From the IMG/VR virus record IMGVR_UViG_3300041409_000066, positions 89,912 through 153,911 of that record: 64,000 bases of DNA; one strand, 5' to 3'. Source of the stretch: a virus. Under the pieces are notes generated by a model, which searched no databases, was not told the origin of the DNA, and was given only the letters and a program-made list of their open reading frames with translations. Both the position numbers and the translations under genes were made by a program. Shown here one piece after another: positions 1 to 64,000 of the stretch (position 1 is its first letter; the number at the start of each line of letters is the position of its first letter).

Positions 1-314
1 CCCTTGTCGCTGGCGTAGGTGTCGGTCTGGATGGCGTCGGAGAGTTCGTGCTTGACCTGCCACGGAGCCTTGAGGTGGAAGCCGTTGCCGAGGGCTCCGT
101 CCGGCTTGCCGAAGGTGGTGAGCACAGCGACGTTCTTGGTGCCGACCGGAGCGAGCATCGAGATGACGCCGAACAACAGGGCCAGCAGGCCGAGAACGCC
201 CGTGCCCCACGGCAGACCCTCTCGGGCCTCGCTGCCGGGCTCCGCGAGCCGTGACGCTGCGAACAGCACCAGGGCCACCACGATGCAGATGACGAACAGC
301 CAGAAGCAGAGCAC
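1..314 (-). CDS. SPFH/prohibitin-like membrane protein, truncated by window edge
   Basis: The first 104 codons are present; the gene runs off the left edge. The N-terminus has two hydrophobic segments (about residues 2-22 and 36-55). They are followed by a stretch beginning VGTKNVAVLTTFGKP and continuing with GNGFHLKAPWQ, which matches the entry into an SPFH (stomatin/prohibitin/flotillin, Band 7) domain. Such proteins form membrane-bound rings or microdomains; some phages carry them, with no settled role. The GTG at 314 is chosen because AAGGA lies 8 bases upstream and the previous gene stops only 3 bases away, so the two are translationally linked. The family assignment rests on the start of the domain only. 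Confidence 0.7.
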   Translation of the reverse strand, partial: MLCFWLFVICIVVALVLFAASRLAEPGSEAREGLPWGTGVLGLLALLFGVISMLAPVGTKNVAVLTTFGKPDGALGNGFHLKAPWQVKHELSDAIQTDTYASDK

Positions 315-317
315 GGA

Positions 318-2510
318 TCAGTCCTTCGCGTAGAAGTTGCGCACGTCCGCCAGGTCCATCGTGACCGGGCAGTCCGGCAGGTTGCCGACGATCTTGCGAC
401 CGTAGCCCTCGGTGACGAGGCGGCTGTCGAGGATGGCGACGACACCACGGTCCGTCTTGGACCGGATGAGGCGCCCGAAGCCCTGCAAGAGGGTCAGTGT
501 CATGGCCGGGATGCTCATGCCACCGAAGGACGCCGAGCGACCGGCAGCGCGGTCGTAGGCGGCGCAGCGGGCGTTGAACATCACGTCGGTGGGGACGGCG
601 AAGGGCATCTTGTCGATGACCACGAGGCGGCACGTCTCGCCAGCGAAGTCCACGCCCGTGAAGAAGGACTTGAGGGCGAACAGGACCGAGTGCTCGTCGG
701 CCTGGAAGGCGGCGGCGATCTCCTTGTTGTTGCCGTCCTGGCCCTGCATGAAGGTGTTGAAGCCCTTGCGCGCCAGCGTCGGCTTGAGCGCCGCGTAGGT
801 GGACTGCATCGAGGCCCGCGAGGTGAACAGCAGCAGGGCGCCACCACCAGCAGCCTCGACCAGTTCGAGGGTGGTCACGGCGGCGACCTGACGCCACGCC
901 TGGGTCTGCTTCGGGCTCGGGACGTTGCGGCCCGGCAGGTAGAGCAGCGCCTGGTTGTCGAAGTCGAACGGCGAGCCGACGTTCAGCGTCAGCGGGTCCG
1001 GCAGGCCGATCCGGCTCTGGATGTAGGTGAAGTCGCCGCCGACCGAGAGGGTGGCCGACACGAGGATCGAGGGCACCCGGCTCCACAGCCAGGCGTTCAG
1101 CCAGTCACCGACGTTGAGCGGCGCGTTCTTGAAGATGCGGTTGCCCTTGCCGTCGTCCTCCATCCAGCGGACGAGCGAGTCGTCCTCGGCGGTGATGACC
1201 TGGGCGATGCGCTCGGCGTAGCCGTTGGCGCGCTGGGCCAGGATGGTGCGGCGACCCTCGGCCTTCTCGTCGCGGGCGCTGACGGCGCTGATCTTCTCGG
1301 CCATCTCGCGCAGGGCGTCGATCAACTGGGCGAACGTCTCGAAGTTCTCCGCGAAGTACCGCAGCGTCATGACGGACTCCGGGCCGAACTTCTCCGGCAG
1401 CAGCGACCAGACGGCGGTGAGGGCGTTGGTGACCTCGAAGCCGTGCAGGTCGCGGTCCTCGCTGCCCTGCTCCCCGGCGAAGTTGCGGACCTCGGTGATG
1501 AGGCGACGGACGCCGGACTCGCGGATCGAGTCGCCCAGCGCGTTGGTGGCGTAGTCCTCGATCTCGTGGGCCTCGTCCAGCACGACGGCCTCGTACTCGC
1601 CCAGCATCTGCGCGTGGCCGTCCGTCATCTCGCGGACCTTGAGGTCGGTGAACAGCAGCGCGTGGTTGGTGACCACCACGTCGGCAGCCTTGGCGCGGGC
1701 CTTGGCAGCCTCCGCGAAGCAGACCGAGCCGAAGGGGCACTCGCGCTTGCCGGGGCACTCGTCGCTCGTGCTGGCGATGGAGCGCCAGTCCATGTCGGTC
1801 ATCGGGGTGGAGAAGTGCTGCTTGTCGCCGTCGTGGTTGGGGTCTTCGGCCAACTCGGTCAGCACGTCCGCGAGGAACGGCGCCTGGTCGGTGGTGGTGT
1901 TCTGCATCTTGTTGACGCAGGCGTAGTTGGAGCGGCCCTTGAGCAGCGCGAACGAGAACGGCTTGCCGAGGTTGGCCTGCAAGAACGGCACGTCCTTGTT
2001 GGCGTACTGCTCCATCAGGGCGATGGTCGCGGTGGAGACGACGACCTTCTTGCCCGAGAGGATCGCCGGGATCATCGTGGCAAGGGACTTGCCGGTGCCG
2101 CAGCCCGCCTCGGCCAGCAGGTGGCGGCGGTCCTTGAGCGCCTTCTCGACGGCCTCCGCGAGCGCGTTCTGCTCCTTGCGCTGCTCGTAACCGGGGAGCA
2201 TCGCCGCCAGGTTGGCCTGCGCGTCGGCCCACGTCTTGGGCTTGATGAGGGCGGGGGCTTCGGTCGTGGCGGTCATGTCTGGCTCCTCGGTCGTCATGGG
2301 CTGGTCGTTGTGCTCCTGCGAAGGTACTACAGAGATGCTTGGAGTGACAAGTACCCCTTGGTGCTGCCCCAGGAGGGGCTTGGGGAGCCGACACCGGGCG
2401 TGGACCCACACGCCCGTTCTGATGTCGAGAGTGAAGCCGTAGTCGTCACCGTCAGAGCCCTCACAGGAGCAGGGCGCAGCGTACGGCGGGGTCACGACAG
2501 TTTCGGTCAC
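318..2510 (-). CDS. DinG/XPD-like superfamily 2 DNA helicase
   Basis: 730 codons. Residues 133-142 (AEAGCGTGKS) form Walker A and VLDEAH at 310-315 is the DEAH box. Between them are four cysteines (198, 252, 258, 264), placed like the 4Fe-4S cluster ligands of XPD/DinG helicases, which unwind DNA 5'-3' and resolve forked or R-loop structures. The C-terminal half contains VSATL and a QGFGRLIRS motif VI. The GTG at 2510 overlaps the previous stop (GTGA). The first 70 residues carry C14, C16 and C40 like the small zinc proteins nearby. A second start at M79 (2276) has GAGGAG just before it and a promoter-like element upstream, so a shorter helicase may also be made. Confidence 0.88.
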   Translation of the reverse strand: MTETVVTPPYAAPCSCEGSDGDDYGFTLDIRTGVWVHARCRLPKPLLGQHQGVLVTPSISVVPSQEHNDQPMTTEEPDMTATTEAPALIKPKTWADAQANLAAMLPGYEQRKEQNALAEAVEKALKDRRHLLAEAGCGTGKSLATMIPAILSGKKVVVSTATIALMEQYANKDVPFLQANLGKPFSFALLKGRSNYACVNKMQNTTTDQAPFLADVLTELAEDPNHDGDKQHFSTPMTDMDWRSIASTSDECPGKRECPFGSVCFAEAAKARAKAADVVVTNHALLFTDLKVREMTDGHAQMLGEYEAVVLDEAHEIEDYATNALGDSIRESGVRRLITEVRNFAGEQGSEDRDLHGFEVTNALTAVWSLLPEKFGPESVMTLRYFAENFETFAQLIDALREMAEKISAVSARDEKAEGRRTILAQRANGYAERIAQVITAEDDSLVRWMEDDGKGNRIFKNAPLNVGDWLNAWLWSRVPSILVSATLSVGGDFTYIQSRIGLPDPLTLNVGSPFDFDNQALLYLPGRNVPSPKQTQAWRQVAAVTTLELVEAAGGGALLLFTSRASMQSTYAALKPTLARKGFNTFMQGQDGNNKEIAAAFQADEHSVLFALKSFFTGVDFAGETCRLVVIDKMPFAVPTDVMFNARCAAYDRAAGRSASFGGMSIPAMTLTLLQGFGRLIRSKTDRGVVAILDSRLVTEGYGRKIVGNLPDCPVTMDLADVRNFYAKD
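2324..2346 (-). promoter_or_regulatory. Motif B copy (promoter/operator-like), inside the helicase 5' region
   Basis: Minus strand reads CACTCCAAGCATCTCTG then GTAGTAC. It shares the CACTCCAAG and GTAGTAC blocks with the copies at 2963, 5913, 8660 and 56231. Here and at 56231 a TTG(T/C)(C/A)(A/C) box lies exactly 15 bases before TAGTAC. The element sits inside the long helicase reading frame but directly upstream of its internal starts at 2297 and 2276, which suggests those starts are used. No strong actinobacterial -10 (TANNNT) is present, so promoter and operator readings are both open. Confidence 0.5.
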
Positions 2511-2926
2511 CGGCTGGCGTGCTCCCGCTGACCGCGAGCCGCACCGGCCACGCGCTCCATCGTCCGGCGGTACTGCTCCTGATAGACGATGGTGCTCGGG
2601 GTGACGCCACGGGGGATGCCCGGCATGAGGTAGCCCTGCGGGTAGTCGTAGGACTGCCCGACCTTCTCGATGCCGCCCGTGCCGTTGATGAACCGCTCGT
2701 TCTTGACGGTGCCGCAGCGTCCGCAGACCTCGGTGCGTCCGAGCGCCTCGATCTTGCGTCGTCCGGTCGTCGCCATCTTGATGACGTGGAAGTCGTTCTC
2801 GCGGACCCAGGCGTGTCGCAGACCGGGGTCACGGCAGTCGAGGAACTGGTCGGTCAGACCCTTGACCTTCTTGGCGACCTCGGCGGACGCCTTGAGTCCT
2901 GGCTTCTTGCGGGTGGTGCTCGCCAT
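2507..2926 (-). CDS. Small protein with one CxxC knuckle, function unknown
   Basis: 139 residues, not recognised. The N-terminus is lysine-rich (KKPGLKASAEVAKKVKG) and the centre carries CGRCG, a probable half-site for zinc. The C-terminus is basic with several YRRTME-like residues. The ATG at 2926 has AGGGAG 8 bases upstream. The stop overlaps the GTG start of the DinG-like helicase, so the two are co-translated, and a motif B copy lies about 40 bases upstream. A nucleic-acid-binding accessory of the helicase is possible, but only the gene neighbourhood suggests it. Confidence 0.7.
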   Translation of the reverse strand: MASTTRKKPGLKASAEVAKKVKGLTDQFLDCRDPGLRHAWVRENDFHVIKMATTGRRKIEALGRTEVCGRCGTVKNERFINGTGGIEKVGQSYDYPQGYLMPGIPRGVTPSTIVYQEQYRRTMERVAGAARGQREHASR

Positions 2927-2962
2927 GTAGTGGCTCCCTGTAGTCGGGGTGGTGCGTGGAAG

Positions 2963-2986
2963 GTACTACGAGAATGATTGGTATTG
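2963..2986 (-). promoter_or_regulatory. Motif B copy (divergent variant)
   Basis: Minus strand reads CAATACCAATCATTCTCGTAGTAC, keeping the CCAA and GTAGTAC blocks of motif B. It fills the short gap between the DUF2786 gene (stop at 2988) and the 2507-2926 gene, 37 bases before that gene's ATG. The orientation matches the copies at 2324 and 56231, pointing toward the downstream gene. Confidence 0.45.
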
Positions 2987-2987
2987 G

Positions 2988-3998
2988 TCAGCCGAGCGCC
3001 TTCTTGTTGCTGGCCCCCAAGGTCACCTCCGTCCCCAGGCTCGCGACAGCACCGGCCTGCTGACCAGCCTCTCGCCCGCGCCAGTCCCACTGGATCTCGG
3101 GCTCCTTGTGGACGCCCAACTTGCGGTCACCCACGTCGGCCTTGAACGCCTCACTGACTTCGAGCGCCTTGGACCGGAGCACGAGCCCCGTCTCGTCGGA
3201 CGAGGAGGCGTGCTGGTCGTCGTACTGCTTGCGGGCCTCGGCCTTGGCAGCCCACAGCCGACCGGAGATCCGGGCGATGAAGCCGTCGTAGAAGTTCTGC
3301 CGCCAGATGCGGCCATCCACGGCGGTGCGCATCGACTCCTCAATCACCCACTCGCCGTTCTCGTCCTTGACCCGGACCTTGCGGAACTTCGGCGGCAGCG
3401 GGTAGTGCTTGTCGGCGTACTCCTGGCCGAGTTGCTCCACCATCTCGTCGTGGACGCTCTGGCTGTCCGCGTAGTAGCGGTGGGTGTTCCACGACTCCTC
3501 ATCGACCGGCTCACCCCAGGCGCGCTCATCGTTGGGGATCTCCTCGCGGACCCGCTTGTAGACCCGCTTCTTCTCCTTGTTGAGGCCGCGCTTGAGGCCG
3601 TCGTCGGCAGCAGCGACCATCTGGATGACGAGCGAGTTGTAGAGCGCCTCGGCCACGTCCTGATCGCCGGGGAAGCCGAACGGCCACACCACGGTGTTGT
3701 TGCTGGCGATCAGGCACTCAAGGTCGTTGACCGCCGCGATGGCGAGGAACAACTGGCACTTCCACTTCGTCGTGGGGCTCAACCGCCACGACCGCTCCTC
3801 GATGCGGATGGTCCGCTTCTCGGGGGTCTGCCGCTTGGACTTGTCGGCCTGGTGCGCCCGAGCGATGGCGAGGTCGATGGCGTTGGCCGAGGCCAACTCC
3901 TGGGCCTTCTGCATGAAGGCCGCAGCCTCCTCCGGGGTGCTGGCGTTCTCGGCCTGGTGCAGCACCTTGGAGATGCGGTCGAGCATCTTGTCAGCCAC
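2988..3998 (-). CDS. DUF2786-domain protein
   Basis: 336 codons from the preferred GTG at 3998. The N-terminus (ADKMLDRISKVLHQAENASTPE, then EAAAFMQKAQELASANAID) is a typical DUF2786 domain, a short helical module found in phage and bacterial proteins of unknown role. The remaining 280 residues are charged and mostly helical, with no catalytic motif I recognise. The ATG at 4025 would add a TTTRTTT stretch that is just the acidic tail of the upstream gene read in another frame. The GTG at 3998 overlaps that gene's stop and has GAGGA about 9 bases before it. A role in DNA metabolism is suggested only by the neighbouring helicases and TopoVI-like gene. Confidence 0.75.
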   Translation of the reverse strand: MADKMLDRISKVLHQAENASTPEEAAAFMQKAQELASANAIDLAIARAHQADKSKRQTPEKRTIRIEERSWRLSPTTKWKCQLFLAIAAVNDLECLIASNNTVVWPFGFPGDQDVAEALYNSLVIQMVAAADDGLKRGLNKEKKRVYKRVREEIPNDERAWGEPVDEESWNTHRYYADSQSVHDEMVEQLGQEYADKHYPLPPKFRKVRVKDENGEWVIEESMRTAVDGRIWRQNFYDGFIARISGRLWAAKAEARKQYDDQHASSSDETGLVLRSKALEVSEAFKADVGDRKLGVHKEPEIQWDWRGREAGQQAGAVASLGTEVTLGASNKKALG

Positions 3999-5052
3999 GG
4001 TCGTCGTCCTCGTCGTCGTCCGCACCGGGGATCTGGTCGCGGTAGTTGTCGGTCACTTCGGTCCAGTTCTGGGAGACGAGCCGGAGCAGGGCGCGCTCGC
4101 GCTCCTGCCGCTCGTACGCCTCATCCCAGGTGTCCTCGTTCTTCACGAGGTCGATCTCGGCCTGGATCAGGTCTTGCAGGACGCGGGGGTCGAGCGCATC
4201 CAACTCCCACGACTCGTCCAGCCCAGTCTCGGCCATGTACGCCTCGAAGCGCGAGTCGGTTGTCTTGGCCGGGTTCGGAGGCGGGGCGTACTGCTGCACC
4301 TGCGCGTAGGACAGCGCGATCCGCTTGAGCCGGAACGGCGCCTGCGTCGGGCCGACGTTGCCACCGACGATGGTCATGTTGCGGCGCATGTGGTCGTAGA
4401 TGTCGGCGCTGGTGATGCCGGTCATCCCGGCCATGAACTCGCGCTTCCAGTCGTTGAGCACGAAGGTCGCCAGGCGCTTCTGCATGTCGCGGGTCATGTC
4501 CAGCCCGGACGGGTCGTGGTCACCGATGTGCAGGATGGTCACCCGGTCGCCACGGCGCAAGTAGTCACCGACGCGCTGGCTCGCAGCCCACATCTCGCTG
4601 GCACTGGTGTAGCCACGGCAGGCGAAGTACGGGACGTTGTTGCCCTCGCAGACGGCCTCGATGACGCCGATGCCAGCGTCCTTCTCGATCCACACCTCGA
4701 CCCGCTGCTTCTGCGTCTTCCACAGGTCGGTGCGGTACTGCTCGGACACCGCGTTGATGAGGGTGCGCGGCGACTCCCAGTGCGGCTGGCTGACGAGGTT
4801 GCGGGTGCGGTCGATCATGTAGTCCCAGTCGAACAGCCCGGCCATGCGGGCGTCGTTGAGGATGTCTCCGAGCCGCTTGTAGTTCTGCTGCTTGTTGTCC
4901 ATCAGCCCACGGGCGACGAACTGGTAGTAGACCTGCCGCAGGGTCAGCGAGAGCCCCTGCTGGGCGTACTCCTCGCAGATCTCGGTGGCCTGGTCCACGA
5001 CCGCGAGCCGCTCGGCGCCGATCTTGATGTTGGCGTACTTGATGCGGGACAT
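3991..5052 (-). CDS. Spo11/TopoVI-A-like protein (5Y-CAP plus Toprim), 'Mini-A' type
   Basis: 353 residues. LTLRQVYYQFVARGL (residues 36-50) has the paired tyrosines (Y42, Y43) of the winged-helix 5Y-CAP domain that cuts DNA in TopoVI A and Spo11. A Toprim domain follows, with E123 in VEVWIEKDA and the D178-x-D180 motif in ILHIGDHDPSG, plus D185. These are the expected tyrosine and Mg-binding residues in the expected order. No TopoVI B (GHKL ATPase) partner is visible, which fits the stand-alone Mini-A proteins known from mobile elements. The C-terminus is strongly acidic. The start at 5052 forms TGATG with the previous stop. Nuclease, nickase and topoisomerase activity are all possible. Confidence 0.72.
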   Translation of the reverse strand: MSRIKYANIKIGAERLAVVDQATEICEEYAQQGLSLTLRQVYYQFVARGLMDNKQQNYKRLGDILNDARMAGLFDWDYMIDRTRNLVSQPHWESPRTLINAVSEQYRTDLWKTQKQRVEVWIEKDAGIGVIEAVCEGNNVPYFACRGYTSASEMWAASQRVGDYLRRGDRVTILHIGDHDPSGLDMTRDMQKRLATFVLNDWKREFMAGMTGITSADIYDHMRRNMTIVGGNVGPTQAPFRLKRIALSYAQVQQYAPPPNPAKTTDSRFEAYMAETGLDESWELDALDPRVLQDLIQAEIDLVKNEDTWDEAYERQERERALLRLVSQNWTEVTDNYRDQIPGADDDEDDDRG

Positions 5053-5381
5053 CAGACGTTCCTCGTGAAGGTCAGGGGCGGACGGCCAGTGGCCTTGGTG
5101 ACGTGCAGGGTGTGGCCGCGCTCGGCGTGGTCCTTGCGGTTGCGCCAGCCGCCGGTCGTGCCGCACTTGCAGACCCAGCGCCACGAGTCGTGGCTCAACG
5201 GCATCTCTGCACCCTCGACGGCGGGCCGATGCTCGATGGTCATGTCGTGCCTGGGGAAGACCAACTCCCACCGCTCGTCGTGGACACCGAAGATGCCACG
5301 GCACTCCCACTCGCCGGGCTGCGCGCCGCACTTGGGGCACTCGTGCTTGGCGACCTCGGCATGGTTGGTGAAGACGCCCAT
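5052..5381 (-). CDS. Small zinc-binding protein with two CxxC sites
   Basis: 109 residues. CPKCG near the N-terminus and CKCG in the second half (WVCKCGTTGGW) give paired cysteine sites, with a nearby RGH. This looks like one or two zinc ribbons of the short type often encoded in actinophage early regions. ATG at 5381 and the stop at 5052 both form TGATG junctions with neighbours, placing it in one co-translated set with 5381-5863 and the TopoVI-A-like gene. No enzymatic motif is seen. Confidence 0.7.
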   Translation of the reverse strand: MGVFTNHAEVAKHECPKCGAQPGEWECRGIFGVHDERWELVFPRHDMTIEHRPAVEGAEMPLSHDSWRWVCKCGTTGGWRNRKDHAERGHTLHVTKATGRPPLTFTRNV

Positions 5382-5863
5382 CAGGACACCTTCTTCGGGC
5401 GCTTGTAGATGATGCGGTCGGACGAGAAGGTGCGGCTGTGGCCGGTACGGTCGGTCTTCACCTCGACGTTGATCTTGCCCTCGTTGGGGCCGGTGCCGAA
5501 CTCGACGCCGACGACCTTCCACATGCCGCGCTCGCCCTCGACCCGGCAGGGGTGGCCGACCTCGATGAGGAAGTTCTTGGTGCCGGACTTCTTGTAGAAG
5601 CCGCGAGCGCGCTTCCAGTTGCGGGCGGGCGGGATGTGCTCGGGCGCCGGGTTCTTCTCGTAGCGGTGGCGCTGACCGAGGTGGCCCTGCTCGCGGGTGC
5701 AGACCCCGGCGTTGGACTTGAACCCGCAGCGGGTGCTGGACGGGGTGACGCCGGAGCCGCCGGGCGGCGGGGTGGCTGGCTTGGTGCTGCCACCAGCCTT
5801 GGCGATCTCGTCGCGAACGATGGCACGGACGGCCTGTTCGAGATCAGCGGAGAGGGTGGACAC
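5381..5863 (-). CDS. Protein of unknown function with central C..C..H..H motif
   Basis: 160 residues from GTG 5863, which has AGGAGG 8 bases upstream; longer in-frame starts would run through the motif B site and are rejected. The N-terminus is amphipathic (LEQAVRAIVRDEIAKAG). It is followed by a Pro/Gly linker, then CGFKSNAGVCTREQGHLGQRH, a small zinc-knuckle resembling the one in the 5940-6161 protein. The C-terminal 80 residues (PCRVEGERGMWKVVGVEF...) look like a small beta-rich domain. It heads the co-translated 5863-2988 set. No function is recognised. Confidence 0.7.
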   Translation of the reverse strand: MSTLSADLEQAVRAIVRDEIAKAGGSTKPATPPPGGSGVTPSSTRCGFKSNAGVCTREQGHLGQRHRYEKNPAPEHIPPARNWKRARGFYKKSGTKNFLIEVGHPCRVEGERGMWKVVGVEFGTGPNEGKINVEVKTDRTGHSRTFSSDRIIYKRPKKVS

Positions 5864-5912
5864 GGAGGTGCCTCCTGTGGGTCGTGATGACTCTGACCCA
5901 AGAAGAATACCA

Positions 5913-5936
5913 CACTCCAAAGATGTCCGGTAGTAC
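5913..5936 (+). promoter_or_regulatory. Motif B copy, inverted relative to the downstream gene
   Basis: Plus strand reads CACTCCAAAGATGTCCGG then TAGTAC, near identical to the minus-strand copy at 56231-56254. It lies 50 bases upstream of the leftward 5381-5863 gene but in the opposite orientation from the copies at 2324, 2963 and 56231. A minus-strand TATTCT overlaps its edge and could be the -10 of that gene. The free orientation favours an operator or regulator site over a simple promoter. Confidence 0.5.
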
Positions 5937-5939
5937 GGT

Positions 5940-6161
5940 CTATCGGGACTTCGGGGTGTAGGAGTGCGTCCCACCGTGTCCAGCCCGCTTGTTGCACGGC
6001 AGGCGACCCGACCTCGGGTTCCTCTTGTAGCCGCAGACCTCGCTCGGGGAGGAGTAGACCACCTGCCCACCCTCACTCACGTAGAAGGCCCGGTCGTCAC
6101 CCTCCGTGGCTGGCTGGCTCAAGATCACCGTCCCAGTAGAAGGGTTGTACGGGTCCACCAC
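5940..6161 (-). CDS. Small zinc-knuckle protein
   Basis: 73 residues. The C-terminal half (CGYKRNPRSGRLPCNKRAGH, then HSYTP) has a C-x12-C-x5-H type knuckle with strong basic character; the first half is a short beta-like segment (AFYVSEGGQVVYSS). It resembles the knuckle of 5381-5863. The start is GTG at 6161 in a G-rich leader without a clear Shine-Dalgarno site. A long hairpin ends only 7 bases upstream of it, so translation may be controlled by RNA folding. Function unknown. Confidence 0.6.
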   Translation of the reverse strand: MVDPYNPSTGTVILSQPATEGDDRAFYVSEGGQVVYSSPSEVCGYKRNPRSGRLPCNKRAGHGGTHSYTPKSR

Positions 6162-6167
6162 CCCATC

Positions 6168-6257
6168 CCGGCGCCCAGAGGTTCAGAGGCTGCCCCCTAC
6201 CCCACCAGACTCTGCACTGGCTTCTAGGTAGGAGACGCCTCTGCCTCCGAGCGCCGG
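6168..6257 (-). other. Long nested RNA hairpin upstream of a small gene
   Basis: Positions 6168-6190 pair with 6237-6257 to form a stem of about 20 base pairs with a small asymmetric bulge (CCGGCGCCCAGAGG and AGAGGC against GCCTCT and CCTCCGAGCGCCGG, with one G-T wobble pair). Inside it CCCCTACC (6195-6202) pairs with GGTAGGAG, and CCAG with CTGG, giving a third hairpin at the tip. A separate short hairpin (GGGATG TCG CATCCC, 6257-6271) abuts it. Such nesting is unlikely by chance. No T-run follows, so it is not a classical terminator. It could be a structured RNA, an attenuator or a translational control element for the 5940-6161 gene. Confidence 0.5.
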
Positions 6258-6350
6258 GGATGTCGCATCCCGTATGCCCTGTCGGCTCGTCGTCTGCCCC
6301 ACGGTGGGCCTCACCGCGTCGGGGACCGTAGCAGACCGTTTGAGGTGGTG

Positions 6351-6716
6351 TCAGCCCTGTCCGGGAAGGATCAGGCCGGACGGGCTCGTCATGGGGCCAG
6401 GAGCACCACCGTGGCCGTTGGAGCCCGCCAGCATGACGCTGCGCTGCTGCTGCAAGCCTTCGATGGCGTTGCGCAGTGCGCCCTCCAACTGCTCGGCCTC
6501 CGGCGCCAGCGACGGGATCAGCATGGTGTTCGCCAGACCCTGGCCCAGCACCGGGCTCGGGATGGTCAGGACGACCGCCAGGAGCGGCTGTGGGCGCCCC
6601 TCCGGCCCCGGCATGAGCACCAGGGCCACCTCGTAGGCGATGCCCTGTCCTGGGGCCGCACGGTCGATCACGTCTTCCACGATGGCCGCTACCTGCTCGG
6701 TGATCCGCTCGCTCAT
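6351..6716 (-). CDS. Hypothetical protein
   Basis: 121 residues, not recognised. It opens with an amphipathic helix (ERITEQVAAIVEDVIDRAAP), continues with a beta-rich central part (YEVALVLMPG, LLAVVLTIPSP) and ends in a low-complexity Gly/Pro tail. The ATG at 6716 overlaps the stop of the SNF2-like helicase (ATGA), so it is coupled to it. About 190 bases without a gene follow downstream, containing the nested hairpin. Confidence 0.6.
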   Translation of the reverse strand: MSERITEQVAAIVEDVIDRAAPGQGIAYEVALVLMPGPEGRPQPLLAVVLTIPSPVLGQGLANTMLIPSLAPEAEQLEGALRNAIEGLQQQRSVMLAGSNGHGGAPGPMTSPSGLILPGQG

Positions 6717-8338
6717 CTGCGCTTGGTCCTCTTTCGGTTGCGGGCGATGCCCAGGGCAGCGCGCCGGTCGGCTGCGCTGACGAACCTCTCGTCGTCGTAC
6801 GTGTCGTCCCCGAGCACGATGTCGGCGTCCTCGTTGCGGGTCATCATCGTCTCGGCCCGGCTCTCCTCGACCGTGCCCAGGGCGATGTAGGACTGGACGG
6901 TGAGGATCTTGTCCTTGCCGCCGACGATGCGCGAGCAGCGGTTGATCCGCTGGATGTAGGACGTGTGCAGGGTCGGCAACTCGTAGTTGGTCACGTACGT
7001 CGCCTCGGGCAGGTTCAAGCCCTTGGAGCCCGCATCCGAGGACACCAGCACCGCCGGACCCTCCCAGGCCCGGAACGCCTTCCTGGCAGCGTCAGCGACG
7101 GCCTCGGTAAGCCCGCCGTGGTTGGTGAAGACCTTGATCTTGTGCTTCTCCAAGTCGCGGGTCAGCAGCGGCACGATGGACTGGCCGAAGAAGGAGAAGA
7201 CGACCAACTTGGCGCCCTGCTCGGTGATGACCCCGGCGTGCTCCACGAGCGCCTCGGCCTTCACCGAGGGCAGCGCGCAGATGTAGTCCCGCCCGAACTC
7301 CTCGGTGAGCATCGTCGCCAGCGCGCCAGGGCTGCGGGTGATGGCCTCGGGGTAGCCAGCGATCTGCCGGAGCACGGTGTAGAGCCCCGGCACGTCCACC
7401 GGCTCGCCCGTCTCGTCGTCCCAGCCGAGCGCCTCGACAGCCTCGTAGAACTTGAGGGTGTCCGGTGGCAGGTCGAACTTGAGGCTCTGCTCGGTCATCT
7501 TGGGGAACTGGGCGATCACGTCCTCGTCGGTCTTGCGCTTGCGGTGGATCCACGGTCGGACGTACTCCTGATGGAACAGCGGGAGCAAGCCCTTGTGGTA
7601 CTGCGGGCGCCCGAACGGGTCGCGGCCACGCAGGAAGGTCTTCTCGTACTCCGCGATGGTCGGCAGCCCCACCGGCTGGCAGATCCGGCGGACGTTGAAC
7701 ACGTCGTCCGGGCCTGTCTCGAACGGCGTGGCCGACAGCGCGATGGTCCGCACCCCGGCTGCCTTGCGCATCTGCTTGGTCGCGTGCGCCCACACCCGGT
7801 GGGTCTGCGAGGAGCGGTTCTTCAACTTGGTGGCCTCATCGAAGACGATGAGCACCCGAGCCCCACGGAAGTGGTCCAGCATCCAGCCGTCCACCATCGT
7901 CTTGCCGCGCTTGTTGGGCTCTTGGATCAACTTGCCGAAGTCGGTGCGACCCGTCTCGTACGTCGTGACGGTGACGGCGTGGTTGGACTCCTTGAGCCGC
8001 TTCTCCCGGCCCGGCCCGTGGTGCTTCATGGCCTGCAAGGCGGTGAACTGGTGGAAGTCGTCCACCCACTCGCCCATCTTGACCCGCTCGCACACGACGA
8101 TGGTGTGGTCGATCAGCCCCTCGCCCATGAGGAAGGTTGCGACCACCATCGCCAGGTGCGACTTGCCCAGGCCGGTGTCCCAGATGATCCCGGCGCCGCC
8201 GTTGTGGTTGTGCATCTCGGTGAGCACCAGCGAGACGGAGATGCCCTCCATCTGGAACTCGAACAGACCCCAGGGGGAGAAGTAGAGAGCGCCCTCCGGC
8301 CACTGGGGCTCGGAGGGCGCCTCGACTGTCTGTGTCAC
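6713..8338 (-). CDS. SNF2/SWI2-like superfamily 2 helicase-translocase
   Basis: 541 residues. Walker A is WDTGLGKSH (residues 53-61). The Walker B/DEAD-equivalent is VFDEATKLKN, motif III is ALSATP, and the C-terminal helicase lobe has LVSSDAGSKGLNLPEA (motif V) and QRINRCSR (motif VI). The order and spacing fit SNF2-type dsDNA translocases found in phage replication or recombination regions. The GTG at 8338 is chosen because it overlaps the stop of the gene before it (GTGA); the ATG at 8371 would overlap that gene by more than 30 bases. A role in replication, repair or remodelling is inferred from family. Confidence 0.88.
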   Translation of the reverse strand: MTQTVEAPSEPQWPEGALYFSPWGLFEFQMEGISVSLVLTEMHNHNGGAGIIWDTGLGKSHLAMVVATFLMGEGLIDHTIVVCERVKMGEWVDDFHQFTALQAMKHHGPGREKRLKESNHAVTVTTYETGRTDFGKLIQEPNKRGKTMVDGWMLDHFRGARVLIVFDEATKLKNRSSQTHRVWAHATKQMRKAAGVRTIALSATPFETGPDDVFNVRRICQPVGLPTIAEYEKTFLRGRDPFGRPQYHKGLLPLFHQEYVRPWIHRKRKTDEDVIAQFPKMTEQSLKFDLPPDTLKFYEAVEALGWDDETGEPVDVPGLYTVLRQIAGYPEAITRSPGALATMLTEEFGRDYICALPSVKAEALVEHAGVITEQGAKLVVFSFFGQSIVPLLTRDLEKHKIKVFTNHGGLTEAVADAARKAFRAWEGPAVLVSSDAGSKGLNLPEATYVTNYELPTLHTSYIQRINRCSRIVGGKDKILTVQSYIALGTVEESRAETMMTRNEDADIVLGDDTYDDERFVSAADRRAALGIARNRKRTKRR

Positions 8339-8643
8339 ACCGTGGCGGGAGCCGCCAGCGCCAACTCCCACTCGACGCCGAACTCACCGTCGCCAGGGAA
8401 CTCGATGGCGCGGGTGCCGACGACCTCGCCCCGGCACTTGAGGGTCAGAGCGGGGTCAGGAGCGACGAGGAAGCAGTGCTCCGGGAAGTGCCCGAGGAAC
8501 TTGATCGAGGACTCGCCCACCAGGCGACAGGCAGGCACCTCGTGCGGCCCCCAGGTCATCGTCCACGGACCGGAGTCGTGGAGGGCACGCTCGATCTGGC
8601 GGGCACGGTAGACCGCCGAAGCCACTGCGAAGTCGAGCACCAT
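8335..8643 (-). CDS. Hypothetical protein heading the helicase unit
   Basis: About 102 residues from ATG 8643, which has a good Shine-Dalgarno (GGGGGTGACC) 3 bases upstream; GTG 8652 is the alternative. It begins MVLDFAVASAVYRARQIER, then a beta-rich segment with two cysteines. It is the first gene of the leftward helicase unit, with a motif B copy 17 bases upstream. Not recognised as a known family. Confidence 0.65.
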   Translation of the reverse strand: MVLDFAVASAVYRARQIERALHDSGPWTMTWGPHEVPACRLVGESSIKFLGHFPEHCFLVAPDPALTLKCRGEVVGTRAIEFPGDGEFGVEWELALAAPATV

Positions 8644-8659
8644 GCTGGTCACCCCCGTC

Positions 8660-8683
8660 CACTCCCAAGATGCTTGCTAGTGG
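8660..8683 (+). promoter_or_regulatory. Motif B copy (weakest), inverted relative to the downstream gene
   Basis: Plus strand reads CACTCCCAAGATGCTTG then CTAGTGG, agreeing with the 5913 copy at 17 of 24 positions. It lies directly upstream of the leftward 8335-8643 gene. It also contains a small dyad (CAAG ATG CTTG). As at 5913, it is inverted relative to the gene it precedes. Confidence 0.4.
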
Positions 8684-8723
8684 GACTGTACCCAGAGTGA
8701 GCACGTCCAGTCCACAGGCATCT

Positions 8724-8738
8724 TCCACAGGGTGTGGA
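8724..8738 (-). terminator. Short hairpin after the last fibre gene
   Basis: TCCACA GGG TGTGGA forms a perfect 6-bp stem with a 3-base loop, 9 bases past the stop of the 8747-10246 gene. No U-run follows. It marks the boundary between virion genes and the leftward non-structural genes, so a weak terminator or processing site is plausible. Confidence 0.35.
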
Positions 8739-8746
8739 GAAGCGAA

Positions 8747-10246
8747 CTAGACGACGCCCCAGTTGGCGCCATCAGCAACCACCCGTAGAACCGCATACTG
8801 GGCCAAGGTGCGGGAGGCGTCTCCGTCAATGGTTCCGACCAGTGGGGTCACCGTCAGAGCGGTCGAGTCGAGGTTCTTGATGGTGAACATCCGACCCGTG
8901 CGTCCAACCGGCGTGGGGAGAGTGGCGGTCAGGGTGACACCGGAGAAGAAGACCACCGAGTCGGCGTTGGTCAGCGTGTAATCAGCCGTCTTGGTGGAGA
9001 ACGGCTGGGACACTTCCGGCCCGTACTTCTCGGTCGCCAACTCGGTGATCGCAGCCTGCACATCGGTGGCGGCGACCGACCCTGCTGGTGTGTAGGAGAT
9101 GGCCGAGGCGTCATGAGCGTCGGTGGTGTCCGCGAGGTGGTCTGACAGCGCCGTGGCGACCGCCTGGACATCGCTCTCGACTTCCACGACGGCTGCTTGC
9201 ACGTCAGTGGCCGCGATGGTCCCCACAGGCGCGAAGGAGATCGAGGCAGCCACCAGGGCGGCGCCATCGAACAGCAGGCCATCCTGATCCACCCCGACCG
9301 TGTGGGCGCCGTCGTCGGCGGCGTACAGCCGCACACGGGTGGCATGGCCGGTCGGGCTGGACGGCACGACCTCCACCGTGTCGGTCTTGACGACCGTCTC
9401 ATCAGCGGTGGCCGCAACCGCCCCTGCACCGAGAGCGATGGCCCGAGCAGCCGTGGCCTGGGCCGCGAAGCCGACCGCTGTGGCGTCTGCCGAAGCCGCG
9501 TGCGCTCCGGCACCGAGGGCGGTGGCGCGCAGAGCGGTCGCCAGAGCGACCTCACCGACCGCCGTGGTGTCGTTGGCACTGGCCTGGGTCTGGGCACCGA
9601 GCGCCGTGGCTCGGAGCCCGCTGGCTACCGAGTCCGAGCCGACCGCGCTGGCTTGGTTGGCGCTGGCCGCAGCAGCCTGGCCGACCGCTGTGGAGCCGGT
9701 GCCACCCGCCGAAGCGGACTCACCCAGAGCCGTGGCTTGGAAGGTCGAGGCGTCAGCGTTGTGACCCAGCGCAGTGCTCTGGTCGCTCTCTGCGATGGCA
9801 CCGGGACCGACCTGGGTGGACTCGAAGCCGTCTCCGGCATGGGTCGAGTCGGCACCACCGGCTCCGGTGGACGCGATGATCTGGTCGAGGGCGTCCTGCA
9901 CGTTCTGTGCGGTGATCGACACGCTCGGTGACGTGTAGGGCGTCTGCGCGGCGGTCTGGAAGTCGCCCTCGGCGGGCTCAAGGACATCCACGTCCTCGAA
10001 CACGACCTCGGCGTTGCTGCCCAGCGTGACGCCCAGCGTGACGCGCTGCGGGGTGTCGGTGTAGATCGAGACGACGCCCGTCAGACTCGTGAACGGGTTC
10101 GAGAGCGGCGTGCCACCCGCGCTAGACCCGTAGAACGGGTCGGCCAGTGGGGTGTTCGTCCCAGGACGCAGGACACGGATCGAGGCGCCAGCGAGCGTGT
10201 TGCCCGCGTTGTCGGTGATCGTCTTGAGCAGGTGAGCCCGCGCCAT
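8747..10246 (-). CDS. Tail fibre/adhesin with YadA-like head repeats
   Basis: 499 residues. Residues 1-90 (MARAHLLKTITDNAGNTLAG...) match the N-termini of the fibres at 11834 and 13664, so this is probably the shared virion-attachment domain. Residues 140-290 contain about ten 14-residue repeats of the type ATALGxxAxAxxxx, the trimeric YadA/Hia-like head repeat that folds into a beta-roll. Two ATDVQAA(I/V)xEL repeats follow, common in phage fibres, then a beta-rich C-terminal tip with two aromatic residues (Y, W). It is preceded by a motif A copy. The host receptor cannot be deduced. Confidence 0.82.
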   Translation of the reverse strand: MARAHLLKTITDNAGNTLAGASIRVLRPGTNTPLADPFYGSSAGGTPLSNPFTSLTGVVSIYTDTPQRVTLGVTLGSNAEVVFEDVDVLEPAEGDFQTAAQTPYTSPSVSITAQNVQDALDQIIASTGAGGADSTHAGDGFESTQVGPGAIAESDQSTALGHNADASTFQATALGESASAGGTGSTAVGQAAAASANQASAVGSDSVASGLRATALGAQTQASANDTTAVGEVALATALRATALGAGAHAASADATAVGFAAQATAARAIALGAGAVAATADETVVKTDTVEVVPSSPTGHATRVRLYAADDGAHTVGVDQDGLLFDGAALVAASISFAPVGTIAATDVQAAVVEVESDVQAVATALSDHLADTTDAHDASAISYTPAGSVAATDVQAAITELATEKYGPEVSQPFSTKTADYTLTNADSVVFFSGVTLTATLPTPVGRTGRMFTIKNLDSTALTVTPLVGTIDGDASRTLAQYAVLRVVADGANWGVV

Positions 10247-10264
10247 CGTGGTCCTCTCTCGTCC

Positions 10265-10301
10265 CTCACCCCTTCACAGGGCTCAAGAGGGGTTGGACAG
10301 G
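10265..10301 (-). promoter_or_regulatory. Motif A copy (late promoter-like element)
   Basis: Plus-strand view: CTCACCCCTTCACAGG, 16 bases, ACAGG. Minus strand: CCTGT, 16 bases, then CCTGTGAAGGGGTGAG. The same layout occurs 11 times in the window, always in this orientation. Here it fills the gap between the 10303-10734 stop and the ATG of the 8747-10246 fibre, 18 bases before that ATG. The two CCTGT boxes are 21 bp apart (two helical turns). Confidence 0.7.
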
Positions 10302-10302
10302 C

Positions 10303-10734
10303 TCACGGGGCGAGCGTGAAGATCGCCAGGTTGTTGCCGAGGAGGTCCAGCACGATGATCGTGTTCTCGGCAGCCAACTTGTTCACCGTGGCGCTGACGC
10401 TGGCGGGGCCGGTGGCCGGATCTTGCTCCACAGACCCAACCGGGGTGCCCCCTACTGCGTTCTGGCCCAACTTGACTTGGAAGCGCAGCCGGTTGTAGCC
10501 GGGGTTGCCGACCGAGTTGCCGACGTTCTCGCCTGTGATGGTGACCAGCACGGGGCCGCTGTCTCCTGCGGCTGGGGCGTTCACCACAGTGAAGTCATCG
10601 AGCGAGAAGCCCTCGCTGACCCCGTACGCCTTGTAGTCACTGGTCGTGCCGGTGTTCTGCCAGGTCCACGCCCCCAGGGAGCGGGGCGGTGGAGATGGCG
10701 AAGCCACCGGACCGAGTGTGCAGACGGCGCCCAT
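10303..10734 (-). CDS. Virion-associated protein, probable fibre accessory
   Basis: 143 residues, beta-rich, with no recognised family. It is predicted from the ATG at 10734, which forms TGATG with the stop of the preceding fibre gene. The first residues (MGAVCTLGPVASPSPPPRSLG) look linker-like. The rest (FSLDDFTVVNAPAAGDSGP, GNPGYNRLRFQVKLGQNAVG) resembles a small jelly-roll or Ig-like fold. It has the same layout as 13212-13667, another small gene coupled to a fibre, so both may be tip or chaperone proteins for the fibre before them. Confidence 0.65.
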   Translation of the reverse strand: MGAVCTLGPVASPSPPPRSLGAWTWQNTGTTSDYKAYGVSEGFSLDDFTVVNAPAAGDSGPVLVTITGENVGNSVGNPGYNRLRFQVKLGQNAVGGTPVGSVEQDPATGPASVSATVNKLAAENTIIVLDLLGNNLAIFTLAP

Positions 10735-11819
10735 CAGAAGCAGTCGAGGTTGATGAGCATGTCGGAGGCCGGGGTGCCGTTGACGCTGGTCACGTCGAAC
10801 TTCCACATGTCGCCCTGGGCGGTGTCCACCGTCGCGTTTGTGACCGCCACGTTGTCTCCGGCGTTCACCGTGACCGAGATGCTGTCCCCGGTGTCCACGC
10901 CGTTGTTGTAGCGGTGGCCGACGACCGTGAAGCCACCGCCCGAGCCGCCGGGTGCGATGTCCACCCGGACGATCATTCGGCGCACCGTGGTCGGGCCGGT
11001 CGGGATGCGCAGGCCCGGCTTGAAGATGTGAGTGGCGACGGCGACCTCGCCCGCGACGACGCAGGACAGGTAGAGCGGCTCGTTGTAGACCCACCGCAGA
11101 CTGCCCAGGGCAGCACCGTCCACCAGTCCGACCCGCGTGTCCTTGCCTGCCACACCGACGTACGAGCCGAGCGCGGGGCTGCCGCTCTCATCGGTGTAGG
11201 TGCCGAGCAGGATGTCGTTGCGCCAGACGCTGATGGTGGGCGCTGTGTTGCTGGTATCCACCTGGGCAGCGAAGCGGTCATACCCAGGGTTGCCGGTCGA
11301 GAAGGTATGCAGCAAGACGTTGCTGGCGGCATCACCTACAGCAAGGCGCACGCCGTTCTGGCGGATCTGGATGATGTAGCCAGAGCCGTTGCTGTTGCTG
11401 CGCAACAGCAGATCTTCCTGCTCGAAGCCACCGTAGATCCCGCCAGGGAAGGTGGCGGCGATGATCTGCGCACCGCTGCCGACCTGTACGACGTAGCCAC
11501 CACCGTTGACACCGAACGCCAACTCGCGCTCGTCAACGGTGATGGCGCCACCACCGGGATAGAGAGACTCCGACAGGAAGTTGTGCGGCTGCCCACCGGA
11601 GTAGTAGTCCTTTGGTCCATCCTTCTGATTGAAGTTGTCTCGGAACGACGTGCCGAGGGCGCCCTTGAGCACCAGCGTGCGTCCGGTCGGCTGGTCGTAG
11701 TGGATGTCGCCGGGGGTACGGCAGTCGAACGACGGGATGTCTGTGCCGATGGTGGCGCGGGTGATCCCGAGGAGGTGCTGCGAGATCTCCTCAAGATGCG
11801 CGTGATTCCGCTCGTACAT
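10734..11819 (-). CDS. Tail fibre protein with shared C-terminal tip domain
   Basis: 361 residues. The N-terminus (MYERNHAHLEEISQHLLGITR) is helical and differs from the MTRAHL type. Residues 60-250 are glycine-rich beta structure with paired blocks resembling LamG/ConA-like folds (FRDNFNQKDGP, PTISVWRNDILLGTYTDES). The last 100 residues (IFKPGLRIPTGPTTV ... SDMLINLDCF) match the C-terminus of the 13664-15373 fibre (LIKPGLRVPRNSN ... SDLLMSVDFA). This points to a shared receptor-binding or trimerisation tip moved between fibres. It is coupled by TGATG to the next gene. Confidence 0.75.
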   Translation of the reverse strand: MYERNHAHLEEISQHLLGITRATIGTDIPSFDCRTPGDIHYDQPTGRTLVLKGALGTSFRDNFNQKDGPKDYYSGGQPHNFLSESLYPGGGAITVDERELAFGVNGGGYVVQVGSGAQIIAATFPGGIYGGFEQEDLLLRSNSNGSGYIIQIRQNGVRLAVGDAASNVLLHTFSTGNPGYDRFAAQVDTSNTAPTISVWRNDILLGTYTDESGSPALGSYVGVAGKDTRVGLVDGAALGSLRWVYNEPLYLSCVVAGEVAVATHIFKPGLRIPTGPTTVRRMIVRVDIAPGGSGGGFTVVGHRYNNGVDTGDSISVTVNAGDNVAVTNATVDTAQGDMWKFDVTSVNGTPASDMLINLDCF

Positions 11820-11833
11820 CTACTTCTCCCTCG

Positions 11834-13150
11834 TCAACCGATGATGGGGTTGCACGCGCTCGACTCGCGGTGCGGCCCGACACGAAGGTGACCCATCGTG
11901 TCCACGTAGACATCCCAGCGGTCCCCGTAGTCATCGTGAAGGACAAGCGTCGAGTGGTAGTTCCCGAAGGGGACGATCTCGACAGCATCAGCAGCAAGCA
12001 CGCCAGCGTTGCATTCGTCAGACATGGCGGTGTCCCCGATGGCCCAGGCACCGTTCCCTCTGACCTTTGCACGGCGACCCATCGCCACAGCGGGTCCATT
12101 CGAGGAAACCTCGGCCTCCTTGCCAAAGACGATGGAGGAGCCGGACTGGCCGATGGCGAGGGCGTCCTTGCCGATCACGATGTTGCCGTTGGGGTCTTGC
12201 AGACCAGCCACGCGAGCGCCGATGCTGACCCAGTTGGTGCCGTCGAAGCAGATGAAGCGCAGCCAGTCCACGGCGCCACTGGCGATCACCAGATCGGGTG
12301 GGTTGATGACCTCGCTGGGCCAGGTGGCGTGACGCCCCACTCTGGTCGCCAAGTTGGCAACCGGCGTTCCGGGGAGAGTGCCGTCGTCGGTGAACTCGGT
12401 GGAGCCACCCATCACGTCAGCGAGGTAGAGGTATGCACCCGGAGTGCTCGGGTCGTTCCGGTAGACCTTGTAGTGGTCCGCGAACTGGTTGTAGTCCCAA
12501 GATGTGTAGACCGATCCGGTCGTGACACCATAGGTGCCAGAAACGTAGCCCTCGTCGTTCTCGGTGATGGGCGACTCGAAGCCGCCGCTATCCACCGTGG
12601 TGACGTAGTAGGTCACGTATCCGTACGTGGACCAGTCGATGCTGCCGCCGTCATCGAGAGGGAGCGAGTGGACCCCGGTGGGCGCCTTCGGGAAGGGACC
12701 GTCCTGCTCCAAGGCCAGGATGAACTCCTTGCCCACCTCTCCGGGCGGGAAGGTGAAGGTGCAGTCGTCGGTCATCAGGATCTTGTTGATGTTGGCGATG
12801 GTCGGCTCGGGGATGGTCTGTGCCGCACCAGAGGCTGGGACGACCCGCAGGATGTCTCCACCACCGCCACCAGTCGCGGGCTCAAGGATGTCCACGTCCT
12901 CGTAGAAGACCTCGGTGCCCGAGCCGATCTTGATGCCGAGGCGGACCCGCTGGGCGTCCTCAACGTAGAAGTCGATCACGCCGTCCGCGTAGGTGTGCGG
13001 ATTGGATCGGGTGACGCCGCTGGTGTCGTCCACGTACATCGTGTCGCTGATCGGCGTCGTGGTCCCCGGCTGCAAGACCCGGACGATGGCGTTCGGCAGC
13101 ACGTTGCCCTGGTTGTCCACCACGGGGCGGTACAGGTGTGCGCGGGTCAT
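11834..13150 (-). CDS. Tail fibre with shared N-terminal attachment domain and Fn3-like module
   Basis: 438 residues. Residues 1-95 (MTRAHLYRPVVDNQGNVLPN...) belong to the attachment domain shared with the 8747 and 13664 fibres. Residues 140-270 read like a fibronectin type III module (YGYVTYYVTTVDSGGFESPI, DHYKVYRNDPSTPGAYLY). Residues 320-390 contain degenerate YadA-like repeats (NIVIGKDALAIGQSGSSIVF). It ends with a beta-rich tip. A motif A copy is 20 bases upstream of the ATG. It is probably a receptor- or glycan-binding side fibre. Confidence 0.78.
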   Translation of the reverse strand: MTRAHLYRPVVDNQGNVLPNAIVRVLQPGTTTPISDTMYVDDTSGVTRSNPHTYADGVIDFYVEDAQRVRLGIKIGSGTEVFYEDVDILEPATGGGGGDILRVVPASGAAQTIPEPTIANINKILMTDDCTFTFPPGEVGKEFILALEQDGPFPKAPTGVHSLPLDDGGSIDWSTYGYVTYYVTTVDSGGFESPITENDEGYVSGTYGVTTGSVYTSWDYNQFADHYKVYRNDPSTPGAYLYLADVMGGSTEFTDDGTLPGTPVANLATRVGRHATWPSEVINPPDLVIASGAVDWLRFICFDGTNWVSIGARVAGLQDPNGNIVIGKDALAIGQSGSSIVFGKEAEVSSNGPAVAMGRRAKVRGNGAWAIGDTAMSDECNAGVLAADAVEIVPFGNYHSTLVLHDDYGDRWDVYVDTMGHLRVGPHRESSACNPIIG

Positions 13151-13170
13151 CGTGGTCCTCTCGGTGCTCT

Positions 13171-13207
13171 CTCACCCCTTCACAGGGCTCGGGGGTGGTT
13201 AGACAGG
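13171..13207 (-). promoter_or_regulatory. Motif A copy
   Basis: CTCACCCCTTCACAGG, 16 bases, ACAGG on the plus strand. It lies between the 13212-13667 stop and the 11834-13150 start, 20 bases from that ATG. The 16-base gap and the 16-mer are intact. Confidence 0.7.
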
Positions 13208-13211
13208 GCGG

Positions 13212-13667
13212 CTAGAAGGACCGCCACGCCGCAGTGACCGCCCGTGCAACTGGACCTTGGCCGAAAGCGGTGGTGGCGTAGACCTCGATGATGAAGACGC
13301 TGTACGGCGCATCCGCCCCGGTGTCGGTGTGGGTGTCCATCAAGGTGCCGTAGCCGGTGTGCTGGTCCTGTGGCCGTGAAGCGGGTGTCAGTTGAGGGAA
13401 GTCAGTGGCCGGTCCCGTGCGGGTGGCGACCAGCGAACCTTTGGTCCAGTTGTCTGGATCGCTGAACGGGAAGTGGCCCGCGCTCGCGTTGTAGACGCTG
13501 CTGGTGTAGGAGATGACCGGCGGGCCATACGGCGGATCCCATCCCCAGACCCGTCGCGCTGCGTCGTTGCTGTCCAACGTCTGGCTTGCGTCGAGGTTGC
13601 GGATGATGCCTGGGGCCACGTTCGGCACCCCGGCAGGAACGACGGGAACACAGACGACGTACGTCAC
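13212..13667 (-). CDS. Virion-associated protein coupled to the upstream fibre
   Basis: 151 residues from GTG 13667, which overlaps the stop of the 13664-15373 fibre (GTGA). The middle (DPPYGPPVISYTSSVYNASAG) and end (APYSVFIIEVYATTAFGQGP) suggest a fibronectin-like or small beta-sandwich protein. It occupies the same place relative to a fibre as 10303-10734. No catalytic motif is seen. Probably a fibre tip or accessory. Confidence 0.62.
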   Translation of the reverse strand: MTYVVCVPVVPAGVPNVAPGIIRNLDASQTLDSNDAARRVWGWDPPYGPPVISYTSSVYNASAGHFPFSDPDNWTKGSLVATRTGPATDFPQLTPASRPQDQHTGYGTLMDTHTDTGADAPYSVFIIEVYATTAFGQGPVARAVTAAWRSF

Positions 13668-15373
13668 GCGAAGTCCACGCTCATGAGCAGGTCGGAGCCG
13701 GGGGTTGTCGAGCCGACCTGGGAGCAGTTGAACTTGAGGATGTCGCCCTTGGTGCAGGCCACAGAGATCGGGTCGAGCACCCCCAGGCTGACGCCATCGG
13801 GGATCGTGATGGTGCCGACATCGTTGGCGTAGGCACCGTTGTTCCACCGCTCGACGGTGACGATCATGTCGGCACCGACAGGCGGGGTGTCGAGCCTGCC
13901 GACGATGTTGATGGCGTTGGAGTTGCGGGGCACTCGCAGCCCCGGCTTGATGAGGCTCGGGCTGGTCGAGATGTCACCAGCAGCGATGCCTTCGAGGGTG
14001 TAGGCCGTCGCGTTGCCCGTGGTCAGGTAGGCAAAGGTCATGTTGAGGTTGGTGAGCGTCCCACCCGAGAAGTTGCTCGACCCCGCGAGCAGGTCGTAGC
14101 CCGTCTCATCCACAGACAAGATCGCAGTGCCGGTGAACGACAGGGAGGTCAGGTGGGCGTCCCGGTCGGAGTCGAACTTGATGAGGACACCCACCCCGGC
14201 GACGTACGCCTGGGCGTAGCCGTTGTTCCCTGCGGGCCAAGGGAAGTTGTCCCACGACCCCGAGACGGTGACCAGCCACGTCCCCGCACCGAGAGCGATG
14301 GTCGAGTTGCGGACGCTGTGCGGCACCTCGCCCACGGAGTAGAAGTCGTTCGGGTTGCTGACAGCCGGGTACGGACTCTGATCTGCGGGCACGGGGCCAC
14401 CGCTGCACGCGAGATAGCCCGCAGCGCCTGCGACACCAGCGCCGCCTCCCCCACCGCCACCGCCAGCAGCCGGGTAGGGCTGACCGTCGAAGGTCAGGCC
14501 GGTGGCTGTCACCCCGATGACGCGCTTGGTGCCGTCCACAGTGTCGTGCAGAGCCAAGGTCGTCGGAGCACCAGACGTGCTGGACGGCACGACCTCCAAC
14601 TGATCGACCTTGATGACGCCGTGGTCGTCCTCGTCGGTGTGTGCCCCGCCACCGATGACGATGGAGCGCGAGGTCGGCGTGAAGTCACTCTTGCGAGCGG
14701 TGGCCTGCGCACCGATGACGATGTTGTTGCGGATGGTGTTGATGTCGGAGGGGGCAGGCACCCCCGTGCGGGTGTTGTAGCCGATGGCGATGTCGTACTT
14801 GCCGTTGGCCTGACCACCTCGGGTGAGCACCACGGAGTAGGGGCCGGTAGCGAGCGCCTGTTCACCGAGTGCCGTTGCGCCGATGGCCTGCGCTCGGGCG
14901 GTATGTCCGACAGCGGTCGTACCGAAGCCGCTCGCATCAGCCGCAGTGCCGAGTGCGGTGTTGTTGCCACCGTTGCCGATGCCGCTGTTTCCGATGACCA
15001 GCGCCTCGTCGCCAGCGGCATCGACTGGGCGAGCGGGGTTGATGTCACCACCGATCACGGTGTCCGTCCCGGTGCCAGCCCGGAAGCCCGCGCCGCCGAC
15101 CGCGCCCACGTCGATGTCCTCGAAGAAGAACTCCGGGTTGCTGCCGTGGGTCACGCCGATGGTGACTCGCCGGGGCGTGTCGAGGTAGATGCTGATGACG
15201 CCGTTGGCGAAGACGTGCGGCATCGGGGTGACGGTCGTCGTCGTGTTCGTCAGGAAGACCTGATCGGTGATCGGGGTCGTTGTCCCAGGCTCGTACAGGG
15301 CCACCGAGCAGCCGGTAAGCACGTTGCCCTGTACGTCGAGGACCGGACGCAGAAGGTGTGCGCGGTCGGTCAT
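13664..15373 (-). CDS. Tail fibre with shared N- and C-terminal domains
   Basis: 569 residues. The N-terminus (MTDRAHLLRPVLDVQGNVLT...) is the shared attachment domain. Residues 120-200 carry YadA-like head repeats (NTALGTAADASGFGTTAVGH). A low-complexity Gly-rich hinge follows near residue 310. The last 95 residues match the C-terminal tip of the 10734-11819 protein. It thus combines the head of one fibre with the tip of another. The ATG at 15373 overlaps the stop of the large baseplate protein, which places it in the wedge operon. Confidence 0.8.
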   Translation of the reverse strand: MTDRAHLLRPVLDVQGNVLTGCSVALYEPGTTTPITDQVFLTNTTTTVTPMPHVFANGVISIYLDTPRRVTIGVTHGSNPEFFFEDIDVGAVGGAGFRAGTGTDTVIGGDINPARPVDAAGDEALVIGNSGIGNGGNNTALGTAADASGFGTTAVGHTARAQAIGATALGEQALATGPYSVVLTRGGQANGKYDIAIGYNTRTGVPAPSDINTIRNNIVIGAQATARKSDFTPTSRSIVIGGGAHTDEDDHGVIKVDQLEVVPSSTSGAPTTLALHDTVDGTKRVIGVTATGLTFDGQPYPAAGGGGGGGGAGVAGAAGYLACSGGPVPADQSPYPAVSNPNDFYSVGEVPHSVRNSTIALGAGTWLVTVSGSWDNFPWPAGNNGYAQAYVAGVGVLIKFDSDRDAHLTSLSFTGTAILSVDETGYDLLAGSSNFSGGTLTNLNMTFAYLTTGNATAYTLEGIAAGDISTSPSLIKPGLRVPRNSNAINIVGRLDTPPVGADMIVTVERWNNGAYANDVGTITIPDGVSLGVLDPISVACTKGDILKFNCSQVGSTTPGSDLLMSVDFA

Positions 15374-18300
15374 GGAGTGCTCCCTGGGATGATGAAGGCG
15401 TCACCGAGCAGTGAGCCTGGCGGTGGGTCGTAGACGAGTCCGTCAGACAGCAACTCGGCGGGGCGGTTGTCGATGACCGGCGCTCCTGCGGACAGCAGCA
15501 GCGTGTCGTTGAGGTAGCCGGTCGGGACACCGACCGAGGTGACGGTCGTGGCGACCTCGGTGCGCAGCAGCAGCCACTGGCGCTGGAAGAAGAACCACTC
15601 CTCCGGGATCGGCTTGTGCCACAACTTCCAGTGCGGGTCGTCCTCGATGCGCGGGTAGTGGTCGTACGGCGCGATGTTCGGGCCGCTGATCTGCGGCATC
15701 TCCGGGGCGGGCTGGTGCGACACGAGATCGTCGTACCAAGGCCGGATCGCCAGCGAGTTGACGTGCAAGCCAGCCCGGTAGCCGGTGACCCGCCACACGA
15801 GGTCGTAGCCCACGGTCGGGTCCGGGTGCGGCGGGTTGTAGGCCGGGTTGGTGCCAGCCTGCACCGGGCCAGAGCCACCCTCGCTCTCGCTGGCGCTCAC
15901 GTTGCCCAACTCGGCGTAGGTCTGCACCGACAGGTCGCCGTACGTTGGCAGGAACGGGCTCGGGTCCAAGTCCTCGATCTGCTGGTACGTGCGCGGACCA
16001 TCCGGTGCAGGGGCTCCTCCGGTGTCGCCAACCGGGGCTCCACTGCTGTCGCCGGGCACGAAGGCCGTCTCCGGGCCATCCGGGAAGATGAAGACGCCAC
16101 GCGGGTTGTTGCGGATGTCGTACACCGGGAAGAACCGCTTGCCGCCGTCGTTGCTGAACTCCCAGACGATGGAGTCATCGAACAGCGCGAGGTTGTCGGT
16201 GTACCACGAGTTGTGGGCCGCTCCGCGCTGGATGAGCCGGGCAGTCACCGGCAGGTTGAGCCGCTCGGTGTCGAAGCCCAACTGGTCCCAGGTGCGTCCC
16301 TCGGCCTGCGCCCATGTCGGGTGCGCCGCTGACACGTCGTCGTACGTGTTGGGAGTGGCCGCACCGCCCTCACCGATGGTGTAGGCGGCGTACCACTCGT
16401 TGACCTCGTTGGGGGCGATCAGCCGCTCCTCCTCGGCCAGCACGGTGCCGTCGCTCGCCACGATCTGGACGACCAACGGCTGGTCCAACGGGGTGGGGCT
16501 GACCACGCGGGCGGCAGCGTAGAGGCGCCCCGCCAGCGACGGGACGACGAACGACTTGGACCGCAGACCACCGAAGCCGATCCCGACGACCTGGGACTCG
16601 ACATCGACGTAGTGCTTGCCTTCGAGCCCGGAGTACGTGTGGAACTCGGCGTTGACCTGATCCCAGGTGCGCGGGTTCGAGGTCGTGTCGCGGGTGACCT
16701 TGACGGTCGTGCCGATGTCGGTGTTGTAGTCGTTGCTGACCTGCGGCTTGTTGCTGCCTGCGTCACCGGGGTTGAACGCATCGCCCGCGAGGGTCCAGTC
16801 GGTCAACTCGGTGTCGTTGAAGTCCGGGTCCGGGAGCAACTCGATGGGCGGGCTCTGCGTCGTGGCGAACTGGATGCCGCGCACCCGCCGGACGCTCTTG
16901 AACGCCTTCGAGGTGGCTTGGTGCTCGGTGCGGTCCCCGAGCAGACCGGGTGCTGCCAGGCCGTAGCCGTCGAGGGTCCACGTGCTCTGCGAGATGTGCC
17001 AGTCGTCGTGGAACAGGTCGAGGTACATGCCCGCGTCGTCGTTCGCGGTGTACGACTTGCGGTAGGCGCGGATGCCCTTGAGGCCGACGAAGAACGCGAT
17101 CTTCTGCTCGTGCAGGACTTCGAGCGTCTCGTAGTGGTGGACCTGCTGGTGGGTGAATCGCGGTGCGGTGGCGCCGGTCTGCCAGGCGGTGAAGCGGTAC
17201 AGGTAGGACAGCGTGGACAGCCGCTGGGCGGCGTTGGGGTCGGAGACGTACTTGGCCGAGGTCGGGGTGTAGCCCTTGGCGGGATCCACCGTGATCGGCT
17301 TGATCGACTGGCCGAGCAGCACGTTCTGGGTCATCGCCCCGCCGCCGAGCCGGACCGAGGTCTGTCGGACAGCCTGGTCGGCCTCGAAGCGAGCGAGCAC
17401 GTCCGCTGGGAAGACCTTCATCTTCCGGGTGATCGGGGTGAAGACCTCGAACGGCTGCACGGTCAAGTTGGTGAACTCGCACTTGATGTAGCGCGCCCGT
17501 GTCGGGTCGAAGTCGTAGTTGCCCCGGCGCAGCACGAAGTCGCGGTTGATGGGCGTCCACGTGAGGCTCTCGTAGCGGTCCCCTGGGCCTCCCAGGAAGC
17601 CAGTGATGTTCGCGGGCCGCTCCGGGCTCGTCAGTGGCTGCGTGAGCGCCTTGTCGTACCGGACGACGGCGTTGTTCGTGCGCCCGTCGTCGTCGCGGGC
17701 GTACTCGGGCTTGAGGGCGAAGGACGAGGGAGCCTCGAAGAAGGCGGCGTCCTCGTTGGTGTCGAGGACGGCCTGCTTGAGCACCAGGGTGTGCAGGGTG
17801 AACTCGGGCGCCTGGGAACCGCCCTCCTCGGTGCCGACGACCAGCCGGTTCAGCGGCGTGTTGATAGAAGTAGGCGCGGTGGCGAGGGCCACGGTGGTCG
17901 TGGAATCCGGGCGGCTGACCTTGAGCGACAGCGCCGAGCCGTCGTACGAGGCCACCAGCCCGTAGAGCCCACCGTTGGTCGCGCCAGGAGAGACGGCCAC
18001 CGTGACGCCACCGCTGGTCAACGTGAACTGGGTGCCGTCGTAGTCGAGGTGGAACGCGGCGCAGGTGAAGACCCGGTGGGCTCCGGTGGCGTTGACCGTG
18101 AGGCTGATGCCGAGCCACCACGGCTTGTTGGCCCGGAACTGGACCGCCTGGTTGTCCAGCACGATCCGGCTGGCCTGCGTGCCGAAGACGAAGCCGTTGG
18201 TCCGCCGCTCGGGCGGCACGCCCTCGATGTAGGACGCGGGGTAGGCCAGCGGGGTGTCCGAGGCGACGAACTCGCCGGTCGGCTCCTGCTCGGTGGCGTA

Positions 18301-19167
18301 CAGCGTCACGTGGGCGCCGGAGTAGAGCGGGTCCATGAACAGCCGGTCGATGACCCGTGCGTTGCCGTAGATGTCCCGCACGTCCACGTACAGGTTGACC
18401 ACCGCGAAGGGGCTCGGCTGGGGCTCGCAGCGCCAGATGCCGTCGTGCAGCAGCCCGCTGGCCGGGTTCTCCCGCAGGGCGTACTCGATGGACGAGCCCA
18501 GCAGGTCGGTGGCCGCGAGGAACGGCGACTCCTTGTTGGCCGCGTACAGGTCCGGGACGGTCTGCGGCACGTCGGCCAGCGCCTGCACCTTGTAGGCCGC
18601 GTCGAAGGCCCGCACGCCGAGCGAGAACGGCACCTGCTGGCCCGCGATGTTGATGGGCGCGGTGCCGAACGGACGGGTCAGCACGAAGCGGATGCGGTTG
18701 GTGAAGAAGGGCCGCGCCTTGATCTCCTGGGTGACCCAGTGGCTGTCGCCCTGGTGCTGCGGGTGGACGTGGTTGGTGGCGTCCACAACCGGCAGCAGCC
18801 GTGAGGGGTTCGAGTCGGTGAAGGTCACCACGACCGGACGCCCGGCCTCGTTCAGGACCGGGGACCAGCCGCCCGTCTTGGGCGAGAGGAACTGGACCTC
18901 GGTGCGCTGCGGGAAGTGGGCGAGGTCGAAGGTCAGCCAGTTCATCCGGCGGACGGTGTTGAAGTCGATCTCGATGACATCGCGCACGAGGTCACCGATG
19001 GCGCGGGGCGGCGTGGACCAGAAGCGGTCGCCGGAGGAGTGCCGGTGCCCGGCCAGGACGGCGTGATCGAGGGCTTCCAGCAGGGCGTCGAGCGGGGCTC
19101 CATCGACGTACAGCGGTGCCGGGCTCGCGGTCGGCGTCCCGAAGGTGGTGAAGGTCGGCTGGGTCAT
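15370..19167 (-). CDS. Large baseplate/tail protein with ConA-like module
   Basis: 1265 residues, the longest gene here. Residues 1-320 match no family I recognise. Residues about 330-480 read as a LamG/concanavalin-like beta-sandwich (VFTCAAFHLDYDGTQFTLTS, GGLYGLVASYDGSALSLKV). The region 830-1090 carries at least three copies of a Trp/Tyr motif (TWDQVNAEF, TWAQAEGRTWDQL, TYQQIEDL) that also occurs in the neighbouring 19164-20681 protein. It is coupled by ATGA on both sides, next to the I-like and J-like baseplate genes. It is probably the wedge-to-fibre linker of the baseplate. Confidence 0.75.
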   Translation of the reverse strand: MTQPTFTTFGTPTASPAPLYVDGAPLDALLEALDHAVLAGHRHSSGDRFWSTPPRAIGDLVRDVIEIDFNTVRRMNWLTFDLAHFPQRTEVQFLSPKTGGWSPVLNEAGRPVVVTFTDSNPSRLLPVVDATNHVHPQHQGDSHWVTQEIKARPFFTNRIRFVLTRPFGTAPINIAGQQVPFSLGVRAFDAAYKVQALADVPQTVPDLYAANKESPFLAATDLLGSSIEYALRENPASGLLHDGIWRCEPQPSPFAVVNLYVDVRDIYGNARVIDRLFMDPLYSGAHVTLYATEQEPTGEFVASDTPLAYPASYIEGVPPERRTNGFVFGTQASRIVLDNQAVQFRANKPWWLGISLTVNATGAHRVFTCAAFHLDYDGTQFTLTSGGVTVAVSPGATNGGLYGLVASYDGSALSLKVSRPDSTTTVALATAPTSINTPLNRLVVGTEEGGSQAPEFTLHTLVLKQAVLDTNEDAAFFEAPSSFALKPEYARDDDGRTNNAVVRYDKALTQPLTSPERPANITGFLGGPGDRYESLTWTPINRDFVLRRGNYDFDPTRARYIKCEFTNLTVQPFEVFTPITRKMKVFPADVLARFEADQAVRQTSVRLGGGAMTQNVLLGQSIKPITVDPAKGYTPTSAKYVSDPNAAQRLSTLSYLYRFTAWQTGATAPRFTHQQVHHYETLEVLHEQKIAFFVGLKGIRAYRKSYTANDDAGMYLDLFHDDWHISQSTWTLDGYGLAAPGLLGDRTEHQATSKAFKSVRRVRGIQFATTQSPPIELLPDPDFNDTELTDWTLAGDAFNPGDAGSNKPQVSNDYNTDIGTTVKVTRDTTSNPRTWDQVNAEFHTYSGLEGKHYVDVESQVVGIGFGGLRSKSFVVPSLAGRLYAAARVVSPTPLDQPLVVQIVASDGTVLAEEERLIAPNEVNEWYAAYTIGEGGAATPNTYDDVSAAHPTWAQAEGRTWDQLGFDTERLNLPVTARLIQRGAAHNSWYTDNLALFDDSIVWEFSNDGGKRFFPVYDIRNNPRGVFIFPDGPETAFVPGDSSGAPVGDTGGAPAPDGPRTYQQIEDLDPSPFLPTYGDLSVQTYAELGNVSASESEGGSGPVQAGTNPAYNPPHPDPTVGYDLVWRVTGYRAGLHVNSLAIRPWYDDLVSHQPAPEMPQISGPNIAPYDHYPRIEDDPHWKLWHKPIPEEWFFFQRQWLLLRTEVATTVTSVGVPTGYLNDTLLLSAGAPVIDNRPAELLSDGLVYDPPPGSLLGDAFIIPGSTP

Positions 19168-20681
19168 GAGTGGCTCACCGAGACAACACGGTTCTGGCCG
19201 TACGGCGACACGAGCAGCACCCCGTCGTTGGCGAAGCGGGAGGCGAGCACCTGGCGCGGAGTCAGCAGCGCCCGCTCGCCCGAGTAGGCGACCTGCTGGC
19301 CGTCGTAGTACGTGACGACCTCGTAGTCCTGGCCGAGCAGCACAGCCTCATCCGGTCCCTCGGCGTACGTCTTCACAGCCACGATCTCGGGGCTGTAGGA
19401 CACCGTGGCGCCCTGGCTCTCGGAGAAGACCGGACGGGGCACGACATGGGGCTGCGTCGGCGGTGTGGGGTCCAGTGGGCTGGTCGGGTAGACGTTGGAG
19501 GAGATGGACACCTTCGGGGTGACCTTGGCCTCGACATCCCAGAAGGTGCTGTCGGCGGCGACCGCCGCGAACGGAATCGGGTTGTTGATCTCGACGCCGG
19601 ACAGGTCGATGGTCGCGAGCGTCCCGGCAGGCTTGAGCACCTGCAAGACCCGGATGGCCGACCACTCCTCGGCAGCCCGCTGACGAGTGCTGATCTCGGC
19701 CTGCTTGTAGGGCTTGACGATGAACTCTGCCCGCGAGCCGGTGCGCCCGATGAACGCCTGCGACTCGTCCGGGTACATGATCTGGAACCACGAGTGGTGC
19801 TCGGCGTCCGCGAAGGTCGGGAAGTCATCGTGGACGCGGGTCCAGTCGCGGATGACGCGCCCGTCGCTGTCGGTCGGAGCCGCCGCGATGTCGGACCAGG
19901 CGTGGCCCTCCAAGTTGGACCAGTGCGGGTAGAGCGCCTCGACCTGGGTCCACGTGCGCGTCGAGCCAGCCGGGGTCGCGCCAGGCCGAGCCGACAGGGT
20001 GTCGTAGGGGATCAACTCCATCGCGCCCCACACGCCGTAGTCGTGGGTGAGGTCGTCGTACGACCGGCCACCGAAGATCGGCGGGATGAAGTTGCCCTGG
20101 CCGTCGAGCAGCCGCCAGATCTCGTACACGTCGCACTCGCACCCGAAGATCGCCTCGGCTGCCGTCTTGATCCCGGCCACCGTCGCGCCCAGCGGGATGG
20201 CCCGAGCCAGGTGCATGACCCGCTCGCGGTAGCGGGTGTCAGCGGCGTGCTGGGTGTCCCACTCGTCGCTGGTGAGGTTCGAGGTGAGCGGGTTGGCTTC
20301 GAGCCCCTCCTCCGGGTTGCGGTGCGCCGAGAACAGCGCGCCGTAGAAGGAGTCGAGGTCGTAGAAGTGCGTGCTCGTCATGGCCGACTGCAAGCGGTAG
20401 AGCAGGGTCCGCTTGCGCAACTGGCCCATGCCGGAGTCCCCGAGCAACGCCTTGAGGAAGCGCGTCAGGTGGCTCTGCGGGCGCAGGTCGTACAACTCCT
20501 CGAAGAAGTGGTCGAGGCGCCGGGCAACCTGGCGGTCCGGGACGAGCAGGTTGGTGCCGGTCAGCAGGCCGTCCGGGTTGGGTGCCGAGACGGTGATCTG
20601 GGCCGAGAAGATCGAGGACTGGGCGTAGCCCGATGCCGGGTCGTAGATCGAGGTGGCCTGGCTGAACGTCTGGGTGCTCAT
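19164..20681 (-). CDS. Baseplate protein, P2 gpI-like by position
   Basis: 505 residues from ATG 20681, which overlaps the stop of the J-like gene. The N-terminal part (VARRLDHFFEELYDLRPQS, then LTRFLKALLGDSG) is helical, as in phage tail protein I, which follows J in P2-like and many actinophage baseplates. Residues 235-310 contain two copies of the W-motif shared with 15370-19167 (RTWTQVEALYPHWSNLEGHAW and RDWTRVHDDFPTFADAEHHSW). The C-terminus (ETYAEGP ... EVVTYYDGQQVAYSGERALL) is beta-rich. The assignment as I rests on gene order and the N-terminal helical region. Confidence 0.65.
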   Translation of the reverse strand: MSTQTFSQATSIYDPASGYAQSSIFSAQITVSAPNPDGLLTGTNLLVPDRQVARRLDHFFEELYDLRPQSHLTRFLKALLGDSGMGQLRKRTLLYRLQSAMTSTHFYDLDSFYGALFSAHRNPEEGLEANPLTSNLTSDEWDTQHAADTRYRERVMHLARAIPLGATVAGIKTAAEAIFGCECDVYEIWRLLDGQGNFIPPIFGGRSYDDLTHDYGVWGAMELIPYDTLSARPGATPAGSTRTWTQVEALYPHWSNLEGHAWSDIAAAPTDSDGRVIRDWTRVHDDFPTFADAEHHSWFQIMYPDESQAFIGRTGSRAEFIVKPYKQAEISTRQRAAEEWSAIRVLQVLKPAGTLATIDLSGVEINNPIPFAAVAADSTFWDVEAKVTPKVSISSNVYPTSPLDPTPPTQPHVVPRPVFSESQGATVSYSPEIVAVKTYAEGPDEAVLLGQDYEVVTYYDGQQVAYSGERALLTPRQVLASRFANDGVLLVSPYGQNRVVSVSHS

Positions 20682-22483
20682 CCGGCGACCCCGAAGGAGT
20701 TCTGCGCCTTGATGCGCGGGGTGTTCACCGTGGCGCCGCCGCCCACCGAGTCGAAGACGGGGATCTCGTTGTCCGCGAACGGGATGTCGATGGCGCGGCC
20801 CTCGCTGTTGGCGTAGGTGTGCGTCACCACGCCCTTGACGACCCGCTGGATCGCGTAGTTGGCCGAGTCGTCGGTCTGGTGCAGGAAGCGCACGTTGTCT
20901 ACGCCCTGCACGTTGTGGACGAACTGCAACACGTCGCTGACCTGCAAGACGGTGCCGAAGACGAAGTTGACGAGCAGGGCGGCGATGGCCTCGCGGATCT
21001 GCTCGTTCACCGCGTTCTGGCTGTAGCCCGGCGAGTAGACGACAGCGAGGTTGAAGCGCAGGCCGATCTGCTTGGCCTGGTGGACCTTGGTGTCGGTGCC
21101 CATCAGACGGGCTGCCTCGATGTTGCTCTGCACCGAGAGCACCACGTCGTTGTAGGTGTAGTCGCCGCTGTCCCCGATGACGAAGATCGCTCCGCTGGGC
21201 GGCAGGTTGGTCGCCTTCCACTCCAAGCCGAACAGCGAGGTGGGGGTGTAGCCGAAGGACGAGTCCTCGTGAACGACCCAGTAGTCGGTGCCGAGGTGGT
21301 AGGTCGGCTGCCCCTCGACCGAGAGGGTGGGCGGCACGGACAGGATCGGGCCGTACGCCAGCGGGATGAAGACGTTGTTGACCGCAGGGGCGGTGTCGTC
21401 CTCACGGACGAAGCGCAGTGACGAGTAGAGGTCGCCGTACGCCGGGCTGAACCGCTTGTTCTGCGAGAAGATCACCGACTGCACGGCCTCGCGGGCGCGC
21501 TGCCCGGCCACGTACACGTCGATGCGGTTGAAGATGTTCTGGCTCGGGTCGTTGCGGCTGGCCTTGGGCTGATACTCGAAGTCGAGGTCCATGATGGCGC
21601 CCTCGAAGGGGTGGATCTCGCCGTCCGCGCTCGGGTACGAGGTGTTGAGCGCCTGCACGAACGGCGGGTTGGCTCCGGCGTCGAACTTGTAGTCGTGGCC
21701 GGACAGCAGCACGTCACCCGCGTCGATGTTCGGACCGAAGACGGCGCCCTCGGGGTAGATGAACGCCGCCCCGGCCAGGGTGCTGACTGCCGAGCCTCCG
21801 ACCACCTGCACCTGCTCGCGGTGGCGCTTGGAGGAGCCGATGACGTTGGCGTTGAACACGTTGTCGTCGTCGTTGGCGATGCCGAGGTACATCTGCTCGA
21901 CACCAGCCAGGTTGCGGAACGCCGTACGACGCCAGCGGGCGCGCAGGGCGGTGTCGGACTCCTGCGGGGTGCCGCCCGTGATCGGCTGGATGTTGGTCAC
22001 GTCGGTGATGCCCTGCACGGGCGTCAGGAGGTTGGTCAGCAGGCCCGCTCCGATGTTGCCGGAGACGCCGCCCAGGACCGCCATGACCGGCACCGAGATG
22101 GACCGCACGCCGTTGTCCATGAACGCCGGGACGACCGTGACGACGGTGACCGTGCCGGTGCTGACCTGGGTGTTGGTCGGGATGATGAGCGGGATCGTCA
22201 GGTCGCCTTCGCCCCGCGAGAAGATCACCGCGCCGCTGGCCCGCCGGGCGCCGTAGCGCACCATGCCGAACAGGGCCACGAACTCATCGAGGTCCGCCTC
22301 GGACTTGGTGTCGATGTCGTACTGGTAGGTGATGAGGTGCCGGTCGATGTACGCCTCGGCGGCAGACTCGCCCACCACGTCGAGGATCTTGCGGGTGGTC
22401 GTGCCAGTGGAGGTGTCGAGGTCAGGGTCGGTGACGGCGAGCGTCTGCCGCATCTGGGAGACGACGCTGTTCAAGTCGGGCAT
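20678..22483 (-). CDS. Baseplate J-like wedge protein
   Basis: 601 residues. The opening DLNSVVSQMRQTLAVTDPDLD with TTTRKILDVVGESAAEAYIDRH is the usual start of the Baseplate_J family (P2 gpJ, T4 gp6 core). The family's ARRASGAVIFSR and TDVTNIQPITGGTPQESDTALRARW blocks follow. These proteins form the iris-like inner ring of contractile-tail wedges. It sits between the gp25-like and I-like genes, the order expected for a minimal wedge. The start at 22483 forms TGATG with the gp25-like stop. Confidence 0.9.
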   Translation of the reverse strand: MPDLNSVVSQMRQTLAVTDPDLDTSTGTTTRKILDVVGESAAEAYIDRHLITYQYDIDTKSEADLDEFVALFGMVRYGARRASGAVIFSRGEGDLTIPLIIPTNTQVSTGTVTVVTVVPAFMDNGVRSISVPVMAVLGGVSGNIGAGLLTNLLTPVQGITDVTNIQPITGGTPQESDTALRARWRRTAFRNLAGVEQMYLGIANDDDNVFNANVIGSSKRHREQVQVVGGSAVSTLAGAAFIYPEGAVFGPNIDAGDVLLSGHDYKFDAGANPPFVQALNTSYPSADGEIHPFEGAIMDLDFEYQPKASRNDPSQNIFNRIDVYVAGQRAREAVQSVIFSQNKRFSPAYGDLYSSLRFVREDDTAPAVNNVFIPLAYGPILSVPPTLSVEGQPTYHLGTDYWVVHEDSSFGYTPTSLFGLEWKATNLPPSGAIFVIGDSGDYTYNDVVLSVQSNIEAARLMGTDTKVHQAKQIGLRFNLAVVYSPGYSQNAVNEQIREAIAALLVNFVFGTVLQVSDVLQFVHNVQGVDNVRFLHQTDDSANYAIQRVVKGVVTHTYANSEGRAIDIPFADNEIPVFDSVGGGATVNTPRIKAQNSFGVAG

Positions 22484-22911
22484 CAGGCACCTACCGTCAG
22501 AGGGATCGTCACGCGCTGGTTGGCCTGCGTGACGAGGACGACGAACACGGTCACCGTGTCGAAGTTGATCTGGACCCGGATGTCCTGAATGGCCCGCACC
22601 ACGTCGCTGGTGTCGTACCGGGAGGCCCGCTGGGCGGTGAAGTCACCAAGCACCTGGGCGCGCTGGACGAGGACGTAGTTCTGCAAGACCCGGTTGGCCT
22701 CGCTCTCCACCAGCAGCGCCACCTCCTCGGTCAGGGTCTGGCCGATGTAGGACCGGATGATCGAGCCCCAGTCCCGGTGGAAGCGGTCGTTGCCGAGCGG
22801 CTCGATCAGAGCACACCGAAGATCCTGGGTGATGCGAGCCGCCCCAGAGATCGTCTTGTGCCCCGCAGGCGTAACCACGAGGTCACCGTCTGCGAGCGCC
22901 AACTGCTTCAT
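22483..22911 (-). CDS. gp25/gpW-like baseplate wedge protein
   Basis: 142 residues, the usual length. ISGAARITQDLRCALIEPLGN, then DWGSIIRSYIGQ, followed by a helical region (EVALLVESEANRVLQNYVLVQRAQ), are typical of the gp25-like lysozyme-fold wedge protein. It lies just before J, as in P2 and T4-like phages. A motif A copy begins 9 bases upstream, with a clean GAGGAGG Shine-Dalgarno between. Confidence 0.85.
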   Translation of the reverse strand: MKQLALADGDLVVTPAGHKTISGAARITQDLRCALIEPLGNDRFHRDWGSIIRSYIGQTLTEEVALLVESEANRVLQNYVLVQRAQVLGDFTAQRASRYDTSDVVRAIQDIRVQINFDTVTVFVVLVTQANQRVTIPLTVGA

Positions 22912-22919
22912 CGTTCCTC

Positions 22920-22956
22920 CTCACCCCTTCACAGGCGTTCCAAGCGGTCAGACAGG
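22920..22956 (-). promoter_or_regulatory. Motif A copy at the baseplate wedge unit
   Basis: CTCACCCCTTCACAGG, 16 bases, ACAGG on the plus strand. It ends only 8 bases before the gp25-like ATG, with the Shine-Dalgarno GAGGAGG directly after it, and its distal box overlaps the stop codon of the 22948-26466 gene. The very short leader limits where transcription could begin. Confidence 0.72.
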
Positions 22957-25900
22957 CTGCGGGGTGCGTCGGGGCCAGAACTGCCCCTCCCCGGTGGGCA
23001 TGGGCTGGAAGAAGAACCGGAGCAGGTTGCCGATCCGGTCGTCTGGGATCCCGGTGAACGCGATCATGGTCGCCAGGCCGTGCGGGAGCAGGTTCGCCGC
23101 AAACCGGGCGCTCGCGTTCATCACGATGCGCTCCGTGGAGCGGCCTCGGGAGATCGACACCAGCGCCTTCGGCCCGGCCAGATCGAAGGTGCCGACACCG
23201 CCCGAGGTGCCTCCCGTGTCCCGTCCGTCCCCGGTGAACCGCTGGCCTCGGGTCATCCAGCGCAGGATGTAGGCGACCTGCATGTGGGCCGTCATGTGAC
23301 CGACGCCAGCCGGGGACCAGACGACCTCGACCGGCTGGGCGGTGATCGTGACGCCATAGTCGAAGCGCCCGAACAGGTCCGTGAAGTGCCCGGTCGGCAG
23401 GTAGTGCTTGTACGAGCCTGCGTCGGCCCGCATAGAGGCCCGCCGCTCGATCCCGTTCGGGACCAGCGAGCCGTGGCCGACGCCGTTGGAGTGGTGGTGC
23501 ATGATCGGCACGTGGTCGATCTCGACCCGGACGTTGGACATGCCGTTGGACCCGTTGGGGATCAGCAGCGGCGCGATCAACGGGAAGTGCTGCTCGTAGA
23601 AGAACTGGCCCGAGCCCCACTTCATGTAGACGCCGCTGGGCCGGTCGATGTCCTTCATGTGGCCGACGCCGTGGCTGGTCGCGTAGAGCAGACCGGGGTC
23701 GATGGAGAAGCCACCAATGCCATGCGAGGTGATGAGCCCAGCCTCGAAGTGGACCGGGCCGTGCTGGTAGCCGAGCATGTGACCGACGCCGTGCGGACGG
23801 ATCTCCATGTCTCGGCGGTCGGGCAGGTAGTTGGTCGGCCAGCCACCCACGCCGTGTGAGACGCCAGAGATCCGCTGGGGCGCACCCAGCGTCGGAGAGA
23901 AGCCCCCGATGCCGTCAGCCTCGAACTCCCCGAACTTGAGGAAGACCACCGTCGAGCGACCAGCAGCCAGCGCCGCGAGATAGACCTTGCTCGACAGGTA
24001 GCCGTAGCACTGGGCTCCCGCTGTGAAGCGCCCGTTGTTGAACGAGTTGGTCCGGGCGTACATGTAGTCGGGCGAGAACTGGCGAGCGAACACACCCTGC
24101 GGCCCGGTCGGGCGACTGGGGAACCCGAGGGCAGGGTCGCCATCAGCGAGGTAGCCAGGGAAGGCCCGGCAGCCCGCGTTGGCGATGGCGACCATCTCGT
24201 ACGGAAAGGTGAAGGTCGAACGGCCAGCCATCGTTGAGGGGCCACCCGAGTAGGGCGGGAAGCCGTCGCGGTGGCTCTCGGTCGGATGGTTGTTGGCGAA
24301 GCCCACCCGCGATGAGAGGTAGATGACCACGCCGGTCATCTCGTTGTCCTTGCGGTACGGGTTCAGCCGTGGGTCGTACTGGTGGTAGTAGGACTGGAAC
24401 CGCCAGATCGAACCGGCCCGTACGACGAAGGCGAAGGGCGGCTTGTCCATCTCGGTGCCGCGAGCCGAGCCGTTGCTGACCAGCGCCAGCAACTTGGCGT
24501 TGTCGCGCATCGAACCGACGCCGTTGCTGGTCGCAGCGATGCGCAGAGTGCCGGTCGTGCGGATGTCGTTGACGTGACCGACGCCAGCCATCGGGACGGC
24601 GAACATCAGCGCCGGGCCGAGGGACCAGTGCGCGACACCGCGCATGGTGATGTTCGGCATCAGGAAGGTGCCGGACAGGTAGGAGTAGCCGCCACCCCGT
24701 CCCGCGCTGGTGCTGATGACGTGCCACGGGGAGCCCATGTAGATGGAGCCGCCAGCGCGTCCTGGGCTGGTGCCAGCGAAGTAGATCCGACTCGACAGGT
24801 AGACGTTGACGTGCGCCTGTGCGTACGCCGTCGAGGTGACGTGGAAGGGCGCCCCGAGGTACGCCGCCACCGTGGCTCGGCCAGCCGAGATCGAAGCGAC
24901 TCGGAAGGGCGAGGACAGGTAGTTCTTGGTGCAGGCTGCACGGCCCGCAGAGGTAAACGAGATGCGCTGCGGGGTCGAGAGGTAGGCCAGGCCACCAGCG
25001 CGTCCTGCCGAGGTGCTGGTGACGTGCCAGGGCGAGCCCAGGTAGTTGCGGTTGAAGCCCGCCACGCCAGCCGGGTTGATGACCAGCCTCACCGGAGTCG
25101 CCATGTAGTTTCGGCTGTAGGCGGCGATGCCGTTGGAGGTCATCGTGAAGCGGATCGGCGTGCCGAGGTAGTCCACCATCGTGGCGCGACCGGCAGCGGT
25201 GCTGCTGACGGCATACGTCTCGGTCTGGCGGAAGGTGTCGGCTGCGACACCATCGCTGCGAGCAGCCATGTGGGTTGTAGAGCCAGGGCTCATCGTGACC
25301 GTCGATGCACCGACCGCACCGAGAGTCAGCCCCTGCTCCGCACCCGGCCCCTCCTTGGTAGCCAGCCACACGTCGTTGCTCTGGTACGGCGGCTTCGACG
25401 GGTAGATGACCAGGCTGTTGGCCCGCAGGATGACGGTCAGGAAGTTCTTCGAGCAGCCAGCCGCACCAGCAGAGATCTGGTTGCGAGGCTTGATGGTGAC
25501 GCCCAACGACAAGATCGGAGAGGCGACACCGACAGGCCGGGTCTGAACGGTGTAGCGGTTGCCCATCGTCATGGAGACGGAGGCGGCTCCGGCAGGCGTG
25601 CTGGCAAGCGAGTTCGGACCCTGCGGGGTGGTGAGGGTGATGTCCTGTGGCTGCGGGGCACTGGGGACCACCACGATGTCGCCCTGGCGGCTGAGTACCG
25701 ACATGCCGAAGGTGACGGTGCTCTTGCCTGCCGCTGTGGAGGCGAGGGTCCGCAACGGAGGCGGGTCGGTATTCGTCCGGTCGCTATCGCCATAGCCAAC
25801 AGCGCCGTACGCCCTGGTGCCGTATCCACCAGACACCACCGTCGTCACATCAGGACCCGTGGCGCTGACACCGGAGACGCGGTGGTTTCCACTCGCGCCA

Positions 25901-26466
25901 CCAGTGGCAGCGGTGAACCCGACGTACACGATGTCGGGTGCGGTGCATCCAGTCCAGTCGCCCAGGTCCACGCCGTCGCGGATGCGCTTGACGGTGTAGG
26001 TGTTCGGCGCGGTCTTGGTGAACGTCAGCGAGAAGGCGTGTGCGCCCGTGACATACGAGTTCGGGTGGTACTCAGACTTCTGCGTCGTCTGGCCGCTGGG
26101 GTAGGGGTGCGAGGTCCAGTAGAAGCCGGGGCTGCCAGGGTCGTAGGTAGCCATGCGGAACGCAGAGCCGTAGATGCCATCGGCAGCCAGGGACCCACCG
26201 CCAGTCAGCGACATGCCGCTGCTGGGAACCCCGGAAGCCGGGTCCCAGAGGAACAGCGTGCCGCCGTCAGCCGAACCGTCGTACGTGGTCGTGAAGTTGA
26301 TGGTCAGGCCGTCGAGGATGAGCGACCTAGCCGTGTAGAAGGCCGCCCCGGACTGACTGGCAAGGGCGCTGGTCAGTCGAACGGCTGCTGCCTCGAAGAC
26401 AGCGTTGCCGAAGACAGACCAGCCAGCAGCGTCGGTCTGTGGGTTGCCGAGGAAGGTGGTGGTCAT
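22948..26466 (-). CDS. Large lectin-like adhesin with 20-residue repeats
   Basis: 1172 residues. The N-terminus (residues 1-200; AAFYTARSLILDGLTINFTT, GTLFLWDPASG, AHAFSLTFTKTAPNTYTVKR) resembles an L-type lectin or ConA-like beta-sandwich. Residues 420-640 contain at least eight repeats of about 20 residues, consensus YLGxPxxxxSTSAGRAxxxx, suggesting a regular beta-structure. The C-terminal part has scattered HGVGH and GVGHM motifs of similar spacing. Probably a virion adhesin. The start at 26466 overlaps a 24-residue mini-gene's stop, and the last codons underlie a motif A copy. Confidence 0.75.
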   Translation of the reverse strand: MTTTFLGNPQTDAAGWSVFGNAVFEAAAVRLTSALASQSGAAFYTARSLILDGLTINFTTTYDGSADGGTLFLWDPASGVPSSGMSLTGGGSLAADGIYGSAFRMATYDPGSPGFYWTSHPYPSGQTTQKSEYHPNSYVTGAHAFSLTFTKTAPNTYTVKRIRDGVDLGDWTGCTAPDIVYVGFTAATGGASGNHRVSGVSATGPDVTTVVSGGYGTRAYGAVGYGDSDRTNTDPPPLRTLASTAAGKSTVTFGMSVLSRQGDIVVVPSAPQPQDITLTTPQGPNSLASTPAGAASVSMTMGNRYTVQTRPVGVASPILSLGVTIKPRNQISAGAAGCSKNFLTVILRANSLVIYPSKPPYQSNDVWLATKEGPGAEQGLTLGAVGASTVTMSPGSTTHMAARSDGVAADTFRQTETYAVSSTAAGRATMVDYLGTPIRFTMTSNGIAAYSRNYMATPVRLVINPAGVAGFNRNYLGSPWHVTSTSAGRAGGLAYLSTPQRISFTSAGRAACTKNYLSSPFRVASISAGRATVAAYLGAPFHVTSTAYAQAHVNVYLSSRIYFAGTSPGRAGGSIYMGSPWHVISTSAGRGGGYSYLSGTFLMPNITMRGVAHWSLGPALMFAVPMAGVGHVNDIRTTGTLRIAATSNGVGSMRDNAKLLALVSNGSARGTEMDKPPFAFVVRAGSIWRFQSYYHQYDPRLNPYRKDNEMTGVVIYLSSRVGFANNHPTESHRDGFPPYSGGPSTMAGRSTFTFPYEMVAIANAGCRAFPGYLADGDPALGFPSRPTGPQGVFARQFSPDYMYARTNSFNNGRFTAGAQCYGYLSSKVYLAALAAGRSTVVFLKFGEFEADGIGGFSPTLGAPQRISGVSHGVGGWPTNYLPDRRDMEIRPHGVGHMLGYQHGPVHFEAGLITSHGIGGFSIDPGLLYATSHGVGHMKDIDRPSGVYMKWGSGQFFYEQHFPLIAPLLIPNGSNGMSNVRVEIDHVPIMHHHSNGVGHGSLVPNGIERRASMRADAGSYKHYLPTGHFTDLFGRFDYGVTITAQPVEVVWSPAGVGHMTAHMQVAYILRWMTRGQRFTGDGRDTGGTSGGVGTFDLAGPKALVSISRGRSTERIVMNASARFAANLLPHGLATMIAFTGIPDDRIGNLLRFFFQPMPTGEGQFWPRRTPQPV

Positions 26467-26540
26467 CAGTACGACACCCCTCCCCGCACGAACTGCTTCC
26501 AGAGCCCAGCGACCTGAGCAGTGGACGCGAAGTTAGACAT
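26466..26540 (-). CDS. 24-residue mini-gene
   Basis: MSNFASTAQVAGLWKQFVRG followed by GVSY and a stop. It lies between two virion genes: it begins 2 bases after the upstream TAG, and its TGA overlaps the ATG of the 22948-26466 adhesin (TGATG). That exact fit, and the lack of another use for the gap, suggest it is translated, at least to couple its neighbours. There is no strong Shine-Dalgarno. An amphipathic helical peptide is predicted. Confidence 0.45.
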   Translation of the reverse strand: MSNFASTAQVAGLWKQFVRGGVSY

Positions 26541-26542
26541 GG

Positions 26543-27022
26543 CTAGTGCGGGTCCGGTGGACCGAGGTTCTTGGCCCAGACCTCGAAGATCGGGTCCGAT
26601 GCGAATAGAGATCTCGTGCCTGCTGCACCAACCTTGTTGAACAGTCGAACAGTCACCAGGCCCGCTGTGATGTCGCCAGCGACCAGAGTGAGCATCGGCG
26701 CTGCACCAATGGCTGCAAGCCGGGAGGCTTCGCCATACCAGCCACCAACGCCGTTCGGCTTCTGCACCGCCGTCTTGCTGCTGAACCATGTCACTGCCGC
26801 AGCCGAGACGAGCGTGGCGGCGTCGAGGTTTCCCGAGACGGCTGCATCGCTATGCCACACGGCGTTGATGCCCACTTGGATGACATCTCCCGCCTGGGCT
26901 TCCAAGGTCAGATCGAGCGAGGTATCGAGAGCGGCATAGGAAGTGTTGGACAACGAGAAGTTGCCCGAGGATCGGGTAGCGAACTTGAAGTTGCGCGAGC
27001 GCATGTGCCGGGGGTAGCCCAT
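26543..27022 (-). CDS. Virion surface protein, beta-rich
   Basis: 159 residues, not recognised. The layout is a basic N-terminus (MGYPRHMRSRNFKFATRSSG) followed by alternating strands (LDLTLEAQAGDVIQVGINAV, ITAGLVTVRLFNK), consistent with a jelly-roll or TNF/C1q-like fold as in the neighbour 27022-27762. The TGATG junction with that gene shows co-translation. Probably a fibre or receptor-binding protein in the 22948-32455 block. Confidence 0.62.
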   Translation of the reverse strand: MGYPRHMRSRNFKFATRSSGNFSLSNTSYAALDTSLDLTLEAQAGDVIQVGINAVWHSDAAVSGNLDAATLVSAAAVTWFSSKTAVQKPNGVGGWYGEASRLAAIGAAPMLTLVAGDITAGLVTVRLFNKVGAAGTRSLFASDPIFEVWAKNLGPPDPH

Positions 27023-27762
27023 CAGACACCTACCAGTCGGCCAGCGAAGCGCCGAGCGCCGATGGTGACGCCGCTGCTGGTGTCAACGTAGGTGAAGAAG
27101 CGCATCTGGTCCCCTGCAACACACTTGCCCATCCGGCGAAAGGTCAGCGTGGCTCGGTTGGTCGATGCACCTGAGGCGATGGTGCGCCAGTGGAAGTTGG
27201 CGCTGTCTACGTTGGCCGAGTCGATACCTACGCCGATGTTGACGCTCGTGATCGTGTTGTCCGCGTTCGGACGCCACGACCCCTCGAACTCGTAGAGGCC
27301 GGTCTGCGGGACAGTGTAAATGCCCGTCGTCGGGTTGTAAGCGTTGCTCGGATCAGTGACCTCGTTGTCGCAGATCACGGTGTTGAACGCCTGTCCAGTC
27401 ACACCGACAGTGCCAACCCCGGTGGCCTCGAAGTACGTGGTCTGCGCTACCGGCAGCAGGTCAAGGGTGGTCGGGCCATGCACCCAGGGCACGTCCTGGT
27501 TGTGCTGGCGCTTCGTCGTCCCCTCTTGCTCCCGAAGGATCGTCGCCGTGACAGCACCAGGCGTGTGGGCGGTGATGTACGCGATCTCCGGCTCACCGTA
27601 AAGGCCATCCGGGTCGAAGGTGATCGGGAAGTGCTGAGTGCTTCCGATGCCCACCACCGCGACCAGCGCGTTGGACTGGAAGGTGGTGGCCGTTGCCGTG
27701 AGCGGGTTGTCTTCGACCAACCCACCGATGAAGTTCTGACGGACCCGCAGTTCGTTCGCCAT
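27022..27762 (-). CDS. Fibre protein with C1q/TNF-like C-terminal domain
   Basis: 246 residues. Residues 1-105 (RVRQNFIGGLVEDNPLTATA, YITAHTPGAVTATILREQEG) resemble attachment segments of phage fibres. Residues 110-246 (NPTTGIYTVPQTGLYEFEGSW and SGVTIGARRFAGRLVGV) match the C1q-like jelly-roll used as a trimeric tip in phage fibres. It is coupled by a TGATG-type overlap to 27762-28112. Probably a receptor-binding fibre. Confidence 0.75.
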   Translation of the reverse strand: MANELRVRQNFIGGLVEDNPLTATATTFQSNALVAVVGIGSTQHFPITFDPDGLYGEPEIAYITAHTPGAVTATILREQEGTTKRQHNQDVPWVHGPTTLDLLPVAQTTYFEATGVGTVGVTGQAFNTVICDNEVTDPSNAYNPTTGIYTVPQTGLYEFEGSWRPNADNTITSVNIGVGIDSANVDSANFHWRTIASGASTNRATLTFRRMGKCVAGDQMRFFTYVDTSSGVTIGARRFAGRLVGV

Positions 27763-28112
27763 CAGGCAGGCACCATCCCTCGGTTGCTGGTGCCGTGGAC
27801 CTGCGTCGAACCTCCGGCGAGGGAGTACGCCACGGTGAAGTAGAGGTAGGGGTCGGTGGCGTCTCGGATGAAGGAGTAGGTCCCGCCGACAGCACTCGTC
27901 GTGGTGGCGACCTTGCGAGCATCTACCTGCCGATAGAGGTCCACGGTGGCTCCCACGACGGGCGCTCCGTTGGTGTCGTAGACGTGCCCGGAGATCGCCT
28001 TGGTCGCTCCGCTAATGGTCGTCCCGTAGTCGCCGCCGAGAACGGTGACGGCCTGGTTCCTGACCTGACGAGAAGCCAGAACCTGCGAGGCAGCGAGGAC
28101 GAGGGCAGCCAT
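27762..28112 (-). CDS. CarboxypepD_reg-like Ig-fold protein, second of a duplicated pair
   Basis: 116 residues from ATG 28112 (TAATG overlap with the fibre stop). KAISGHVYDTNGAPVVGATVD with LYRQ and VGGTYSFIRD are hallmarks of the carboxypeptidase-regulatory/Ig-like domain used to decorate virions. It is related to 29113-29505 (same fold signature, and both end in Q(I/V)HG(T/V)S(N/D)RG(M/L)VP). Each follows a paralogous fibre gene, so the fibre-plus-Ig pair is duplicated. Confidence 0.72.
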   Translation of the reverse strand: MAALVLAASQVLASRQVRNQAVTVLGGDYGTTISGATKAISGHVYDTNGAPVVGATVDLYRQVDARKVATTTSAVGGTYSFIRDATDPYLYFTVAYSLAGGSTQVHGTSNRGMVPA

Positions 28113-29116
28113 TACTCGTACCTCATCAGCAGACCACCAGTGGTCGAGCCGTTGTTCGTCGTGAAGTACGAGGTGTTGGGTGCTCCACCGACCTGGCAGC
28201 ACGACAGGTAGGTGTGCTGTGCGCCGTACATCGGAACCGAGATCGTCTGCCCAGCAGTGAAGTCACCGTTCCAGCAGGCCAGCAGTCCGAGCATCGGACC
28301 TTCGACCCCCGCGCCGGTCTGCACTGGGATCTGGTAGGTGATGACGTTGGCTCCGACGACACCCGAGCCCGACATGGATCCGGGGTAAGCGCCAGGGATG
28401 AAGCCGTCAGCGTTGTGGACCTGACTGGTGGTGAACGACAGGATCTGGAAGCCCGACTGCTGACCCTGCGACGAGGCGTAGATGCCGTACCAACTGCCGA
28501 AGGCGAAGACCACCCCGTCGCCGTTGTAGGTGCCGTCCAAGTTGCGGGTGCGCTCGATGGAGAAGACGGCAGGCACGGGGATGCGTGTCGCGCTGCCGGA
28601 GAGGTTGCTGGTGGCGATGGCTACGTCAATGCCGAGGGCGGCGTTGATGCTCGACCCGTCACCGCAGAAGTAGGAGTGCGTGTCGGTGCGAGAGACACCG
28701 CTGTCGGTAATGCCGCTGCCGGTTGCGGAGATGGCAAGCATCGAGCGACGGGTGCCGACGAGCCCGGTCAGCGTTCCAGCACCGTTGGTGCCAGTGCCGA
28801 CCGTGATCCACATGGTCTGGCCCCACACGCCAGCGCGGGTGCCGAGGCCACCCACCATGTAGCCGTACTCGACCTTGATGAAGACCGGGCGACTGGCCTG
28901 CAAGGCATCCGAGAAGCGATAGATCTCGTAGCCGATGCTGGGGGTCGAGACGGTAGGGAACGAGGTCAGTGCGAGCGTGGCCCAGTTGATCTGACCCGTG
29001 TCGGCGGTCTGGACCAGACCAACGGCCTGCAAGCCCGCTGCGATGCTTGCGCCCCAGGCGCGGTAGGCCGCGTCAGTGGTGACATCCCACGAGACGACGG
29101 ATGCAGATGTGGTCAT
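28112..29116 (-). CDS. Virion surface protein, paralogue 3 of a triplicated family
   Basis: 334 residues. It shares with 29505-30449 and 30450-31400 an N-terminal block (AYRAWGASIAAGLQAVGLVQ, TADTGQINW, GYEIYRFSDALQASRPVFIK) and a middle ERTRN-D-G-T-NGDGVVF motif. The rest is beta-rich. No enzyme motif is seen, so this is most likely an adhesin or fibre head. The C-terminal 100 residues are the least alike among the three, as expected for receptor-contacting parts. Confidence 0.72.
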   Translation of the reverse strand: MTTSASVVSWDVTTDAAYRAWGASIAAGLQAVGLVQTADTGQINWATLALTSFPTVSTPSIGYEIYRFSDALQASRPVFIKVEYGYMVGGLGTRAGVWGQTMWITVGTGTNGAGTLTGLVGTRRSMLAISATGSGITDSGVSRTDTHSYFCGDGSSINAALGIDVAIATSNLSGSATRIPVPAVFSIERTRNLDGTYNGDGVVFAFGSWYGIYASSQGQQSGFQILSFTTSQVHNADGFIPGAYPGSMSGSGVVGANVITYQIPVQTGAGVEGPMLGLLACWNGDFTAGQTISVPMYGAQHTYLSCCQVGGAPNTSYFTTNNGSTTGGLLMRYE

Positions 29117-29505
29117 GAAGGCACCAGTCCTCGGTCACTGACCCCGTGGATCTGGGGGTTGGTCGCTGTGGTGTACGAGATGATGTAGTAGGCCAGCGAG
29201 TCGAGAGAGTCTCGCGGGAAGATGTAGTGGCCGTTGATGTCGGCGGTGGTCTGGGCCACCACCTTGTCGTCGTACTGGCGCACCAACTTCACGATGGAGT
29301 TCGGCACGACGACGCCTGCGATGCCATAGATGGTCCCAGCGATGGTCTTGCTGCCGACGTAGATCGGCAGGTCACCTGGGTTCACAGCAGCCAGGTTCGG
29401 ACGCGGCGACGTGACTGTGCGGCTCTTGCTGGTGAGCGGCGTGGGCGACAACGTGACCGTGCGCGTCCGGGTAGCAAGCGGCGTCTGCTGGGTGTTGTAC
29501 GCCAT
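29113..29505 (-). CDS. CarboxypepD_reg-like Ig-fold protein, first of a duplicated pair
   Basis: 130 residues. It has a Thr/Arg-rich N-terminus (TRTRTVTLSPTPLTSKSRTV), then a regulatory Ig-like domain (KTIAGTIYGIAGVVVPNSIV, INGHYIFPRD). TGATG coupling to the fibre paralogue before it and ATGA overlap with the next fibre paralogue place it inside the duplicated module. Related to 27762-28112. Confidence 0.7.
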   Translation of the reverse strand: MAYNTQQTPLATRTRTVTLSPTPLTSKSRTVTSPRPNLAAVNPGDLPIYVGSKTIAGTIYGIAGVVVPNSIVKLVRQYDDKVVAQTTADINGHYIFPRDSLDSLAYYIISYTTATNPQIHGVSDRGLVPS

Positions 29506-30449
29506 CACTCGAACCTCATCAGCAGACTGCACCAGTTACGAGCACCAGAGTTGTTCTCGGTGGAGGTTCCTGGCATCGAGCCACACACACCAGGGAGGGC
29601 GAGGTAGGTGCGAGCAGCGCCGTTCACGACAAGGGAGACGGTCTGGTAGTTGTTGATCCCGCCCTGCCAGCCCAGCACGGTGCAAGCCTGGGCTTCGGGC
29701 TTGGGCATGGCGACGAGGAACGGATAAGCAACGATGGTCGTGCCATCGACGCTGGGTGCGTTGTAGTCGTTCGAGGGGTACGCGATGGGCCAGTAGAAGT
29801 TGTTGCCTACCACCGCGTTGTTGATGAACGAGATGTAGTTGTAGGTGCTGAAATAGACGCCATCCTGGCGGCTCGCCAGGTGCATCCCGAAGACCACACC
29901 GTCCCCGTTAGGCGTGTTGTCTGCGTTGCGAGTCCGCTCGACAAACCAGAACAACACGCCGGGGTTGGCGTTGGGGTTGATGTTCGTGTAGGGCGGCAGC
30001 GCGATGGCGATGCTCGACCCGTCACCAAAGAAGTAAGCAGGCTGGGCGTAGGGGGAGTTGTTGGGGTTGCCCAGTGCCGACGACAGCGAAGCCATGTCTG
30101 AACGGGCAGTCAACTGCAACCCAGTGAGGTTTCCAGCGCCGTCCGTGCCGGTGCCGACGAACAGAGCGAAGCGAGGATAGGTCGTCCCGTTGTTCGTGGT
30201 GCCGTAGATGACCTTGATGAAGATGGGCCGGGTGGCTTGCAGGGTGTCGTTGAAGCGCCAGATCTCGTAGCCGAAGGTCTGGGCACTCGAAGTCGCCGTG
30301 ACCGTCGTGGTCGTCCAGTTGATCTGGCCGGTGTCTGCGGTCTGAACAAGGCCGATGCTCGACAGCGCCTGGGAGATCGCAGAGCCCCACGCCTTGATGA
30401 GCGCGTTGCTCGCGTTGCTCAACCGGATTGTCGTAGCGATGGCGGTCAT
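29505..30449 (-). CDS. Virion surface protein, paralogue 2 of a triplicated family
   Basis: 314 residues. It shares ALIKAWGSAISQALSSIGLV, QTADTGQINW and GYEIWRFNDTLQATRPIFIK with its two neighbours. The FVERTRNADNTPNGDGVVF block in the middle is also conserved. The ATG at 30449 directly follows the TAG of the preceding paralogue. Function inferred as a fibre or adhesin from position among fibre genes. Confidence 0.72.
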   Translation of the reverse strand: MTAIATTIRLSNASNALIKAWGSAISQALSSIGLVQTADTGQINWTTTTVTATSSAQTFGYEIWRFNDTLQATRPIFIKVIYGTTNNGTTYPRFALFVGTGTDGAGNLTGLQLTARSDMASLSSALGNPNNSPYAQPAYFFGDGSSIAIALPPYTNINPNANPGVLFWFVERTRNADNTPNGDGVVFGMHLASRQDGVYFSTYNYISFINNAVVGNNFYWPIAYPSNDYNAPSVDGTTIVAYPFLVAMPKPEAQACTVLGWQGGINNYQTVSLVVNGAARTYLALPGVCGSMPGTSTENNSGARNWCSLLMRFE

Positions 30450-31400
30450 CTACTCCCACCTCAACAGGGCACAGTGGTTCGTCAGCCCGGTGGGCGTGAA
30501 CTTGATCGGGATGTACGTGTGCGCTGACCCCAGCACGGTGGTGCTTATCGGAACTGCCTGGGTGAAGTCAGCATTGAAACCGACGAGCATCGCGTGAACG
30601 AAGGTCTGCTTCCCTGCCTGCACCAGCATGGGGAAGACCGTGATGTCCGCGCCATCGACTGCGTTTCCCCAGTCGTGCCCAGGTGCGAGGGCTACCGAGT
30701 AGCGGGTGCGCTCATAGGCCACCTGCCGGTCGAAGATGAGGTAGTTCTCGCACCAGACCGTGGTGGGCTGACTGCTGGTGCTGCCGAACTGCGCGTCCGC
30801 ACGCGATGCGTTGAAATAGCCCTGGGTGTATCCGACATCGCCTCCGTACGACGTGCGCCACATCACGAGGCCATCCCCGTTGATGGTGCCGTCAGCGTTG
30901 CGAGTGCGGTCGATCACAAAGAAGATCTGTGGTGCGCTGTTGCTACCGGACCCACCGTTGGCGTAGCCGAGCAGCATCATCGCGTAGGTGCCATCGCCTG
31001 CCCAGATCGAGGGCTGCACAGTGGAGGTGATGAAGCCCGCGTACAGGGCTCGGCGCGTCGTGAGCAGCCCGGTGATGTTCCCCGCGCCGTCTGTGGCGGT
31101 GCCTGCGGTGAACCACATGATCGGACAGTTCGCGCCGATGTACGACGAGCCCGAGCCGTACTCCACCTTGATGAAGACCGGCTTCGTTGCCTGCAACGAG
31201 TCGTTCATCCGCCAGATCTCGTAGCCGTTGTTGGAGTTGCTACCCCCGGTGTACGAAATCGTCGTCGCGTCGATCTGACCTGTGTCTCCGGTCTTCACCA
31301 ACCCGATAGAGGAGAAGGCAGCAGACATGGCTGCAACCCACGCACGGAGAGCCGCCGTGGATGTGATGTTCAGGTTGATCGACTGCGCGACGGTGGTCAT
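30450..31400 (-). CDS. Virion surface protein, paralogue 1 of a triplicated family
   Basis: 316 residues. The same family signature is present (AALRAWVAAMSAAFSSIGLV, KTGDTGQIDATT, GYEIWRMNDSLQATKPVFIK, IDRTRNADGTINGDGLVMW). Unlike the other two it has no Ig-domain gene behind it: 29505 follows directly. It ends in HCALLRWE, close to the CSLLMRFE and GLLMRYE ends of its paralogues, so the very C-terminus is also conserved. Confidence 0.72.
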   Translation of the reverse strand: MTTVAQSINLNITSTAALRAWVAAMSAAFSSIGLVKTGDTGQIDATTISYTGGSNSNNGYEIWRMNDSLQATKPVFIKVEYGSGSSYIGANCPIMWFTAGTATDGAGNITGLLTTRRALYAGFITSTVQPSIWAGDGTYAMMLLGYANGGSGSNSAPQIFFVIDRTRNADGTINGDGLVMWRTSYGGDVGYTQGYFNASRADAQFGSTSSQPTTVWCENYLIFDRQVAYERTRYSVALAPGHDWGNAVDGADITVFPMLVQAGKQTFVHAMLVGFNADFTQAVPISTTVLGSAHTYIPIKFTPTGLTNHCALLRWE

Positions 31401-31403
31401 GGA

Positions 31404-31715
31404 CTAGGCCAGATCCCCGGCAACCTCGGTGATGAGGGCGGCGTTGTCGGCGTCGTCGTGGTTCGGGATGCAGACCCGGCCCTTGGACGACTCCATGATG
31501 AGGACGGCGGGGTGCTTGGTGATGCTGACGACACCACCGGCCTCGTCCTCGGAGACGTTCTGCTCGATCAGCGCGGTCACGCCGTCCTTGGTCAGCACAG
31601 CGAGCACCTTGTGCGGGTAGTTCTCGGACAGACCGAGGTCGTCAGAGAGCGTCTGGAACTCGGTGGTCTTCTGCTCCTTGAAGCCGAGGGTCTTGAGGGT
31701 GTCAACGGCGGTCAT
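31404..31715 (-). CDS. Hypothetical protein
   Basis: 103 residues, acidic, mixed alpha/beta (TLKTLGFKEQKTTEFQTLSD, VLIMESSKGRVCIP). Not recognised. Good Shine-Dalgarno (GGAGGAAACGC) before the ATG at 31715, which overlaps the previous stop (ATGA). It lies between the fibre block and small tail proteins, so a small virion or assembly protein is the default guess. Confidence 0.6.
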   Translation of the reverse strand: MTAVDTLKTLGFKEQKTTEFQTLSDDLGLSENYPHKVLAVLTKDGVTALIEQNVSEDEAGGVVSITKHPAVLIMESSKGRVCIPNHDDADNAALITEVAGDLA

Positions 31716-32026
31716 GCGTTTCCTCCTGTGGGTGCTGCTGCGGGGTCTGCTGGCGGTGTGATGGACAGTGCTGCGGTCGTCACCATCTCGGTGACCAGAC
31801 CGGCGACGTACGTCTCGCTGGGCATTGGCATCTCGTCGGTCGGGACGAACTGACGACTGATGCTGTGAGCGTTCTCCGGGTTCTCCTCGGTCGGGTCAGG
31901 AACCGTGAGCAGCCAGGTCCAAGCGTTGACCTCGGCGTCGTACGAGCCGGTGACCTCTGCATCAGCAGGGGCTTCCGCCTTGATGGCGTCGATGACAGCC
32001 TGGGTCGTCGCGTCGGTGTCTGCCAT
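31712..32026 (-). CDS. Hypothetical acidic protein
   Basis: 104 residues with an acidic N-terminus (MADTDATTQAVIDAIKAEAP), a central beta part (YDAEVNAWTWLLTVPDP), and an Ala/Pro-rich end. The start directly abuts the stop of 32027-32455 and its own stop overlaps the next ATG, placing it in the same transcript as the fibre block. No family recognised. Confidence 0.58.
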   Translation of the reverse strand: MADTDATTQAVIDAIKAEAPADAEVTGSYDAEVNAWTWLLTVPDPTEENPENAHSISRQFVPTDEMPMPSETYVAGLVTEMVTTAALSITPPADPAAAPTGGNA

Positions 32027-32455
32027 CTACAACTCCGTGATGGTGAGGGCGCCCACGGCGTACGTCGCGGTGTCGCCGGTCTGGATGACCTTGGAGGCCG
32101 TGAGGTCGGCGCCGTAGAGGATCGAGCCGCCCGTGCTGGCGTCCACGAGGTACGCCGAGAGGATCGTTCCCCAGGCAGCGGTCGCGGTCGGAAACGTGAA
32201 GACCGTGCCGTTGCTCTTGGTCGCCGGGTTGCTGCCCGATGCTGCTGGGAAGTTGGTGAGGTTCGCGGTGATGGCGACACGTGCGTACGCCGTGCCGGTG
32301 ACCGACACCTCGTTCATGACAGAGCCAGTGGCCGAGGTCGAGAACGATGAGGTGGACAGCGCCAGGTACAGCGTTGCCGGTGGTGTGAAGGTGATCGCGG
32401 ACAACGCCAGATCGAGCATCGCTCGCTCGAAGTACGCGCTCTTGTTACCGGCCAT
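32027..32455 (-). CDS. Small tail-fibre-region protein of a common phage family
   Basis: 142 residues. The opening NKSAYFERAMLDLALSAITF with PPATLYLALSTSS and a later VSVTGTAYARVAI is a pattern I recognise from small beta-rich phage proteins that sit beside fibre genes. It has no assigned function I can name. Strong Shine-Dalgarno AGGAG precedes the ATG at 32455. Probably virion-associated. Confidence 0.65.
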   Translation of the reverse strand: MAGNKSAYFERAMLDLALSAITFTPPATLYLALSTSSFSTSATGSVMNEVSVTGTAYARVAITANLTNFPAASGSNPATKSNGTVFTFPTATAAWGTILSAYLVDASTGGSILYGADLTASKVIQTGDTATYAVGALTITEL

Positions 32456-32465
32456 TCTCGTTCTC

Positions 32466-33092
32466 CTATTCCGTCCGAACCCAGGTGAGGGTAACGGTGA
32501 TGACGCCCCCGTTGACGGCTGTCACGGAGATCGGGATGGAGGCACTTGGGGTGCTCTCCTGGCTTGCTCCCTCCGGGATTGGAGCGAGCGGACCGGACAG
32601 CAAGATGGGCGCTGTCAGGTAGTCGAGGATGATGCCCATGCCCGGCCCCGGCGGGGTCGAGATGGCACGCGCAACGTCGCTGTCGCGCTCGGCATCAGTG
32701 CCGTAGAGCCTTGTCCTGCAAGGGCTCGTGGACTCGATGTGCAGGATGCGGAAGCCCTTGGCGAGAGTGATGTGGCCCTTCTCGACCGAGCCCGCCGTCA
32801 TGTCCTGCGTGATGTACGAGGTCGTCTGTCGGCCCTGCAACCCACCGCCGTCGCCCGGCTTGAAGTTGCCGACGACGAGAGCGAAGGTCCACCCGCCGTA
32901 CTGGCGGTCCACGTACCAGAACTCACCGACCTTGGGCACCTCGCCCTTGGCCCGCAGCACATCGGTGCGCACCTCCACGATGCGACCGAAGTCGTCACGG
33001 CAGATCGCGATGGACTTGCGGGAGTCCACCGTCTCGATGCGGACGCGCTTGTGCTCGAAGCCTCGACTGACGATGCCCTGGCCGGTCTTCAT
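32466..33092 (-). CDS. Probable baseplate spike/hub accessory (OB-like start)
   Basis: 208 residues. The N-terminus (RGFEHKRVRIETVDSRKSIA, VGEFWYVDRQYGGWTFALVV) has the alternating strand pattern of an OB-like barrel. The C-terminus ends in ISVTAVNGGVITVTLTWVRT. It directly follows the hub/lysin gene (TGATG), the place where spike or puncturing proteins lie in contractile tails. No His-rich or metal-binding tip is seen. The role is inferred from position. Confidence 0.5.
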   Translation of the reverse strand: MKTGQGIVSRGFEHKRVRIETVDSRKSIAICRDDFGRIVEVRTDVLRAKGEVPKVGEFWYVDRQYGGWTFALVVGNFKPGDGGGLQGRQTTSYITQDMTAGSVEKGHITLAKGFRILHIESTSPCRTRLYGTDAERDSDVARAISTPPGPGMGIILDYLTAPILLSGPLAPIPEGASQESTPSASIPISVTAVNGGVITVTLTWVRTE

Positions 33093-35935
33093 CAGACACC
33101 GTTCCGCTCACGCTGGCGGTCCTCGGGCATGATCGCGCCGTGGGGCACCCCGAGCGTCGGGTCGTAGTACGGGTCAGCGGTGCGGATGGCCTGCTTGAAG
33201 TTGCCCGCCAGCGGCAGTCCGGCCATCAGGTCACGGCCAGCGCCCAGTCGTGCAGGCGAGGCGATGTTGACCTGGGTCGTGAAGCCGCCGCCCTCTCCGA
33301 ACCGGAAGGAGTGAGTGACCGCCACGACGTATGCCTGGAAGTTGTACGCCGGGATGCGCATGAGCATCCCTGGATACAACTCGGGCATGAAGGTGAGATC
33401 GACGTTGGCGTTGTATTGGTAGGCCCACTGGCGCATGAACAAGAACAGCGCCATGAAGAACTCGCCCTTGGGACCGAAGATCCCGTTGAGCGGCTGGTAG
33501 TCCGGGCGAGGCCCGAACCGCTTGTAGACGGTGTTGACGAACGAGTCGTACATGTCGTCGGTGAACTCAAGGCCGAACAGCGCCCGCATGATCGCCTTGA
33601 TGTCGATGCTGGCGATGCCGACCGTGGTGACCTCGGGGCTGTGGATGACCCCCGAGAGGTCACCAGTCCCGGTGTCGAAGTTGGACTGGTACGCCTGCGT
33701 CACGAACTGGTGGGTGACGAAGTAGTCGTCCGACCACATGACCGTGAAGTCCACCAACTCGATGGGCTCGATGCTCATGATGGCGGCGGTGCCCCACAGG
33801 CCGTAGTAGTCCGGGAACCACGCCATGAAGTCGCCGTTGGGGGCCGAGCAGAACGACCGCAGCGACGAGTTCATCAGCGCCTTGATGTACGGGAAGATCG
33901 GCTCGTCGTTCAGCAGCGCACGGGCGCCGTTGAGCGTCTCGGACATCGCGTTGGCGCCCGCATCTTGGATGGGCTGCCACGACGTGTTGTTGAAGATCGA
34001 GTCGATGGGTGAGCCCGATGCCGGATCCACGTCGGTCAACGTGCCGGGCGCGGTCGAGAAGTCCTGGGTAGCGCGAGCGGCAGCCTCGGCCTGCAACTGA
34101 CCGGGGCGGGGCGGCAGGTCGCCGTTGCGGTGCGGGTCGTTGGAGTTCGGGTCGTAGCCGGTCCGGTTGGGCGCCGTGCCGACAGGCGTCTCTCCGGTGA
34201 GCCCAGCGCCTGTGTAGTCGATGAACGGGAGCAGGAAGCCCCGGTCCCAGCCGCTGACCTTGTTGCCGTAGTGGAAGCCCGCGTGCGTGCCGGTGTGGAA
34301 GGCACCGATGCTGGTGCTGCCGTCGCCCAGGCTGACCTCGACGTGACCGTGGTCTGCGAACAGCAGCGCACCACGAGTCCGCAAGGCGGTCCCTACGGAG
34401 ATCTCTGCGCTGCCGTTGGCGTTCTGGCGGCACAGATGCGCGATGGCGTCGGTGTTGCTGCCGTACGGCGGTGGGAGGCGTCCGGTGGCGTGCCAGTAGC
34501 ACCAGAAGACGAACTCCGAGCAGTCAAGGGTGCTCGGGATGTCGCTGGTGATGTCAACCTTCCTGTTACCCCCCTGGCTGTACCTCACCTTGGCGTTGGT
34601 GATGAGCGCGAGTCCCTTGCGCACGAAGTCGTACGCCGTCGCGACACCAGTGCCCTGCGGTCCGACCTGGCCGCTCAACTGCCCGTTGAAGTTGCCCGAG
34701 TCGTTGGCGCCGACTGCACCGAGCGCGGCGACCGAGACGGGACCGAGCGGCATCGACTGGTCTGCGAAGGCGATGTTGACGTTGGCGAGCGAGGTGTCCT
34801 TCGAGCCCTGCGGCAACAGCGCGGTGAGGGCTGCCGGGGACAGGTCGATGACCGCTGCGTCCTTGTTGTTCGTGTTCGGGCCGTAGTCCACGGCGCGTAC
34901 GACGACAGCGGTCTGGGCGAGCGGGTTGGAGACGATGATCCGCTTGTTCTTCCACCAGTTCATCGCCTTCTGGCGGTCCTTCTTGCTGACCCCAGGGGCG
35001 TTCTTGGCACCACTGCCGCCGTCAGCGTCCTTGTCGGCATACGGCCACCGCATGGCGCAGTAGAAGTTGGTGCCGGGGATGTTCACCGCCGACAGGGCGC
35101 TCTCGCCGGTCAGAGCGAAGTGGCCGACCGCACTGGTGTCGGTGAGGCCGTTCATGCGCCCGGTGAAGAAGGTGGCGCGGCCCGAGGTGGCCGGGAGAGC
35201 CCCGGTGCCGGGGATGGGCTTGCCCGTGGTCGGGTCGATGTTGTCCGGGGGCGCCTGGCCGTACGCAGAGGCGCCATCGGTGGCACCAGCGACGGACGGT
35301 CCGATGCCGAGCGCCTGGGCGATCTTCTGGACCTCGGCGTTGGCCGCGTTGGCGTCGTCCACGACCTCCTTGGCGATCTCGACGGCGAAGTTCAGCCAGT
35401 CGCGAGGCACCTGGGCGATGTGGACCTTCGAGGCGGGCCAGCCGACGACCGTCTCCAACAGCGCCTTGGCCGCGTTCTTGATGCCACCGTCCGGCGCGTA
35501 CTTCTGCGCGCCACCGAACATGTGGTCCACGATCAACTGCCGAGAGGTCGAGAGCGTCGAGTCCCAGTAGAAGTATTGGAGCCGCTTGAGCGAGCACGAA
35601 CTGCTGATCGGCACGACCCTCGGCCACGCAGTGAAGAACGGCGAGGAGTTGACGTAGCCGGTGTAGACGCGCATCCACGTGACGCGCTTCATCATCACGT
35701 AGAGCCGGTCATTCGGGCTGAACAGGTTGTCGTACTTGCGGCCCTGGTTCTGCAAGGAGAAGTCGAAGGTCGAGGGCGCGTCCGAGCGGCGCACCATCGT
35801 GCCCTCCACGAGGTCCGCAGACACGTCGAGCAGCACGGGCTTGGCTTCGGTGGCGCGGCGCTTCGTCACCGGGTCCACAGCCTTGGTGGACTCGATGATG
35901 ACCTGCACGCCGGGTGTGTAGATGAGGGTGGGCAT
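33092..35935 (-). CDS. Tail hub protein with RlpA-like (DPBB) and NlpC/P60 domains
   Basis: 947 residues. The N- and C-terminal parts resemble gpD-like hub modules (VEGTMVRRSDAPSTFDFSLQ, LYPGMLMRIPAYNFQAYVVA). Between them are two cell-wall modules. Residues about 295-385 resemble an RlpA/double-psi beta-barrel (VVVRAVDYGPNTNNKDAAVI, then DLSPAALTALL). Residues about 435-560 are an NlpC/P60 peptidase with catalytic Cys in LDCSEFVFW and His in DHGHVEVSLG. It likely plugs the tail tube and opens peptidoglycan at infection. TGATG coupling on both sides. Having both wall modules in one hub is uncommon. Confidence 0.85.
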   Translation of the reverse strand: MPTLIYTPGVQVIIESTKAVDPVTKRRATEAKPVLLDVSADLVEGTMVRRSDAPSTFDFSLQNQGRKYDNLFSPNDRLYVMMKRVTWMRVYTGYVNSSPFFTAWPRVVPISSSCSLKRLQYFYWDSTLSTSRQLIVDHMFGGAQKYAPDGGIKNAAKALLETVVGWPASKVHIAQVPRDWLNFAVEIAKEVVDDANAANAEVQKIAQALGIGPSVAGATDGASAYGQAPPDNIDPTTGKPIPGTGALPATSGRATFFTGRMNGLTDTSAVGHFALTGESALSAVNIPGTNFYCAMRWPYADKDADGGSGAKNAPGVSKKDRQKAMNWWKNKRIIVSNPLAQTAVVVRAVDYGPNTNNKDAAVIDLSPAALTALLPQGSKDTSLANVNIAFADQSMPLGPVSVAALGAVGANDSGNFNGQLSGQVGPQGTGVATAYDFVRKGLALITNAKVRYSQGGNRKVDITSDIPSTLDCSEFVFWCYWHATGRLPPPYGSNTDAIAHLCRQNANGSAEISVGTALRTRGALLFADHGHVEVSLGDGSTSIGAFHTGTHAGFHYGNKVSGWDRGFLLPFIDYTGAGLTGETPVGTAPNRTGYDPNSNDPHRNGDLPPRPGQLQAEAAARATQDFSTAPGTLTDVDPASGSPIDSIFNNTSWQPIQDAGANAMSETLNGARALLNDEPIFPYIKALMNSSLRSFCSAPNGDFMAWFPDYYGLWGTAAIMSIEPIELVDFTVMWSDDYFVTHQFVTQAYQSNFDTGTGDLSGVIHSPEVTTVGIASIDIKAIMRALFGLEFTDDMYDSFVNTVYKRFGPRPDYQPLNGIFGPKGEFFMALFLFMRQWAYQYNANVDLTFMPELYPGMLMRIPAYNFQAYVVAVTHSFRFGEGGGFTTQVNIASPARLGAGRDLMAGLPLAGNFKQAIRTADPYYDPTLGVPHGAIMPEDRQRERNGV

Positions 35936-36891
35936 CAGACCAAGTTCCCTACGCGCTGCCCGCTGGCGTGATCGGCCACGTTGCCCGAGGTGAACACGTC
36001 GTACGTCGGGGTCTTGTCGTGCTTCCCGGAGCGGTAGGAGTAGCCGACGATGTTGCCGTTCTGCTTGATGGGCTGCGGCGGGTCCATCGAGTAGAGCGTG
36101 CTCTCGAAGGACACCCCGCCACCCGCGCCGTCGATGTGGACGAAGACCTGCTCCGGGATGGTCTTCTCGCTCGGACCCGCCGGGGTGTTGCGGGGCACGT
36201 TGTTGGTGTCGCCCTGCGCCCCAGAGGCGGGTGGGGGTGTCGGCGGCACGATGGGCGGCAGTTCTGCTGGCGCCGAAGGGGGATCGACCTGGGGGTCGGG
36301 CTCGGGAGCAGTGGGCTCGGCGTAGTCGCTGCCCATCTGCTCGCCCTGCAACTGCTTGCCGAACGGATAGAAGTAGGAAGTCTCGGGAGCGAGCCCGGCA
36401 GCCGTGCCGAACGAGTACGTCGAGAGCCGTGCTGCCGAGTTCTTCTCCAACGGGTTGCTGGTCGGCTCGAAGACGTACGGGATCTTCCAGACCATCGAGC
36501 CCACGTGGTCACCGAAGGAGATGCCGGTCAGCAGGATCCCCTTGCGCATGAAGCGGCGCTTCGGGATCGTCACCGTCATCGCTCGGTCGGTGCCGTGGTC
36601 GGACAACTGCGAGTCGTAGGTGAAGCCCGCGTACGCCATCATGAAGTCGCGGAAGTCGGTGAACTCGAAGTAGCCGTTGAGGATCACGACGATCTGGAAC
36701 GGCAGCGGTGCCACCCGGTGCGGGTAGGCCGTACGACGGTCGCGACCGGCAGCCTCGTCCATCACCGGGCGCACGCCCCAGGTGATGCCCTCGACCCGGC
36801 AGGCGTAGGAGTACCGGATGCCGTGGTGGTACGACAGGGTGCAGTTGAGCCCTTGCCGCTGGGACAGCGGACGCTGCTTCATGGTGCTCAT
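35935..36891 (-). CDS. Tail/baseplate protein
   Basis: 318 residues. The first 180 residues resemble a beta-rich tail fold (HHGIRYSYACRVEGITWGVR, PFQIVVILNGYFEF). A proline-rich linker (PSAPAELPPIVPPTPPPASG, about residues 210-240) follows, then a C-terminal domain with a tandem-strand pattern (EQVFVHIDGAGGGVSFES). It lies between the tape-measure downstream genes and the hub, so a distal-tail or hub-adaptor role is likely. No known family assigned. Confidence 0.6.
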   Translation of the reverse strand: MSTMKQRPLSQRQGLNCTLSYHHGIRYSYACRVEGITWGVRPVMDEAAGRDRRTAYPHRVAPLPFQIVVILNGYFEFTDFRDFMMAYAGFTYDSQLSDHGTDRAMTVTIPKRRFMRKGILLTGISFGDHVGSMVWKIPYVFEPTSNPLEKNSAARLSTYSFGTAAGLAPETSYFYPFGKQLQGEQMGSDYAEPTAPEPDPQVDPPSAPAELPPIVPPTPPPASGAQGDTNNVPRNTPAGPSEKTIPEQVFVHIDGAGGGVSFESTLYSMDPPQPIKQNGNIVGYSYRSGKHDKTPTYDVFTSGNVADHASGQRVGNLV

Positions 36892-37091
36892 CAGGCGGGC
36901 CGCTCGGGGGAGAACATGACGCGCTGCATCTCCTCGACACCGGCATCGGTGATGTCGTGGAACAGCCCGTTGTTGGTGAAGACGAAGCCGAACATCGGCA
37001 CCTGAATGTCGTCACCCTCGGGCGGCGGCATGGGCAGCGAGATGGGCACGTCGGAGGCCCAGGTGGGGCGCTCTGGCTGCGGCATGGTCAT
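36891..37091 (-). CDS. Small tail-region protein
   Basis: 66 residues from ATG 37091 (ATGA overlap with the previous stop); a second ATG two codons later is an alternative. Composition is Pro-rich at first (PQPERPTWASDVPISLPMPP), then GFVFTNNGLFHDITDAGVEE. TGATG coupling to the next gene. Function unknown; its position in the tail operon suggests a small adaptor. Confidence 0.58.
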   Translation of the reverse strand: MTMPQPERPTWASDVPISLPMPPPEGDDIQVPMFGFVFTNNGLFHDITDAGVEEMQRVMFSPERPA

Positions 37092-37876
37092 GGCGCGGCC
37101 AGCGGGTTGTGGTTGGTCGGCGTCGGCGTCGTGCTGCCAGCCAGGATGGGTGCTAGTTGCGGGGTGGCCGGAGTGGGCGTGCTCGGGCTGCCATCGGTGC
37201 TGCCGGGGTTGGTGCCGGGGTCGGGCGGCACAGCCGAGCCGAGCATCGCGCTGGCAACCGAGCCGCCGGAATACTTGCCCACCGTGGCGCGGTCCCACGA
37301 GATGCCCTGGCTGATGCGAGCGATGTAGTCGTCGGCTGCCTGCGCCGCCTTGCCCTGCAAGATGTTCAGCGACGAGTTGTCCTGCACGAGGAACAGCGTC
37401 AGCACGTACTCGTAGGAGAACTTCCCGGTCTTGTGGGTGATCGAGCCACCATCCGGGTCCGCGATGTCCTTGACGTAGCAGAGGAAGTCCCAGCCATACA
37501 TCGGGAAGGTGAAGCGCAGGAACGGGTTGACCTTGCCGGGATCCACGGGCCTGCTCGTCATCGGCACCGGGTTGTTCGCCTGGTACTCCGCGAGCGACTC
37601 GATCTGCTTCACGAACGCCTCGGCCAACCGCCACGAGCGACCAGGGCCGTCGTCAGTCCCCTTGGCGACACCCGGCTTGGCCCGGTCCTCGCCGTACGAG
37701 CCCCGGATCTGCATGTCGGACAGGGTGGCGCCGAGCACCTGCACCACACGACCGCCGAGGGTGTCGATGACGGTGTGGTTGATCTGGAAGTTCCAGTCCA
37801 CCGAGTTCGGGTTGATGCGGAACGTGACGGTCTGCTTGCCGTCCGCCCGACCGATGGTCGCGAGTGCCGTGCTCAT
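37088..37876 (-). CDS. Tail protein after the tape measure
   Basis: 262 residues. KQTVTFRINPNSVDWNFQIN with NHTVIDTLGGRVVQVLG is a pattern seen in contractile-tail proteins next to the hub (XkdP/gp53-like position), and the C-terminus is a Pro/Thr-rich tail. No LysM motif could be identified. ATGA overlaps occur on both ends. Likely a hub-tube adaptor; the family is not certain. Confidence 0.6.
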   Translation of the reverse strand: MSTALATIGRADGKQTVTFRINPNSVDWNFQINHTVIDTLGGRVVQVLGATLSDMQIRGSYGEDRAKPGVAKGTDDGPGRSWRLAEAFVKQIESLAEYQANNPVPMTSRPVDPGKVNPFLRFTFPMYGWDFLCYVKDIADPDGGSITHKTGKFSYEYVLTLFLVQDNSSLNILQGKAAQAADDYIARISQGISWDRATVGKYSGGSVASAMLGSAVPPDPGTNPGSTDGSPSTPTPATPQLAPILAGSTTPTPTNHNPLAAP

Positions 37877-40281
37877 GGCGAGGTCGCGTAGTCGGAGGTG
37901 CCGGGCCGGGCGCTCGGGTTGTTGATGGTCGGGCTGGTCGGCGGCAGACCAGTACCAGTGCCCGCAGAGCCGGTGCCCATCATGACCTTGAACATCTGGT
38001 CGAAGGGCGGCGCCACGATGATCGTGCCGGACACCGGGTGGTCGCCCTTCTTCTTGTGGTGCTTGTTGTAGTCCGACTCCTTCTCGCCGGACTTGCTCGC
38101 GCTCACCTCGTCCGAGAAGTCGATCCCCTGCATCCCGAGCCCGGTGACCTGCTGCACCGTCTGCCCGCTGATGTCGGTGCCGTCGCTGTTCTTGGTGCCC
38201 ACGGCGAAGCGGACCTTGCCGCTGTCCAACTCCTTGCGGTAGTCGCGCTGGGCCTGCTCCATCGAGACGACCTTGTTGCCGTCCTTGGTCTGCACGACCA
38301 CGCGAGCCTTGTCGGCGTTGTCCCCGAGCGACTTGTAGATGCCCTCGATCACGGTGTCGCGCTTGCCGGTGCGACCCACCGAGGACAGGTACTGGCGCAT
38401 GTCGCCCGACTGCATCCCGAGGTCCATCAACTGCTTGGTGGACATGATGTTGCGGGCGTGCTTCCCATCCATCGGGCCACCGACGTAGTTGCCGGTCTTC
38501 GCGTCCACGATGCCGCTCTGGGCGATCTTGTCGGCAGCCTGCGCGGCGACACCGTTGCCGGTCATGTTCTGGATGACGTAGGCCCAGGCGTTGGCCTGCG
38601 TGATGCCGGTGGCGCCGGTCTGCTGCAACAGGTCCACGAGCATCCCGAGGTCCATGAGCCCCTGGCTCTGCACGTCCTCGGCCACGGTGTTCACGAGTTC
38701 GGGGTTGCCTCGCAGCGCCTGCGGTCCGCCGTACTTGTCCACGGTCGCGGCGACCTGACGCAGCACCGAGTCCGGGATCGAGTTCTGGATGACTTGGTTG
38801 ATGTTCTTCTGGACGGCGTTGAAGTAGCCGGTCGGGTTGCGGATCGCCATGCCCTGGAACTGGCCGGGCGACATGCCGCTCTGGGCCGCGAGCCGGTACT
38901 GCATCTGGCGGCTGTTGAGGCCCGAGTAGTCCACGTTGTTGAAGGTGCGCCCGTACGACGTGACGGTGCTGGTGAGCACGTCAGCCTGGGTGGAGGCCGC
39001 AGCGCCCATGCCCATCGCGGTCGTCTGGTCGAACATCTTGATGAACTTGTCGCGAGCCATCTCGGCGTTGACCCCGGCCTGGTTCGCGGCCTTGGAGACA
39101 TCGAAGATCGCGTGGCTCAACTGGGCGAACGAGGTGACGCCGTTGCGGGTCGCAGCGGCCAGCGTCTGGGCCTCCTGCTCCACGTCCATGCCACGGTTCT
39201 TCGTCTCGTGGTACATCCACTGCGTGGCCGCGCCGCGCTTGTCGCCCCGGTAGCCCAACTCGGTCGCGGCGTAGAACTGCTCCTGCGCCTCCTTGGACGA
39301 CTCGAACGGCGTCTGCAAGTGGCTCCACGTCCACTCGTGGAAGCGGTCCTTGGTCGCAGAGGCCGCGCTGCTGCCGGTGATCCGCTGGTACTCACGGTTC
39401 TGGTCCAACTGGCCCAGGAACTCGTTGTAGCCCTTGTTGAGCACCTCGCCAGCCATGATGACCTCGCCCAGGACGGGCACCTCGCGCAGGCCCATCATCA
39501 GCCCGGCTCGGGTGCCGCCCGACTTGGCGATGGCGCCGCCGACGTGCTTGAGCGCCTGGTTGCGGGCCATGTTGCCGAGCATCCGGCTGCCACGCCCACC
39601 GCCACCACCGCCAGGACCGCCCCCAGGACCGCCAGGGACGCCACCAGCGCCCGCAGGCGTGCCAGGGGGAGGCCCGCCCGTCCCGACGCCACCAGAGCCG
39701 CCAGGGGTGCCAGCACCGCCCGCTCCGGCAGGGAGCGGCATCGTGTCCTCGGGGGACATGTCGGTCATCGAGGCTGCACCCATGCCCAGGCCAGCAGGCG
39801 GGTTGCCGAACTGCCGGTAGGTGGCCGAGTTGACCTCGGTGCCCGACTCGGGATCCCAGTAGTCCACGCCACCAGCCCGGCTGGCGATGGCCTCACCAAG
39901 ACGCTGGGCGGTCGCCCGCTTGACGTAGGCCATGTTCGAGCGCATCAGCACCGGGTCCACGTGGCCCATGCGCGTCATGCCCGCCAGGAAGCCCGGAGCA
40001 GGCCCGTGACCGGCGCCAGGCTGCGGGACGTTGGCGAGCAGGTGGGCAGCGGCCTGGGAGCCACGGTCGCCTCGAAGGGTGCCCTCCATCGACAACGAGG
40101 TCATCGTCATCTGCTGGGTTTCCTTCTGGATCTGCACCAACTGCTCGATGCCTTGGATCAGCACCGACATCGGGTCGTGCCCGGCGCCCGCCCCTGCCGG
40201 GACGGTGGAGCCAGCAGCATCGGTTTCGAGTTCGCCTCGCGCCCGCTGGTGGCGGGCGGCGTCTCCACTGGGGATCGTCAC
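37873..40281 (-). CDS. Tail tape measure protein
   Basis: 802 residues, located after the two chaperone frames and tube gene as expected. Residues about 190-255 are an extreme Gly/Pro stretch, followed by long alpha-helical regions (RSNMAYVKRATAQRLGEAIA, GNMARNQALKHVGGAIAKS). GTG start overlaps the previous stop. The length would suggest a tail of roughly 120 nm at about 1.5 angstrom per residue if the whole protein is helical, which the Gly/Pro part makes an overestimate. No peptidase motif seen. Confidence 0.82.
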   Translation of the reverse strand: MTIPSGDAARHQRARGELETDAAGSTVPAGAGAGHDPMSVLIQGIEQLVQIQKETQQMTMTSLSMEGTLRGDRGSQAAAHLLANVPQPGAGHGPAPGFLAGMTRMGHVDPVLMRSNMAYVKRATAQRLGEAIASRAGGVDYWDPESGTEVNSATYRQFGNPPAGLGMGAASMTDMSPEDTMPLPAGAGGAGTPGGSGGVGTGGPPPGTPAGAGGVPGGPGGGPGGGGGGRGSRMLGNMARNQALKHVGGAIAKSGGTRAGLMMGLREVPVLGEVIMAGEVLNKGYNEFLGQLDQNREYQRITGSSAASATKDRFHEWTWSHLQTPFESSKEAQEQFYAATELGYRGDKRGAATQWMYHETKNRGMDVEQEAQTLAAATRNGVTSFAQLSHAIFDVSKAANQAGVNAEMARDKFIKMFDQTTAMGMGAAASTQADVLTSTVTSYGRTFNNVDYSGLNSRQMQYRLAAQSGMSPGQFQGMAIRNPTGYFNAVQKNINQVIQNSIPDSVLRQVAATVDKYGGPQALRGNPELVNTVAEDVQSQGLMDLGMLVDLLQQTGATGITQANAWAYVIQNMTGNGVAAQAADKIAQSGIVDAKTGNYVGGPMDGKHARNIMSTKQLMDLGMQSGDMRQYLSSVGRTGKRDTVIEGIYKSLGDNADKARVVVQTKDGNKVVSMEQAQRDYRKELDSGKVRFAVGTKNSDGTDISGQTVQQVTGLGMQGIDFSDEVSASKSGEKESDYNKHHKKKGDHPVSGTIIVAPPFDQMFKVMMGTGSAGTGTGLPPTSPTINNPSARPGTSDYATSP

Positions 40282-40691
40282 TGCCAGTCACCCACCCTCG
40301 GGTCGAGGGGCTCGCGGACCGTCACGGCTGTGTCGGCCAGCACCGAGGCCATCCGCACGGCCTCCTCGAACGACTCACCGTCCGCAGGGGTCAGCCACTG
40401 GACGCCGGAGTAGTCAGCGCCGTCCGGGATCTCCTCCATGAACGTCTCGGAGGACTCGTCCACCACGACCGTCGCTGGCTGCGCGGGCACGCCATCGAAC
40501 CGCTCCGGCCACAACTGCTGTGGCGTTCGCGTTCCGGCTGCCAGCACTGCCAACTTCATAGCCTCGTCCTCATCTCGGATGCGTTGTCTGTTGTCCGCGT
40601 AGATGAGGAGTCGGAGTCCCTCTTGCTGTACGGGAGAAAGGTGACCTCGAAGAAGTCCCTGTCGTTCGGCTAGACGGAGGGGGTTCTCCAT
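40278..40691 (-). CDS. Tape measure chaperone, frameshifted C-terminal part (gpT-like)
   Basis: 137 codons counted from ATG 40691, but the frame is open further back with no stop to the G-run at 40723-40727 in the 40709-41278 gene. It is therefore probably made as a -1 frameshift extension of that protein, as in lambda G/GT and many phages. Acidic, helical; ends GDWQ overlapping the tape measure start (GTGA). Confidence 0.75.
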   Translation of the reverse strand: MENPLRLAERQGLLRGHLSPVQQEGLRLLIYADNRQRIRDEDEAMKLAVLAAGTRTPQQLWPERFDGVPAQPATVVVDESSETFMEEIPDGADYSGVQWLTPADGESFEEAVRMASVLADTAVTVREPLDPRVGDWQ

Positions 40692-40708
40692 CCACGGTGC
40701 AAGCCCGT

Positions 40709-41278
40709 CTAGCCGAACGCTTCCCCCATCTTCGCCAGCACTTCCTCGACCTTGCCGTTCAGTGCGAGGTACTCACCGAACACGTAGTCGATGGTGGGCG
40801 GGAACCAGTCCTTGACCCTCTCGAACCGCTGCTGCAAGGCGGCGGTGGGAGTGATCTTCTCGAAGGGGAGGGGCAGTGGCTGCCCATCGACTGCGACCAC
40901 TGTGGCTGCCACTGTCGCCATCGTGTAGGCCCGGTTCTCGGCAATCGTCCCGGCGTACGGGGCGGTCACCTGCGCGACTGCGAGGATCTCGCCGCCGTTG
41001 AGCGTCCTGATGGTGAAGCGGTGTCCCATGTAGTCGAAGGTCTTCGAGAGCGATCCCAGGAACAGCAGGCCGTTGAAGTCCTCTTGCCACTGGGGGTCGA
41101 ACTCTGGGAGATCTTCGTCTTGCTCGTCCTCGGCTTCGTTCGCTTCCTCGCCCGTGCCCGGTTGTGAGTCCGACATCCCGGAGAGGTACTGCGTCTCGAC
41201 GGGCGGCTCTGTAGTTGGGGCATCAGCGGTCACGAAGTCGGGGGCGTTGTTCTGCTCCGACTCCTCCGGCAACGGCAT
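40709..41278 (-). CDS. Tape measure chaperone (gpG-like)
   Basis: 189 residues. The N-terminal 75 residues are acidic and disordered; the rest (HRFTIRTLNGGEILAVAQVT, VFGEYLALNGKVEEVLAKMG) is a helical chaperone-like domain. It is immediately downstream of the tube gene and upstream of the tape measure, the expected place. The last coding bases contain GATGGGGGAAG where a -1 slip would enter the 40278-40691 frame before the TAG at 40709. Confidence 0.75.
   Translation of the reverse strand: MPLPEESEQNNAPDFVTADAPTTEPPVETQYLSGMSDSQPGTGEEANEAEDEQDEDLPEFDPQWQEDFNGLLFLGSLSKTFDYMGHRFTIRTLNGGEILAVAQVTAPYAGTIAENRAYTMATVAATVVAVDGQPLPLPFEKITPTAALQQRFERVKDWFPPTIDYVFGEYLALNGKVEEVLAKMGEAFG
40721..40727 (-). 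other. Candidate -1 ribosomal frameshift site
   Basis: Minus strand GGGGGAA, read in frame as (AT)G GGG GAA. A -1 slip joins the 40709-41278 frame to the 40278-40691 frame with no stop between. The P-site GGG re-pairs perfectly; the A-site match is imperfect, so this is not a textbook X-XXY-YYZ heptamer. No strong downstream pseudoknot was identified by eye. Confidence 0.55.
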
Positions 41279-41304
41279 GTTGGTTCCTCCTGGGAGTGGG
41301 TGGA

Positions 41305-41889
41305 CTAGCGCCCGACAGTGGCGCCGCTCGGGAGGCCACCGTTCGGCACGGTGTTGGCCGACTGGTGCGTGAACTTGTTCGGCTTGTTGACGCCGGACAG
41401 CGGGGTCGTGTGGGTGTAGGCGACCGTGATGCCCTTGGTCACCGACAGCGCGCCGACCGTGATCGTGTCGCCGTCGTTGATGTCCACGACGGTGCAGTTC
41501 TGGTAGATCTTGCCTCGCACCGGCAGGCCCGTGCCGGGCGGCGGGATGATCGTCGTGCGGCACGTGACGTACTGCGGGTTCTCGGCCAGCACCTCGAAGA
41601 TGTCCACGATGTTCTGGCTGCTGGACAGCCCCTTCAACTGCTGCCAGACCGGCGCGTTCCACAACTCGCGGATCGTGAGCATGAGGGTGCCACCGGAGAG
41701 CACGCGGCTCGTGGCGATCTCGACCGGGTGGCGGTAGCCCAGCGGGTGGATGAACTGGTAGCCCGCTCCGAGGTCGGAGAAGGCCCGCTGGCCGCTGTCC
41801 TCGATCTGCTCAAGGAAGGCGATGGGCTGGCCGTTGTAGTCGAACGTCGTGAAGCCGGAGCCAACGACGCGGACCTGGGTGTTGGGCAT
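41305..41889 (-). CDS. Tail tube protein
   Basis: 194 residues, beta-rich, directly after the sheath gene (9-base gap) and before the chaperone pair, the standard myovirus order. Features include RVVGSGFTTFDYNGQPIAFL at the N-terminus and paired strands (MLTIRELWNAPVWQQLKG, VRGKIYQNCTVVDINDGDTI) typical of tube folds. Forms the inner hexameric tube pushed through the host envelope on sheath contraction. Confidence 0.8.
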   Translation of the reverse strand: MPNTQVRVVGSGFTTFDYNGQPIAFLEQIEDSGQRAFSDLGAGYQFIHPLGYRHPVEIATSRVLSGGTLMLTIRELWNAPVWQQLKGLSSSQNIVDIFEVLAENPQYVTCRTTIIPPPGTGLPVRGKIYQNCTVVDINDGDTITVGALSVTKGITVAYTHTTPLSGVNKPNKFTHQSANTVPNGGLPSGATVGR

Positions 41890-41898
41890 CGCGGACTC

Positions 41899-43353
41899 CT
41901 ATGCAGCCTGGGCGAGATCGACAGAACCCGTGTCCACGTTGATCGAGAAGGACACGACGATGTAGTTGAGCGGGAGCGCCGGGCGGTAGGCGAACTTGAC
42001 CTCGATGACGCTGGGGTCGCTGCTCAACTGGCGGGCCTTGAGGTCCACGTAGCCGAGCACGACGCCGCGCTGGACCGCGTTCTCCAAGATCCCGCTGACG
42101 GCAGCCTTGACGCGCTGCGGCGTCTCGAAGTCGATGGGCGACCCGATGAGCCCGGACTGGTCGAGGCCGTACTGGATGGCCGTGAACAGGGTGTCACGGG
42201 CGCGCACGACCGAGATCTCGCGGTTGGTCAGGCCACCCGCGTAGTCGGTCGTGAGGCCGTGCCGTACGACGAGGTTGCCGTTGCGGTCCACCTCGACCAT
42301 GCAGACGCCCTGGCTCGCCACGGCGTTCTTGTTGGCCTTGGTCTGCGTGGCCTGGATGCGGGCCGGGATCCCCGCGAAGCCGACGATGACCTCCTTGGTC
42401 AGCGGCTTCTGGACCGGGATCGCTGACAGGCGCCCAGCGAAGGCAGCGGCCAGGTAGTAGCCGTCCACCTCGATGGTCGTGTTGGAGTAGCCGCTGTAGA
42501 AGTTCAGCGAACTCGGGTACGCCAGGATGACGCGCTTCTGGTGGACCGCGTTGGCGATGGCCGTGAAGCCCGAGTCGCCGCCGTCGAAGTCCTTCGGGGT
42601 GCCGAGGATGCCGATGCGCGGCAGGCCGTCAGCAGCAGCCGCCACGCAGTGGTTGCGCAGGTCGGCGGCGATGCCCTCGATGGCGCTGACCGTCGTGACC
42701 GAGGCGTCGAGGATCGGGACGACGATGCCGACCCGGTAGTCCGTGTCCACCTTGGCGTACGCCGTCACCAACTGCTCGGCCAGCGTGCCGTCCGCAGCGT
42801 CGGTGGCGATGGTGATGAGGCGGGTGGCGCCGTTGGTGAACGCCTCCTGGGCCGCGAGCGACAGCGGGCTGACGATCTGGCTGCCGGTGAAGACCGAGGT
42901 GCTCACCAGCGGGTTGCCGTAGAGGTCCACTACCGAGTCGAACTCGGTGTGGAGCACCGGGTTGGAGTAGCCGACCGGCTTGTAGCGGTAGGCCACCGTC
43001 ACCGTGTCGCCGCTGGCGACCGCGCCGGGCGTGGTCGGCAACTTGATGCTGACGACAGCCCCGTCCGAGCCGGTGTTGTCGGTGGTCAGCACGTAGTCGG
43101 TGTTGACCGTCAGCGTGTTGCCGTTGGCGTCCTTGACGACCGGGGCGTTGCTGCCGCCAGACAGCACGCCGTGGTTGGTCAGCGCCTGGTTCGACGGGGA
43201 GATGACCACGTTCTGGGTGGCCGTCTTGTAGCCGAGCGCCGGTCCGACCAGGCAGACGACGGAAGGCTCGACCCCCGTGACCGTCAGCAGTGGCTGGGTG
43301 TTGTCCTGCACCAGCACGCTCGGCGGCACGTAGTTCGAGAAGTCGATGCTCAC
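41899..43353 (-). CDS. Contractile tail sheath protein
   Basis: 484 residues from GTG 43353, with AGGAGG 6 bases upstream; starting further upstream would add arginine-rich leader residues. VSIDFSNYVPPSVLVQDNTQ at the N-terminus, a central domain (VILAYPSSLNFYSGYSNTTI, YYLAAAFAGRLSAIPVQKPL) and the C-terminal LQR-like strand pattern (VIEVKFAYRPALPLNYIVVS) fit the tail-sheath family. The motif A copy at 43379 lies 25 bases before the start. Confidence 0.9.
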   Translation of the reverse strand: MSIDFSNYVPPSVLVQDNTQPLLTVTGVEPSVVCLVGPALGYKTATQNVVISPSNQALTNHGVLSGGSNAPVVKDANGNTLTVNTDYVLTTDNTGSDGAVVSIKLPTTPGAVASGDTVTVAYRYKPVGYSNPVLHTEFDSVVDLYGNPLVSTSVFTGSQIVSPLSLAAQEAFTNGATRLITIATDAADGTLAEQLVTAYAKVDTDYRVGIVVPILDASVTTVSAIEGIAADLRNHCVAAAADGLPRIGILGTPKDFDGGDSGFTAIANAVHQKRVILAYPSSLNFYSGYSNTTIEVDGYYLAAAFAGRLSAIPVQKPLTKEVIVGFAGIPARIQATQTKANKNAVASQGVCMVEVDRNGNLVVRHGLTTDYAGGLTNREISVVRARDTLFTAIQYGLDQSGLIGSPIDFETPQRVKAAVSGILENAVQRGVVLGYVDLKARQLSSDPSVIEVKFAYRPALPLNYIVVSFSINVDTGSVDLAQAA

Positions 43354-43378
43354 CCTGGTCCTCCTCAACGGTCGTGCT

Positions 43379-43415
43379 CTCACCCCTTCACAGGAGCGGG
43401 GCCGGGTTGGACAGG
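43379..43415 (-). promoter_or_regulatory. Motif A copy at the sheath gene
   Basis: CTCACCCCTTCACAGG, 16 bases, ACAGG (plus-strand view), 25 bases before the sheath GTG. Its distal end is only 19 bases from the rightward HNH gene's start, so this short region serves two divergent genes. The HNH gene separates it from 43760-44404, the gene that would be next upstream on the minus strand. Confidence 0.7.
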
Positions 43416-43434
43416 AGCCTGCGACGATGGCTCC

Positions 43435-43785
43435 GTGGTTCTGCTAAACGAGTGCTCGGCCCTCGGCTGCTACGGCGACGTGCTCGCCAAGGGGCTCTGT
43501 CCGATGCACTACTTCCGCCAGCGCCGCACCGGGACCACCCGGAGACTCACGCCCGAGCAGCGGTTCTGGCTCCGTGTCTCCAAGATCGGCCACGACGGCT
43601 GCTGGCTGTGGATCGGAGCCGTCCGGGAGGGCCACGGCTACTGGCGGGGCCGCAAGGCCCACCGGGTGGCCTACGAGTACCTCATGGGCTCACTCGGCGG
43701 CAGGACCACCGAGCACGCCTGTGGGCAGCCGCTGTGTGTCCGGCCAGCCCACCTGCGGCTCACTGCCAGGCGAACGTCCCCGTAG
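43435..43785 (+). CDS. HNH homing-type endonuclease
   Basis: 116 residues, the only convincing plus-strand gene. CSALGCYGDVLAKGLCPMHY is an N-terminal zinc site. LVSKIG-type residues then lead into CWLWIGAVREGHGYWRGRKA, HRVAYEYLMGSL and TEHACGQPLCVRPAHLRL, matching the HNH_3 type motif (HR...EHxC....CVxPxHL). GTG 43435 is the most likely start, but no close Shine-Dalgarno is seen. It converges on the 43760-44404 gene with a 26-bp tail-to-tail overlap. Such genes insert next to conserved structural genes; the target is unknown. Confidence 0.75.
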   Translation: MVLLNECSALGCYGDVLAKGLCPMHYFRQRRTGTTRRLTPEQRFWLRVSKIGHDGCWLWIGAVREGHGYWRGRKAHRVAYEYLMGSLGGRTTEHACGQPLCVRPAHLRLTARRTSP

Positions 43786-44404
43786 CGCCGGGATCGTCCG
43801 GGTGGTCGTCGGTGATGTCCGCGATGCGGTCGAAGACGCGGATCTCGCGCAGCGGCACGAGCGCCTGACCGGCGCCCTCGGAGACGAACTCCCCGATGAT
43901 GTCCAACTGGATCGACCGCTCGTACATCATCTCGTCGGTGCCCCAGGGCGTGCCGGGCGCCGCAGCGTTGCCGCGCACCGCGATGGTGTCGAAGTTGATG
44001 TTGCAGCCGATGAGGTCGTTGTTCTCGATGTAGGCCCGGAACTCGCCCACCTGATCGGTGGTGGAGTCGAAGGCGACCACGCGGATCAACTCGTCGTAGA
44101 GCCGGTCACGCTCCAACGACGACATCGCCACGACGGTGAGCGAGACGGTCCCGGCGAACTTCCAGCGGGTGTAGCGGCGCCGGGCTCCGTTCGGGCCGGG
44201 CTGGGTGAACTCGCGGTGGTGGACGCCAGCGATCTGCAACGGCGAGGTGTCGTCGTAGTCCACCCAGATGGCGGGCACCTCCTGCTCGGCCACCGGGTAC
44301 TCGATGGACGTGCGAATGCCCCGGAAGTCGGCCTCGGGGTAGTCCTGATCGAACTGCTCCTTGACGGCCTCCACGATGAGCGCCTTGAGCCGGGTGAGGT
44401 ACAT
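43760..44404 (-). CDS. Tail terminator/neck-type protein
   Basis: 214 residues. The start (MYLTRLKALIVEAVKEQFDQ) and IPAIWVDYDDTSP, with a later LTVVAMSSLERDRLYDELIR, resemble the compact alpha/beta tail-terminator (gpU/Neck-type) family in which a helix leads into strands. It lies just upstream of the sheath gene, the expected place. TGATG-type coupling with 44404-45108. Confidence 0.6.
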   Translation of the reverse strand: MYLTRLKALIVEAVKEQFDQDYPEADFRGIRTSIEYPVAEQEVPAIWVDYDDTSPLQIAGVHHREFTQPGPNGARRRYTRWKFAGTVSLTVVAMSSLERDRLYDELIRVVAFDSTTDQVGEFRAYIENNDLIGCNINFDTIAVRGNAAAPGTPWGTDEMMYERSIQLDIIGEFVSEGAGQALVPLREIRVFDRIADITDDHPDDPGATGTFAWQ

Positions 44405-45108
44405 CAGCGCACCTCGATGTTGGAGCGGGCGTCAGCCACGTAGATGCGGACGGGCAGGTAGCCGCCCTTCTGGGACGCGAGGCTCATGGCGTTGTTCAGG
44501 AACAGCCGGGGCTTGAGGCCGGGGTGGCGCCACTTCACGCCGATGTTGCCCTTGGCGATGCGCCCGCCCGTGCGACCCATCGTGGTCATCGAGCCAGCCG
44601 CCTCACGCACGCCGATCCGGCCAGGGGCGCCGGGGTAGGACGCGGGCCGCACCGTGGTGACCATCTGGCCGGTCGCCTTGTCCTTCGTCCGCTTGGTGAC
44701 GGTGGTGCCCTTGACGGCTGCCTTGCGGAAGATCAGCACCTGCGTCTTGCCCGAGAGGGTCTGGCGCGTCTTGGCCTTGGGGTTCTTCTGGCGCTCGACA
44801 CCCGTGGGGTCGTCAATCCACATCGGGATGACCTTGCCCTGCAAGTTGTTCATGGTGAACGGTCGGATGCCGTTCTCCTGAAACCACACGTAGGAGTCTT
44901 GGAACGCCACGCCGAAGAAGCCGTCGCCGTAGAGCGGCGTCATGCGCGAGGCAGCGCCGCCGGACATCTTCGGCATCAGCAACTTGGCCTGCTGGGTGGC
45001 GTACTCGGCCATCGCCTTGGCCTTGGCTCGACGCAGCCCTGGGATCGTCATGACCATCCGGTCGGGCCGGTCGCTCATGATGATCTCGGGGACTTCGGGG
45101 GCAGCCAC
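44404..45108 (-). CDS. Neck/tail-completion-type protein (HK97 gp10-like by position)
   Basis: 234 residues from GTG 45108, which has AGGAG 6 bases upstream. RRAKAKAMAEYATQQAKLLM with GDGFFGVAFQDSYVWFQENG resembles neck/tail completion proteins (HK97 gp10-like) with a central loop. KTRQTLSGKTQVLIFRKAAV is strongly basic. It is flanked by the connector-like 45111-45797 gene and the terminator-like 43760-44404 gene. Confidence 0.58.
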   Translation of the reverse strand: MAAPEVPEIIMSDRPDRMVMTIPGLRRAKAKAMAEYATQQAKLLMPKMSGGAASRMTPLYGDGFFGVAFQDSYVWFQENGIRPFTMNNLQGKVIPMWIDDPTGVERQKNPKAKTRQTLSGKTQVLIFRKAAVKGTTVTKRTKDKATGQMVTTVRPASYPGAPGRIGVREAAGSMTTMGRTGGRIAKGNIGVKWRHPGLKPRLFLNNAMSLASQKGGYLPVRIYVADARSNIEVR

Positions 45109-45110
45109 GG

Positions 45111-45797
45111 CTACTCCTGAAACGAGATCGGCGTGGCGGGCGGGATGAGGGCGCCACGGATGTCCTCGTACGTCGAGAAGTCCTTCGGGAAGAACGACTG
45201 GACGTTGAGGATGGCCGCGACCTCGGCAGGGGTCGGCGGGATCAGGAAGGCCACGCTCGTCTCGTTCTCCTGCTGGGCGCGGGCCGAGTTGTAGCCGATG
45301 GCATCCATGCCCTGGGTCGGCATCCCGAAGCCGGTGCGCAGGGTGATGCGCTCGGGCACGCGCAACTGCCAACGGGTGCCGTTGCCCCGGAAGGCGTAGT
45401 CGCCCGAGCGGATGCGGAAGTCGCTGGTCGTCTCGATCTGCACGTCGTCGGGCGACACGATGCCGCGCCGGTCCAACTTCTCGTCCTCGTCGGTGTCGGT
45501 GAAGATCGAGGGCCGCACGATGCGGGCGCGGTAGCCGCCCTCGAACGTCGTGCCGAAGCAGTCGGGGCACTTGTTCTTGGCGGGCTGCTGGTACGCCTCC
45601 GCGATGCGCCCGTACGACGTGTAGCAGGCCGTGCATCGCTGGACTCGGCCAGCCTCGAAGTCCTCCAAGTGCCACATGAGGACGAACATCGTCCACTCGC
45701 CTACGTGGTAGATGGCCTCGTTGTGACGGAGGTGCTCCTGCTGGACAGCCCACTCCTGGCGCTGCCGCAGGTAGTAAGGCTGGACCTCATGAGGCAT
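45111..45797 (-). CDS. Head-tail connector region protein with zinc site
   Basis: 228 residues. CTACYTSYGRIAEAYQQPAK then NKCPDCFGTTFEGGY gives a C-x2-C...C-x2-C ribbon near residues 55-80. The C-terminus (TPAEVAAILNVQSFFPKDFS) is helical. ATG 45797 lies within the end of the 36-residue 45787-45897 gene, an 11-base overlap. The family is not recognised; position between capsid accessory and neck genes suggests an adaptor or completion role. Confidence 0.62.
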   Translation of the reverse strand: MPHEVQPYYLRQRQEWAVQQEHLRHNEAIYHVGEWTMFVLMWHLEDFEAGRVQRCTACYTSYGRIAEAYQQPAKNKCPDCFGTTFEGGYRARIVRPSIFTDTDEDEKLDRRGIVSPDDVQIETTSDFRIRSGDYAFRGNGTRWQLRVPERITLRTGFGMPTQGMDAIGYNSARAQQENETSVAFLIPPTPAEVAAILNVQSFFPKDFSTYEDIRGALIPPATPISFQE

Positions 45798-45897
45798 GGC
45801 GCTTCTTGTTCTTCCGGGCGCAGGCTCGACGGCACTCGCGGTTCTGACAGACGTGCCGGGTCATCGCCGGACCCCACCACGCCCCACCCGAGGGCAT
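45787..45897 (-). CDS. 36-residue cysteine-containing basic mini-gene
   Basis: MPSGGAWWGPAMTRHVCQNR then ECRRACARKNKKRHAS. Three cysteines and seven Arg/Lys in the second half suggest a small metal-binding, nucleic-acid or packing-related peptide. It starts in a TGATG junction with 45897-46790 and overlaps the next gene by 11 bases, a close fit to the local gene packing. Confidence 0.55.
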   Translation of the reverse strand: MPSGGAWWGPAMTRHVCQNRECRRACARKNKKRHAS

Positions 45898-46790
45898 CAG
45901 TAGAACCTTGACCAGTAGCGAGGCCGAGCGGCCACCGAGCCAGCGAAGCGCGTCGGGCCGTAGCGACCGTAGACGCCGCCGCTGACGAGCACACGCGGCT
46001 TGCCGAGCCCCATGTTGCTGATCTTGAAGATGTCGAGTTGGCCCTTGAGGGTGGCGCGCTCGTCGTCCAGCACCGCCTGCCACCGCTGCATGTAGTCGCG
46101 GCGGTCGAGGCGGGTGACGTTGCCGCCCATGAACATCGGCTGCTCGACGTAGGAGCGCACGAGGTGCTTGAGCACCTCGACGTAGAGCGCCTGCTCCAAC
46201 AGCGGTCCCCACTGCTGCACCGGGAACTGGCCGGGCATGTCGATGCTGTAGGTCTGGAAGGGCTGGGCCGTGGTGTTGAGCAGGCCGACCGCGACCTTGA
46301 GCAGTTGGGCCACCCGGCCACGAGAGAAGTGGCTCTGGAAGTACGTCTGCAAGTTCGGCCCGCCGAGCGGCGAGTCGAACAGGTCCGCGAAGCGGAACCA
46401 CACGTCGTCCACGACGGTCTTCATCTCGGCGGGCAGGTTGTCGTACGCCGGGTTGCTCGCGCCGATCTGGATGAACGAGCGGTACTGCTCGGTCACCGCG
46501 TCGATGGCGTAGTCCCACAGCACCGTGTAGTCGCCGGGGTCCGAGGTGTCGTTCGAGTCGAGGGCCAACTCGTAGAGCCCCGTCGCCACGTGGGTCGCCG
46601 GGCGGGTGAAGATGTTGACCGGCGGCGTGTCCGGGATGACCGCCGAGTTGGACTCGATGGCGTCCTGCACCAGCGTGACCATGACGACGTTGCCGTCTAC
46701 GTCGGCGGGCACGCCCTGCTTGTGGACAGCCAGGCCCAGCACGTCTGCCGCGTACTGGCTGACGTACTGGCGCTCCCGGAAGTCCGTCAC
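45897..46790 (-). CDS. Head-tail connector-region protein
   Basis: 297 residues, GTG start at 46790. The N-terminal half (YELALDSNDTSDPGDYTVLW) reads as a small Ig-like beta domain; the C-terminal half (LLEQALYVEVLKHLVRSYVE, RDYMQRWQAVLDDERATLKG) is helical. It is unlike portal genes (too short, no clip/stem). Placed between capsid accessory and neck genes; an adaptor role is inferred. Confidence 0.6.
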   Translation of the reverse strand: MTDFRERQYVSQYAADVLGLAVHKQGVPADVDGNVVMVTLVQDAIESNSAVIPDTPPVNIFTRPATHVATGLYELALDSNDTSDPGDYTVLWDYAIDAVTEQYRSFIQIGASNPAYDNLPAEMKTVVDDVWFRFADLFDSPLGGPNLQTYFQSHFSRGRVAQLLKVAVGLLNTTAQPFQTYSIDMPGQFPVQQWGPLLEQALYVEVLKHLVRSYVEQPMFMGGNVTRLDRRDYMQRWQAVLDDERATLKGQLDIFKISNMGLGKPRVLVSGGVYGRYGPTRFAGSVAARPRYWSRFY

Positions 46791-46801
46791 GACCTCGTGG
46801 C

Positions 46802-47401
46802 CTAGATGACGCCGATGAGCATGATCGTCACGGCGGACGTGACGGGAGAGCCATTCTGGTCGAGGATGCGCACGCGCAGCGTCGTGGACGTGAAGTTGTG
46901 CGGCAGGATCGTCGCCGGGATGCCGCCACCGCCGGTCGGGCCGAGGCCGCTGGCCGTGACGACGCCGGGCGTGAAGCCGAAGCCGTGGGTCAGGTCGTGG
47001 AAGCCCGAGCCGTCCGGCGTGAAGGACGCGAAGCGACCGGACAGGCCGCTGGTGTTGCCCTGGGTGACCGTGCCGCCGGAGCCGCCGGACGCGGGCGGCG
47101 GGTTGCCGGGCGAGTAGAAGTACGCCGCCGGGTGACCCTGCAACGTCGCGGCGTCAGAGCCGCCGCCACCACCCGCGTGGGTGTGGTCAGCCGTGGCGAA
47201 GTAGGCAGCCGGGTGGCCCTGCAAGGTCGAGGCGTCACCGACAGTGCCGCCACCGCCTCCACCGCCGCCGCCAGCAGCCGCCTGCGCGGCCTCGTAGATC
47301 TTCTGGTCGATCAGGTCGTACGCAGTGGCGAAGTCAGCAGCCCGGAACGGGTCCGACCCCGCAGGCTTGATGATGCCGTAGTGCGCAGTGGGCGTACCCA
47401 T
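46802..47401 (-). CDS. Virion surface protein with Gly runs and a duplicated segment
   Basis: 199 residues. Two runs of consecutive glycines separate a repeated segment, STLQGHPAAYFATADHTHAG then ATLQGHPAAYFYSPGN. The N-terminus (HYGIIKPAGSDPFRAADFAT) is a small compact part and the C-terminus ends in strands (STTLRVRILDQNGSPVTSAV). Such layouts fit head fibres or decoration proteins. Strong Shine-Dalgarno GAGGAG, and a motif A copy 20 bases upstream. Confidence 0.65.
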   Translation of the reverse strand: MGTPTAHYGIIKPAGSDPFRAADFATAYDLIDQKIYEAAQAAAGGGGGGGGGTVGDASTLQGHPAAYFATADHTHAGGGGGSDAATLQGHPAAYFYSPGNPPPASGGSGGTVTQGNTSGLSGRFASFTPDGSGFHDLTHGFGFTPGVVTASGLGPTGGGGIPATILPHNFTSTTLRVRILDQNGSPVTSAVTIMLIGVI

Positions 47402-47421
47402 GTCGATCTCCTCCCGAGGCT

Positions 47422-47458
47422 CTCACCCCTTCACAGGAGCGAGGCGGGGTTCGACAGG
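47422..47458 (-). promoter_or_regulatory. Motif A copy
   Basis: CTCACCCCTTCACAGG, 16 bases, ACAGG (plus-strand view), 20 bases upstream of the 46802-47401 ATG. It lies directly after the 47471-47686 gene's stop. Confidence 0.7.
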
Positions 47459-47470
47459 AGGCCGACCGCT

Positions 47471-47686
47471 TTAGGCGGACAGCGGCTCGGGCACGGGCTC
47501 TCTGTACGCCTCGGTGAGGGCCGCTGCTGCCATCCGCTCGTACTTGGCGTGCTGGGACGGGTGGAGCGCCTCGAAGGCCACCACGTGGGGCTGTCCGGCG
47601 TGCTCGGCCATGTAGATGACGCAGGCCGTCCGGCACACGAGAGAGTCCGGTGCCGACTTGGAGATCTTGTCCTTGGTGAGCGCCAC
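47471..47686 (-). CDS. Small hypothetical protein
   Basis: 71 residues from GTG 47686, with GGGAGG 7 bases upstream; the ATG at 47704 would lie inside a motif A copy. Sequence is ordinary alpha-rich (VALTKDKISKSAPDSLVCRT, HAKYERMAAAALTEAYREPV). Alone between two motif A copies and after a strong terminator hairpin, so it appears to form its own transcription unit. Function unknown. Confidence 0.6.
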   Translation of the reverse strand: MALTKDKISKSAPDSLVCRTACVIYMAEHAGQPHVVAFEALHPSQHAKYERMAAAALTEAYREPVPEPLSA

Positions 47687-47699
47687 GGCGGCACCTCCC

Positions 47700-47736
47700 T
47701 TCACCCCTTCACAGGTGATGTGACCGCCACCACAGG
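47700..47736 (-). promoter_or_regulatory. Motif A copy directly after a terminator
   Basis: TTCACCCCTTCACAGG, 16 bases, ACAGG (plus-strand view). On the minus strand the hairpin of 47738-47793 ends 1 base before this element begins, giving a terminator-then-promoter junction. The 47471-47686 gene begins 13 bases downstream with its own GGGAGG. Confidence 0.72.
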
Positions 47737-47737
47737 A

Positions 47738-47793
47738 CGAAGGCCCGCCCCATCCTCACCCGGTAGCGCGGGTTAGGAAGGGACGGGCCTTCG
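47738..47793 (-). terminator. Strong GC hairpin
   Basis: CGAAGGCCCG (47738-47747) pairs perfectly with CGGGCCTTCG (47784-47793). Inside, ATCCTCACCCG pairs with CGGGTTAGGAA-like bases with one mismatch. A rho-independent style hairpin without a clear U-run. It separates the capsid accessory unit from the 47471 unit. Confidence 0.65.
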
Positions 47794-47841
47794 CCGTACG
47801 TGTGCGCCGTGACCCTGGCGCTGGGAGATGCAGACCACCCC

Positions 47842-47883
47842 CTACATCGGGAGCCTCCGAGACATGAGTTGCGAGTCGGTCAT
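47842..47883 (-). CDS. 13-residue leader-like mini-ORF
   Basis: ATG ACC GAC ... encodes MTDSQLMSRRLPM and a TAG. GGGAGGGAGC lies just before the ATG, a better ribosome site than that of many full-length genes here. It lies after the Fn3 protein and before a terminator hairpin. A leader peptide or readthrough control element is possible; it may equally be a remnant. Confidence 0.35.
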   Translation of the reverse strand: MTDSQLMSRRLPM

Positions 47884-47921
47884 GCTGCTCCCTCCCGTAG
47901 GTGCCTGATCTTCCAGAGGGG

Positions 47922-48773
47922 CTAGAGCCCCTCGTCGCGGGTCACGTCGGCCTGCAAGTTGCGCAGGCTCGGGATCGTGACGGGCGCCGACGCCGCAGAG
48001 CGCGGGCCGTTGCCGTTGGCGGTCCGGGCGTACACCGTGAAGGTGTAGGACTGGCCGGGGACCAGACCCTGCTCGAACTCCACCGAGGTCGCGTTCTTGC
48101 CGACCTGGGACGTGCCGGTCGTGTTGCTCTCCACGACGTAGCCGAGGACGCCAGCGGCCACCGCGTTGCCCGGAGGCGTCCACGCGACCGTGACGGCCAC
48201 GCGGTTGGGCACGAGGGTCGCCGTGACGCCGGTCGGCGCCGTGGGGCTGCCCGCAGCCGGGACCGTGGTGATGGGCGGCGAGCCGTAGCCACGGGTGTCC
48301 AGCGTGCCGGGCTGCGTGGCACCAGAGCCGTACTGGCCGGGCTCCACAGCAGCCGGGTTGGGCGTGGTGCCGCCGCCGACCTTCACGGCGTCAGGCGAGC
48401 CCGCGTTCACGCGCACGTCCGCACCCTGGTACGACGTGTCGCGGATGGTCGCCGCCGGGTTGTCGCTCGGGGCGCGGTACGCCGGGCTGGCCGTGCCGCC
48501 GATGCCGCCGCCACCCTGCGTGGTGTCCGGCGGCGTGGTGCGCGGGTCGCGGCTGTGGCTGTCGGTGTCGCCGGTCTGGCCGACGCCGCCGAGAGCACCG
48601 CCACGAGTCGTGTCGGGCTGGGTGGCCGGAGGGCCGGGGACGTTGACAGACGACGCCGCCTCGACACCACCCTGCGCTGCCTCGGTGTCCTTGTTGGACG
48701 CCGGGGGCTGGTTGCCGCCACCCGTGCCTCCCTGACCACCGGAGGTGGGGACGTTCGTTGCCGGACTGGTCAT
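47922..48773 (-). CDS. Virion protein with C-terminal Fn3 domain
   Basis: 283 residues. The first 190 are Gly/Pro/Thr/Ser-rich and disordered. Residues 193-283 are a clear fibronectin type III domain (PTGVTATLVPNRVAVTVAWT, YVVESNTTG, QSYTFTVYARTANGNGPRSA). Such domains commonly decorate phage capsids for weak carbohydrate binding. It is followed by a short palindrome at its stop (AGGGGCTAGAGCCCCT). Separated from 48852-49394 by a hairpin. Confidence 0.72.
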   Translation of the reverse strand: MTSPATNVPTSGGQGGTGGGNQPPASNKDTEAAQGGVEAASSVNVPGPPATQPDTTRGGALGGVGQTGDTDSHSRDPRTTPPDTTQGGGGIGGTASPAYRAPSDNPAATIRDTSYQGADVRVNAGSPDAVKVGGGTTPNPAAVEPGQYGSGATQPGTLDTRGYGSPPITTVPAAGSPTAPTGVTATLVPNRVAVTVAWTPPGNAVAAGVLGYVVESNTTGTSQVGKNATSVEFEQGLVPGQSYTFTVYARTANGNGPRSAASAPVTIPSLRNLQADVTRDEGL

Positions 48774-48804
48774 GGGAGGTGCCTCTCGGGTCGTGGTGGA
48801 CGGA

Positions 48805-48844
48805 GCCGTAGGGCCAGGCCGGGGTCAGCACCCAGCCCTACGGC
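48805..48844 (-). terminator. Strong hairpin between capsid accessory genes
   Basis: GCCGTAGGGC (48805-48814) pairs perfectly with GCCCTACGGC (48835-48844), leaving a 20-base loop. It is 7 bases past the stop of 48852-49394. No long U-run. It probably reduces readthrough from that gene into the Fn3 protein gene. Confidence 0.6.
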
Positions 48845-48851
48845 GCCGGAA

Positions 48852-49394
48852 CTACTTGTTGCCCGTCGCCTTGGCCGGGGTCGCCTTGGCGGGCGGGGTG
48901 CTGCCCTTGTCGCCGCTCTTGTCCGCCGCCGAGCCCTGGGTTGCCCCGGTCGTCTCGGCGGTGCCACCAGCCGGGCTGGCAGCGGCCTGCTGTGCGGCCA
49001 CATCGTTGGGCGTCAGGTCGCCCTTCTCCTTGGCCTCGTTGTCCTTCTCGGCTTCGGTGAGGGAGGGATCCTGCACCTTGACGCCAGCAGCGGCGTCAGC
49101 GGCTGCCTGCACGTTGTCCTTGGCCTCGTCGTTGGAGATGTGGTCGTCCGGGAGGACGACCGAGGCCGTGTCGGTGTTGTCCTTGTTGTTCGGGTCCAGC
49201 GCGTCGGCGGCGTACTGCAAGTCCTGCGCCTTCGCCGCGTCGAAGACCGGCGTGATGCCTTCGAGCCGCTCGTGCTCGCCACCTGCGGTCGCGGACGTGT
49301 CGAGGGTGCCGTACACGGCGGTCGGGTCCGGCACGTGGTCCGGGTTGTCCTCGGTGTACGGCGCTGCCTGCGTGTCCACGGTCTGCTCGCTCAT
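48852..49394 (-). CDS. Acidic disordered capsid-region protein
   Basis: 180 residues from ATG 49394, which has AAGGAG 8 bases upstream. Composition is Asp/Ala/Thr-rich with few hydrophobic residues (DALDPNNKDNTDTASVVLPD, AKDNVQAAADAAAGVKVQDP) and a Pro/Ala tail (TPPAKATPAKATGNK). It looks like a disordered or helical accessory rather than an enzyme. Position between the major capsid and Fn3 proteins suggests a decoration or assembly role. Confidence 0.6.
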   Translation of the reverse strand: MSEQTVDTQAAPYTEDNPDHVPDPTAVYGTLDTSATAGGEHERLEGITPVFDAAKAQDLQYAADALDPNNKDNTDTASVVLPDDHISNDEAKDNVQAAADAAAGVKVQDPSLTEAEKDNEAKEKGDLTPNDVAAQQAAASPAGGTAETTGATQGSAADKSGDKGSTPPAKATPAKATGNK

Positions 49395-49459
49395 CTGGTG
49401 CTCCTTCTCGGGATCGGGGTCGGGTCGTGCAGGGTAGGCGTACCCAGTTGGGCTGCGCC

Positions 49460-50011
49460 CTACTGCTGCTGGCTCTCCCGGTGGCCCATCGTCATGCGGG
49501 TCCAGATGCGGGTGCTCTTGCCGTTCACCATCGACTCCTCGGGGATGAACTGCGGCGCGAGGTCGCTGTGGTTGCTGCACAGCGGCGGCTTCTGGTCCTT
49601 CTGGATGTCCCGGACAGGAACGTCCACGCCGCACGAGCCCTGGCCCCTGGCGTTCGGGCCGACGCACGCGAGCGTCACGATGTCGTTGTTCGCTTGCTGG
49701 TCGATGGATGCCTCTGCCTCGGAAGCAGCGCGCTGACGACGAGCATCCCAAGCGGCGTTCTGCTTGGTGATCGCGTCGAGCACGTCGGGGTTGTCGTCAG
49801 CGTTCTCGATGACGAGGATGCCCCGCTGGACAGCGCGCAGGAAGGCGACGTTCTGGCGGTACTCGTCCGGCACGATCTGCACATCCGCGCCGTTCATGTC
49901 GCCAGCACCCTGCCACTCCACGAAGGACGTTCCCTTCGCGTCCAGCGACAGGATCGTTGGACCCTTCTCCGTGTTGCGCACCATCATCGGCGCCCGAGTC
50001 TCGACCGGCAT
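49460..50011 (-). CDS. Capsid-region protein, possible decoration/vertex protein
   Basis: 183 residues. MPVETRAPMMVRNTEKGPTI leads into beta segments (LSLDAKGTSFVEWQGAGDMN); the middle is helical (DAITKQNAAWDARRQRAASE), followed by one CxxxxxxxxxxC pair. The family is not recognised. It follows the major capsid gene, separated by a strong terminator, so it likely depends on readthrough. No motif A copy is seen upstream. Confidence 0.6.
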   Translation of the reverse strand: MPVETRAPMMVRNTEKGPTILSLDAKGTSFVEWQGAGDMNGADVQIVPDEYRQNVAFLRAVQRGILVIENADDNPDVLDAITKQNAAWDARRQRAASEAEASIDQQANNDIVTLACVGPNARGQGSCGVDVPVRDIQKDQKPPLCSNHSDLAPQFIPEESMVNGKSTRIWTRMTMGHRESQQQ

Positions 50012-50060
50012 GTTCTTGCTCCTTGTCTGGGGAACTGCGTTGGGGTTGTGGGTAGAACGA

Positions 50061-50094
50061 CCGGAGGCCCGACCCGAGTGGGCCGGGCCTCCGG
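50061..50094 (-). terminator. Terminator after the major capsid gene
   Basis: CCGGAGGCCCG (50061-50071) pairs perfectly with CGGGCCTCCGG (50084-50094): 11 base pairs, with CCC/GGG pairing in the loop. It lies 25 bases past the major capsid stop. Partial termination here would raise capsid protein relative to the genes beyond, because no motif A is seen in between. Confidence 0.7.
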
Positions 50095-50118
50095 TTCAGA
50101 ACGTGTGGGGCGGGTCGG

Positions 50119-51105
50119 TTAGACCTTCGTGATGGTGGCGATGCCACGCGGGTTGAGGATGGTCATGTTGACCATCTCATCGAAGACCCAGCCCTTCCAG
50201 AACGCCTCCACGAGGTGGTTCTCCTCCACGTCGAGGGAGTAGAGCACCGGGAAGACGCCGAGGAAGTTGGGCTCCGGCGTGAGGAAGATCTTGCCCTGCG
50301 GCACGATGATCGACCGCTGGATCTGGAACTCCCCGAAGGACGTGATCGTCTCGCCAGCGACCACGCGGTCCTTGAAGGCCCAGCCCGTCTGGTTGATGTC
50401 CCAGCGGTAGAAGTCGCGGAAGTCGAACGGGTTGACGAGGATCCGGGCGCTCTGGATCTCGTGCAGGTCCGTCATGGCGACCGCGCTGTAGAGGCTGCCC
50501 GGCGTGAAGTAGCCGCTGGCCTCGGTGATGTTGTGGTTCGGCGTGACCGTGTGGTCCGGGCGCGTGGCGTAGTCCGTGACGGCAGCCTGCAACAGCACGA
50601 GGAGACGCGAGTCCTCCTGCTTGAGGATGGCCTGCTTCGTCTCGTCCTGCGCCTGCTCGACCGCGTTGATGCGGAGGTAGAACAAGTCCTCCTTGCGGAT
50701 GGCCGGACGCGAGGCGATGCGGAAGAACCGCACCGGAACGCGCTTGCCCTCGAACGGGGTCACGCGGACCTCGCCCTCGGTGCCCGACATGATGTACGCC
50801 TGGCCGAGGTCGTCCCACACGTCGTACTCGACCGGCGTACCCGGCGTCACCGGGTCTTCGACCAGCACGTTGCGCACGATGCCCTGGTAGCGCAACTTCA
50901 ACTGGATCGGGCCGACCATGCCGACGCCGAGGCGCTTGATGCCGTTCACCTCGTCCGTGAGGATGAGGGCCATCTTGCGGACCTTCGCCTCGTGGGTGAG
51001 GCGCTGACCCTTCTCGCGACGATCCACGATCTGCTGCACGTAGTCGTCGGACTTCTTGGCAATACGTCCCCGCAGGCCACTGCCCGCGAGCGCCAACTGC
51101 GACAT
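50119..51105 (-). CDS. Major capsid protein, HK97-fold
   Basis: 328 residues. It begins MSQLALAGSGLRGRIAKKSD, then VQQIVDRREKGQRLTHEAKV. The long central region (KRLGVGMVGPIQLKLRYQGI, DVWDDLGQAYIMSGTEGEV) and the A-domain-like end (SIIVPQGKIFLTPEPNFLGV) fit the actinophage HK97-fold major capsid type. AGAAGGAGAACGAC precedes the ATG. A strong terminator follows, and the protease/scaffold ORF is two genes before it, as expected in a head module. Confidence 0.85.
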   Translation of the reverse strand: MSQLALAGSGLRGRIAKKSDDYVQQIVDRREKGQRLTHEAKVRKMALILTDEVNGIKRLGVGMVGPIQLKLRYQGIVRNVLVEDPVTPGTPVEYDVWDDLGQAYIMSGTEGEVRVTPFEGKRVPVRFFRIASRPAIRKEDLFYLRINAVEQAQDETKQAILKQEDSRLLVLLQAAVTDYATRPDHTVTPNHNITEASGYFTPGSLYSAVAMTDLHEIQSARILVNPFDFRDFYRWDINQTGWAFKDRVVAGETITSFGEFQIQRSIIVPQGKIFLTPEPNFLGVFPVLYSLDVEENHLVEAFWKGWVFDEMVNMTILNPRGIATITKV

Positions 51106-51150
51106 GTCGTTCTCCTTCTTGGCTCTCGAACTGATGGGGTGGGTGGGGGA

Positions 51151-51660
51151 CTACGGACGCGGGGTCAAGCCGCCAATGGTGATCTTGGTCGGGCTGTTGA
51201 CCTTGAGCAGTCGGGCGACCGGCTTGGCCGATGCACCCGAGGCGCCAGCGGGGACGAGCATCCCGCGAGTGGCGCCGGTCGTTCCGGCGTAGACGAGCGT
51301 CTCGGTGCCGTCTCCGGCCTCGGCCCACGTGGCAGCCGGGTCGAAGGCGGGGGCGAGGATCTCGAACTCGGCGTCGTCAGCGAGCACCCACACCGCGAAG
51401 GCGTTGATGCCAGCGTCGAGCACCTCGTCAATCCCGTCGCCGCCGACGTAGAGCGCGCCGAGGCCGTACGGGACACCCGTGCCGTTGATGAGCGTGACGT
51501 TCTCGCCCGCCGTCTTCATGAAGACCATGCCGGGGAACACAGCAACGCTGCGGTCCCACGCCGGGTCGAGGAAGACGGACTTCGGGGTGGTCTGGGACCA
51601 GCCGTACAGGGGGCGGATGGTCCGCTTGATGTACGCCTTGTTGAGCCGCGTGCGGAGCAT
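51151..51660 (-). CDS. Capsid accessory protein, probable decoration/stabiliser
   Basis: 169 residues, beta-rich (NVTLINGTGVPYGLGALYVG, EFEILAPAFDPAATWAEAGD), with a Pro-ended C-terminus. It lies between the protease/scaffold and the major capsid gene, where phage decoration or cement proteins are commonly found. A motif A copy begins 30 bases upstream and ATGGAGGTAGCC gives a good Shine-Dalgarno. Function inferred from position and composition. Confidence 0.62.
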   Translation of the reverse strand: MLRTRLNKAYIKRTIRPLYGWSQTTPKSVFLDPAWDRSVAVFPGMVFMKTAGENVTLINGTGVPYGLGALYVGGDGIDEVLDAGINAFAVWVLADDAEFEILAPAFDPAATWAEAGDGTETLVYAGTTGATRGMLVPAGASGASAKPVARLLKVNSPTKITIGGLTPRP

Positions 51661-51690
51661 CTGGCTACCTCCATGTCGGTGGGTCTGGCT

Positions 51691-51727
51691 CTCACCCCTT
51701 CACAGGAGATGTCTCGACTTGGACAGG
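51691..51727 (-). promoter_or_regulatory. Motif A copy after the protease/scaffold unit
   Basis: CTCACCCCTTCACAGG, 16 bases, ACAGG (plus-strand view). On the minus strand it lies beyond the hairpin of 51779-51807 and 30 bases before the 51151-51660 ATG, again a terminator followed by motif A. Confidence 0.72.
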
Positions 51728-51778
51728 AGACTCGGTGCCAAGGAAGTCCGTAGTGACTACCGATCCCGGACACGACGA

Positions 51779-51807
51779 AGCCCGCCACCGGGTCACGGTG
51801 ACGGGCT
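51779..51807 (-). terminator. Terminator after the protease/scaffold
   Basis: AGCCCGCCACCG (51779-51790) pairs with CGGTGACGGGCT (51796-51807): 11 of 12 pairs with one internal mismatch and a 5-base loop. It lies about 20 bases past the stop of 51829-54972 and upstream of the motif A at 51691. Confidence 0.6.
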
Positions 51808-51828
51808 CCGAAGCACCCCCTGGCGGGA

Positions 51829-52668
51829 CTAGTCGAACAGGTCGCTGTCTGTCGTGTCGTCAGCGACCGAGCCGCCTCCGGCCTGGGCTGCGAGCCCGGC
51901 CTCGGCGGACAGGGAGGGAACCGTGCGCTGGACGCCCTGGCTGGCCGCACGGGGCACGAGGCCACCGGGACGGCCCGCAGGACGGGCCTGCTGCTGTGCC
52001 GCGTTCTTGGTGACGACGGACAGCGTGGCGATCTCGTTCTCGATGACCGCCGGGATCATCGTCTCGTCCGACGCGATCTTCTCCGCGAGGCCCAACTCGT
52101 CCTCGTTGGAGAGCCCGGCCTGACGACGCAGACGGGCCAGCCGCAGCGAGGCCATTGTGCGCTCGGCGCGCTCCTCGCCCGACAGGGACGAGAGAGTCCA
52201 CGGGAACGCGACCTGCGGGTTCATCGGGTCACCGACGCGCACGTCCGTCTCGATCTTCGTCTCGTCCAGCGGGCGCTGCGTCTCGGTGCCCGCGACGGGC
52301 GCCTGCACGTTCTCCAAGACGTTGAACGGGGCGGTCGGCAGAGCCTCGCCCGGCACCAACGGCGTGGTCGTCGTGTCGGCGGCGAGGTTGTTCACCGAGC
52401 CCGGCGTCATGCCGGGGTTGAGCGGCGAGTCCATCGCGCTCGGGGTCGCGGCCTGCTCGGTCGTCTCGAACGCCGCCTCGGAGGGCGGGTCCGGGATCGG
52501 CTGGGCCGGGTTGTTGATGTCTGCCTCGACCTTGAGGGCCGCGACGTGCTGCGTCACTCCGGCGAGGCGGGCGATGAACTCCACCTGCGCTTCGAGGGTC
52601 GCGATGCGTGCGGCCTGGGCGTCGATGGTGCGCTGCTGGGCGGCAACTGCCGCGAGGGCGGGGCGCAT
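51829..52668 (-). CDS. Nested scaffold protein, in-frame start inside the protease gene
   Basis: 279 residues. ATG 52668 has AAGGAGCAGAGT directly upstream, a strong Shine-Dalgarno inside a coding region, and a motif A copy begins 51 bases earlier. The product starts MRPALAAVAAQQRTIDAQAA and continues as a heptad-like coiled coil, then a Pro-rich linker and an acidic end. This mirrors lambda C/Nu3, where the scaffold is the C-terminal part of the protease gene. Confidence 0.65.
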   Translation of the reverse strand: MRPALAAVAAQQRTIDAQAARIATLEAQVEFIARLAGVTQHVAALKVEADINNPAQPIPDPPSEAAFETTEQAATPSAMDSPLNPGMTPGSVNNLAADTTTTPLVPGEALPTAPFNVLENVQAPVAGTETQRPLDETKIETDVRVGDPMNPQVAFPWTLSSLSGEERAERTMASLRLARLRRQAGLSNEDELGLAEKIASDETMIPAVIENEIATLSVVTKNAAQQQARPAGRPGGLVPRAASQGVQRTVPSLSAEAGLAAQAGGGSVADDTTDSDLFD

Positions 52669-54972
52669 ACTCTGCTCCTTCTGCGTGCTGCCCTCGCGCC
52701 GGTTGACGCGAGAGTCGTTCCAACCCTTCACAGCAGATGCGGCGCGTCCGACAGGAACGGCCTCTCCCTGCTGGGGCTCTTGCTGTGCCGCGTCCTGGGC
52801 AGTGGTCAACAGACCCTCTGCGCAGTTGGGGCACACGTCGCCTTCGACAGCGCCGTCAGCGACCGGCGCGTCCGCGTCGGTCGGCGTGCTCTGGGGCGGC
52901 GAGGCTTGCGTCTCGAACCCGCAGTTCGGGCACATGAGGTCGGGCATGTTGCCGTCGTCGTCGGTCTGCTGGTCGTCCACCACCTGGCCGTCGTCCGCGA
53001 TGTCGCCGGGCTGCAACGGCTGCTGCTCGTCGGTGATCTTGTCCACCTGCTCCTGACCGGCATCGTCAGGATCAGCGACCTCGTTGGCGTTCATCGGGAT
53101 CTCGTCCGTGCCCGGCTGGCCCGAGCCAGGGATCACGTCGGGCATCCCGTCCTCGTTCGGGTCCGTCTCCTGGCCCTCCGCGATGTCCTTGCGCAGGTCC
53201 ATCGACTTGGCCGTGTCGAGGTCGGGGTCTTGGAACATCTTCGGCGGCGCGACGAAGCCGCAGACCTGGCACTCGTTGCCGTCGTACGCATCGGCCTCGC
53301 CGCAGACCGGGCACTCCTCGTCGCGCAGGGTGTCCACGTCGGCGGGGGCCATCGTCTCGCCGTACGCCAACTTGCTCGCGGTGTGGAAGTGGCTGTCGTC
53401 CATGAAGTGGCCGGGCTCGCCGCCGTTGTAGTCCGGGTGGTCGTTGGTGATCCCGTGGCCGTGCTCCCAGTCGTGCAGCCGCCGGATCTCGTGGTGGTGC
53501 AGCGGACGGTCGAGGTCGTCGGCCTCGTCCAGCGCCGGGTGGTCCTCGTCCTCGGAGTTGCGCCACAGGTGGCCGTCTGTCGTCTCGTACCCGTGGTGCA
53601 GCATGTGCGCCATCAGGTCGTCGGGGTCCGACAGGTTGACCGTCCGGCGCTCGTTGTGGTCGTGCATCTCGCCGTGCATCCGACCGGCGTCCGAGGCGGA
53701 CTGCATCACCTCGACCGTCTCCGGGGACAACTTGATCTTCGAGTGCGAGTGCGGCCCCTCGTCATCGGACTGCAAGTCGGTGTGGTCGCCGTGCGCGACG
53801 TAGGGGTTGAGCGAGGCGAGGCTCGACAGTCGGGACGGACCACGACCTTGCTGCTCAAGCATCTGCCGGTCGAGGTGGTCGTGCGGGATGGCCGAGTTCA
53901 CATGGTCCTCGAACGATCCCTGTGCGTCCGGGTGCGGCTCGAAGACGTGCTCGTAGAACGCCCGCTTGTCGCCCACCTCGCCCTTCGGTGGCTCCTTGCC
54001 ATCCCAGGTCAGGTTGGCCTCCGGGTCGTCCCACCGGACCATCACGCGGTGGCTCTTGCCGGGGGTGTCGCTCGGGTGGACGGAGTGGATCGTCGCGCCC
54101 TCACCGTGGTGGTCGATCACCCGGTCGCCGGGCTTGAACTTCGGCGGCTTCATCTCATCGTGATCCGGCTTACCGGGGCACGGCATGTTGGCGCGAGCGT
54201 CGTCACCCTGCGACATCAGGGCATCGCACTTGGGGCAATACCGACCGTCGAAGTCATCCTGCCACTCGTGACTCTCGCTGGCGGTCTTGCTTGCCGTCGA
54301 GGCCAGACCGCTGTGGTCGTCCACGCCGAGGAAGAACGCGGTCGGGTCAGCGGGCTCCTCGACCAGCAGGCTGTTCTCGAAGAACTTGAGGCCGTGGCAG
54401 ATCTCGCGCACGAGGATGCCCTCGCGCCGCCCGGAGGCGGTCGTGCGGTAGATCCGCTGGCCCTTCATCTTCGGGATGTGGGCGCAGTATTCGAGCGGCG
54501 TGGTGGCCTTGTTGTTGCAGACCGAGCAGACGCTGAACGCCACGTCGGTGCCCATCGAGGTCCGGTCGATGTGCCCGGCCAGGATCGCCTTCGCCAGGCG
54601 CGGGAAGCGGACGGCATCGACCTCCATGAGCACCTCGGCCCAGGTGTCGGGGGTGCCGTCCGGGTTCTTGTCCTCGTGCAGGGCCGCGTCGATGATGACG
54701 CCGCGAGCACGGCGGTGGTTGTCGTTGTTGTGGTTGACGAAGACCGGCTTGCCGACGAAGGAGCGGTACGCCTCCTTGATCTCGCTGGCCGGGAACTCGT
54801 CGTAGTTGTCGTTGCACCGGGAGGAGATCGCCCGGCTGCGGACGTACAGGTAGCCAGGGCGCGGCTCGTAGGTGAAGTTGTGGCGGTGCGCGTACCGCTG
54901 CAAGCCGAGCGGGTCGTTGACCGGCGCCAGCGTGGCTTCCAGCACCTCGAACGAGGCGAACTTGCGCAGCAT
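51829..54972 (-). CDS. Prohead protease with fused His-rich/zinc-ribbon and scaffold regions
   Basis: 1047 residues. Residues 1-230 look like a capsid maturation serine protease: SFEVLEATLAPVNDPLGLQR, then GKPVFVNHNNDN (candidate His) and HIDRTSMGTDV (candidate Ser). Residues 240-250 are a C-x2-C (YCPKCDALM). Residues about 400-540 are exceptionally His-rich (LHHHEIRRLHDWEHGHG). Residues 550-725 hold at least three CPxC ribbons. The last 279 residues are a coiled-coil scaffold that can also be made alone from ATG 52668. The ATG at 54972 is 17 bases from a motif A copy. Confidence 0.75.
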   Translation of the reverse strand: MLRKFASFEVLEATLAPVNDPLGLQRYAHRHNFTYEPRPGYLYVRSRAISSRCNDNYDEFPASEIKEAYRSFVGKPVFVNHNNDNHRRARGVIIDAALHEDKNPDGTPDTWAEVLMEVDAVRFPRLAKAILAGHIDRTSMGTDVAFSVCSVCNNKATTPLEYCAHIPKMKGQRIYRTTASGRREGILVREICHGLKFFENSLLVEEPADPTAFFLGVDDHSGLASTASKTASESHEWQDDFDGRYCPKCDALMSQGDDARANMPCPGKPDHDEMKPPKFKPGDRVIDHHGEGATIHSVHPSDTPGKSHRVMVRWDDPEANLTWDGKEPPKGEVGDKRAFYEHVFEPHPDAQGSFEDHVNSAIPHDHLDRQMLEQQGRGPSRLSSLASLNPYVAHGDHTDLQSDDEGPHSHSKIKLSPETVEVMQSASDAGRMHGEMHDHNERRTVNLSDPDDLMAHMLHHGYETTDGHLWRNSEDEDHPALDEADDLDRPLHHHEIRRLHDWEHGHGITNDHPDYNGGEPGHFMDDSHFHTASKLAYGETMAPADVDTLRDEECPVCGEADAYDGNECQVCGFVAPPKMFQDPDLDTAKSMDLRKDIAEGQETDPNEDGMPDVIPGSGQPGTDEIPMNANEVADPDDAGQEQVDKITDEQQPLQPGDIADDGQVVDDQQTDDDGNMPDLMCPNCGFETQASPPQSTPTDADAPVADGAVEGDVCPNCAEGLLTTAQDAAQQEPQQGEAVPVGRAASAVKGWNDSRVNRREGSTQKEQSMRPALAAVAAQQRTIDAQAARIATLEAQVEFIARLAGVTQHVAALKVEADINNPAQPIPDPPSEAAFETTEQAATPSAMDSPLNPGMTPGSVNNLAADTTTTPLVPGEALPTAPFNVLENVQAPVAGTETQRPLDETKIETDVRVGDPMNPQVAFPWTLSSLSGEERAERTMASLRLARLRRQAGLSNEDELGLAEKIASDETMIPAVIENEIATLSVVTKNAAQQQARPAGRPGGLVPRAASQGVQRTVPSLSAEAGLAAQAGGGSVADDTTDSDLFD
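52719..52755 (-). promoter_or_regulatory. Degenerate motif A copy inside the protease gene
   Basis: TCCAACCCTTCACAGC, 16 bases, ACAGG (plus-strand view); the 16-base gap is exact and 11 of 16 bases of the proximal block match. It lies 51 bases before the nested scaffold's ATG, inside the protease coding sequence, so conservation here must be compatible with two uses of the same DNA. Confidence 0.55.
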
Positions 54973-54989
54973 GAGTCTCCTCCGGGTGT

Positions 54990-55026
54990 CTCACCCCTTC
55001 ACAGGGCTCGCACTGTCCCAGACAGG
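54990..55026 (-). promoter_or_regulatory. Motif A copy at the protease unit
   Basis: CTCACCCCTTCACAGG, 16 bases, ACAGG (plus-strand view), 17 bases before the protease ATG. On the minus strand the terminator at 55032-55062 ends 5 bases before it. Confidence 0.73.
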
Positions 55027-55031
55027 ACGAA

Positions 55032-55062
55032 GGCCCGGCTCCCCCGCGAGGAGGACCGGGCC
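55032..55062 (-). terminator. GC hairpin directly before a motif A copy
   Basis: GGCCCGG (55032-55038) pairs with CCGGGCC (55056-55062), with CTCC/GGAG pairing inside. Between it and the 55163 gene about 100 bases (55063-55162) hold no convincing gene. Confidence 0.58.
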
Positions 55063-55162
55063 ACCGCCTGCCCTGGGTCGGGCTTGTCAGAGTCACCATC
55101 CCAGGATCCAGCGGACGCAGTGGCGAAACCTGCCCGCTGGGAGATGCCATCGTAACGGGCGT

Positions 55163-55381
55163 TCAGCGCCTCCGTCGAGGCTCCCTGGCGAAGTCGCGGG
55201 TGATGTCCACGCGGTAGCCGTCCTGCTCCACGAGGATGACCTTCTCGTCGGGCGTCCGGGTGCGGCGCACGTAGTCCTTGGCGTAGTCGAGGTCGCAGGT
55301 GCCGCCGAGCACCGGCACGCGGTCCCGGTGGACCTCGTAGCGGTCGTCGGCCAACTCGGTGAGGGTGATCTCGTGGGCCAT
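55163..55381 (-). CDS. Small hypothetical protein
   Basis: 72 residues from ATG 55381; an upstream GTG at 55399 is possible but abuts the terminator hairpin. MAHEITLTELADDRYEVHRD, then strands with basic residues, ending in an Arg-rich tail (DFAREPRRRR). It sits alone between two terminators, with no motif A copy seen. Function unknown. Confidence 0.55.
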   Translation of the reverse strand: MAHEITLTELADDRYEVHRDRVPVLGGTCDLDYAKDYVRRTRTPDEKVILVEQDGYRVDITRDFAREPRRRR

Positions 55382-55400
55382 GCCAGGATGCTGACACACC

Positions 55401-55441
55401 AGAAGGCCCGGACCCCCGTGGTAGTGGGGACCGGGCCTTCT
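55401..55441 (-). terminator. Strong symmetric terminator hairpin
   Basis: AGAAGGCCCGG (55401-55411) pairs perfectly with CCGGGCCTTCT (55431-55441), with CCCC/GGGG pairing inside: about 15 base pairs in all. It closes the 55448-56184 unit. Because the arms are nearly symmetric it could act in both directions. Confidence 0.7.
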
Positions 55442-55447
55442 CGGTGC

Positions 55448-55567
55448 CTAGCGGTCGATCTGGGAGCGCCACTCCCGCTTCTCGCGGCTGCGGTAGACGC
55501 GGCTCTTGCAGGGCTCCCCGCAGCAGCCCCACGAGCAGGAGCGGCGGGCTCGCTTCGAGCGGAGCAT
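55448..55567 (-). CDS. 39-residue Cys/Arg-rich mini-gene
   Basis: MLRSKRARRSCSWGCCGEPC then KSRVYRSREKREWRSQIDR. Four cysteines (C-x3-CC-x3-C) with many arginines suggest a small metal-binding nucleic-acid protein. TGATG coupling to 55567-56184 and the terminator 7 bases after it mark it as the last gene of that unit. Confidence 0.6.
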   Translation of the reverse strand: MLRSKRARRSCSWGCCGEPCKSRVYRSREKREWRSQIDR

Positions 55568-56184
55568 CAGAACCCCTTCTTGGCGCACTCGGGGCCGAGG
55601 CCGTCGTGGACGGAGGTCGGCACGGTGAGGGTGCGGTGGCAGCGGAAGCACTTGGCCGCGAGCAGGATCTCCTCGCGGTCGATCTTGGCCTGGGTGTCGG
55701 TGAGGATCGCGTTCACGTCGGCCACGAGGTCGGTCTTGCTGGCGTGCCTGGCCCAGATCTTGAACGAGCCCGCCTTCGTGATCTCCCCGACGCTCTGGTA
55801 GTCCTTCTCGTTGTCCGGGCCGACGAGGTAGCCGACGATCTGAACGCCCGGCTTGAACGCGGCGTCCTTGTCCTGCACGCGGATGCGGATGGTCTGGTGG
55901 CCCTCGTCCTTGACCAGCGTGTAGATGCCGTCGAAGACCGGGCTCGGCGCGCTGCCCGTGGTGATGACGGTGACCGTCTCGGTGACGACCGGGGCGACCT
56001 CGGGGCAGGGCTTGATGTGCTTGACCTCCCACTTGCCGGTCGCGTCGTTCTTGGTGAGCGTCCCGGCCTCGGCCTCGACGCGGACGCCGCAGTCCACACA
56101 CGGGGCGGCGTACTTGTTCTTGCGGACCGGCGGGACGAAGTTGGGCTTCGTCTCCGTGGCGGTGGAGTCGAGGAACCGGGCCAT
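55567..56184 (-). CDS. Protein with C-terminal DUF6011-type zinc site
   Basis: 205 residues from ATG 56184 (AAGGAG 7 bases upstream). CVDCGVRVEAEAG near residue 30 is a first CxxC site. The C-terminal CFRCHRTLTVPTSVHDGLGP then EC matches the short zinc-binding motif used by DUF6011-like actinophage proteins (CxxC...LGPxC). The middle (IRIRVQDKDAAFKPGVQIVG) is beta-rich. A motif B copy lies 47 bases upstream. A DNA- or RNA-binding role is plausible. Confidence 0.62.
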   Translation of the reverse strand: MARFLDSTATETKPNFVPPVRKNKYAAPCVDCGVRVEAEAGTLTKNDATGKWEVKHIKPCPEVAPVVTETVTVITTGSAPSPVFDGIYTLVKDEGHQTIRIRVQDKDAAFKPGVQIVGYLVGPDNEKDYQSVGEITKAGSFKIWARHASKTDLVADVNAILTDTQAKIDREEILLAAKCFRCHRTLTVPTSVHDGLGPECAKKGF

Positions 56185-56230
56185 GTCGTGCTCCTTCAAG
56201 GGCTGGTAGTGGTGCTCTGACACGCAGAGC

Positions 56231-56254
56231 GTACTACCGAACATCCTTGGAGTG
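56231..56254 (-). promoter_or_regulatory. Motif B copy at the DUF6011-type gene
   Basis: Minus strand CACTCCAAGGATGTTCGG then TAGTAC, matching the inverted 5913 copy at 22 of 24 positions. TTGCAC precedes TAGTAC by 15 bases, the same spacing as at 2324. It overlaps the end of the DUF1003-like gene. Its presence in the late region, far from the other copies, suggests coordinated control of the 55567 gene with the non-structural genes. Confidence 0.5.
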
Positions 56255-56257
56255 CAA

Positions 56258-56620
56258 CTACGCCTTCTTGAGCGCCTTCTCGATCCGGGTCAACTGCTTC
56301 TCGATGCGCTGGCCGGACTCGGCAGCGATGGCGTCGTTCTTGAGGTCGGCGTCGATCTCGCGGCGCTGCATCTCGGTCTGCAACCGCTGCTGCACGAGCA
56401 CGAAGATCGTCAGCAGGATGGCCTCGACCGACAGCACCAGGGTCAGGAAGGAGAACGGGAAGGGCTCTACTCCCGCCAGAGCCCAGCCCACGACCAGCAC
56501 CACGTTGACGAGCCCGAACTCGACCGTCGCGCACTTCGACGCGATCCAAGCAGCAGCCCGATCCTTCTTCGGCGGCGGCGGATGGCGGACCTCCTCGGGG
56601 TGGACGACCTCCTCGACCAT
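56258..56620 (-). CDS. DUF1003-like two-helix membrane protein
   Basis: 120 residues from ATG 56620 (TGATG with the receiver-protein stop). DRAAAWIASKCATVEFGLVN with FSFLTLVLSVEAILLTIFVL matches the DUF1003 family: two membrane helices, then a basic helical tail (QQRLQTEMQRREIDADLKND). DUF1003 proteins are found widely in bacteria with no settled function. Last gene of the seven-gene membrane unit. Confidence 0.72.
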   Translation of the reverse strand: MVEEVVHPEEVRHPPPPKKDRAAAWIASKCATVEFGLVNVVLVVGWALAGVEPFPFSFLTLVLSVEAILLTIFVLVQQRLQTEMQRREIDADLKNDAIAAESGQRIEKQLTRIEKALKKA

Positions 56621-57309
56621 CAGCCCTCCAACGCCTCGTGGATCAGGCGGCACAGGGCGTCAGGGTCGAACGGCTTGCGGATGTAGACGACGTTGGCCGG
56701 GAGGTCACGCGGGGTGTTGTCGAGAGCCGAGCAGACGATGACGGTGCAGTCCGGGCGTACCTCGCGGTAGGCCCGGATCACGTCGGCCCCGGTGCCATCT
56801 TCGAGGCGCCAGTCGGTGACGAGCACGTCCTCGTCGGGGTGGATCGGCAACAGGTCGGAGAGCCCAGCAGCGACTCGGACGCGCATCCCCTCGAAGGTCA
56901 GCAGCATCTCGGCCATCTTGCGCAGTTCCTCGTTGTCGTCCACGAACAGCACCGAGCCGAGAGGGTGGCCGCTGTTCACCCGAGCCTCGACCAACTGGGC
57001 CGCAGCCCGGTCGCGGGCCTGCTCGACCTCGGTGGGCGGTGGGAGCCGCTTGAGGCACGTCTCGTCGCGGGGGCAGGTCGCACAGCGGTCGCTGGACCTG
57101 CGCCCTGGGTTGCACAGGCGCTTGACCTCCGCGATGCCCTCGGCCTTGTCCACCCGCCGCTGCGGCTCCGGCTTGGGCTCCTTCTTCTTGGGCTTGGCGT
57201 AGCGGTAGGCCCACCAGAACGACCAGAGAGCAACGACGCCCATGACGGTCTGCCCGAGCGCGACGGCGTTCGGGCTATCGGGGAACAAGGGGTCGAGCGC
57301 CTCAAGCAC
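56620..57309 (-). CDS. Membrane-anchored response-regulator receiver protein
   Basis: 229 residues from GTG 57309 (overlaps the preceding TGA). Residues 17-37 form one membrane helix, then a Lys/Pro-rich stretch. Residues 66-85 have four cysteines spaced C-x9-C-x2-C-x5-C, with CATCPRDETCL resembling the CxxCPxxxxCL part of WhiB-like Fe-S sites. Residues 117-229 are a CheY-type receiver with every catalytic residue: D124/D125, phosphoacceptor D166, S194 and K212. No DNA-binding or output domain follows. Phage receiver domains are rare, and membrane attachment is unusual. The partner kinase is probably a host protein. Confidence 0.82.
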   Translation of the reverse strand: MLEALDPLFPDSPNAVALGQTVMGVVALWSFWWAYRYAKPKKKEPKPEPQRRVDKAEGIAEVKRLCNPGRRSSDRCATCPRDETCLKRLPPPTEVEQARDRAAAQLVEARVNSGHPLGSVLFVDDNEELRKMAEMLLTFEGMRVRVAAGLSDLLPIHPDEDVLVTDWRLEDGTGADVIRAYREVRPDCTVIVCSALDNTPRDLPANVVYIRKPFDPDALCRLIHEALEG

Positions 57310-57748
57310 TGCGGTCCTTCCATGCTGCCTGGACGGGTGGCTCGTACAGGGCTGCTGCCGACGACAGCGACAGGGCCACCGAGGCGATGGCGGCGTAGTA
57401 CGACAGGTGGTTCTGGAAGGCGGCGACCGCGAAGGCGGCTGCCGAGATGTTGAAGATGACCACCGACATGGCGCACCCGAAGCGCACGAAGCCGAAGCGG
57501 CCTCGGGCATAGAGCCCGTAGACCATCGCCACGTCGATCAGGATGTGGATGACACCGAGCGTCCACAGGTGCGGGCCGATGAAGTGGCGGAAGGCGTCGA
57601 AGGCTGTCGTCTTGGCGTTGTCCCAGCGGGTCAGCGCGTCGATGCCCAGCGCGGCGTGCGCGATGAGCAGCGAGAGCACGACCTTCCAGTAGCCGGGGTG
57701 GTCGTAGTAGAGGTTCGGGACGCCGCGACGGCGGTCGTTACGCTCCAT
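57302..57748 (-). CDS. Four-helix membrane protein
   Basis: 148 residues from ATG 57748. Four hydrophobic segments (about 21-38, 60-80, 88-108, 115-133) are joined by short loops; the N-terminus is basic (MERNDRRRGVPN), consistent with the cytoplasm. Sequence is not recognised, and there is no pore-type or holin motif I can name. It overlaps 57738-58298 by 11 bases and the receiver gene by 8, so all three are translationally linked. Confidence 0.68.
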   Translation of the reverse strand: MERNDRRRGVPNLYYDHPGYWKVVLSLLIAHAALGIDALTRWDNAKTTAFDAFRHFIGPHLWTLGVIHILIDVAMVYGLYARGRFGFVRFGCAMSVVIFNISAAAFAVAAFQNHLSYYAAIASVALSLSSAAALYEPPVQAAWKDRSA

Positions 57749-58298
57749 CGCCGCGAGCCTTCGTGTTGCGCAACACCGCATCGGTGTTGGCGTCCACAGC
57801 GACGGTGTTGCTGTCCATCGAGGCGTCGAGCGCACGAGACGCCTGCCCCTGCTCCTGGCGATCCATCGCAGCGGTGTTGCGGTTCATCGCCTCGGTGTTG
57901 GCCTTCATCGACTCGTCGGAGGCGCCCTGGTCGATCTCCAAGATCCGACTCACCACCCTCTCGTCGCGGATCGTCAGGTAGCCCGTCGCGATCTCGCTGG
58001 CGTAGAAGTAGCCGAGCACGAACAGGCCGTAGATGATGTTGTGGCTGAACGACGGCTTGTGGACGCCGTAGAGCGCGAGCACGCCGATGACGATGCCGGT
58101 GACGGCCAGCCCGATGCGGACGGTGTAGCGAACGCGCTGGTTGATGGCGACCAGGGTCGAGCCCGTCTCCATGCCGCCAGCCGCTTCCATCTCGCGGACG
58201 ATCTTCAACTGCTGGTCGTACTGCCGGTAGACCCTGATGTGCCGGGTCAGCACGAAGGAGAGAATGGCGATCCAGATGATCGCCGGGATGTAGTTCAT
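57738..58298 (-). CDS. Membrane protein with N@d-type trimeric coiled-coil tail
   Basis: 186 residues with three membrane helices (about 3-18, 58-78, 87-105), leaving a long C-terminal tail. The tail has at least five heptads of the form (M/V)-x-x-N-T-x-x: M131..N134, M138..N141, M161..N164, V168..N171 and V175..N178. This matches the asparagine-in-core (N@d) coiled coil of trimeric autotransporter stalks, in which a ring of Asn holds an anion. A trimer is therefore predicted. Its neighbours suggest a shared complex with the receiver protein. Confidence 0.7.
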   Translation of the reverse strand: MNYIPAIIWIAILSFVLTRHIRVYRQYDQQLKIVREMEAAGGMETGSTLVAINQRVRYTVRIGLAVTGIVIGVLALYGVHKPSFSHNIIYGLFVLGYFYASEIATGYLTIRDERVVSRILEIDQGASDESMKANTEAMNRNTAAMDRQEQGQASRALDASMDSNTVAVDANTDAVLRNTKARGDGA

Positions 58299-58519
58299 GG
58301 TCGCCCCTTCGGCTTCGGCTTGGCTTGGGCGACTGCGATCTCACGGCGGATCGTGCCGAACAGGCGCTGGGCCTCCTCTGCGTGACGCTGTGCCTCTGCT
58401 GATGCTGCGATGGTGGCCGCGAGTGCTTCCGATGCCCGAGCAGCCATCTCGTCCTCGTTCGGGTCACGGTGCTCGTCATGCAACTCGGCCCTACGCTTGG
58501 CCCAGCGCAGCCCCTTCAT
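58295..58519 (-). CDS. Small helical, charged protein
   Basis: 74 residues from ATG 58519 (ATGA overlap). Almost wholly helical and highly charged (WAKRRAELHDEHRDPNEDEM, SAEAQRHAEEAQRLFGTIRR), with a Lys/Pro tail. No membrane segment. Part of the coupled membrane unit; a cytoplasmic linker or regulator is conceivable. Confidence 0.65.
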   Translation of the reverse strand: MKGLRWAKRRAELHDEHRDPNEDEMAARASEALAATIAASAEAQRHAEEAQRLFGTIRREIAVAQAKPKPKGRP

Positions 58520-58878
58520 CGCCCACCGCCGCCCCGCTTGGGTGGCATGGCCTCGCGCAGCAGTTCCAGACTCTGCTTGGCGCTCTCGGTCGCTGCCGCC
58601 GACGTGTTGTTGGCCTGCTCCAATGCCTTCACCAGCGAGTCGCGCTGGGCCACCATGTCGTTGAAGCGGTTGTTGTCCGCCTCGCGCAGGCGGGCTACCG
58701 CCTTCGTCGTGGTCACCCGGTCGCTGTAGAACGCCCAGGCCACCAGCAGCAGGACAACGAGCGCCCCACCGGCACCTGTGACCAGCGGGACCAGATCGGT
58801 GAAGGAAGTCCCCTTCACGATCTCGGATGCAGGGGCTGGGCTTGGCTCGACGGCCAGCAACAGCGCCAGAGGCGACAT
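58516..58878 (-). CDS. Signal/anchor protein with coiled coil
   Basis: 120 residues. A short N-terminal hydrophobic stretch (PLALLLAVEPSPAPA), a membrane helix (about 33-51, GGALVVLLLVAWAF), then a coiled coil of about 50 residues (ARLREADNNRFNDMVAQRDS, LEQANNTSAAATESAKQSLE) and a Gly/Arg tail. Such shape fits spanin- or phage-shock-like proteins, but no lysis motif is present, so the role is open. Confidence 0.62.
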   Translation of the reverse strand: MSPLALLLAVEPSPAPASEIVKGTSFTDLVPLVTGAGGALVVLLLVAWAFYSDRVTTTKAVARLREADNNRFNDMVAQRDSLVKALEQANNTSAAATESAKQSLELLREAMPPKRGGGGR

Positions 58879-58910
58879 CGCTCATCGCTCCGTGCCGAGC
58901 ACCCTGGCCG

Positions 58911-59114
58911 TCATGCCACCTGCTCCTTCTTGGTCTGCTCCGCAGCCAGCAAGGCCAGGAGTCGGGCGTGTTCATCCGCGAAGTACCAGTCCAACTCGGC
59001 GCAGAAGTCGCGACCCCTCCGACCGAGCAGGAGCCACCACGCAGCATCGAACGCCGTGACGACGAACGCGCCGGACGCGGCCACGAAGCAACCGATGTGG
59101 ACGGCCCGCTTCAT
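58911..59114 (-). CDS. Small membrane protein opening the seven-gene unit
   Basis: 67 residues from ATG 59114, with AGGAGGTGACC directly upstream. One membrane segment (about 8-30, CFVAASGAFVVTAFDAAWWL), then a helical cytoplasmic part (DFCAELDWYFADEHARLLAL). First gene after a motif A copy, so probably the lead gene of the membrane unit. No family recognised; too short to be a holin of a known type without support. Confidence 0.65.
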   Translation of the reverse strand: MKRAVHIGCFVAASGAFVVTAFDAAWWLLLGRRGRDFCAELDWYFADEHARLLALLAAEQTKKEQVA

Positions 59115-59136
59115 GGTCACCTCCTGTGAGGACTCC

Positions 59137-59173
59137 CTCACCCCTTCACAGGGCTGGAAGCACCCCAGACAGG
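59137..59173 (-). promoter_or_regulatory. Motif A copy at the membrane unit
   Basis: CTCACCCCTTCACAGG, 16 bases, ACAGG (plus-strand view). It lies 22 bases before the ATG at 59114 and directly beside the stop of 59175-59495. Its presence suggests the membrane unit is co-regulated with virion genes. Confidence 0.7.
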
Positions 59174-59174
59174 A

Positions 59175-59495
59175 CTAGGTGACGGCTCTCAAGACGAAGG
59201 TGTCCTCGCGGAGAGCGGTGCCGAGGGTGGCATCCAGAGCCTTGGCTCGCCACGTGTAGACGCCCGGCGCCATGCCGGTGGTGTCCAGCCGGTAGATCCA
59301 CTTGCCCTCGCCCGCCGAGGTGAAGACCGGCGAACCGACCGGGGTGGCCGGGACGTGCGGGGTCACGTTGGTCTGGATCACCGCGTCGAGGGCCACGCCA
59401 CCCGCCGGATCCGTGGGCGCTCGGGTCGCCGGGTCGAGGGTGTTGACCACCAGCACGATGGTCGCCCCCACGAGGAAGTCGGTCCGATCAGCCAC
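59175..59495 (-). CDS. Ig-like virion-associated protein
   Basis: 106 residues from GTG 59495. DFLVGATIVLVVNTLDPATR leads into strand pairs (GVALDAVIQTNV, PGVYTWRAKALDATLGTALR) of an Ig-like or Fn3-like domain. Shine-Dalgarno GGGAGG. A motif A copy lies 11 bases upstream. Probably a decoration or fibre part. Confidence 0.62.
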   Translation of the reverse strand: MADRTDFLVGATIVLVVNTLDPATRAPTDPAGGVALDAVIQTNVTPHVPATPVGSPVFTSAGEGKWIYRLDTTGMAPGVYTWRAKALDATLGTALREDTFVLRAVT

Positions 59496-59506
59496 GGTGG
59501 CCTCCC

Positions 59507-59543
59507 TTCACCCCTTCACTGGTGTCAGTCGCCCTCGGACAGC
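59507..59543 (-). promoter_or_regulatory. Motif A copy
   Basis: TTCACCCCTTCACTGG, 16 bases, ACAGC (plus-strand view): the gap is exact and two base differences occur in the conserved boxes. It is 11 bases before the 59175-59495 GTG, and its distal part overlaps the stop of the 59525-61366 gene. Confidence 0.6.
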
Positions 59544-61366
59544 AAGTCCTGCTCGATGCTGGGCTGGACAACGCCCGCCATCTCGAACGGCGTGTCCTGC
59601 TCGCCCTCCAACAGGTAGAGCCCGGACACGGACAGCACCAACTCCATCGGGACTCCCTGGGCGGTCGTGAGGGCGAAGGCGAGCGCCTCGTCCATGTCGA
59701 GGTCGAAGGGCTGCTCGAACGGGCTGCGGGGCAGCCGGTAGATCCGCTCGCGGACGGCGGTGTCGATCATCGCGGCCAGCGAGTCGGTCGCTGTACGACG
59801 CAGCGTGATGAGCGCGATGAGCGCCAGGTCGAACGTGGGCGCCTCGACGGTCAGGCGACTCGCAGAGATGGTGCGCTGCGCCGTCTCTGTGGGCACCAGC
59901 AGGGCGCTGACCGTCCGGGGGTACGTCGCCACCCTGCTGGCGTCATCGACCAGACTGACAGCCTCCTGCGCCCGCCGCAGGAAGATCCGTGTCTGGGTCG
60001 CCGTCGCATCGGCTTGCACGAGCGCCTCGACCAGCCGGGCGACCGTCGTCGTACGACGGACAGTTCCAACTGCGAGCACCGACTCGTTGGAGAGTCGGCT
60101 TACCGATGCAAGACGACTTGCAACGTCGGTGGTCGTCACCTGATCGAGTGAAGTCCGCCGGAGATCGCGGACGAAGGACGCGCTATCGGTCAGAACCGAT
60201 ACCTCGTCGGCTGCCGACCGGCTCTGGGTGACCTGTCGGATGGCTCGCTGCGTTGATACTTCTATCCGCACGATGGTCCGACTGACCTGGGTGGTGCGCT
60301 GGGCCACGGCGAGCACGACGGCCAACTCGGTGGGCGAGCGGACCAGATCGAGTTGGCGGGCCACGAACTCGTCCACCCCGAGCGCCTCGCTGACGGCCCT
60401 GGTGTGCGTATGCAGGCGGGTCACCGTCTCGGACTGGACTACCTGCTCGCTGACGGGCCGGTTGTAGTCCACCCGGCGGGCCGGGTAGAGCCGCAGGTGG
60501 GCCGAGCCACCGATGCCCGTGATGGTCCGCACGAAGGTCGTGTTGGTGGCGACGGTGATCGTCTCGCGCACCTGCTCGGAGATGGTGCGAGACACCATCA
60601 GGCTGGCGTCGGAGGAAGCATCTTCGGCCATGCTCTCCGAGGTCGAGCGCCCGAAGACGTGGTTGAACGACACCGCCACGGCCTCGGTCAGAGACTCGCT
60701 GAACGACCGGACGTACGACACCTGCCGGAAACCACGCTGGCTCGATGCCGACAGCGACTCCGAGCCCGTGCGCGAGAAGGTCGAGGTGGTGGTGGCAGAC
60801 ACGACCTGGCCGGGTGCAGTGTCGAAGGCCGTCCGCAGGAACATCGACGCAGTACGAGCCGAGTCGGTCTGCGCGGTGGCCTCGTCAGCCTCTCGGCTGT
60901 ACGCCGCTACTCGGTCGGCGGTGGCTCCTCCTCCTCGTCCCAACTCGACCAGATCGCGGAGGTAGTCCGCACGACGCTCGGCCTGTTGTTCCAGTGCATC
61001 GGCTGCCACCGTGGCCGACCGGGAGGCCGTGGTCCGGCGGTCGGCTGTGGCCGACATCGCCAGCACATCGTCAGCCTCCCTTACCAGCGACAGCGACCGC
61101 GTGGCAGAAACGACCTCGGCATCTTGCGCCGACGCGGTGCGAACAAGGGCGAGTACGCGGGTCGCCACGGCGTCGAACGAGGTGCCATCTGCTGCGCTCC
61201 TAGCGGTCGATGTGCTCCGGTTCATCGTGTCGGTGGTGTCCACCGAGTTCAGGGCGGTACGGGCAGCAGCGACCGTGCGCGTTGCCGCATCGGACAGCAC
61301 GAGGGAGTCGCTGGCGGTGCGGGCGTAGTGCCGGGCGACCTGCCGCCAGAACAGGAGCAGTGACAC
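59525..61366 (-). CDS. Virion surface protein with Ser/Glu/Thr-rich repeats
   Basis: 613 residues from GTG 61366 (GAGGAG upstream). Most of residues 10-540 consists of loose repeats of about 18-25 residues, with a conserved pattern of R-(S/T)-x-S-E or R-(T/S)-A-S-x-x-x-x-x-D (TISEQVRETI, RSFSESLTEAV, RSTSESMAED). Such repeats are known from large phage fibre or adhesin proteins. The last 70 residues (PFDLDMDEALAFALTTAQGV) look like a compact non-repeat domain. No enzyme motif seen. Confidence 0.65.
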   Translation of the reverse strand: MSLLLFWRQVARHYARTASDSLVLSDAATRTVAAARTALNSVDTTDTMNRSTSTARSAADGTSFDAVATRVLALVRTASAQDAEVVSATRSLSLVREADDVLAMSATADRRTTASRSATVAADALEQQAERRADYLRDLVELGRGGGATADRVAAYSREADEATAQTDSARTASMFLRTAFDTAPGQVVSATTTSTFSRTGSESLSASSQRGFRQVSYVRSFSESLTEAVAVSFNHVFGRSTSESMAEDASSDASLMVSRTISEQVRETITVATNTTFVRTITGIGGSAHLRLYPARRVDYNRPVSEQVVQSETVTRLHTHTRAVSEALGVDEFVARQLDLVRSPTELAVVLAVAQRTTQVSRTIVRIEVSTQRAIRQVTQSRSAADEVSVLTDSASFVRDLRRTSLDQVTTTDVASRLASVSRLSNESVLAVGTVRRTTTVARLVEALVQADATATQTRIFLRRAQEAVSLVDDASRVATYPRTVSALLVPTETAQRTISASRLTVEAPTFDLALIALITLRRTATDSLAAMIDTAVRERIYRLPRSPFEQPFDLDMDEALAFALTTAQGVPMELVLSVSGLYLLEGEQDTPFEMAGVVQPSIEQDLLSEGD

Positions 61367-61395
61367 GCGCTCCTCCTCTGGCTGTCAGCACGGGA

Positions 61396-61914
61396 CTAGG
61401 ACTGGGTGATGGTCGAGACGTACACGATGGAGACGGCAGCCGTCTTGGTGAACGGGCCGATCACCACGCGGTTGAACATCACCGAGGTGCCGTTGGTCGT
61501 GCCGTTGAAGTAGCCCGCCTCGTTCCACTGGAAGTTGGCCGAGCCAGTGGCGAAGGTGGACTGGATGGTGAGCACCGTGCCCGCCACCGAGGGGTACGTC
61601 GCGTCAGCAGCCTGCAACAGCACCGAGCCAGCGACCGTGGGGTTCAACTGGGTCTGGCCGACCGCAGCCGCCGTGGAGTCGGTGCCGACGCCCAGTGAGG
61701 TGAACGCAGCAGTCGCGTTGGTGCCACCGAGGCGCTGCAAGTACGCCGTCTTGCCCGACGTGACGATGGTGTTCTTGAAGGTCTTGTCGAACAGCACCGG
61801 GTTGAGTGGCACCAGCAGGCCGGTGCGCTCGTCGGTGCCGTACTCGACATCGCCCTCGTAGGCGATGAAGCGGTGCAGGCCCACCAGCGGGCCAGCGAGG
61901 TCGAGGGTCTTCAC
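61396..61914 (-). CDS. Virion-associated protein, beta-rich
   Basis: 172 residues from GTG 61914, which overlaps the preceding stop (GTGA). VKTLDLAGPLVGLHRFIAYE, then KTAYLQRLGGTNATAAFTSL, and VMFNRVVIGPFTKTAAVSIV give a simple beta-sandwich pattern, as in many phage tail-fibre partner proteins. It sits between the zinc protein of 61911-62249 and the repeat protein. Function inferred only from setting. Confidence 0.6.
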   Translation of the reverse strand: MKTLDLAGPLVGLHRFIAYEGDVEYGTDERTGLLVPLNPVLFDKTFKNTIVTSGKTAYLQRLGGTNATAAFTSLGVGTDSTAAAVGQTQLNPTVAGSVLLQAADATYPSVAGTVLTIQSTFATGSANFQWNEAGYFNGTTNGTSVMFNRVVIGPFTKTAAVSIVYVSTITQS

Positions 61915-62249
61915 TGGTCTGTCTCCTTGGCTCCGCAGCCTTCGCAGACGAAGACGTGCTGGTGGGGTGGGTTGGCGTACTGCTCGGCGGTCACGTTCTC
62001 GACCTGCTGCGCACCACACGCGCAGCGGAAGGTCAGGTGGTGCTGGCCCTCGGTGATGCCAGCGCCGAGCAACACCCAGGCGTGCTCGTCGTCGGTGTGC
62101 TCGATCTTGTCGGTGTAGAAGATCGTGACGCTGCCGTCGTCGTTGTGCTTGATCGTGGCGATGGACTGACCAGCCGGGTCCGGCGGCAGCACGATGGCAG
62201 CCCCGCCCTCGGTCGGCGTGTTGGCCTGCTCGTTGCTGTTGACGCTCAT
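61911..62249 (-). CDS. Small zinc-ribbon protein
   Basis: 112 residues. FRCACGAQQVENVTAEQYAN then HVFVCEGCGAKETDQ gives two CxCG/CxxC half-sites near the C-terminus, typical of a single zinc ribbon. The N-terminal part (IVLPPDPAGQSIATIKHNDD) is beta-like. Overlap with the next gene shows co-translation. The reason for a zinc protein inside a virion-surface block is unclear. Confidence 0.62.
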   Translation of the reverse strand: MSVNSNEQANTPTEGGAAIVLPPDPAGQSIATIKHNDDGSVTIFYTDKIEHTDDEHAWVLLGAGITEGQHHLTFRCACGAQQVENVTAEQYANPPHQHVFVCEGCGAKETDQ

Positions 62250-62265
62250 GCTGCTCTCCTAGTTG

Positions 62266-63279
62266 TCATGCTGCCCACCGGATCCGAACCTCGCCGCGCC
62301 CACCCGTTGAGCCAGCACCGGGAGCAGTGACAGAGCCACCGCCACCACCACCTCCACCACCACGAGGCGAGCCAGCAACACCAGCACCTGTTGCGCCAGC
62401 GCCACCGTTACCACCGTTGGCGACACCACCGGCACCGGCAGCGGGAGCCGCACCAGCGTTGCCACCGTTGTTGGCGTCACCGGCACCACCACCACCGCCA
62501 CCGCCGTTGGACAGCAAAGCACCTGCGGCACCCGTTCCTCCGACGAATGAGGTGGTGCCGATGTTGGTGCTGGCGCTGTTGCCGCCCTTGGCTCGGATGG
62601 TGGTCGCGGTGTTGAACCATGAGTCGTTGCCGACACCGGCCACAGCAGAGGTAGCGCCGACCGTGACGGTGTACGTGTTTCCGGGGACGACGGCCAGCAC
62701 AGAGCGGGAGTACGACCCACCGATGCCACCCGTGCCGCCGTTGGTGGATGTGCCTGCCGCACCACCCTGCCCGCCACCCCAGCACTCGACGGTGACCGAA
62801 GTGACCCCAGCAGGGCAGACCCAAGTCCCGGTGGCGATGTATTGGACCTGCATCGTCTGGGCTTCGGCAGGCGTCGTGCTCGTATCGGGAGCAGTGGCCT
62901 TGAGCGAGAAGGCTTCGGTCGGCGTCGTACTGGTGTCCGAGGACGTGTTGGTCAACGCGAAGGTCGCCACGTCGGTCGGCGTCGTGCTCGTATCGGGAGC
63001 AGTCACCTTGAGCGAGAAGGCTTCGGTCGGGGTGTTCACGGTGTCGGGTGTCGCAACCTTGAACGACAGCCCTTCGGTCGGCGTGTTCACGGTGTCTGGG
63101 GCGGTGAAGGACAGCGACAGCGCCTCGGTGGGCGTCGGGGAGATCTCGGCAGCGATGATCTTGATGAAGCCGATGGAGTCCACCGTCAGCGAGGAGCCTG
63201 CCGGGTTGCCACCAGGGGTGACGACGACAGGCGCGGCGGTGACAGCCGGGTTGTGAGAGCGGATGCGGGTGGCAGGCAT
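62266..63279 (-). CDS. Virion surface protein with 17-residue repeats and a glycine-rich domain
   Basis: 337 residues from ATG 63279. Residues 45-145 have six repeats of 17-19 residues (TPTEAFSLKVTAPDTST-like). The second half (WVCPAGVTSVTVECWGGGQG, GSYSRSVLAVVPGNTYTVTV) opens the glycine-rich tail-fibre domain common in phages. A run of glycine repeats ends the protein. TAATG coupling with the partial gene at the right edge. Likely a receptor-facing fibre or decoration protein. Confidence 0.7.
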   Translation of the reverse strand: MPATRIRSHNPAVTAAPVVVTPGGNPAGSSLTVDSIGFIKIIAAEISPTPTEALSLSFTAPDTVNTPTEGLSFKVATPDTVNTPTEAFSLKVTAPDTSTTPTDVATFALTNTSSDTSTTPTEAFSLKATAPDTSTTPAEAQTMQVQYIATGTWVCPAGVTSVTVECWGGGQGGAAGTSTNGGTGGIGGSYSRSVLAVVPGNTYTVTVGATSAVAGVGNDSWFNTATTIRAKGGNSASTNIGTTSFVGGTGAAGALLSNGGGGGGGAGDANNGGNAGAAPAAGAGGVANGGNGGAGATGAGVAGSPRGGGGGGGGGSVTAPGAGSTGGRGEVRIRWAA

Positions 63280-64000
63280 TACGGGGTCGCCCCACCCAAC
63301 TGGGCCACGCAGACACGCACCACGTCTGCACCCGTCGTCTCGACGGTCTTGATGCCCACCCGGTCGATCTGCGCGTTGGTGCCGTTCCACACCGGCTGGT
63401 CCACCAGCAGTGTCATCGCGGCGATGTCTGCGAAGACCCACGAGCGGTCAGCAAAGATCGACGCCTCGTAGACGGCATCTCCACTAGAGGTCAGCGTCTG
63501 GGTCAGCATGGTCGCCCCGATGGTGCCGCCGATCTGGTAGCGCACCCGGACCTGCGGCGAGACAGCAGGAGCGGGCTTGAGGGTGGCCGCGATGACGGCG
63601 TACGCCGACGAGCCGGACAGCGTGCCCGAGTACGCCTGCGCCCCCGAGGCTGCCAGGGCCAGCGTGCCGACCGCAAGGTCAGCCGCAGAGCCACCGCCGC
63701 CCGTCACGGTGTCGGCCTGCTCTGTGAAGCCGTCCCCGAAGGTCATCGACCGCTGGCTCTCCGCGACCGCCTGGTACGCCAGACCCAGTGCCGTGCCCAC
63801 GATGGAGTCGGCGTAGGTCGTGCCCGACGCAGGCGAGGGCAGGTTCTCGTGGTTGTCGAACGGCGTCGTCGGATCCACCCCGGTGATGCGGGACACCGCG
63901 ATGGAGCAGTTGGTCGCCGCTGCCGAGAACGACGCGGTGACCGGGCCGGTCGTGGTGACGGGCGTGGTGTTGTACCAGAGCGAGAGCCGCTGGGTCGCAC
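63279..64000 (-). CDS. Virion-associated protein, partial (5' end beyond window)
   Basis: The reading frame is open to the window edge, so the start lies beyond position 64000; about 240 codons are seen. An internal GTG at 63896 is a possible but unlikely start, because the upstream codons (RLSLWYNTTPVTTTGPVTAS) continue a coherent beta-rich protein. Later segments (SSAYAVIAATLKPAPAVSPQ, VRVRYQIGGTIGATM) suggest a jelly-roll or similar virion fold. Coupled by TAATG to 62266-63279. Confidence 0.65.
   Translation of the reverse strand, partial: ATQRLSLWYNTTPVTTTGPVTASFSAAATNCSIAVSRITGVDPTTPFDNHENLPSPASGTTYADSIVGTALGLAYQAVAESQRSMTFGDGFTEQADTVTGGGGSAADLAVGTLALAASGAQAYSGTLSGSSAYAVIAATLKPAPAVSPQVRVRYQIGGTIGATMLTQTLTSSGDAVYEASIFADRSWVFADIAAMTLLVDQPVWNGTNAQIDRVGIKTVETTGADVVRVCVAQLGGATP

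Follow-up and report, generated by a model that had tools for sequence, protein, structure and literature searches.

The window (the whole stretch of DNA analysed here, 64,000 nt) covers the final 64 kb of a virus record of 153,911 bp, and copies of a short element in it precede the tail sheath, baseplate and head protease genes as well as genes of unknown function (Table 1). We found ten matches to the pattern CCTGT-N16-CCTGTGAAGGGGTGAG with zero to three mismatches (eight exact, one with one mismatch and one with three), and none in 100 dinucleotide shuffles of the window. An eleventh copy, at 52719, has four mismatches to a slightly longer pattern and lies inside a coding sequence. The eleven copies claimed in a preliminary description of the window are thus all recovered, and with them its observations that they share one orientation (all on the minus strand), that they stand shortly before start codons (8-30 nt from the end of the element for ten copies, 50 nt for the copy at 52719) and that a separate Shine-Dalgarno site is present, which lies downstream of the element.

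Table 1. Copies of the putative late-promoter element and associated genes; positions refer to the window unless the whole record is named
Feature	Position	Strand	Context
Element, exact	10265..10301	-	18 nt before gene 8747-10246
Element, exact	13171..13207	-	20 nt before gene 11834-13150
Element, exact	22920..22956	-	8 nt before baseplate gene 22483-22911
Element, exact	43379..43415	-	25 nt before tail sheath gene 41899-43353
Element, exact	47422..47458	-	20 nt before gene 46802-47401
Element, 1 mismatch	47700..47736	-	13 nt before ORF 47471-47686; after 15-bp hairpin
Element, exact	51691..51727	-	30 nt before gene 51151-51660 (phrog_2783)
Element, degenerate	52719..52755	-	Inside protease coding sequence; 50 nt before nested in-frame ATG
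Nested in-frame ORF, 279 aa, C-terminal part of protease gene	51829..52668	-	Own Shine-Dalgarno site AAGGAG
1047-aa gene, N-terminal head maturation protease match	51829..54972	-	Downstream of element 54990
Element, exact	54990..55026	-	17 nt before gene 51829-54972; G007 orthologue leaderless on element
Element, exact	59137..59173	-	22 nt before ORF 58911-59114
Element, 3 mismatches	59507..59543	-	Overlaps end of upstream gene; 11 nt before gene 59175-59495
Sigma-region-4-like protein, candidate reader	whole record 62430-62771 (outside window)	-	PF08281, PHROG and fold matches
DUF7236 neighbour	whole record 62113-62433		Adjoins sigma-region-4-like gene

Across the whole record there are 17 copies, all 17 on the minus strand, which is also the strand of 208 of the 211 genes called (calls are from a home-made caller). 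The six copies outside the window lie at record positions 6089, 6332, 14875, 22722, 57068 and 89243, and a reversed control pattern has no matches anywhere in the record. The part of the record from 22.8 to 57 kb, a presumed early region of mostly small genes, has no copies. Two genes of the record have the same length (1265 aa) and are unrelated.

The claim that some copies follow a terminator holds for a minority. A terminator-like hairpin with a 15-bp stem lies directly upstream of the copy at 47700 (z -6.4), and a strong hairpin lies just upstream of the copy at record position 57068, outside the window (z -3.3); upstream of the copy at 54990 the hairpin is weaker and a terminator is plausible, and there is no clear terminator-like hairpin upstream of most other copies.

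One copy falls within the head protease gene, at 52719, and is followed after 50 nt by an in-frame ATG that is itself preceded by AAGGAG and would yield a 279-aa C-terminal product. In G018, one of the related genomes, an internal element lies at the corresponding point in the orthologous gene; downstream of it come the Shine-Dalgarno-like AAAGGGAG and an ATG in frame, for a product of 275 aa. Aligned over 280 columns, this product and that of the studied phage share 46% identity. In phage lambda, C and Nu3 form a nested protease/scaffold arrangement, which the ORF nested in the protease gene of the studied phage resembles; our guess is that its product is possibly scaffold-like.

Conserved core and dialects in actinobacteriophages

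We detected no close DNA relatives of the phage in the phage collection. Its sheath protein is 30-34% identical to the sheaths of Myrna, Bxz1-type phages, the Gordonia phages Pupper and Skog, and others. Within 11 sheath-related records, CCTGT-N21-GAAG has 18 matches on the gene strand and none on the other. The element lies upstream of the sheath gene in Myrna, Pupper, Tonenili, Skog, Breeniome, Phabba and ScoobyDoobyDoo (in Myrna the sheath gene is gp122, and gp115 and gp97 also have elements upstream), and many relatives carry it at the sheath site orthologous to the copy at 43379; laboratory phages of M. smegmatis and Gordonia are among its carriers. No sheaths were found in viral contigs with a single query sequence, or in bacterial genomes with an alignment. 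The alignment search of viral contigs gave 80 loci, reduced to 50 non-redundant 150-nt regions upstream of sheath genes; 14 of the 50 contain CCTGT-N21-GAAG, against a mean of 0.014 and a maximum of one in shuffles. The pattern CCTGT-N21/22-GAAGnnGTGA has 30 matches in 11 of 22 viral records, always on a single strand per record, and a control pattern has none in the 22. Two other searches of viral contigs were set aside: The exact two-CCTGT pattern matched 77 times, 76 of these in one unrelated repeat (TGATAATCCTGTGCCATATGGCGG...), and was judged a coincidence, and CCTGTGAAGGGGTGAG searched exactly gave only 11 scattered single matches.

The conserved core reads CCTGT-N21/22-GAAGnnGTGAG. Whole-genome scoring of 11 other genomes gives 52 matches on the gene strand versus one on the other at a spacing of 21, and 26 versus one at a spacing of 22, with about three to four versus one at the remaining spacings. 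When the regions upstream of genes were searched, unsupervised, for spaced word pairs, CTGT-N21-GAAG (or shifted neighbours) ranked top in the studied phage and in G018, and the N22 version of the pair top in G007.

The preliminary description had pointed to a second CCTGT, always 21 bp (two helical turns) from the first. The spacing is exact in nine of the 11 window copies, and fails in those at 52719 (second box GCTGT) and 59507 (GCTGT/CCAGT). The second box is private to the studied phage: None of the 33 elements of relatives has one, and the two boxes 21 bp apart are therefore not supported as the working unit. The same absence bears on the idea that the element is an operator or activator site (a CCTGT dimer or a stoperator-like repressor site) acting on a separate promoter, for which the direct repeat in the studied phage speaks. 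Moreover, as little as 8 nt, or nothing in G007, remains downstream of the element, so there is no room for another promoter there, and we found no sigma-70-type (TTGACA/TATAAT) promoter in the two stretches of the window scanned (8-26 kb and 42-61 kb). We regard an operator or activator site as very improbable.

Whole-genome scoring also shows that each phage uses one wording, or dialect, of the element. The studied phage has CCTGTC-N21-GAAGGGGTGAG, G002 CCTGT-N21-GAAGGGGTGAR, G018 GCTGT-N21-GAAGAGGTGAG, G009 CCTGT-N22-GAAGAAGTGAA and G007 CCTGT-N22-GAAGGGGTGATG; the Bxz1-type phage Breeniome often has GAATAGGTGAG, and Myrna and Pupper have GAAGACRTAGAG upstream of the sheath gene. These are variants of one signal, which a large family of actinobacterial viruses shares in slightly different wordings. 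No earlier description of the element was found in the literature searched, a body that omits most subscription journals.

Placement, start point and the promoter reading

The element has two boxes at a fixed spacing and in one orientation, directly upstream of genes, as in a sigma-type bipartite promoter. It stands before virion genes and is missing from the presumed early region, the placement of a late promoter. We consider it highly probable that the element is a promoter, and we assign a probability of roughly 80% to the full reading, in which each copy would serve as a core late promoter for host RNA polymerase equipped with a specificity factor made by the phage. The phage-specific late promoter proposed in the preliminary description thus gains strong support from the conservation, spacing, orientation and placement of the element, from a leaderless variant in a relative and from the lack of a multicopy bacterial regulon of its wording. 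Two further points in favour of a promoter are the hairpins close upstream of some copies and the internal copy, which in two phages has a Shine-Dalgarno site and an in-frame ATG after it. Counting against a promoter is the G-rich -10 side, which is unlike known sigma -10 boxes.

The protease gene suggests where transcription would start. In G007 the orthologue begins GAAGGGGTG-ATG, its start codon overlapping box 2, so that the mRNA would be leaderless. This start codon is backed by homology, since the G007 protein aligns from residue 1 with that of the studied phage (71% identity), whose gene is preceded by a leader of 17 nt that contains a Shine-Dalgarno site. Given the overlap in G007, transcripts are expected to begin where box 2 ends on its 3′ side, and CCTGT would then begin at -35 (N21) or -36 (N22). 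We infer that transcription begins at the A/G of GTGAG, with CCTGT as the -35 box and GAAGGGGTGAG spanning about -9 to +2; such a start would explain both the fused ATG of G007 and the 17-nt leader of the studied phage. The product would be an mRNA with a short leader holding the Shine-Dalgarno site or, in the relative, a leaderless one.

These distances also bear on whether the element acts at the RNA level, with box 2 (AAGRGGTGA) as an extended Shine-Dalgarno sequence or a start-associated translation signal, much as was originally proposed for the start-associated sequences of cluster K phages. Start codons follow all copies, and AAGGGGTGA is similar to AAGGAGGTGA, which is complementary to the 16S rRNA 3′ end, as such a signal would have it. 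However, an element fused to the ATG in G007 and 17 nt away in the studied phage is not one ribosome site. Nor do the distances across genomes suit one: They are -2 or 0 in G007 and otherwise at least 8 nt (mostly up to about 40 nt), the only exception being a weak match in Breeniome at 1 nt. The genes have their own Shine-Dalgarno sites downstream of the element, CCTGT stays at a fixed distance although the spacer sequence diverges, and neither an Rfam family nor the start-associated sequence of cluster K phages is found in the window. A translational role is thus hardly probable.

Another possibility is that a host alternative sigma factor reads the promoter, making a phage factor unnecessary. 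The two-box geometry fits the sigma-70 family, and no full sigma gene containing region 2 was detected in the phage. Against this, the dialect differs phage by phage, and the element family spans Mycobacterium and Gordonia phages; within Gordonia, Pupper and Skog have the element and RedWattleHog does not. In addition, 84,980 bacterial and archaeal genomes scanned for the exact pattern gave 17 scattered single matches and no regulon, which speaks only against a host regulon that uses exactly this wording. Reading by a host sigma factor seems to us unlikely, if less remote than an operator or a translation signal.

Candidate reader and comparison with known systems

The preliminary description found no binding protein in the window, correctly, and suggested looking for a sigma-like gene in the rest of the genome and searching the full genome and relatives for the element. 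The second search yielded the 17 copies of the record and the copies in diverged phages; the first yielded a conserved sigma-region-4-like protein. It carries a region 4 helix-turn-helix (PF08281, E 5e-6 and 5.8e-5, just below the curated cut-off) and matches PHROG sigma factor families, and its relative in phage Finch is annotated as an RNA polymerase sigma factor. The AF2 model of its relative in L249 (pLDDT 89.8) retrieves from the PDB with Foldseek mainly -35-binding domains of actinobacterial sigma factors, such as M. tuberculosis SigD, SigL and SigC, in matches that are individually weak (E 0.09 or weaker). As a search of the whole record for sigma70 region 2 (PF04542) gave nothing, we do not class the protein as a full sigma factor.

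The gene is present in 10 of the 11 named relatives, adjoining DUF7236 in a conserved block with homologues of phrog_2769 and phrog_1362. RedWattleHog has neither the sigma-region-4-like gene nor DUF7236, and the element was likewise not found there; between the usual neighbours it has an HNH-like protein instead (judged from its translation). The pairing of protein and element is not perfect, since Rhodococcus phage E3 has the gene and lacks a recognisable element. On balance, we give the protein about an even chance of being the reader of the element. DUF7236 is perhaps its partner; as a region 2 it was rejected, its AF2 model being poor and no PDB sequence match being of note.

A wider picture can be offered tentatively for the family of actinobacterial myoviruses that includes Myrna and the Bxz1-type phages. 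A partial sigma factor made by the phage (region 4 only, perhaps split with DUF7236) may read a G-rich, TA-poor promoter, sites and factor may have drifted together into one dialect per phage, and the internal copy may drive a nested scaffold-like protein. The element itself represents a testable late-gene switch for the large cluster C-type (Bxz1/Myrna) group and for related phages, none being described in the literature searched. It would also show, in a natural series, how a transcription factor and its sites change in step, and would add a class of promoters with little A+T on the -10 side.

There are precedents for several parts of this scheme. Phages T4 (gp55/gp33) and SPO1 (gp33/gp34) place small sigma-like proteins of their own on host RNA polymerase and switch on late virion genes from short dispersed promoters. 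There are differences: In the present element both the -35 box (CCTGT) and the G-rich -10/start box are conserved, and the candidate has the fold of sigma region 4 only. In Bacillus subtilis, SigO/RsoA is a two-part sigma factor with region 4 on a separate protein, as it is here; the two differ in the region 2 partner, for which the phage offers only DUF7236, a conserved neighbour with a poor AF2 model.

The start-associated sequences (SAS) of cluster K mycobacteriophages, with which the element had been compared, are also repeats of a single orientation that stand immediately ahead of start codons and are conserved at the same genes, and ESAS repeats differ among subclusters (PMC3203893). The similarity of placement stands. 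The SAS consensus GGGATAGGAGCCC has no match within two mismatches in the window. An SAS is a single 13-bp box, about half of them with 17-bp inverted repeats, whereas the present element consists of two boxes 21-22 nt apart. Finally, mycobacterial leaderless mRNAs carry their start codon at the transcript 5′ end (PMC3898074, PMC4633059), and the overlap of the promoter's 3′ end with the ATG in G007 suggests the same arrangement in a phage of this group.

Start codons and a nested frame at the element

Start codons overlap the element, the candidate late promoter, at several genes of the related phage G007, which suggests that late mRNAs there are leaderless. The head-protease gene contains a nested in-frame ORF with its own SD and an internal promoter-like element, an arrangement that the relative G018 shares.

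Other repeats

An unrelated repeat, TGATAATCCTGTGCCATATGGCGGTTCTCCTGTGAAGGGGTTCCGC, occurs in many phage contigs (L014-L090 except L071); we rejected it as a copy of the element, its match to the exact two-CCTGT pattern being coincidence. This phage carries a second repeated sequence upstream of genes, the CTTGYSN.. repeat tabulated below, with palindromic core CAAGGATCCTTG, which looks like an early, more usual class of promoter or operator.

Features and their coordinates
Feature	Source	Position	Strand
CTTGYSN..CCAAGSATCCTTGTAGTACC repeat	whole record	92251 (window 2340), 51495, 50548, 49423	-
Nested ORF	window	51829-52668	
CTTGCGCTCnCCTAYAGGYGTCYAGTACACTRGACG repeat	E3 (NC_021347)	5839, 42799, 85458, 118594, 120791	
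Locus with HNH-like ORF	RedWattleHog (MT521993)	77934-78500	

Named relatives

At the tabulated RedWattleHog locus, the sigma4-like gene (candidate reader of the element) and its conserved neighbour DUF7236 are both missing, and their usual neighbours flank an HNH-like ORF instead. The E3 repeat, also upstream of genes, is probably an early promoter of that phage.
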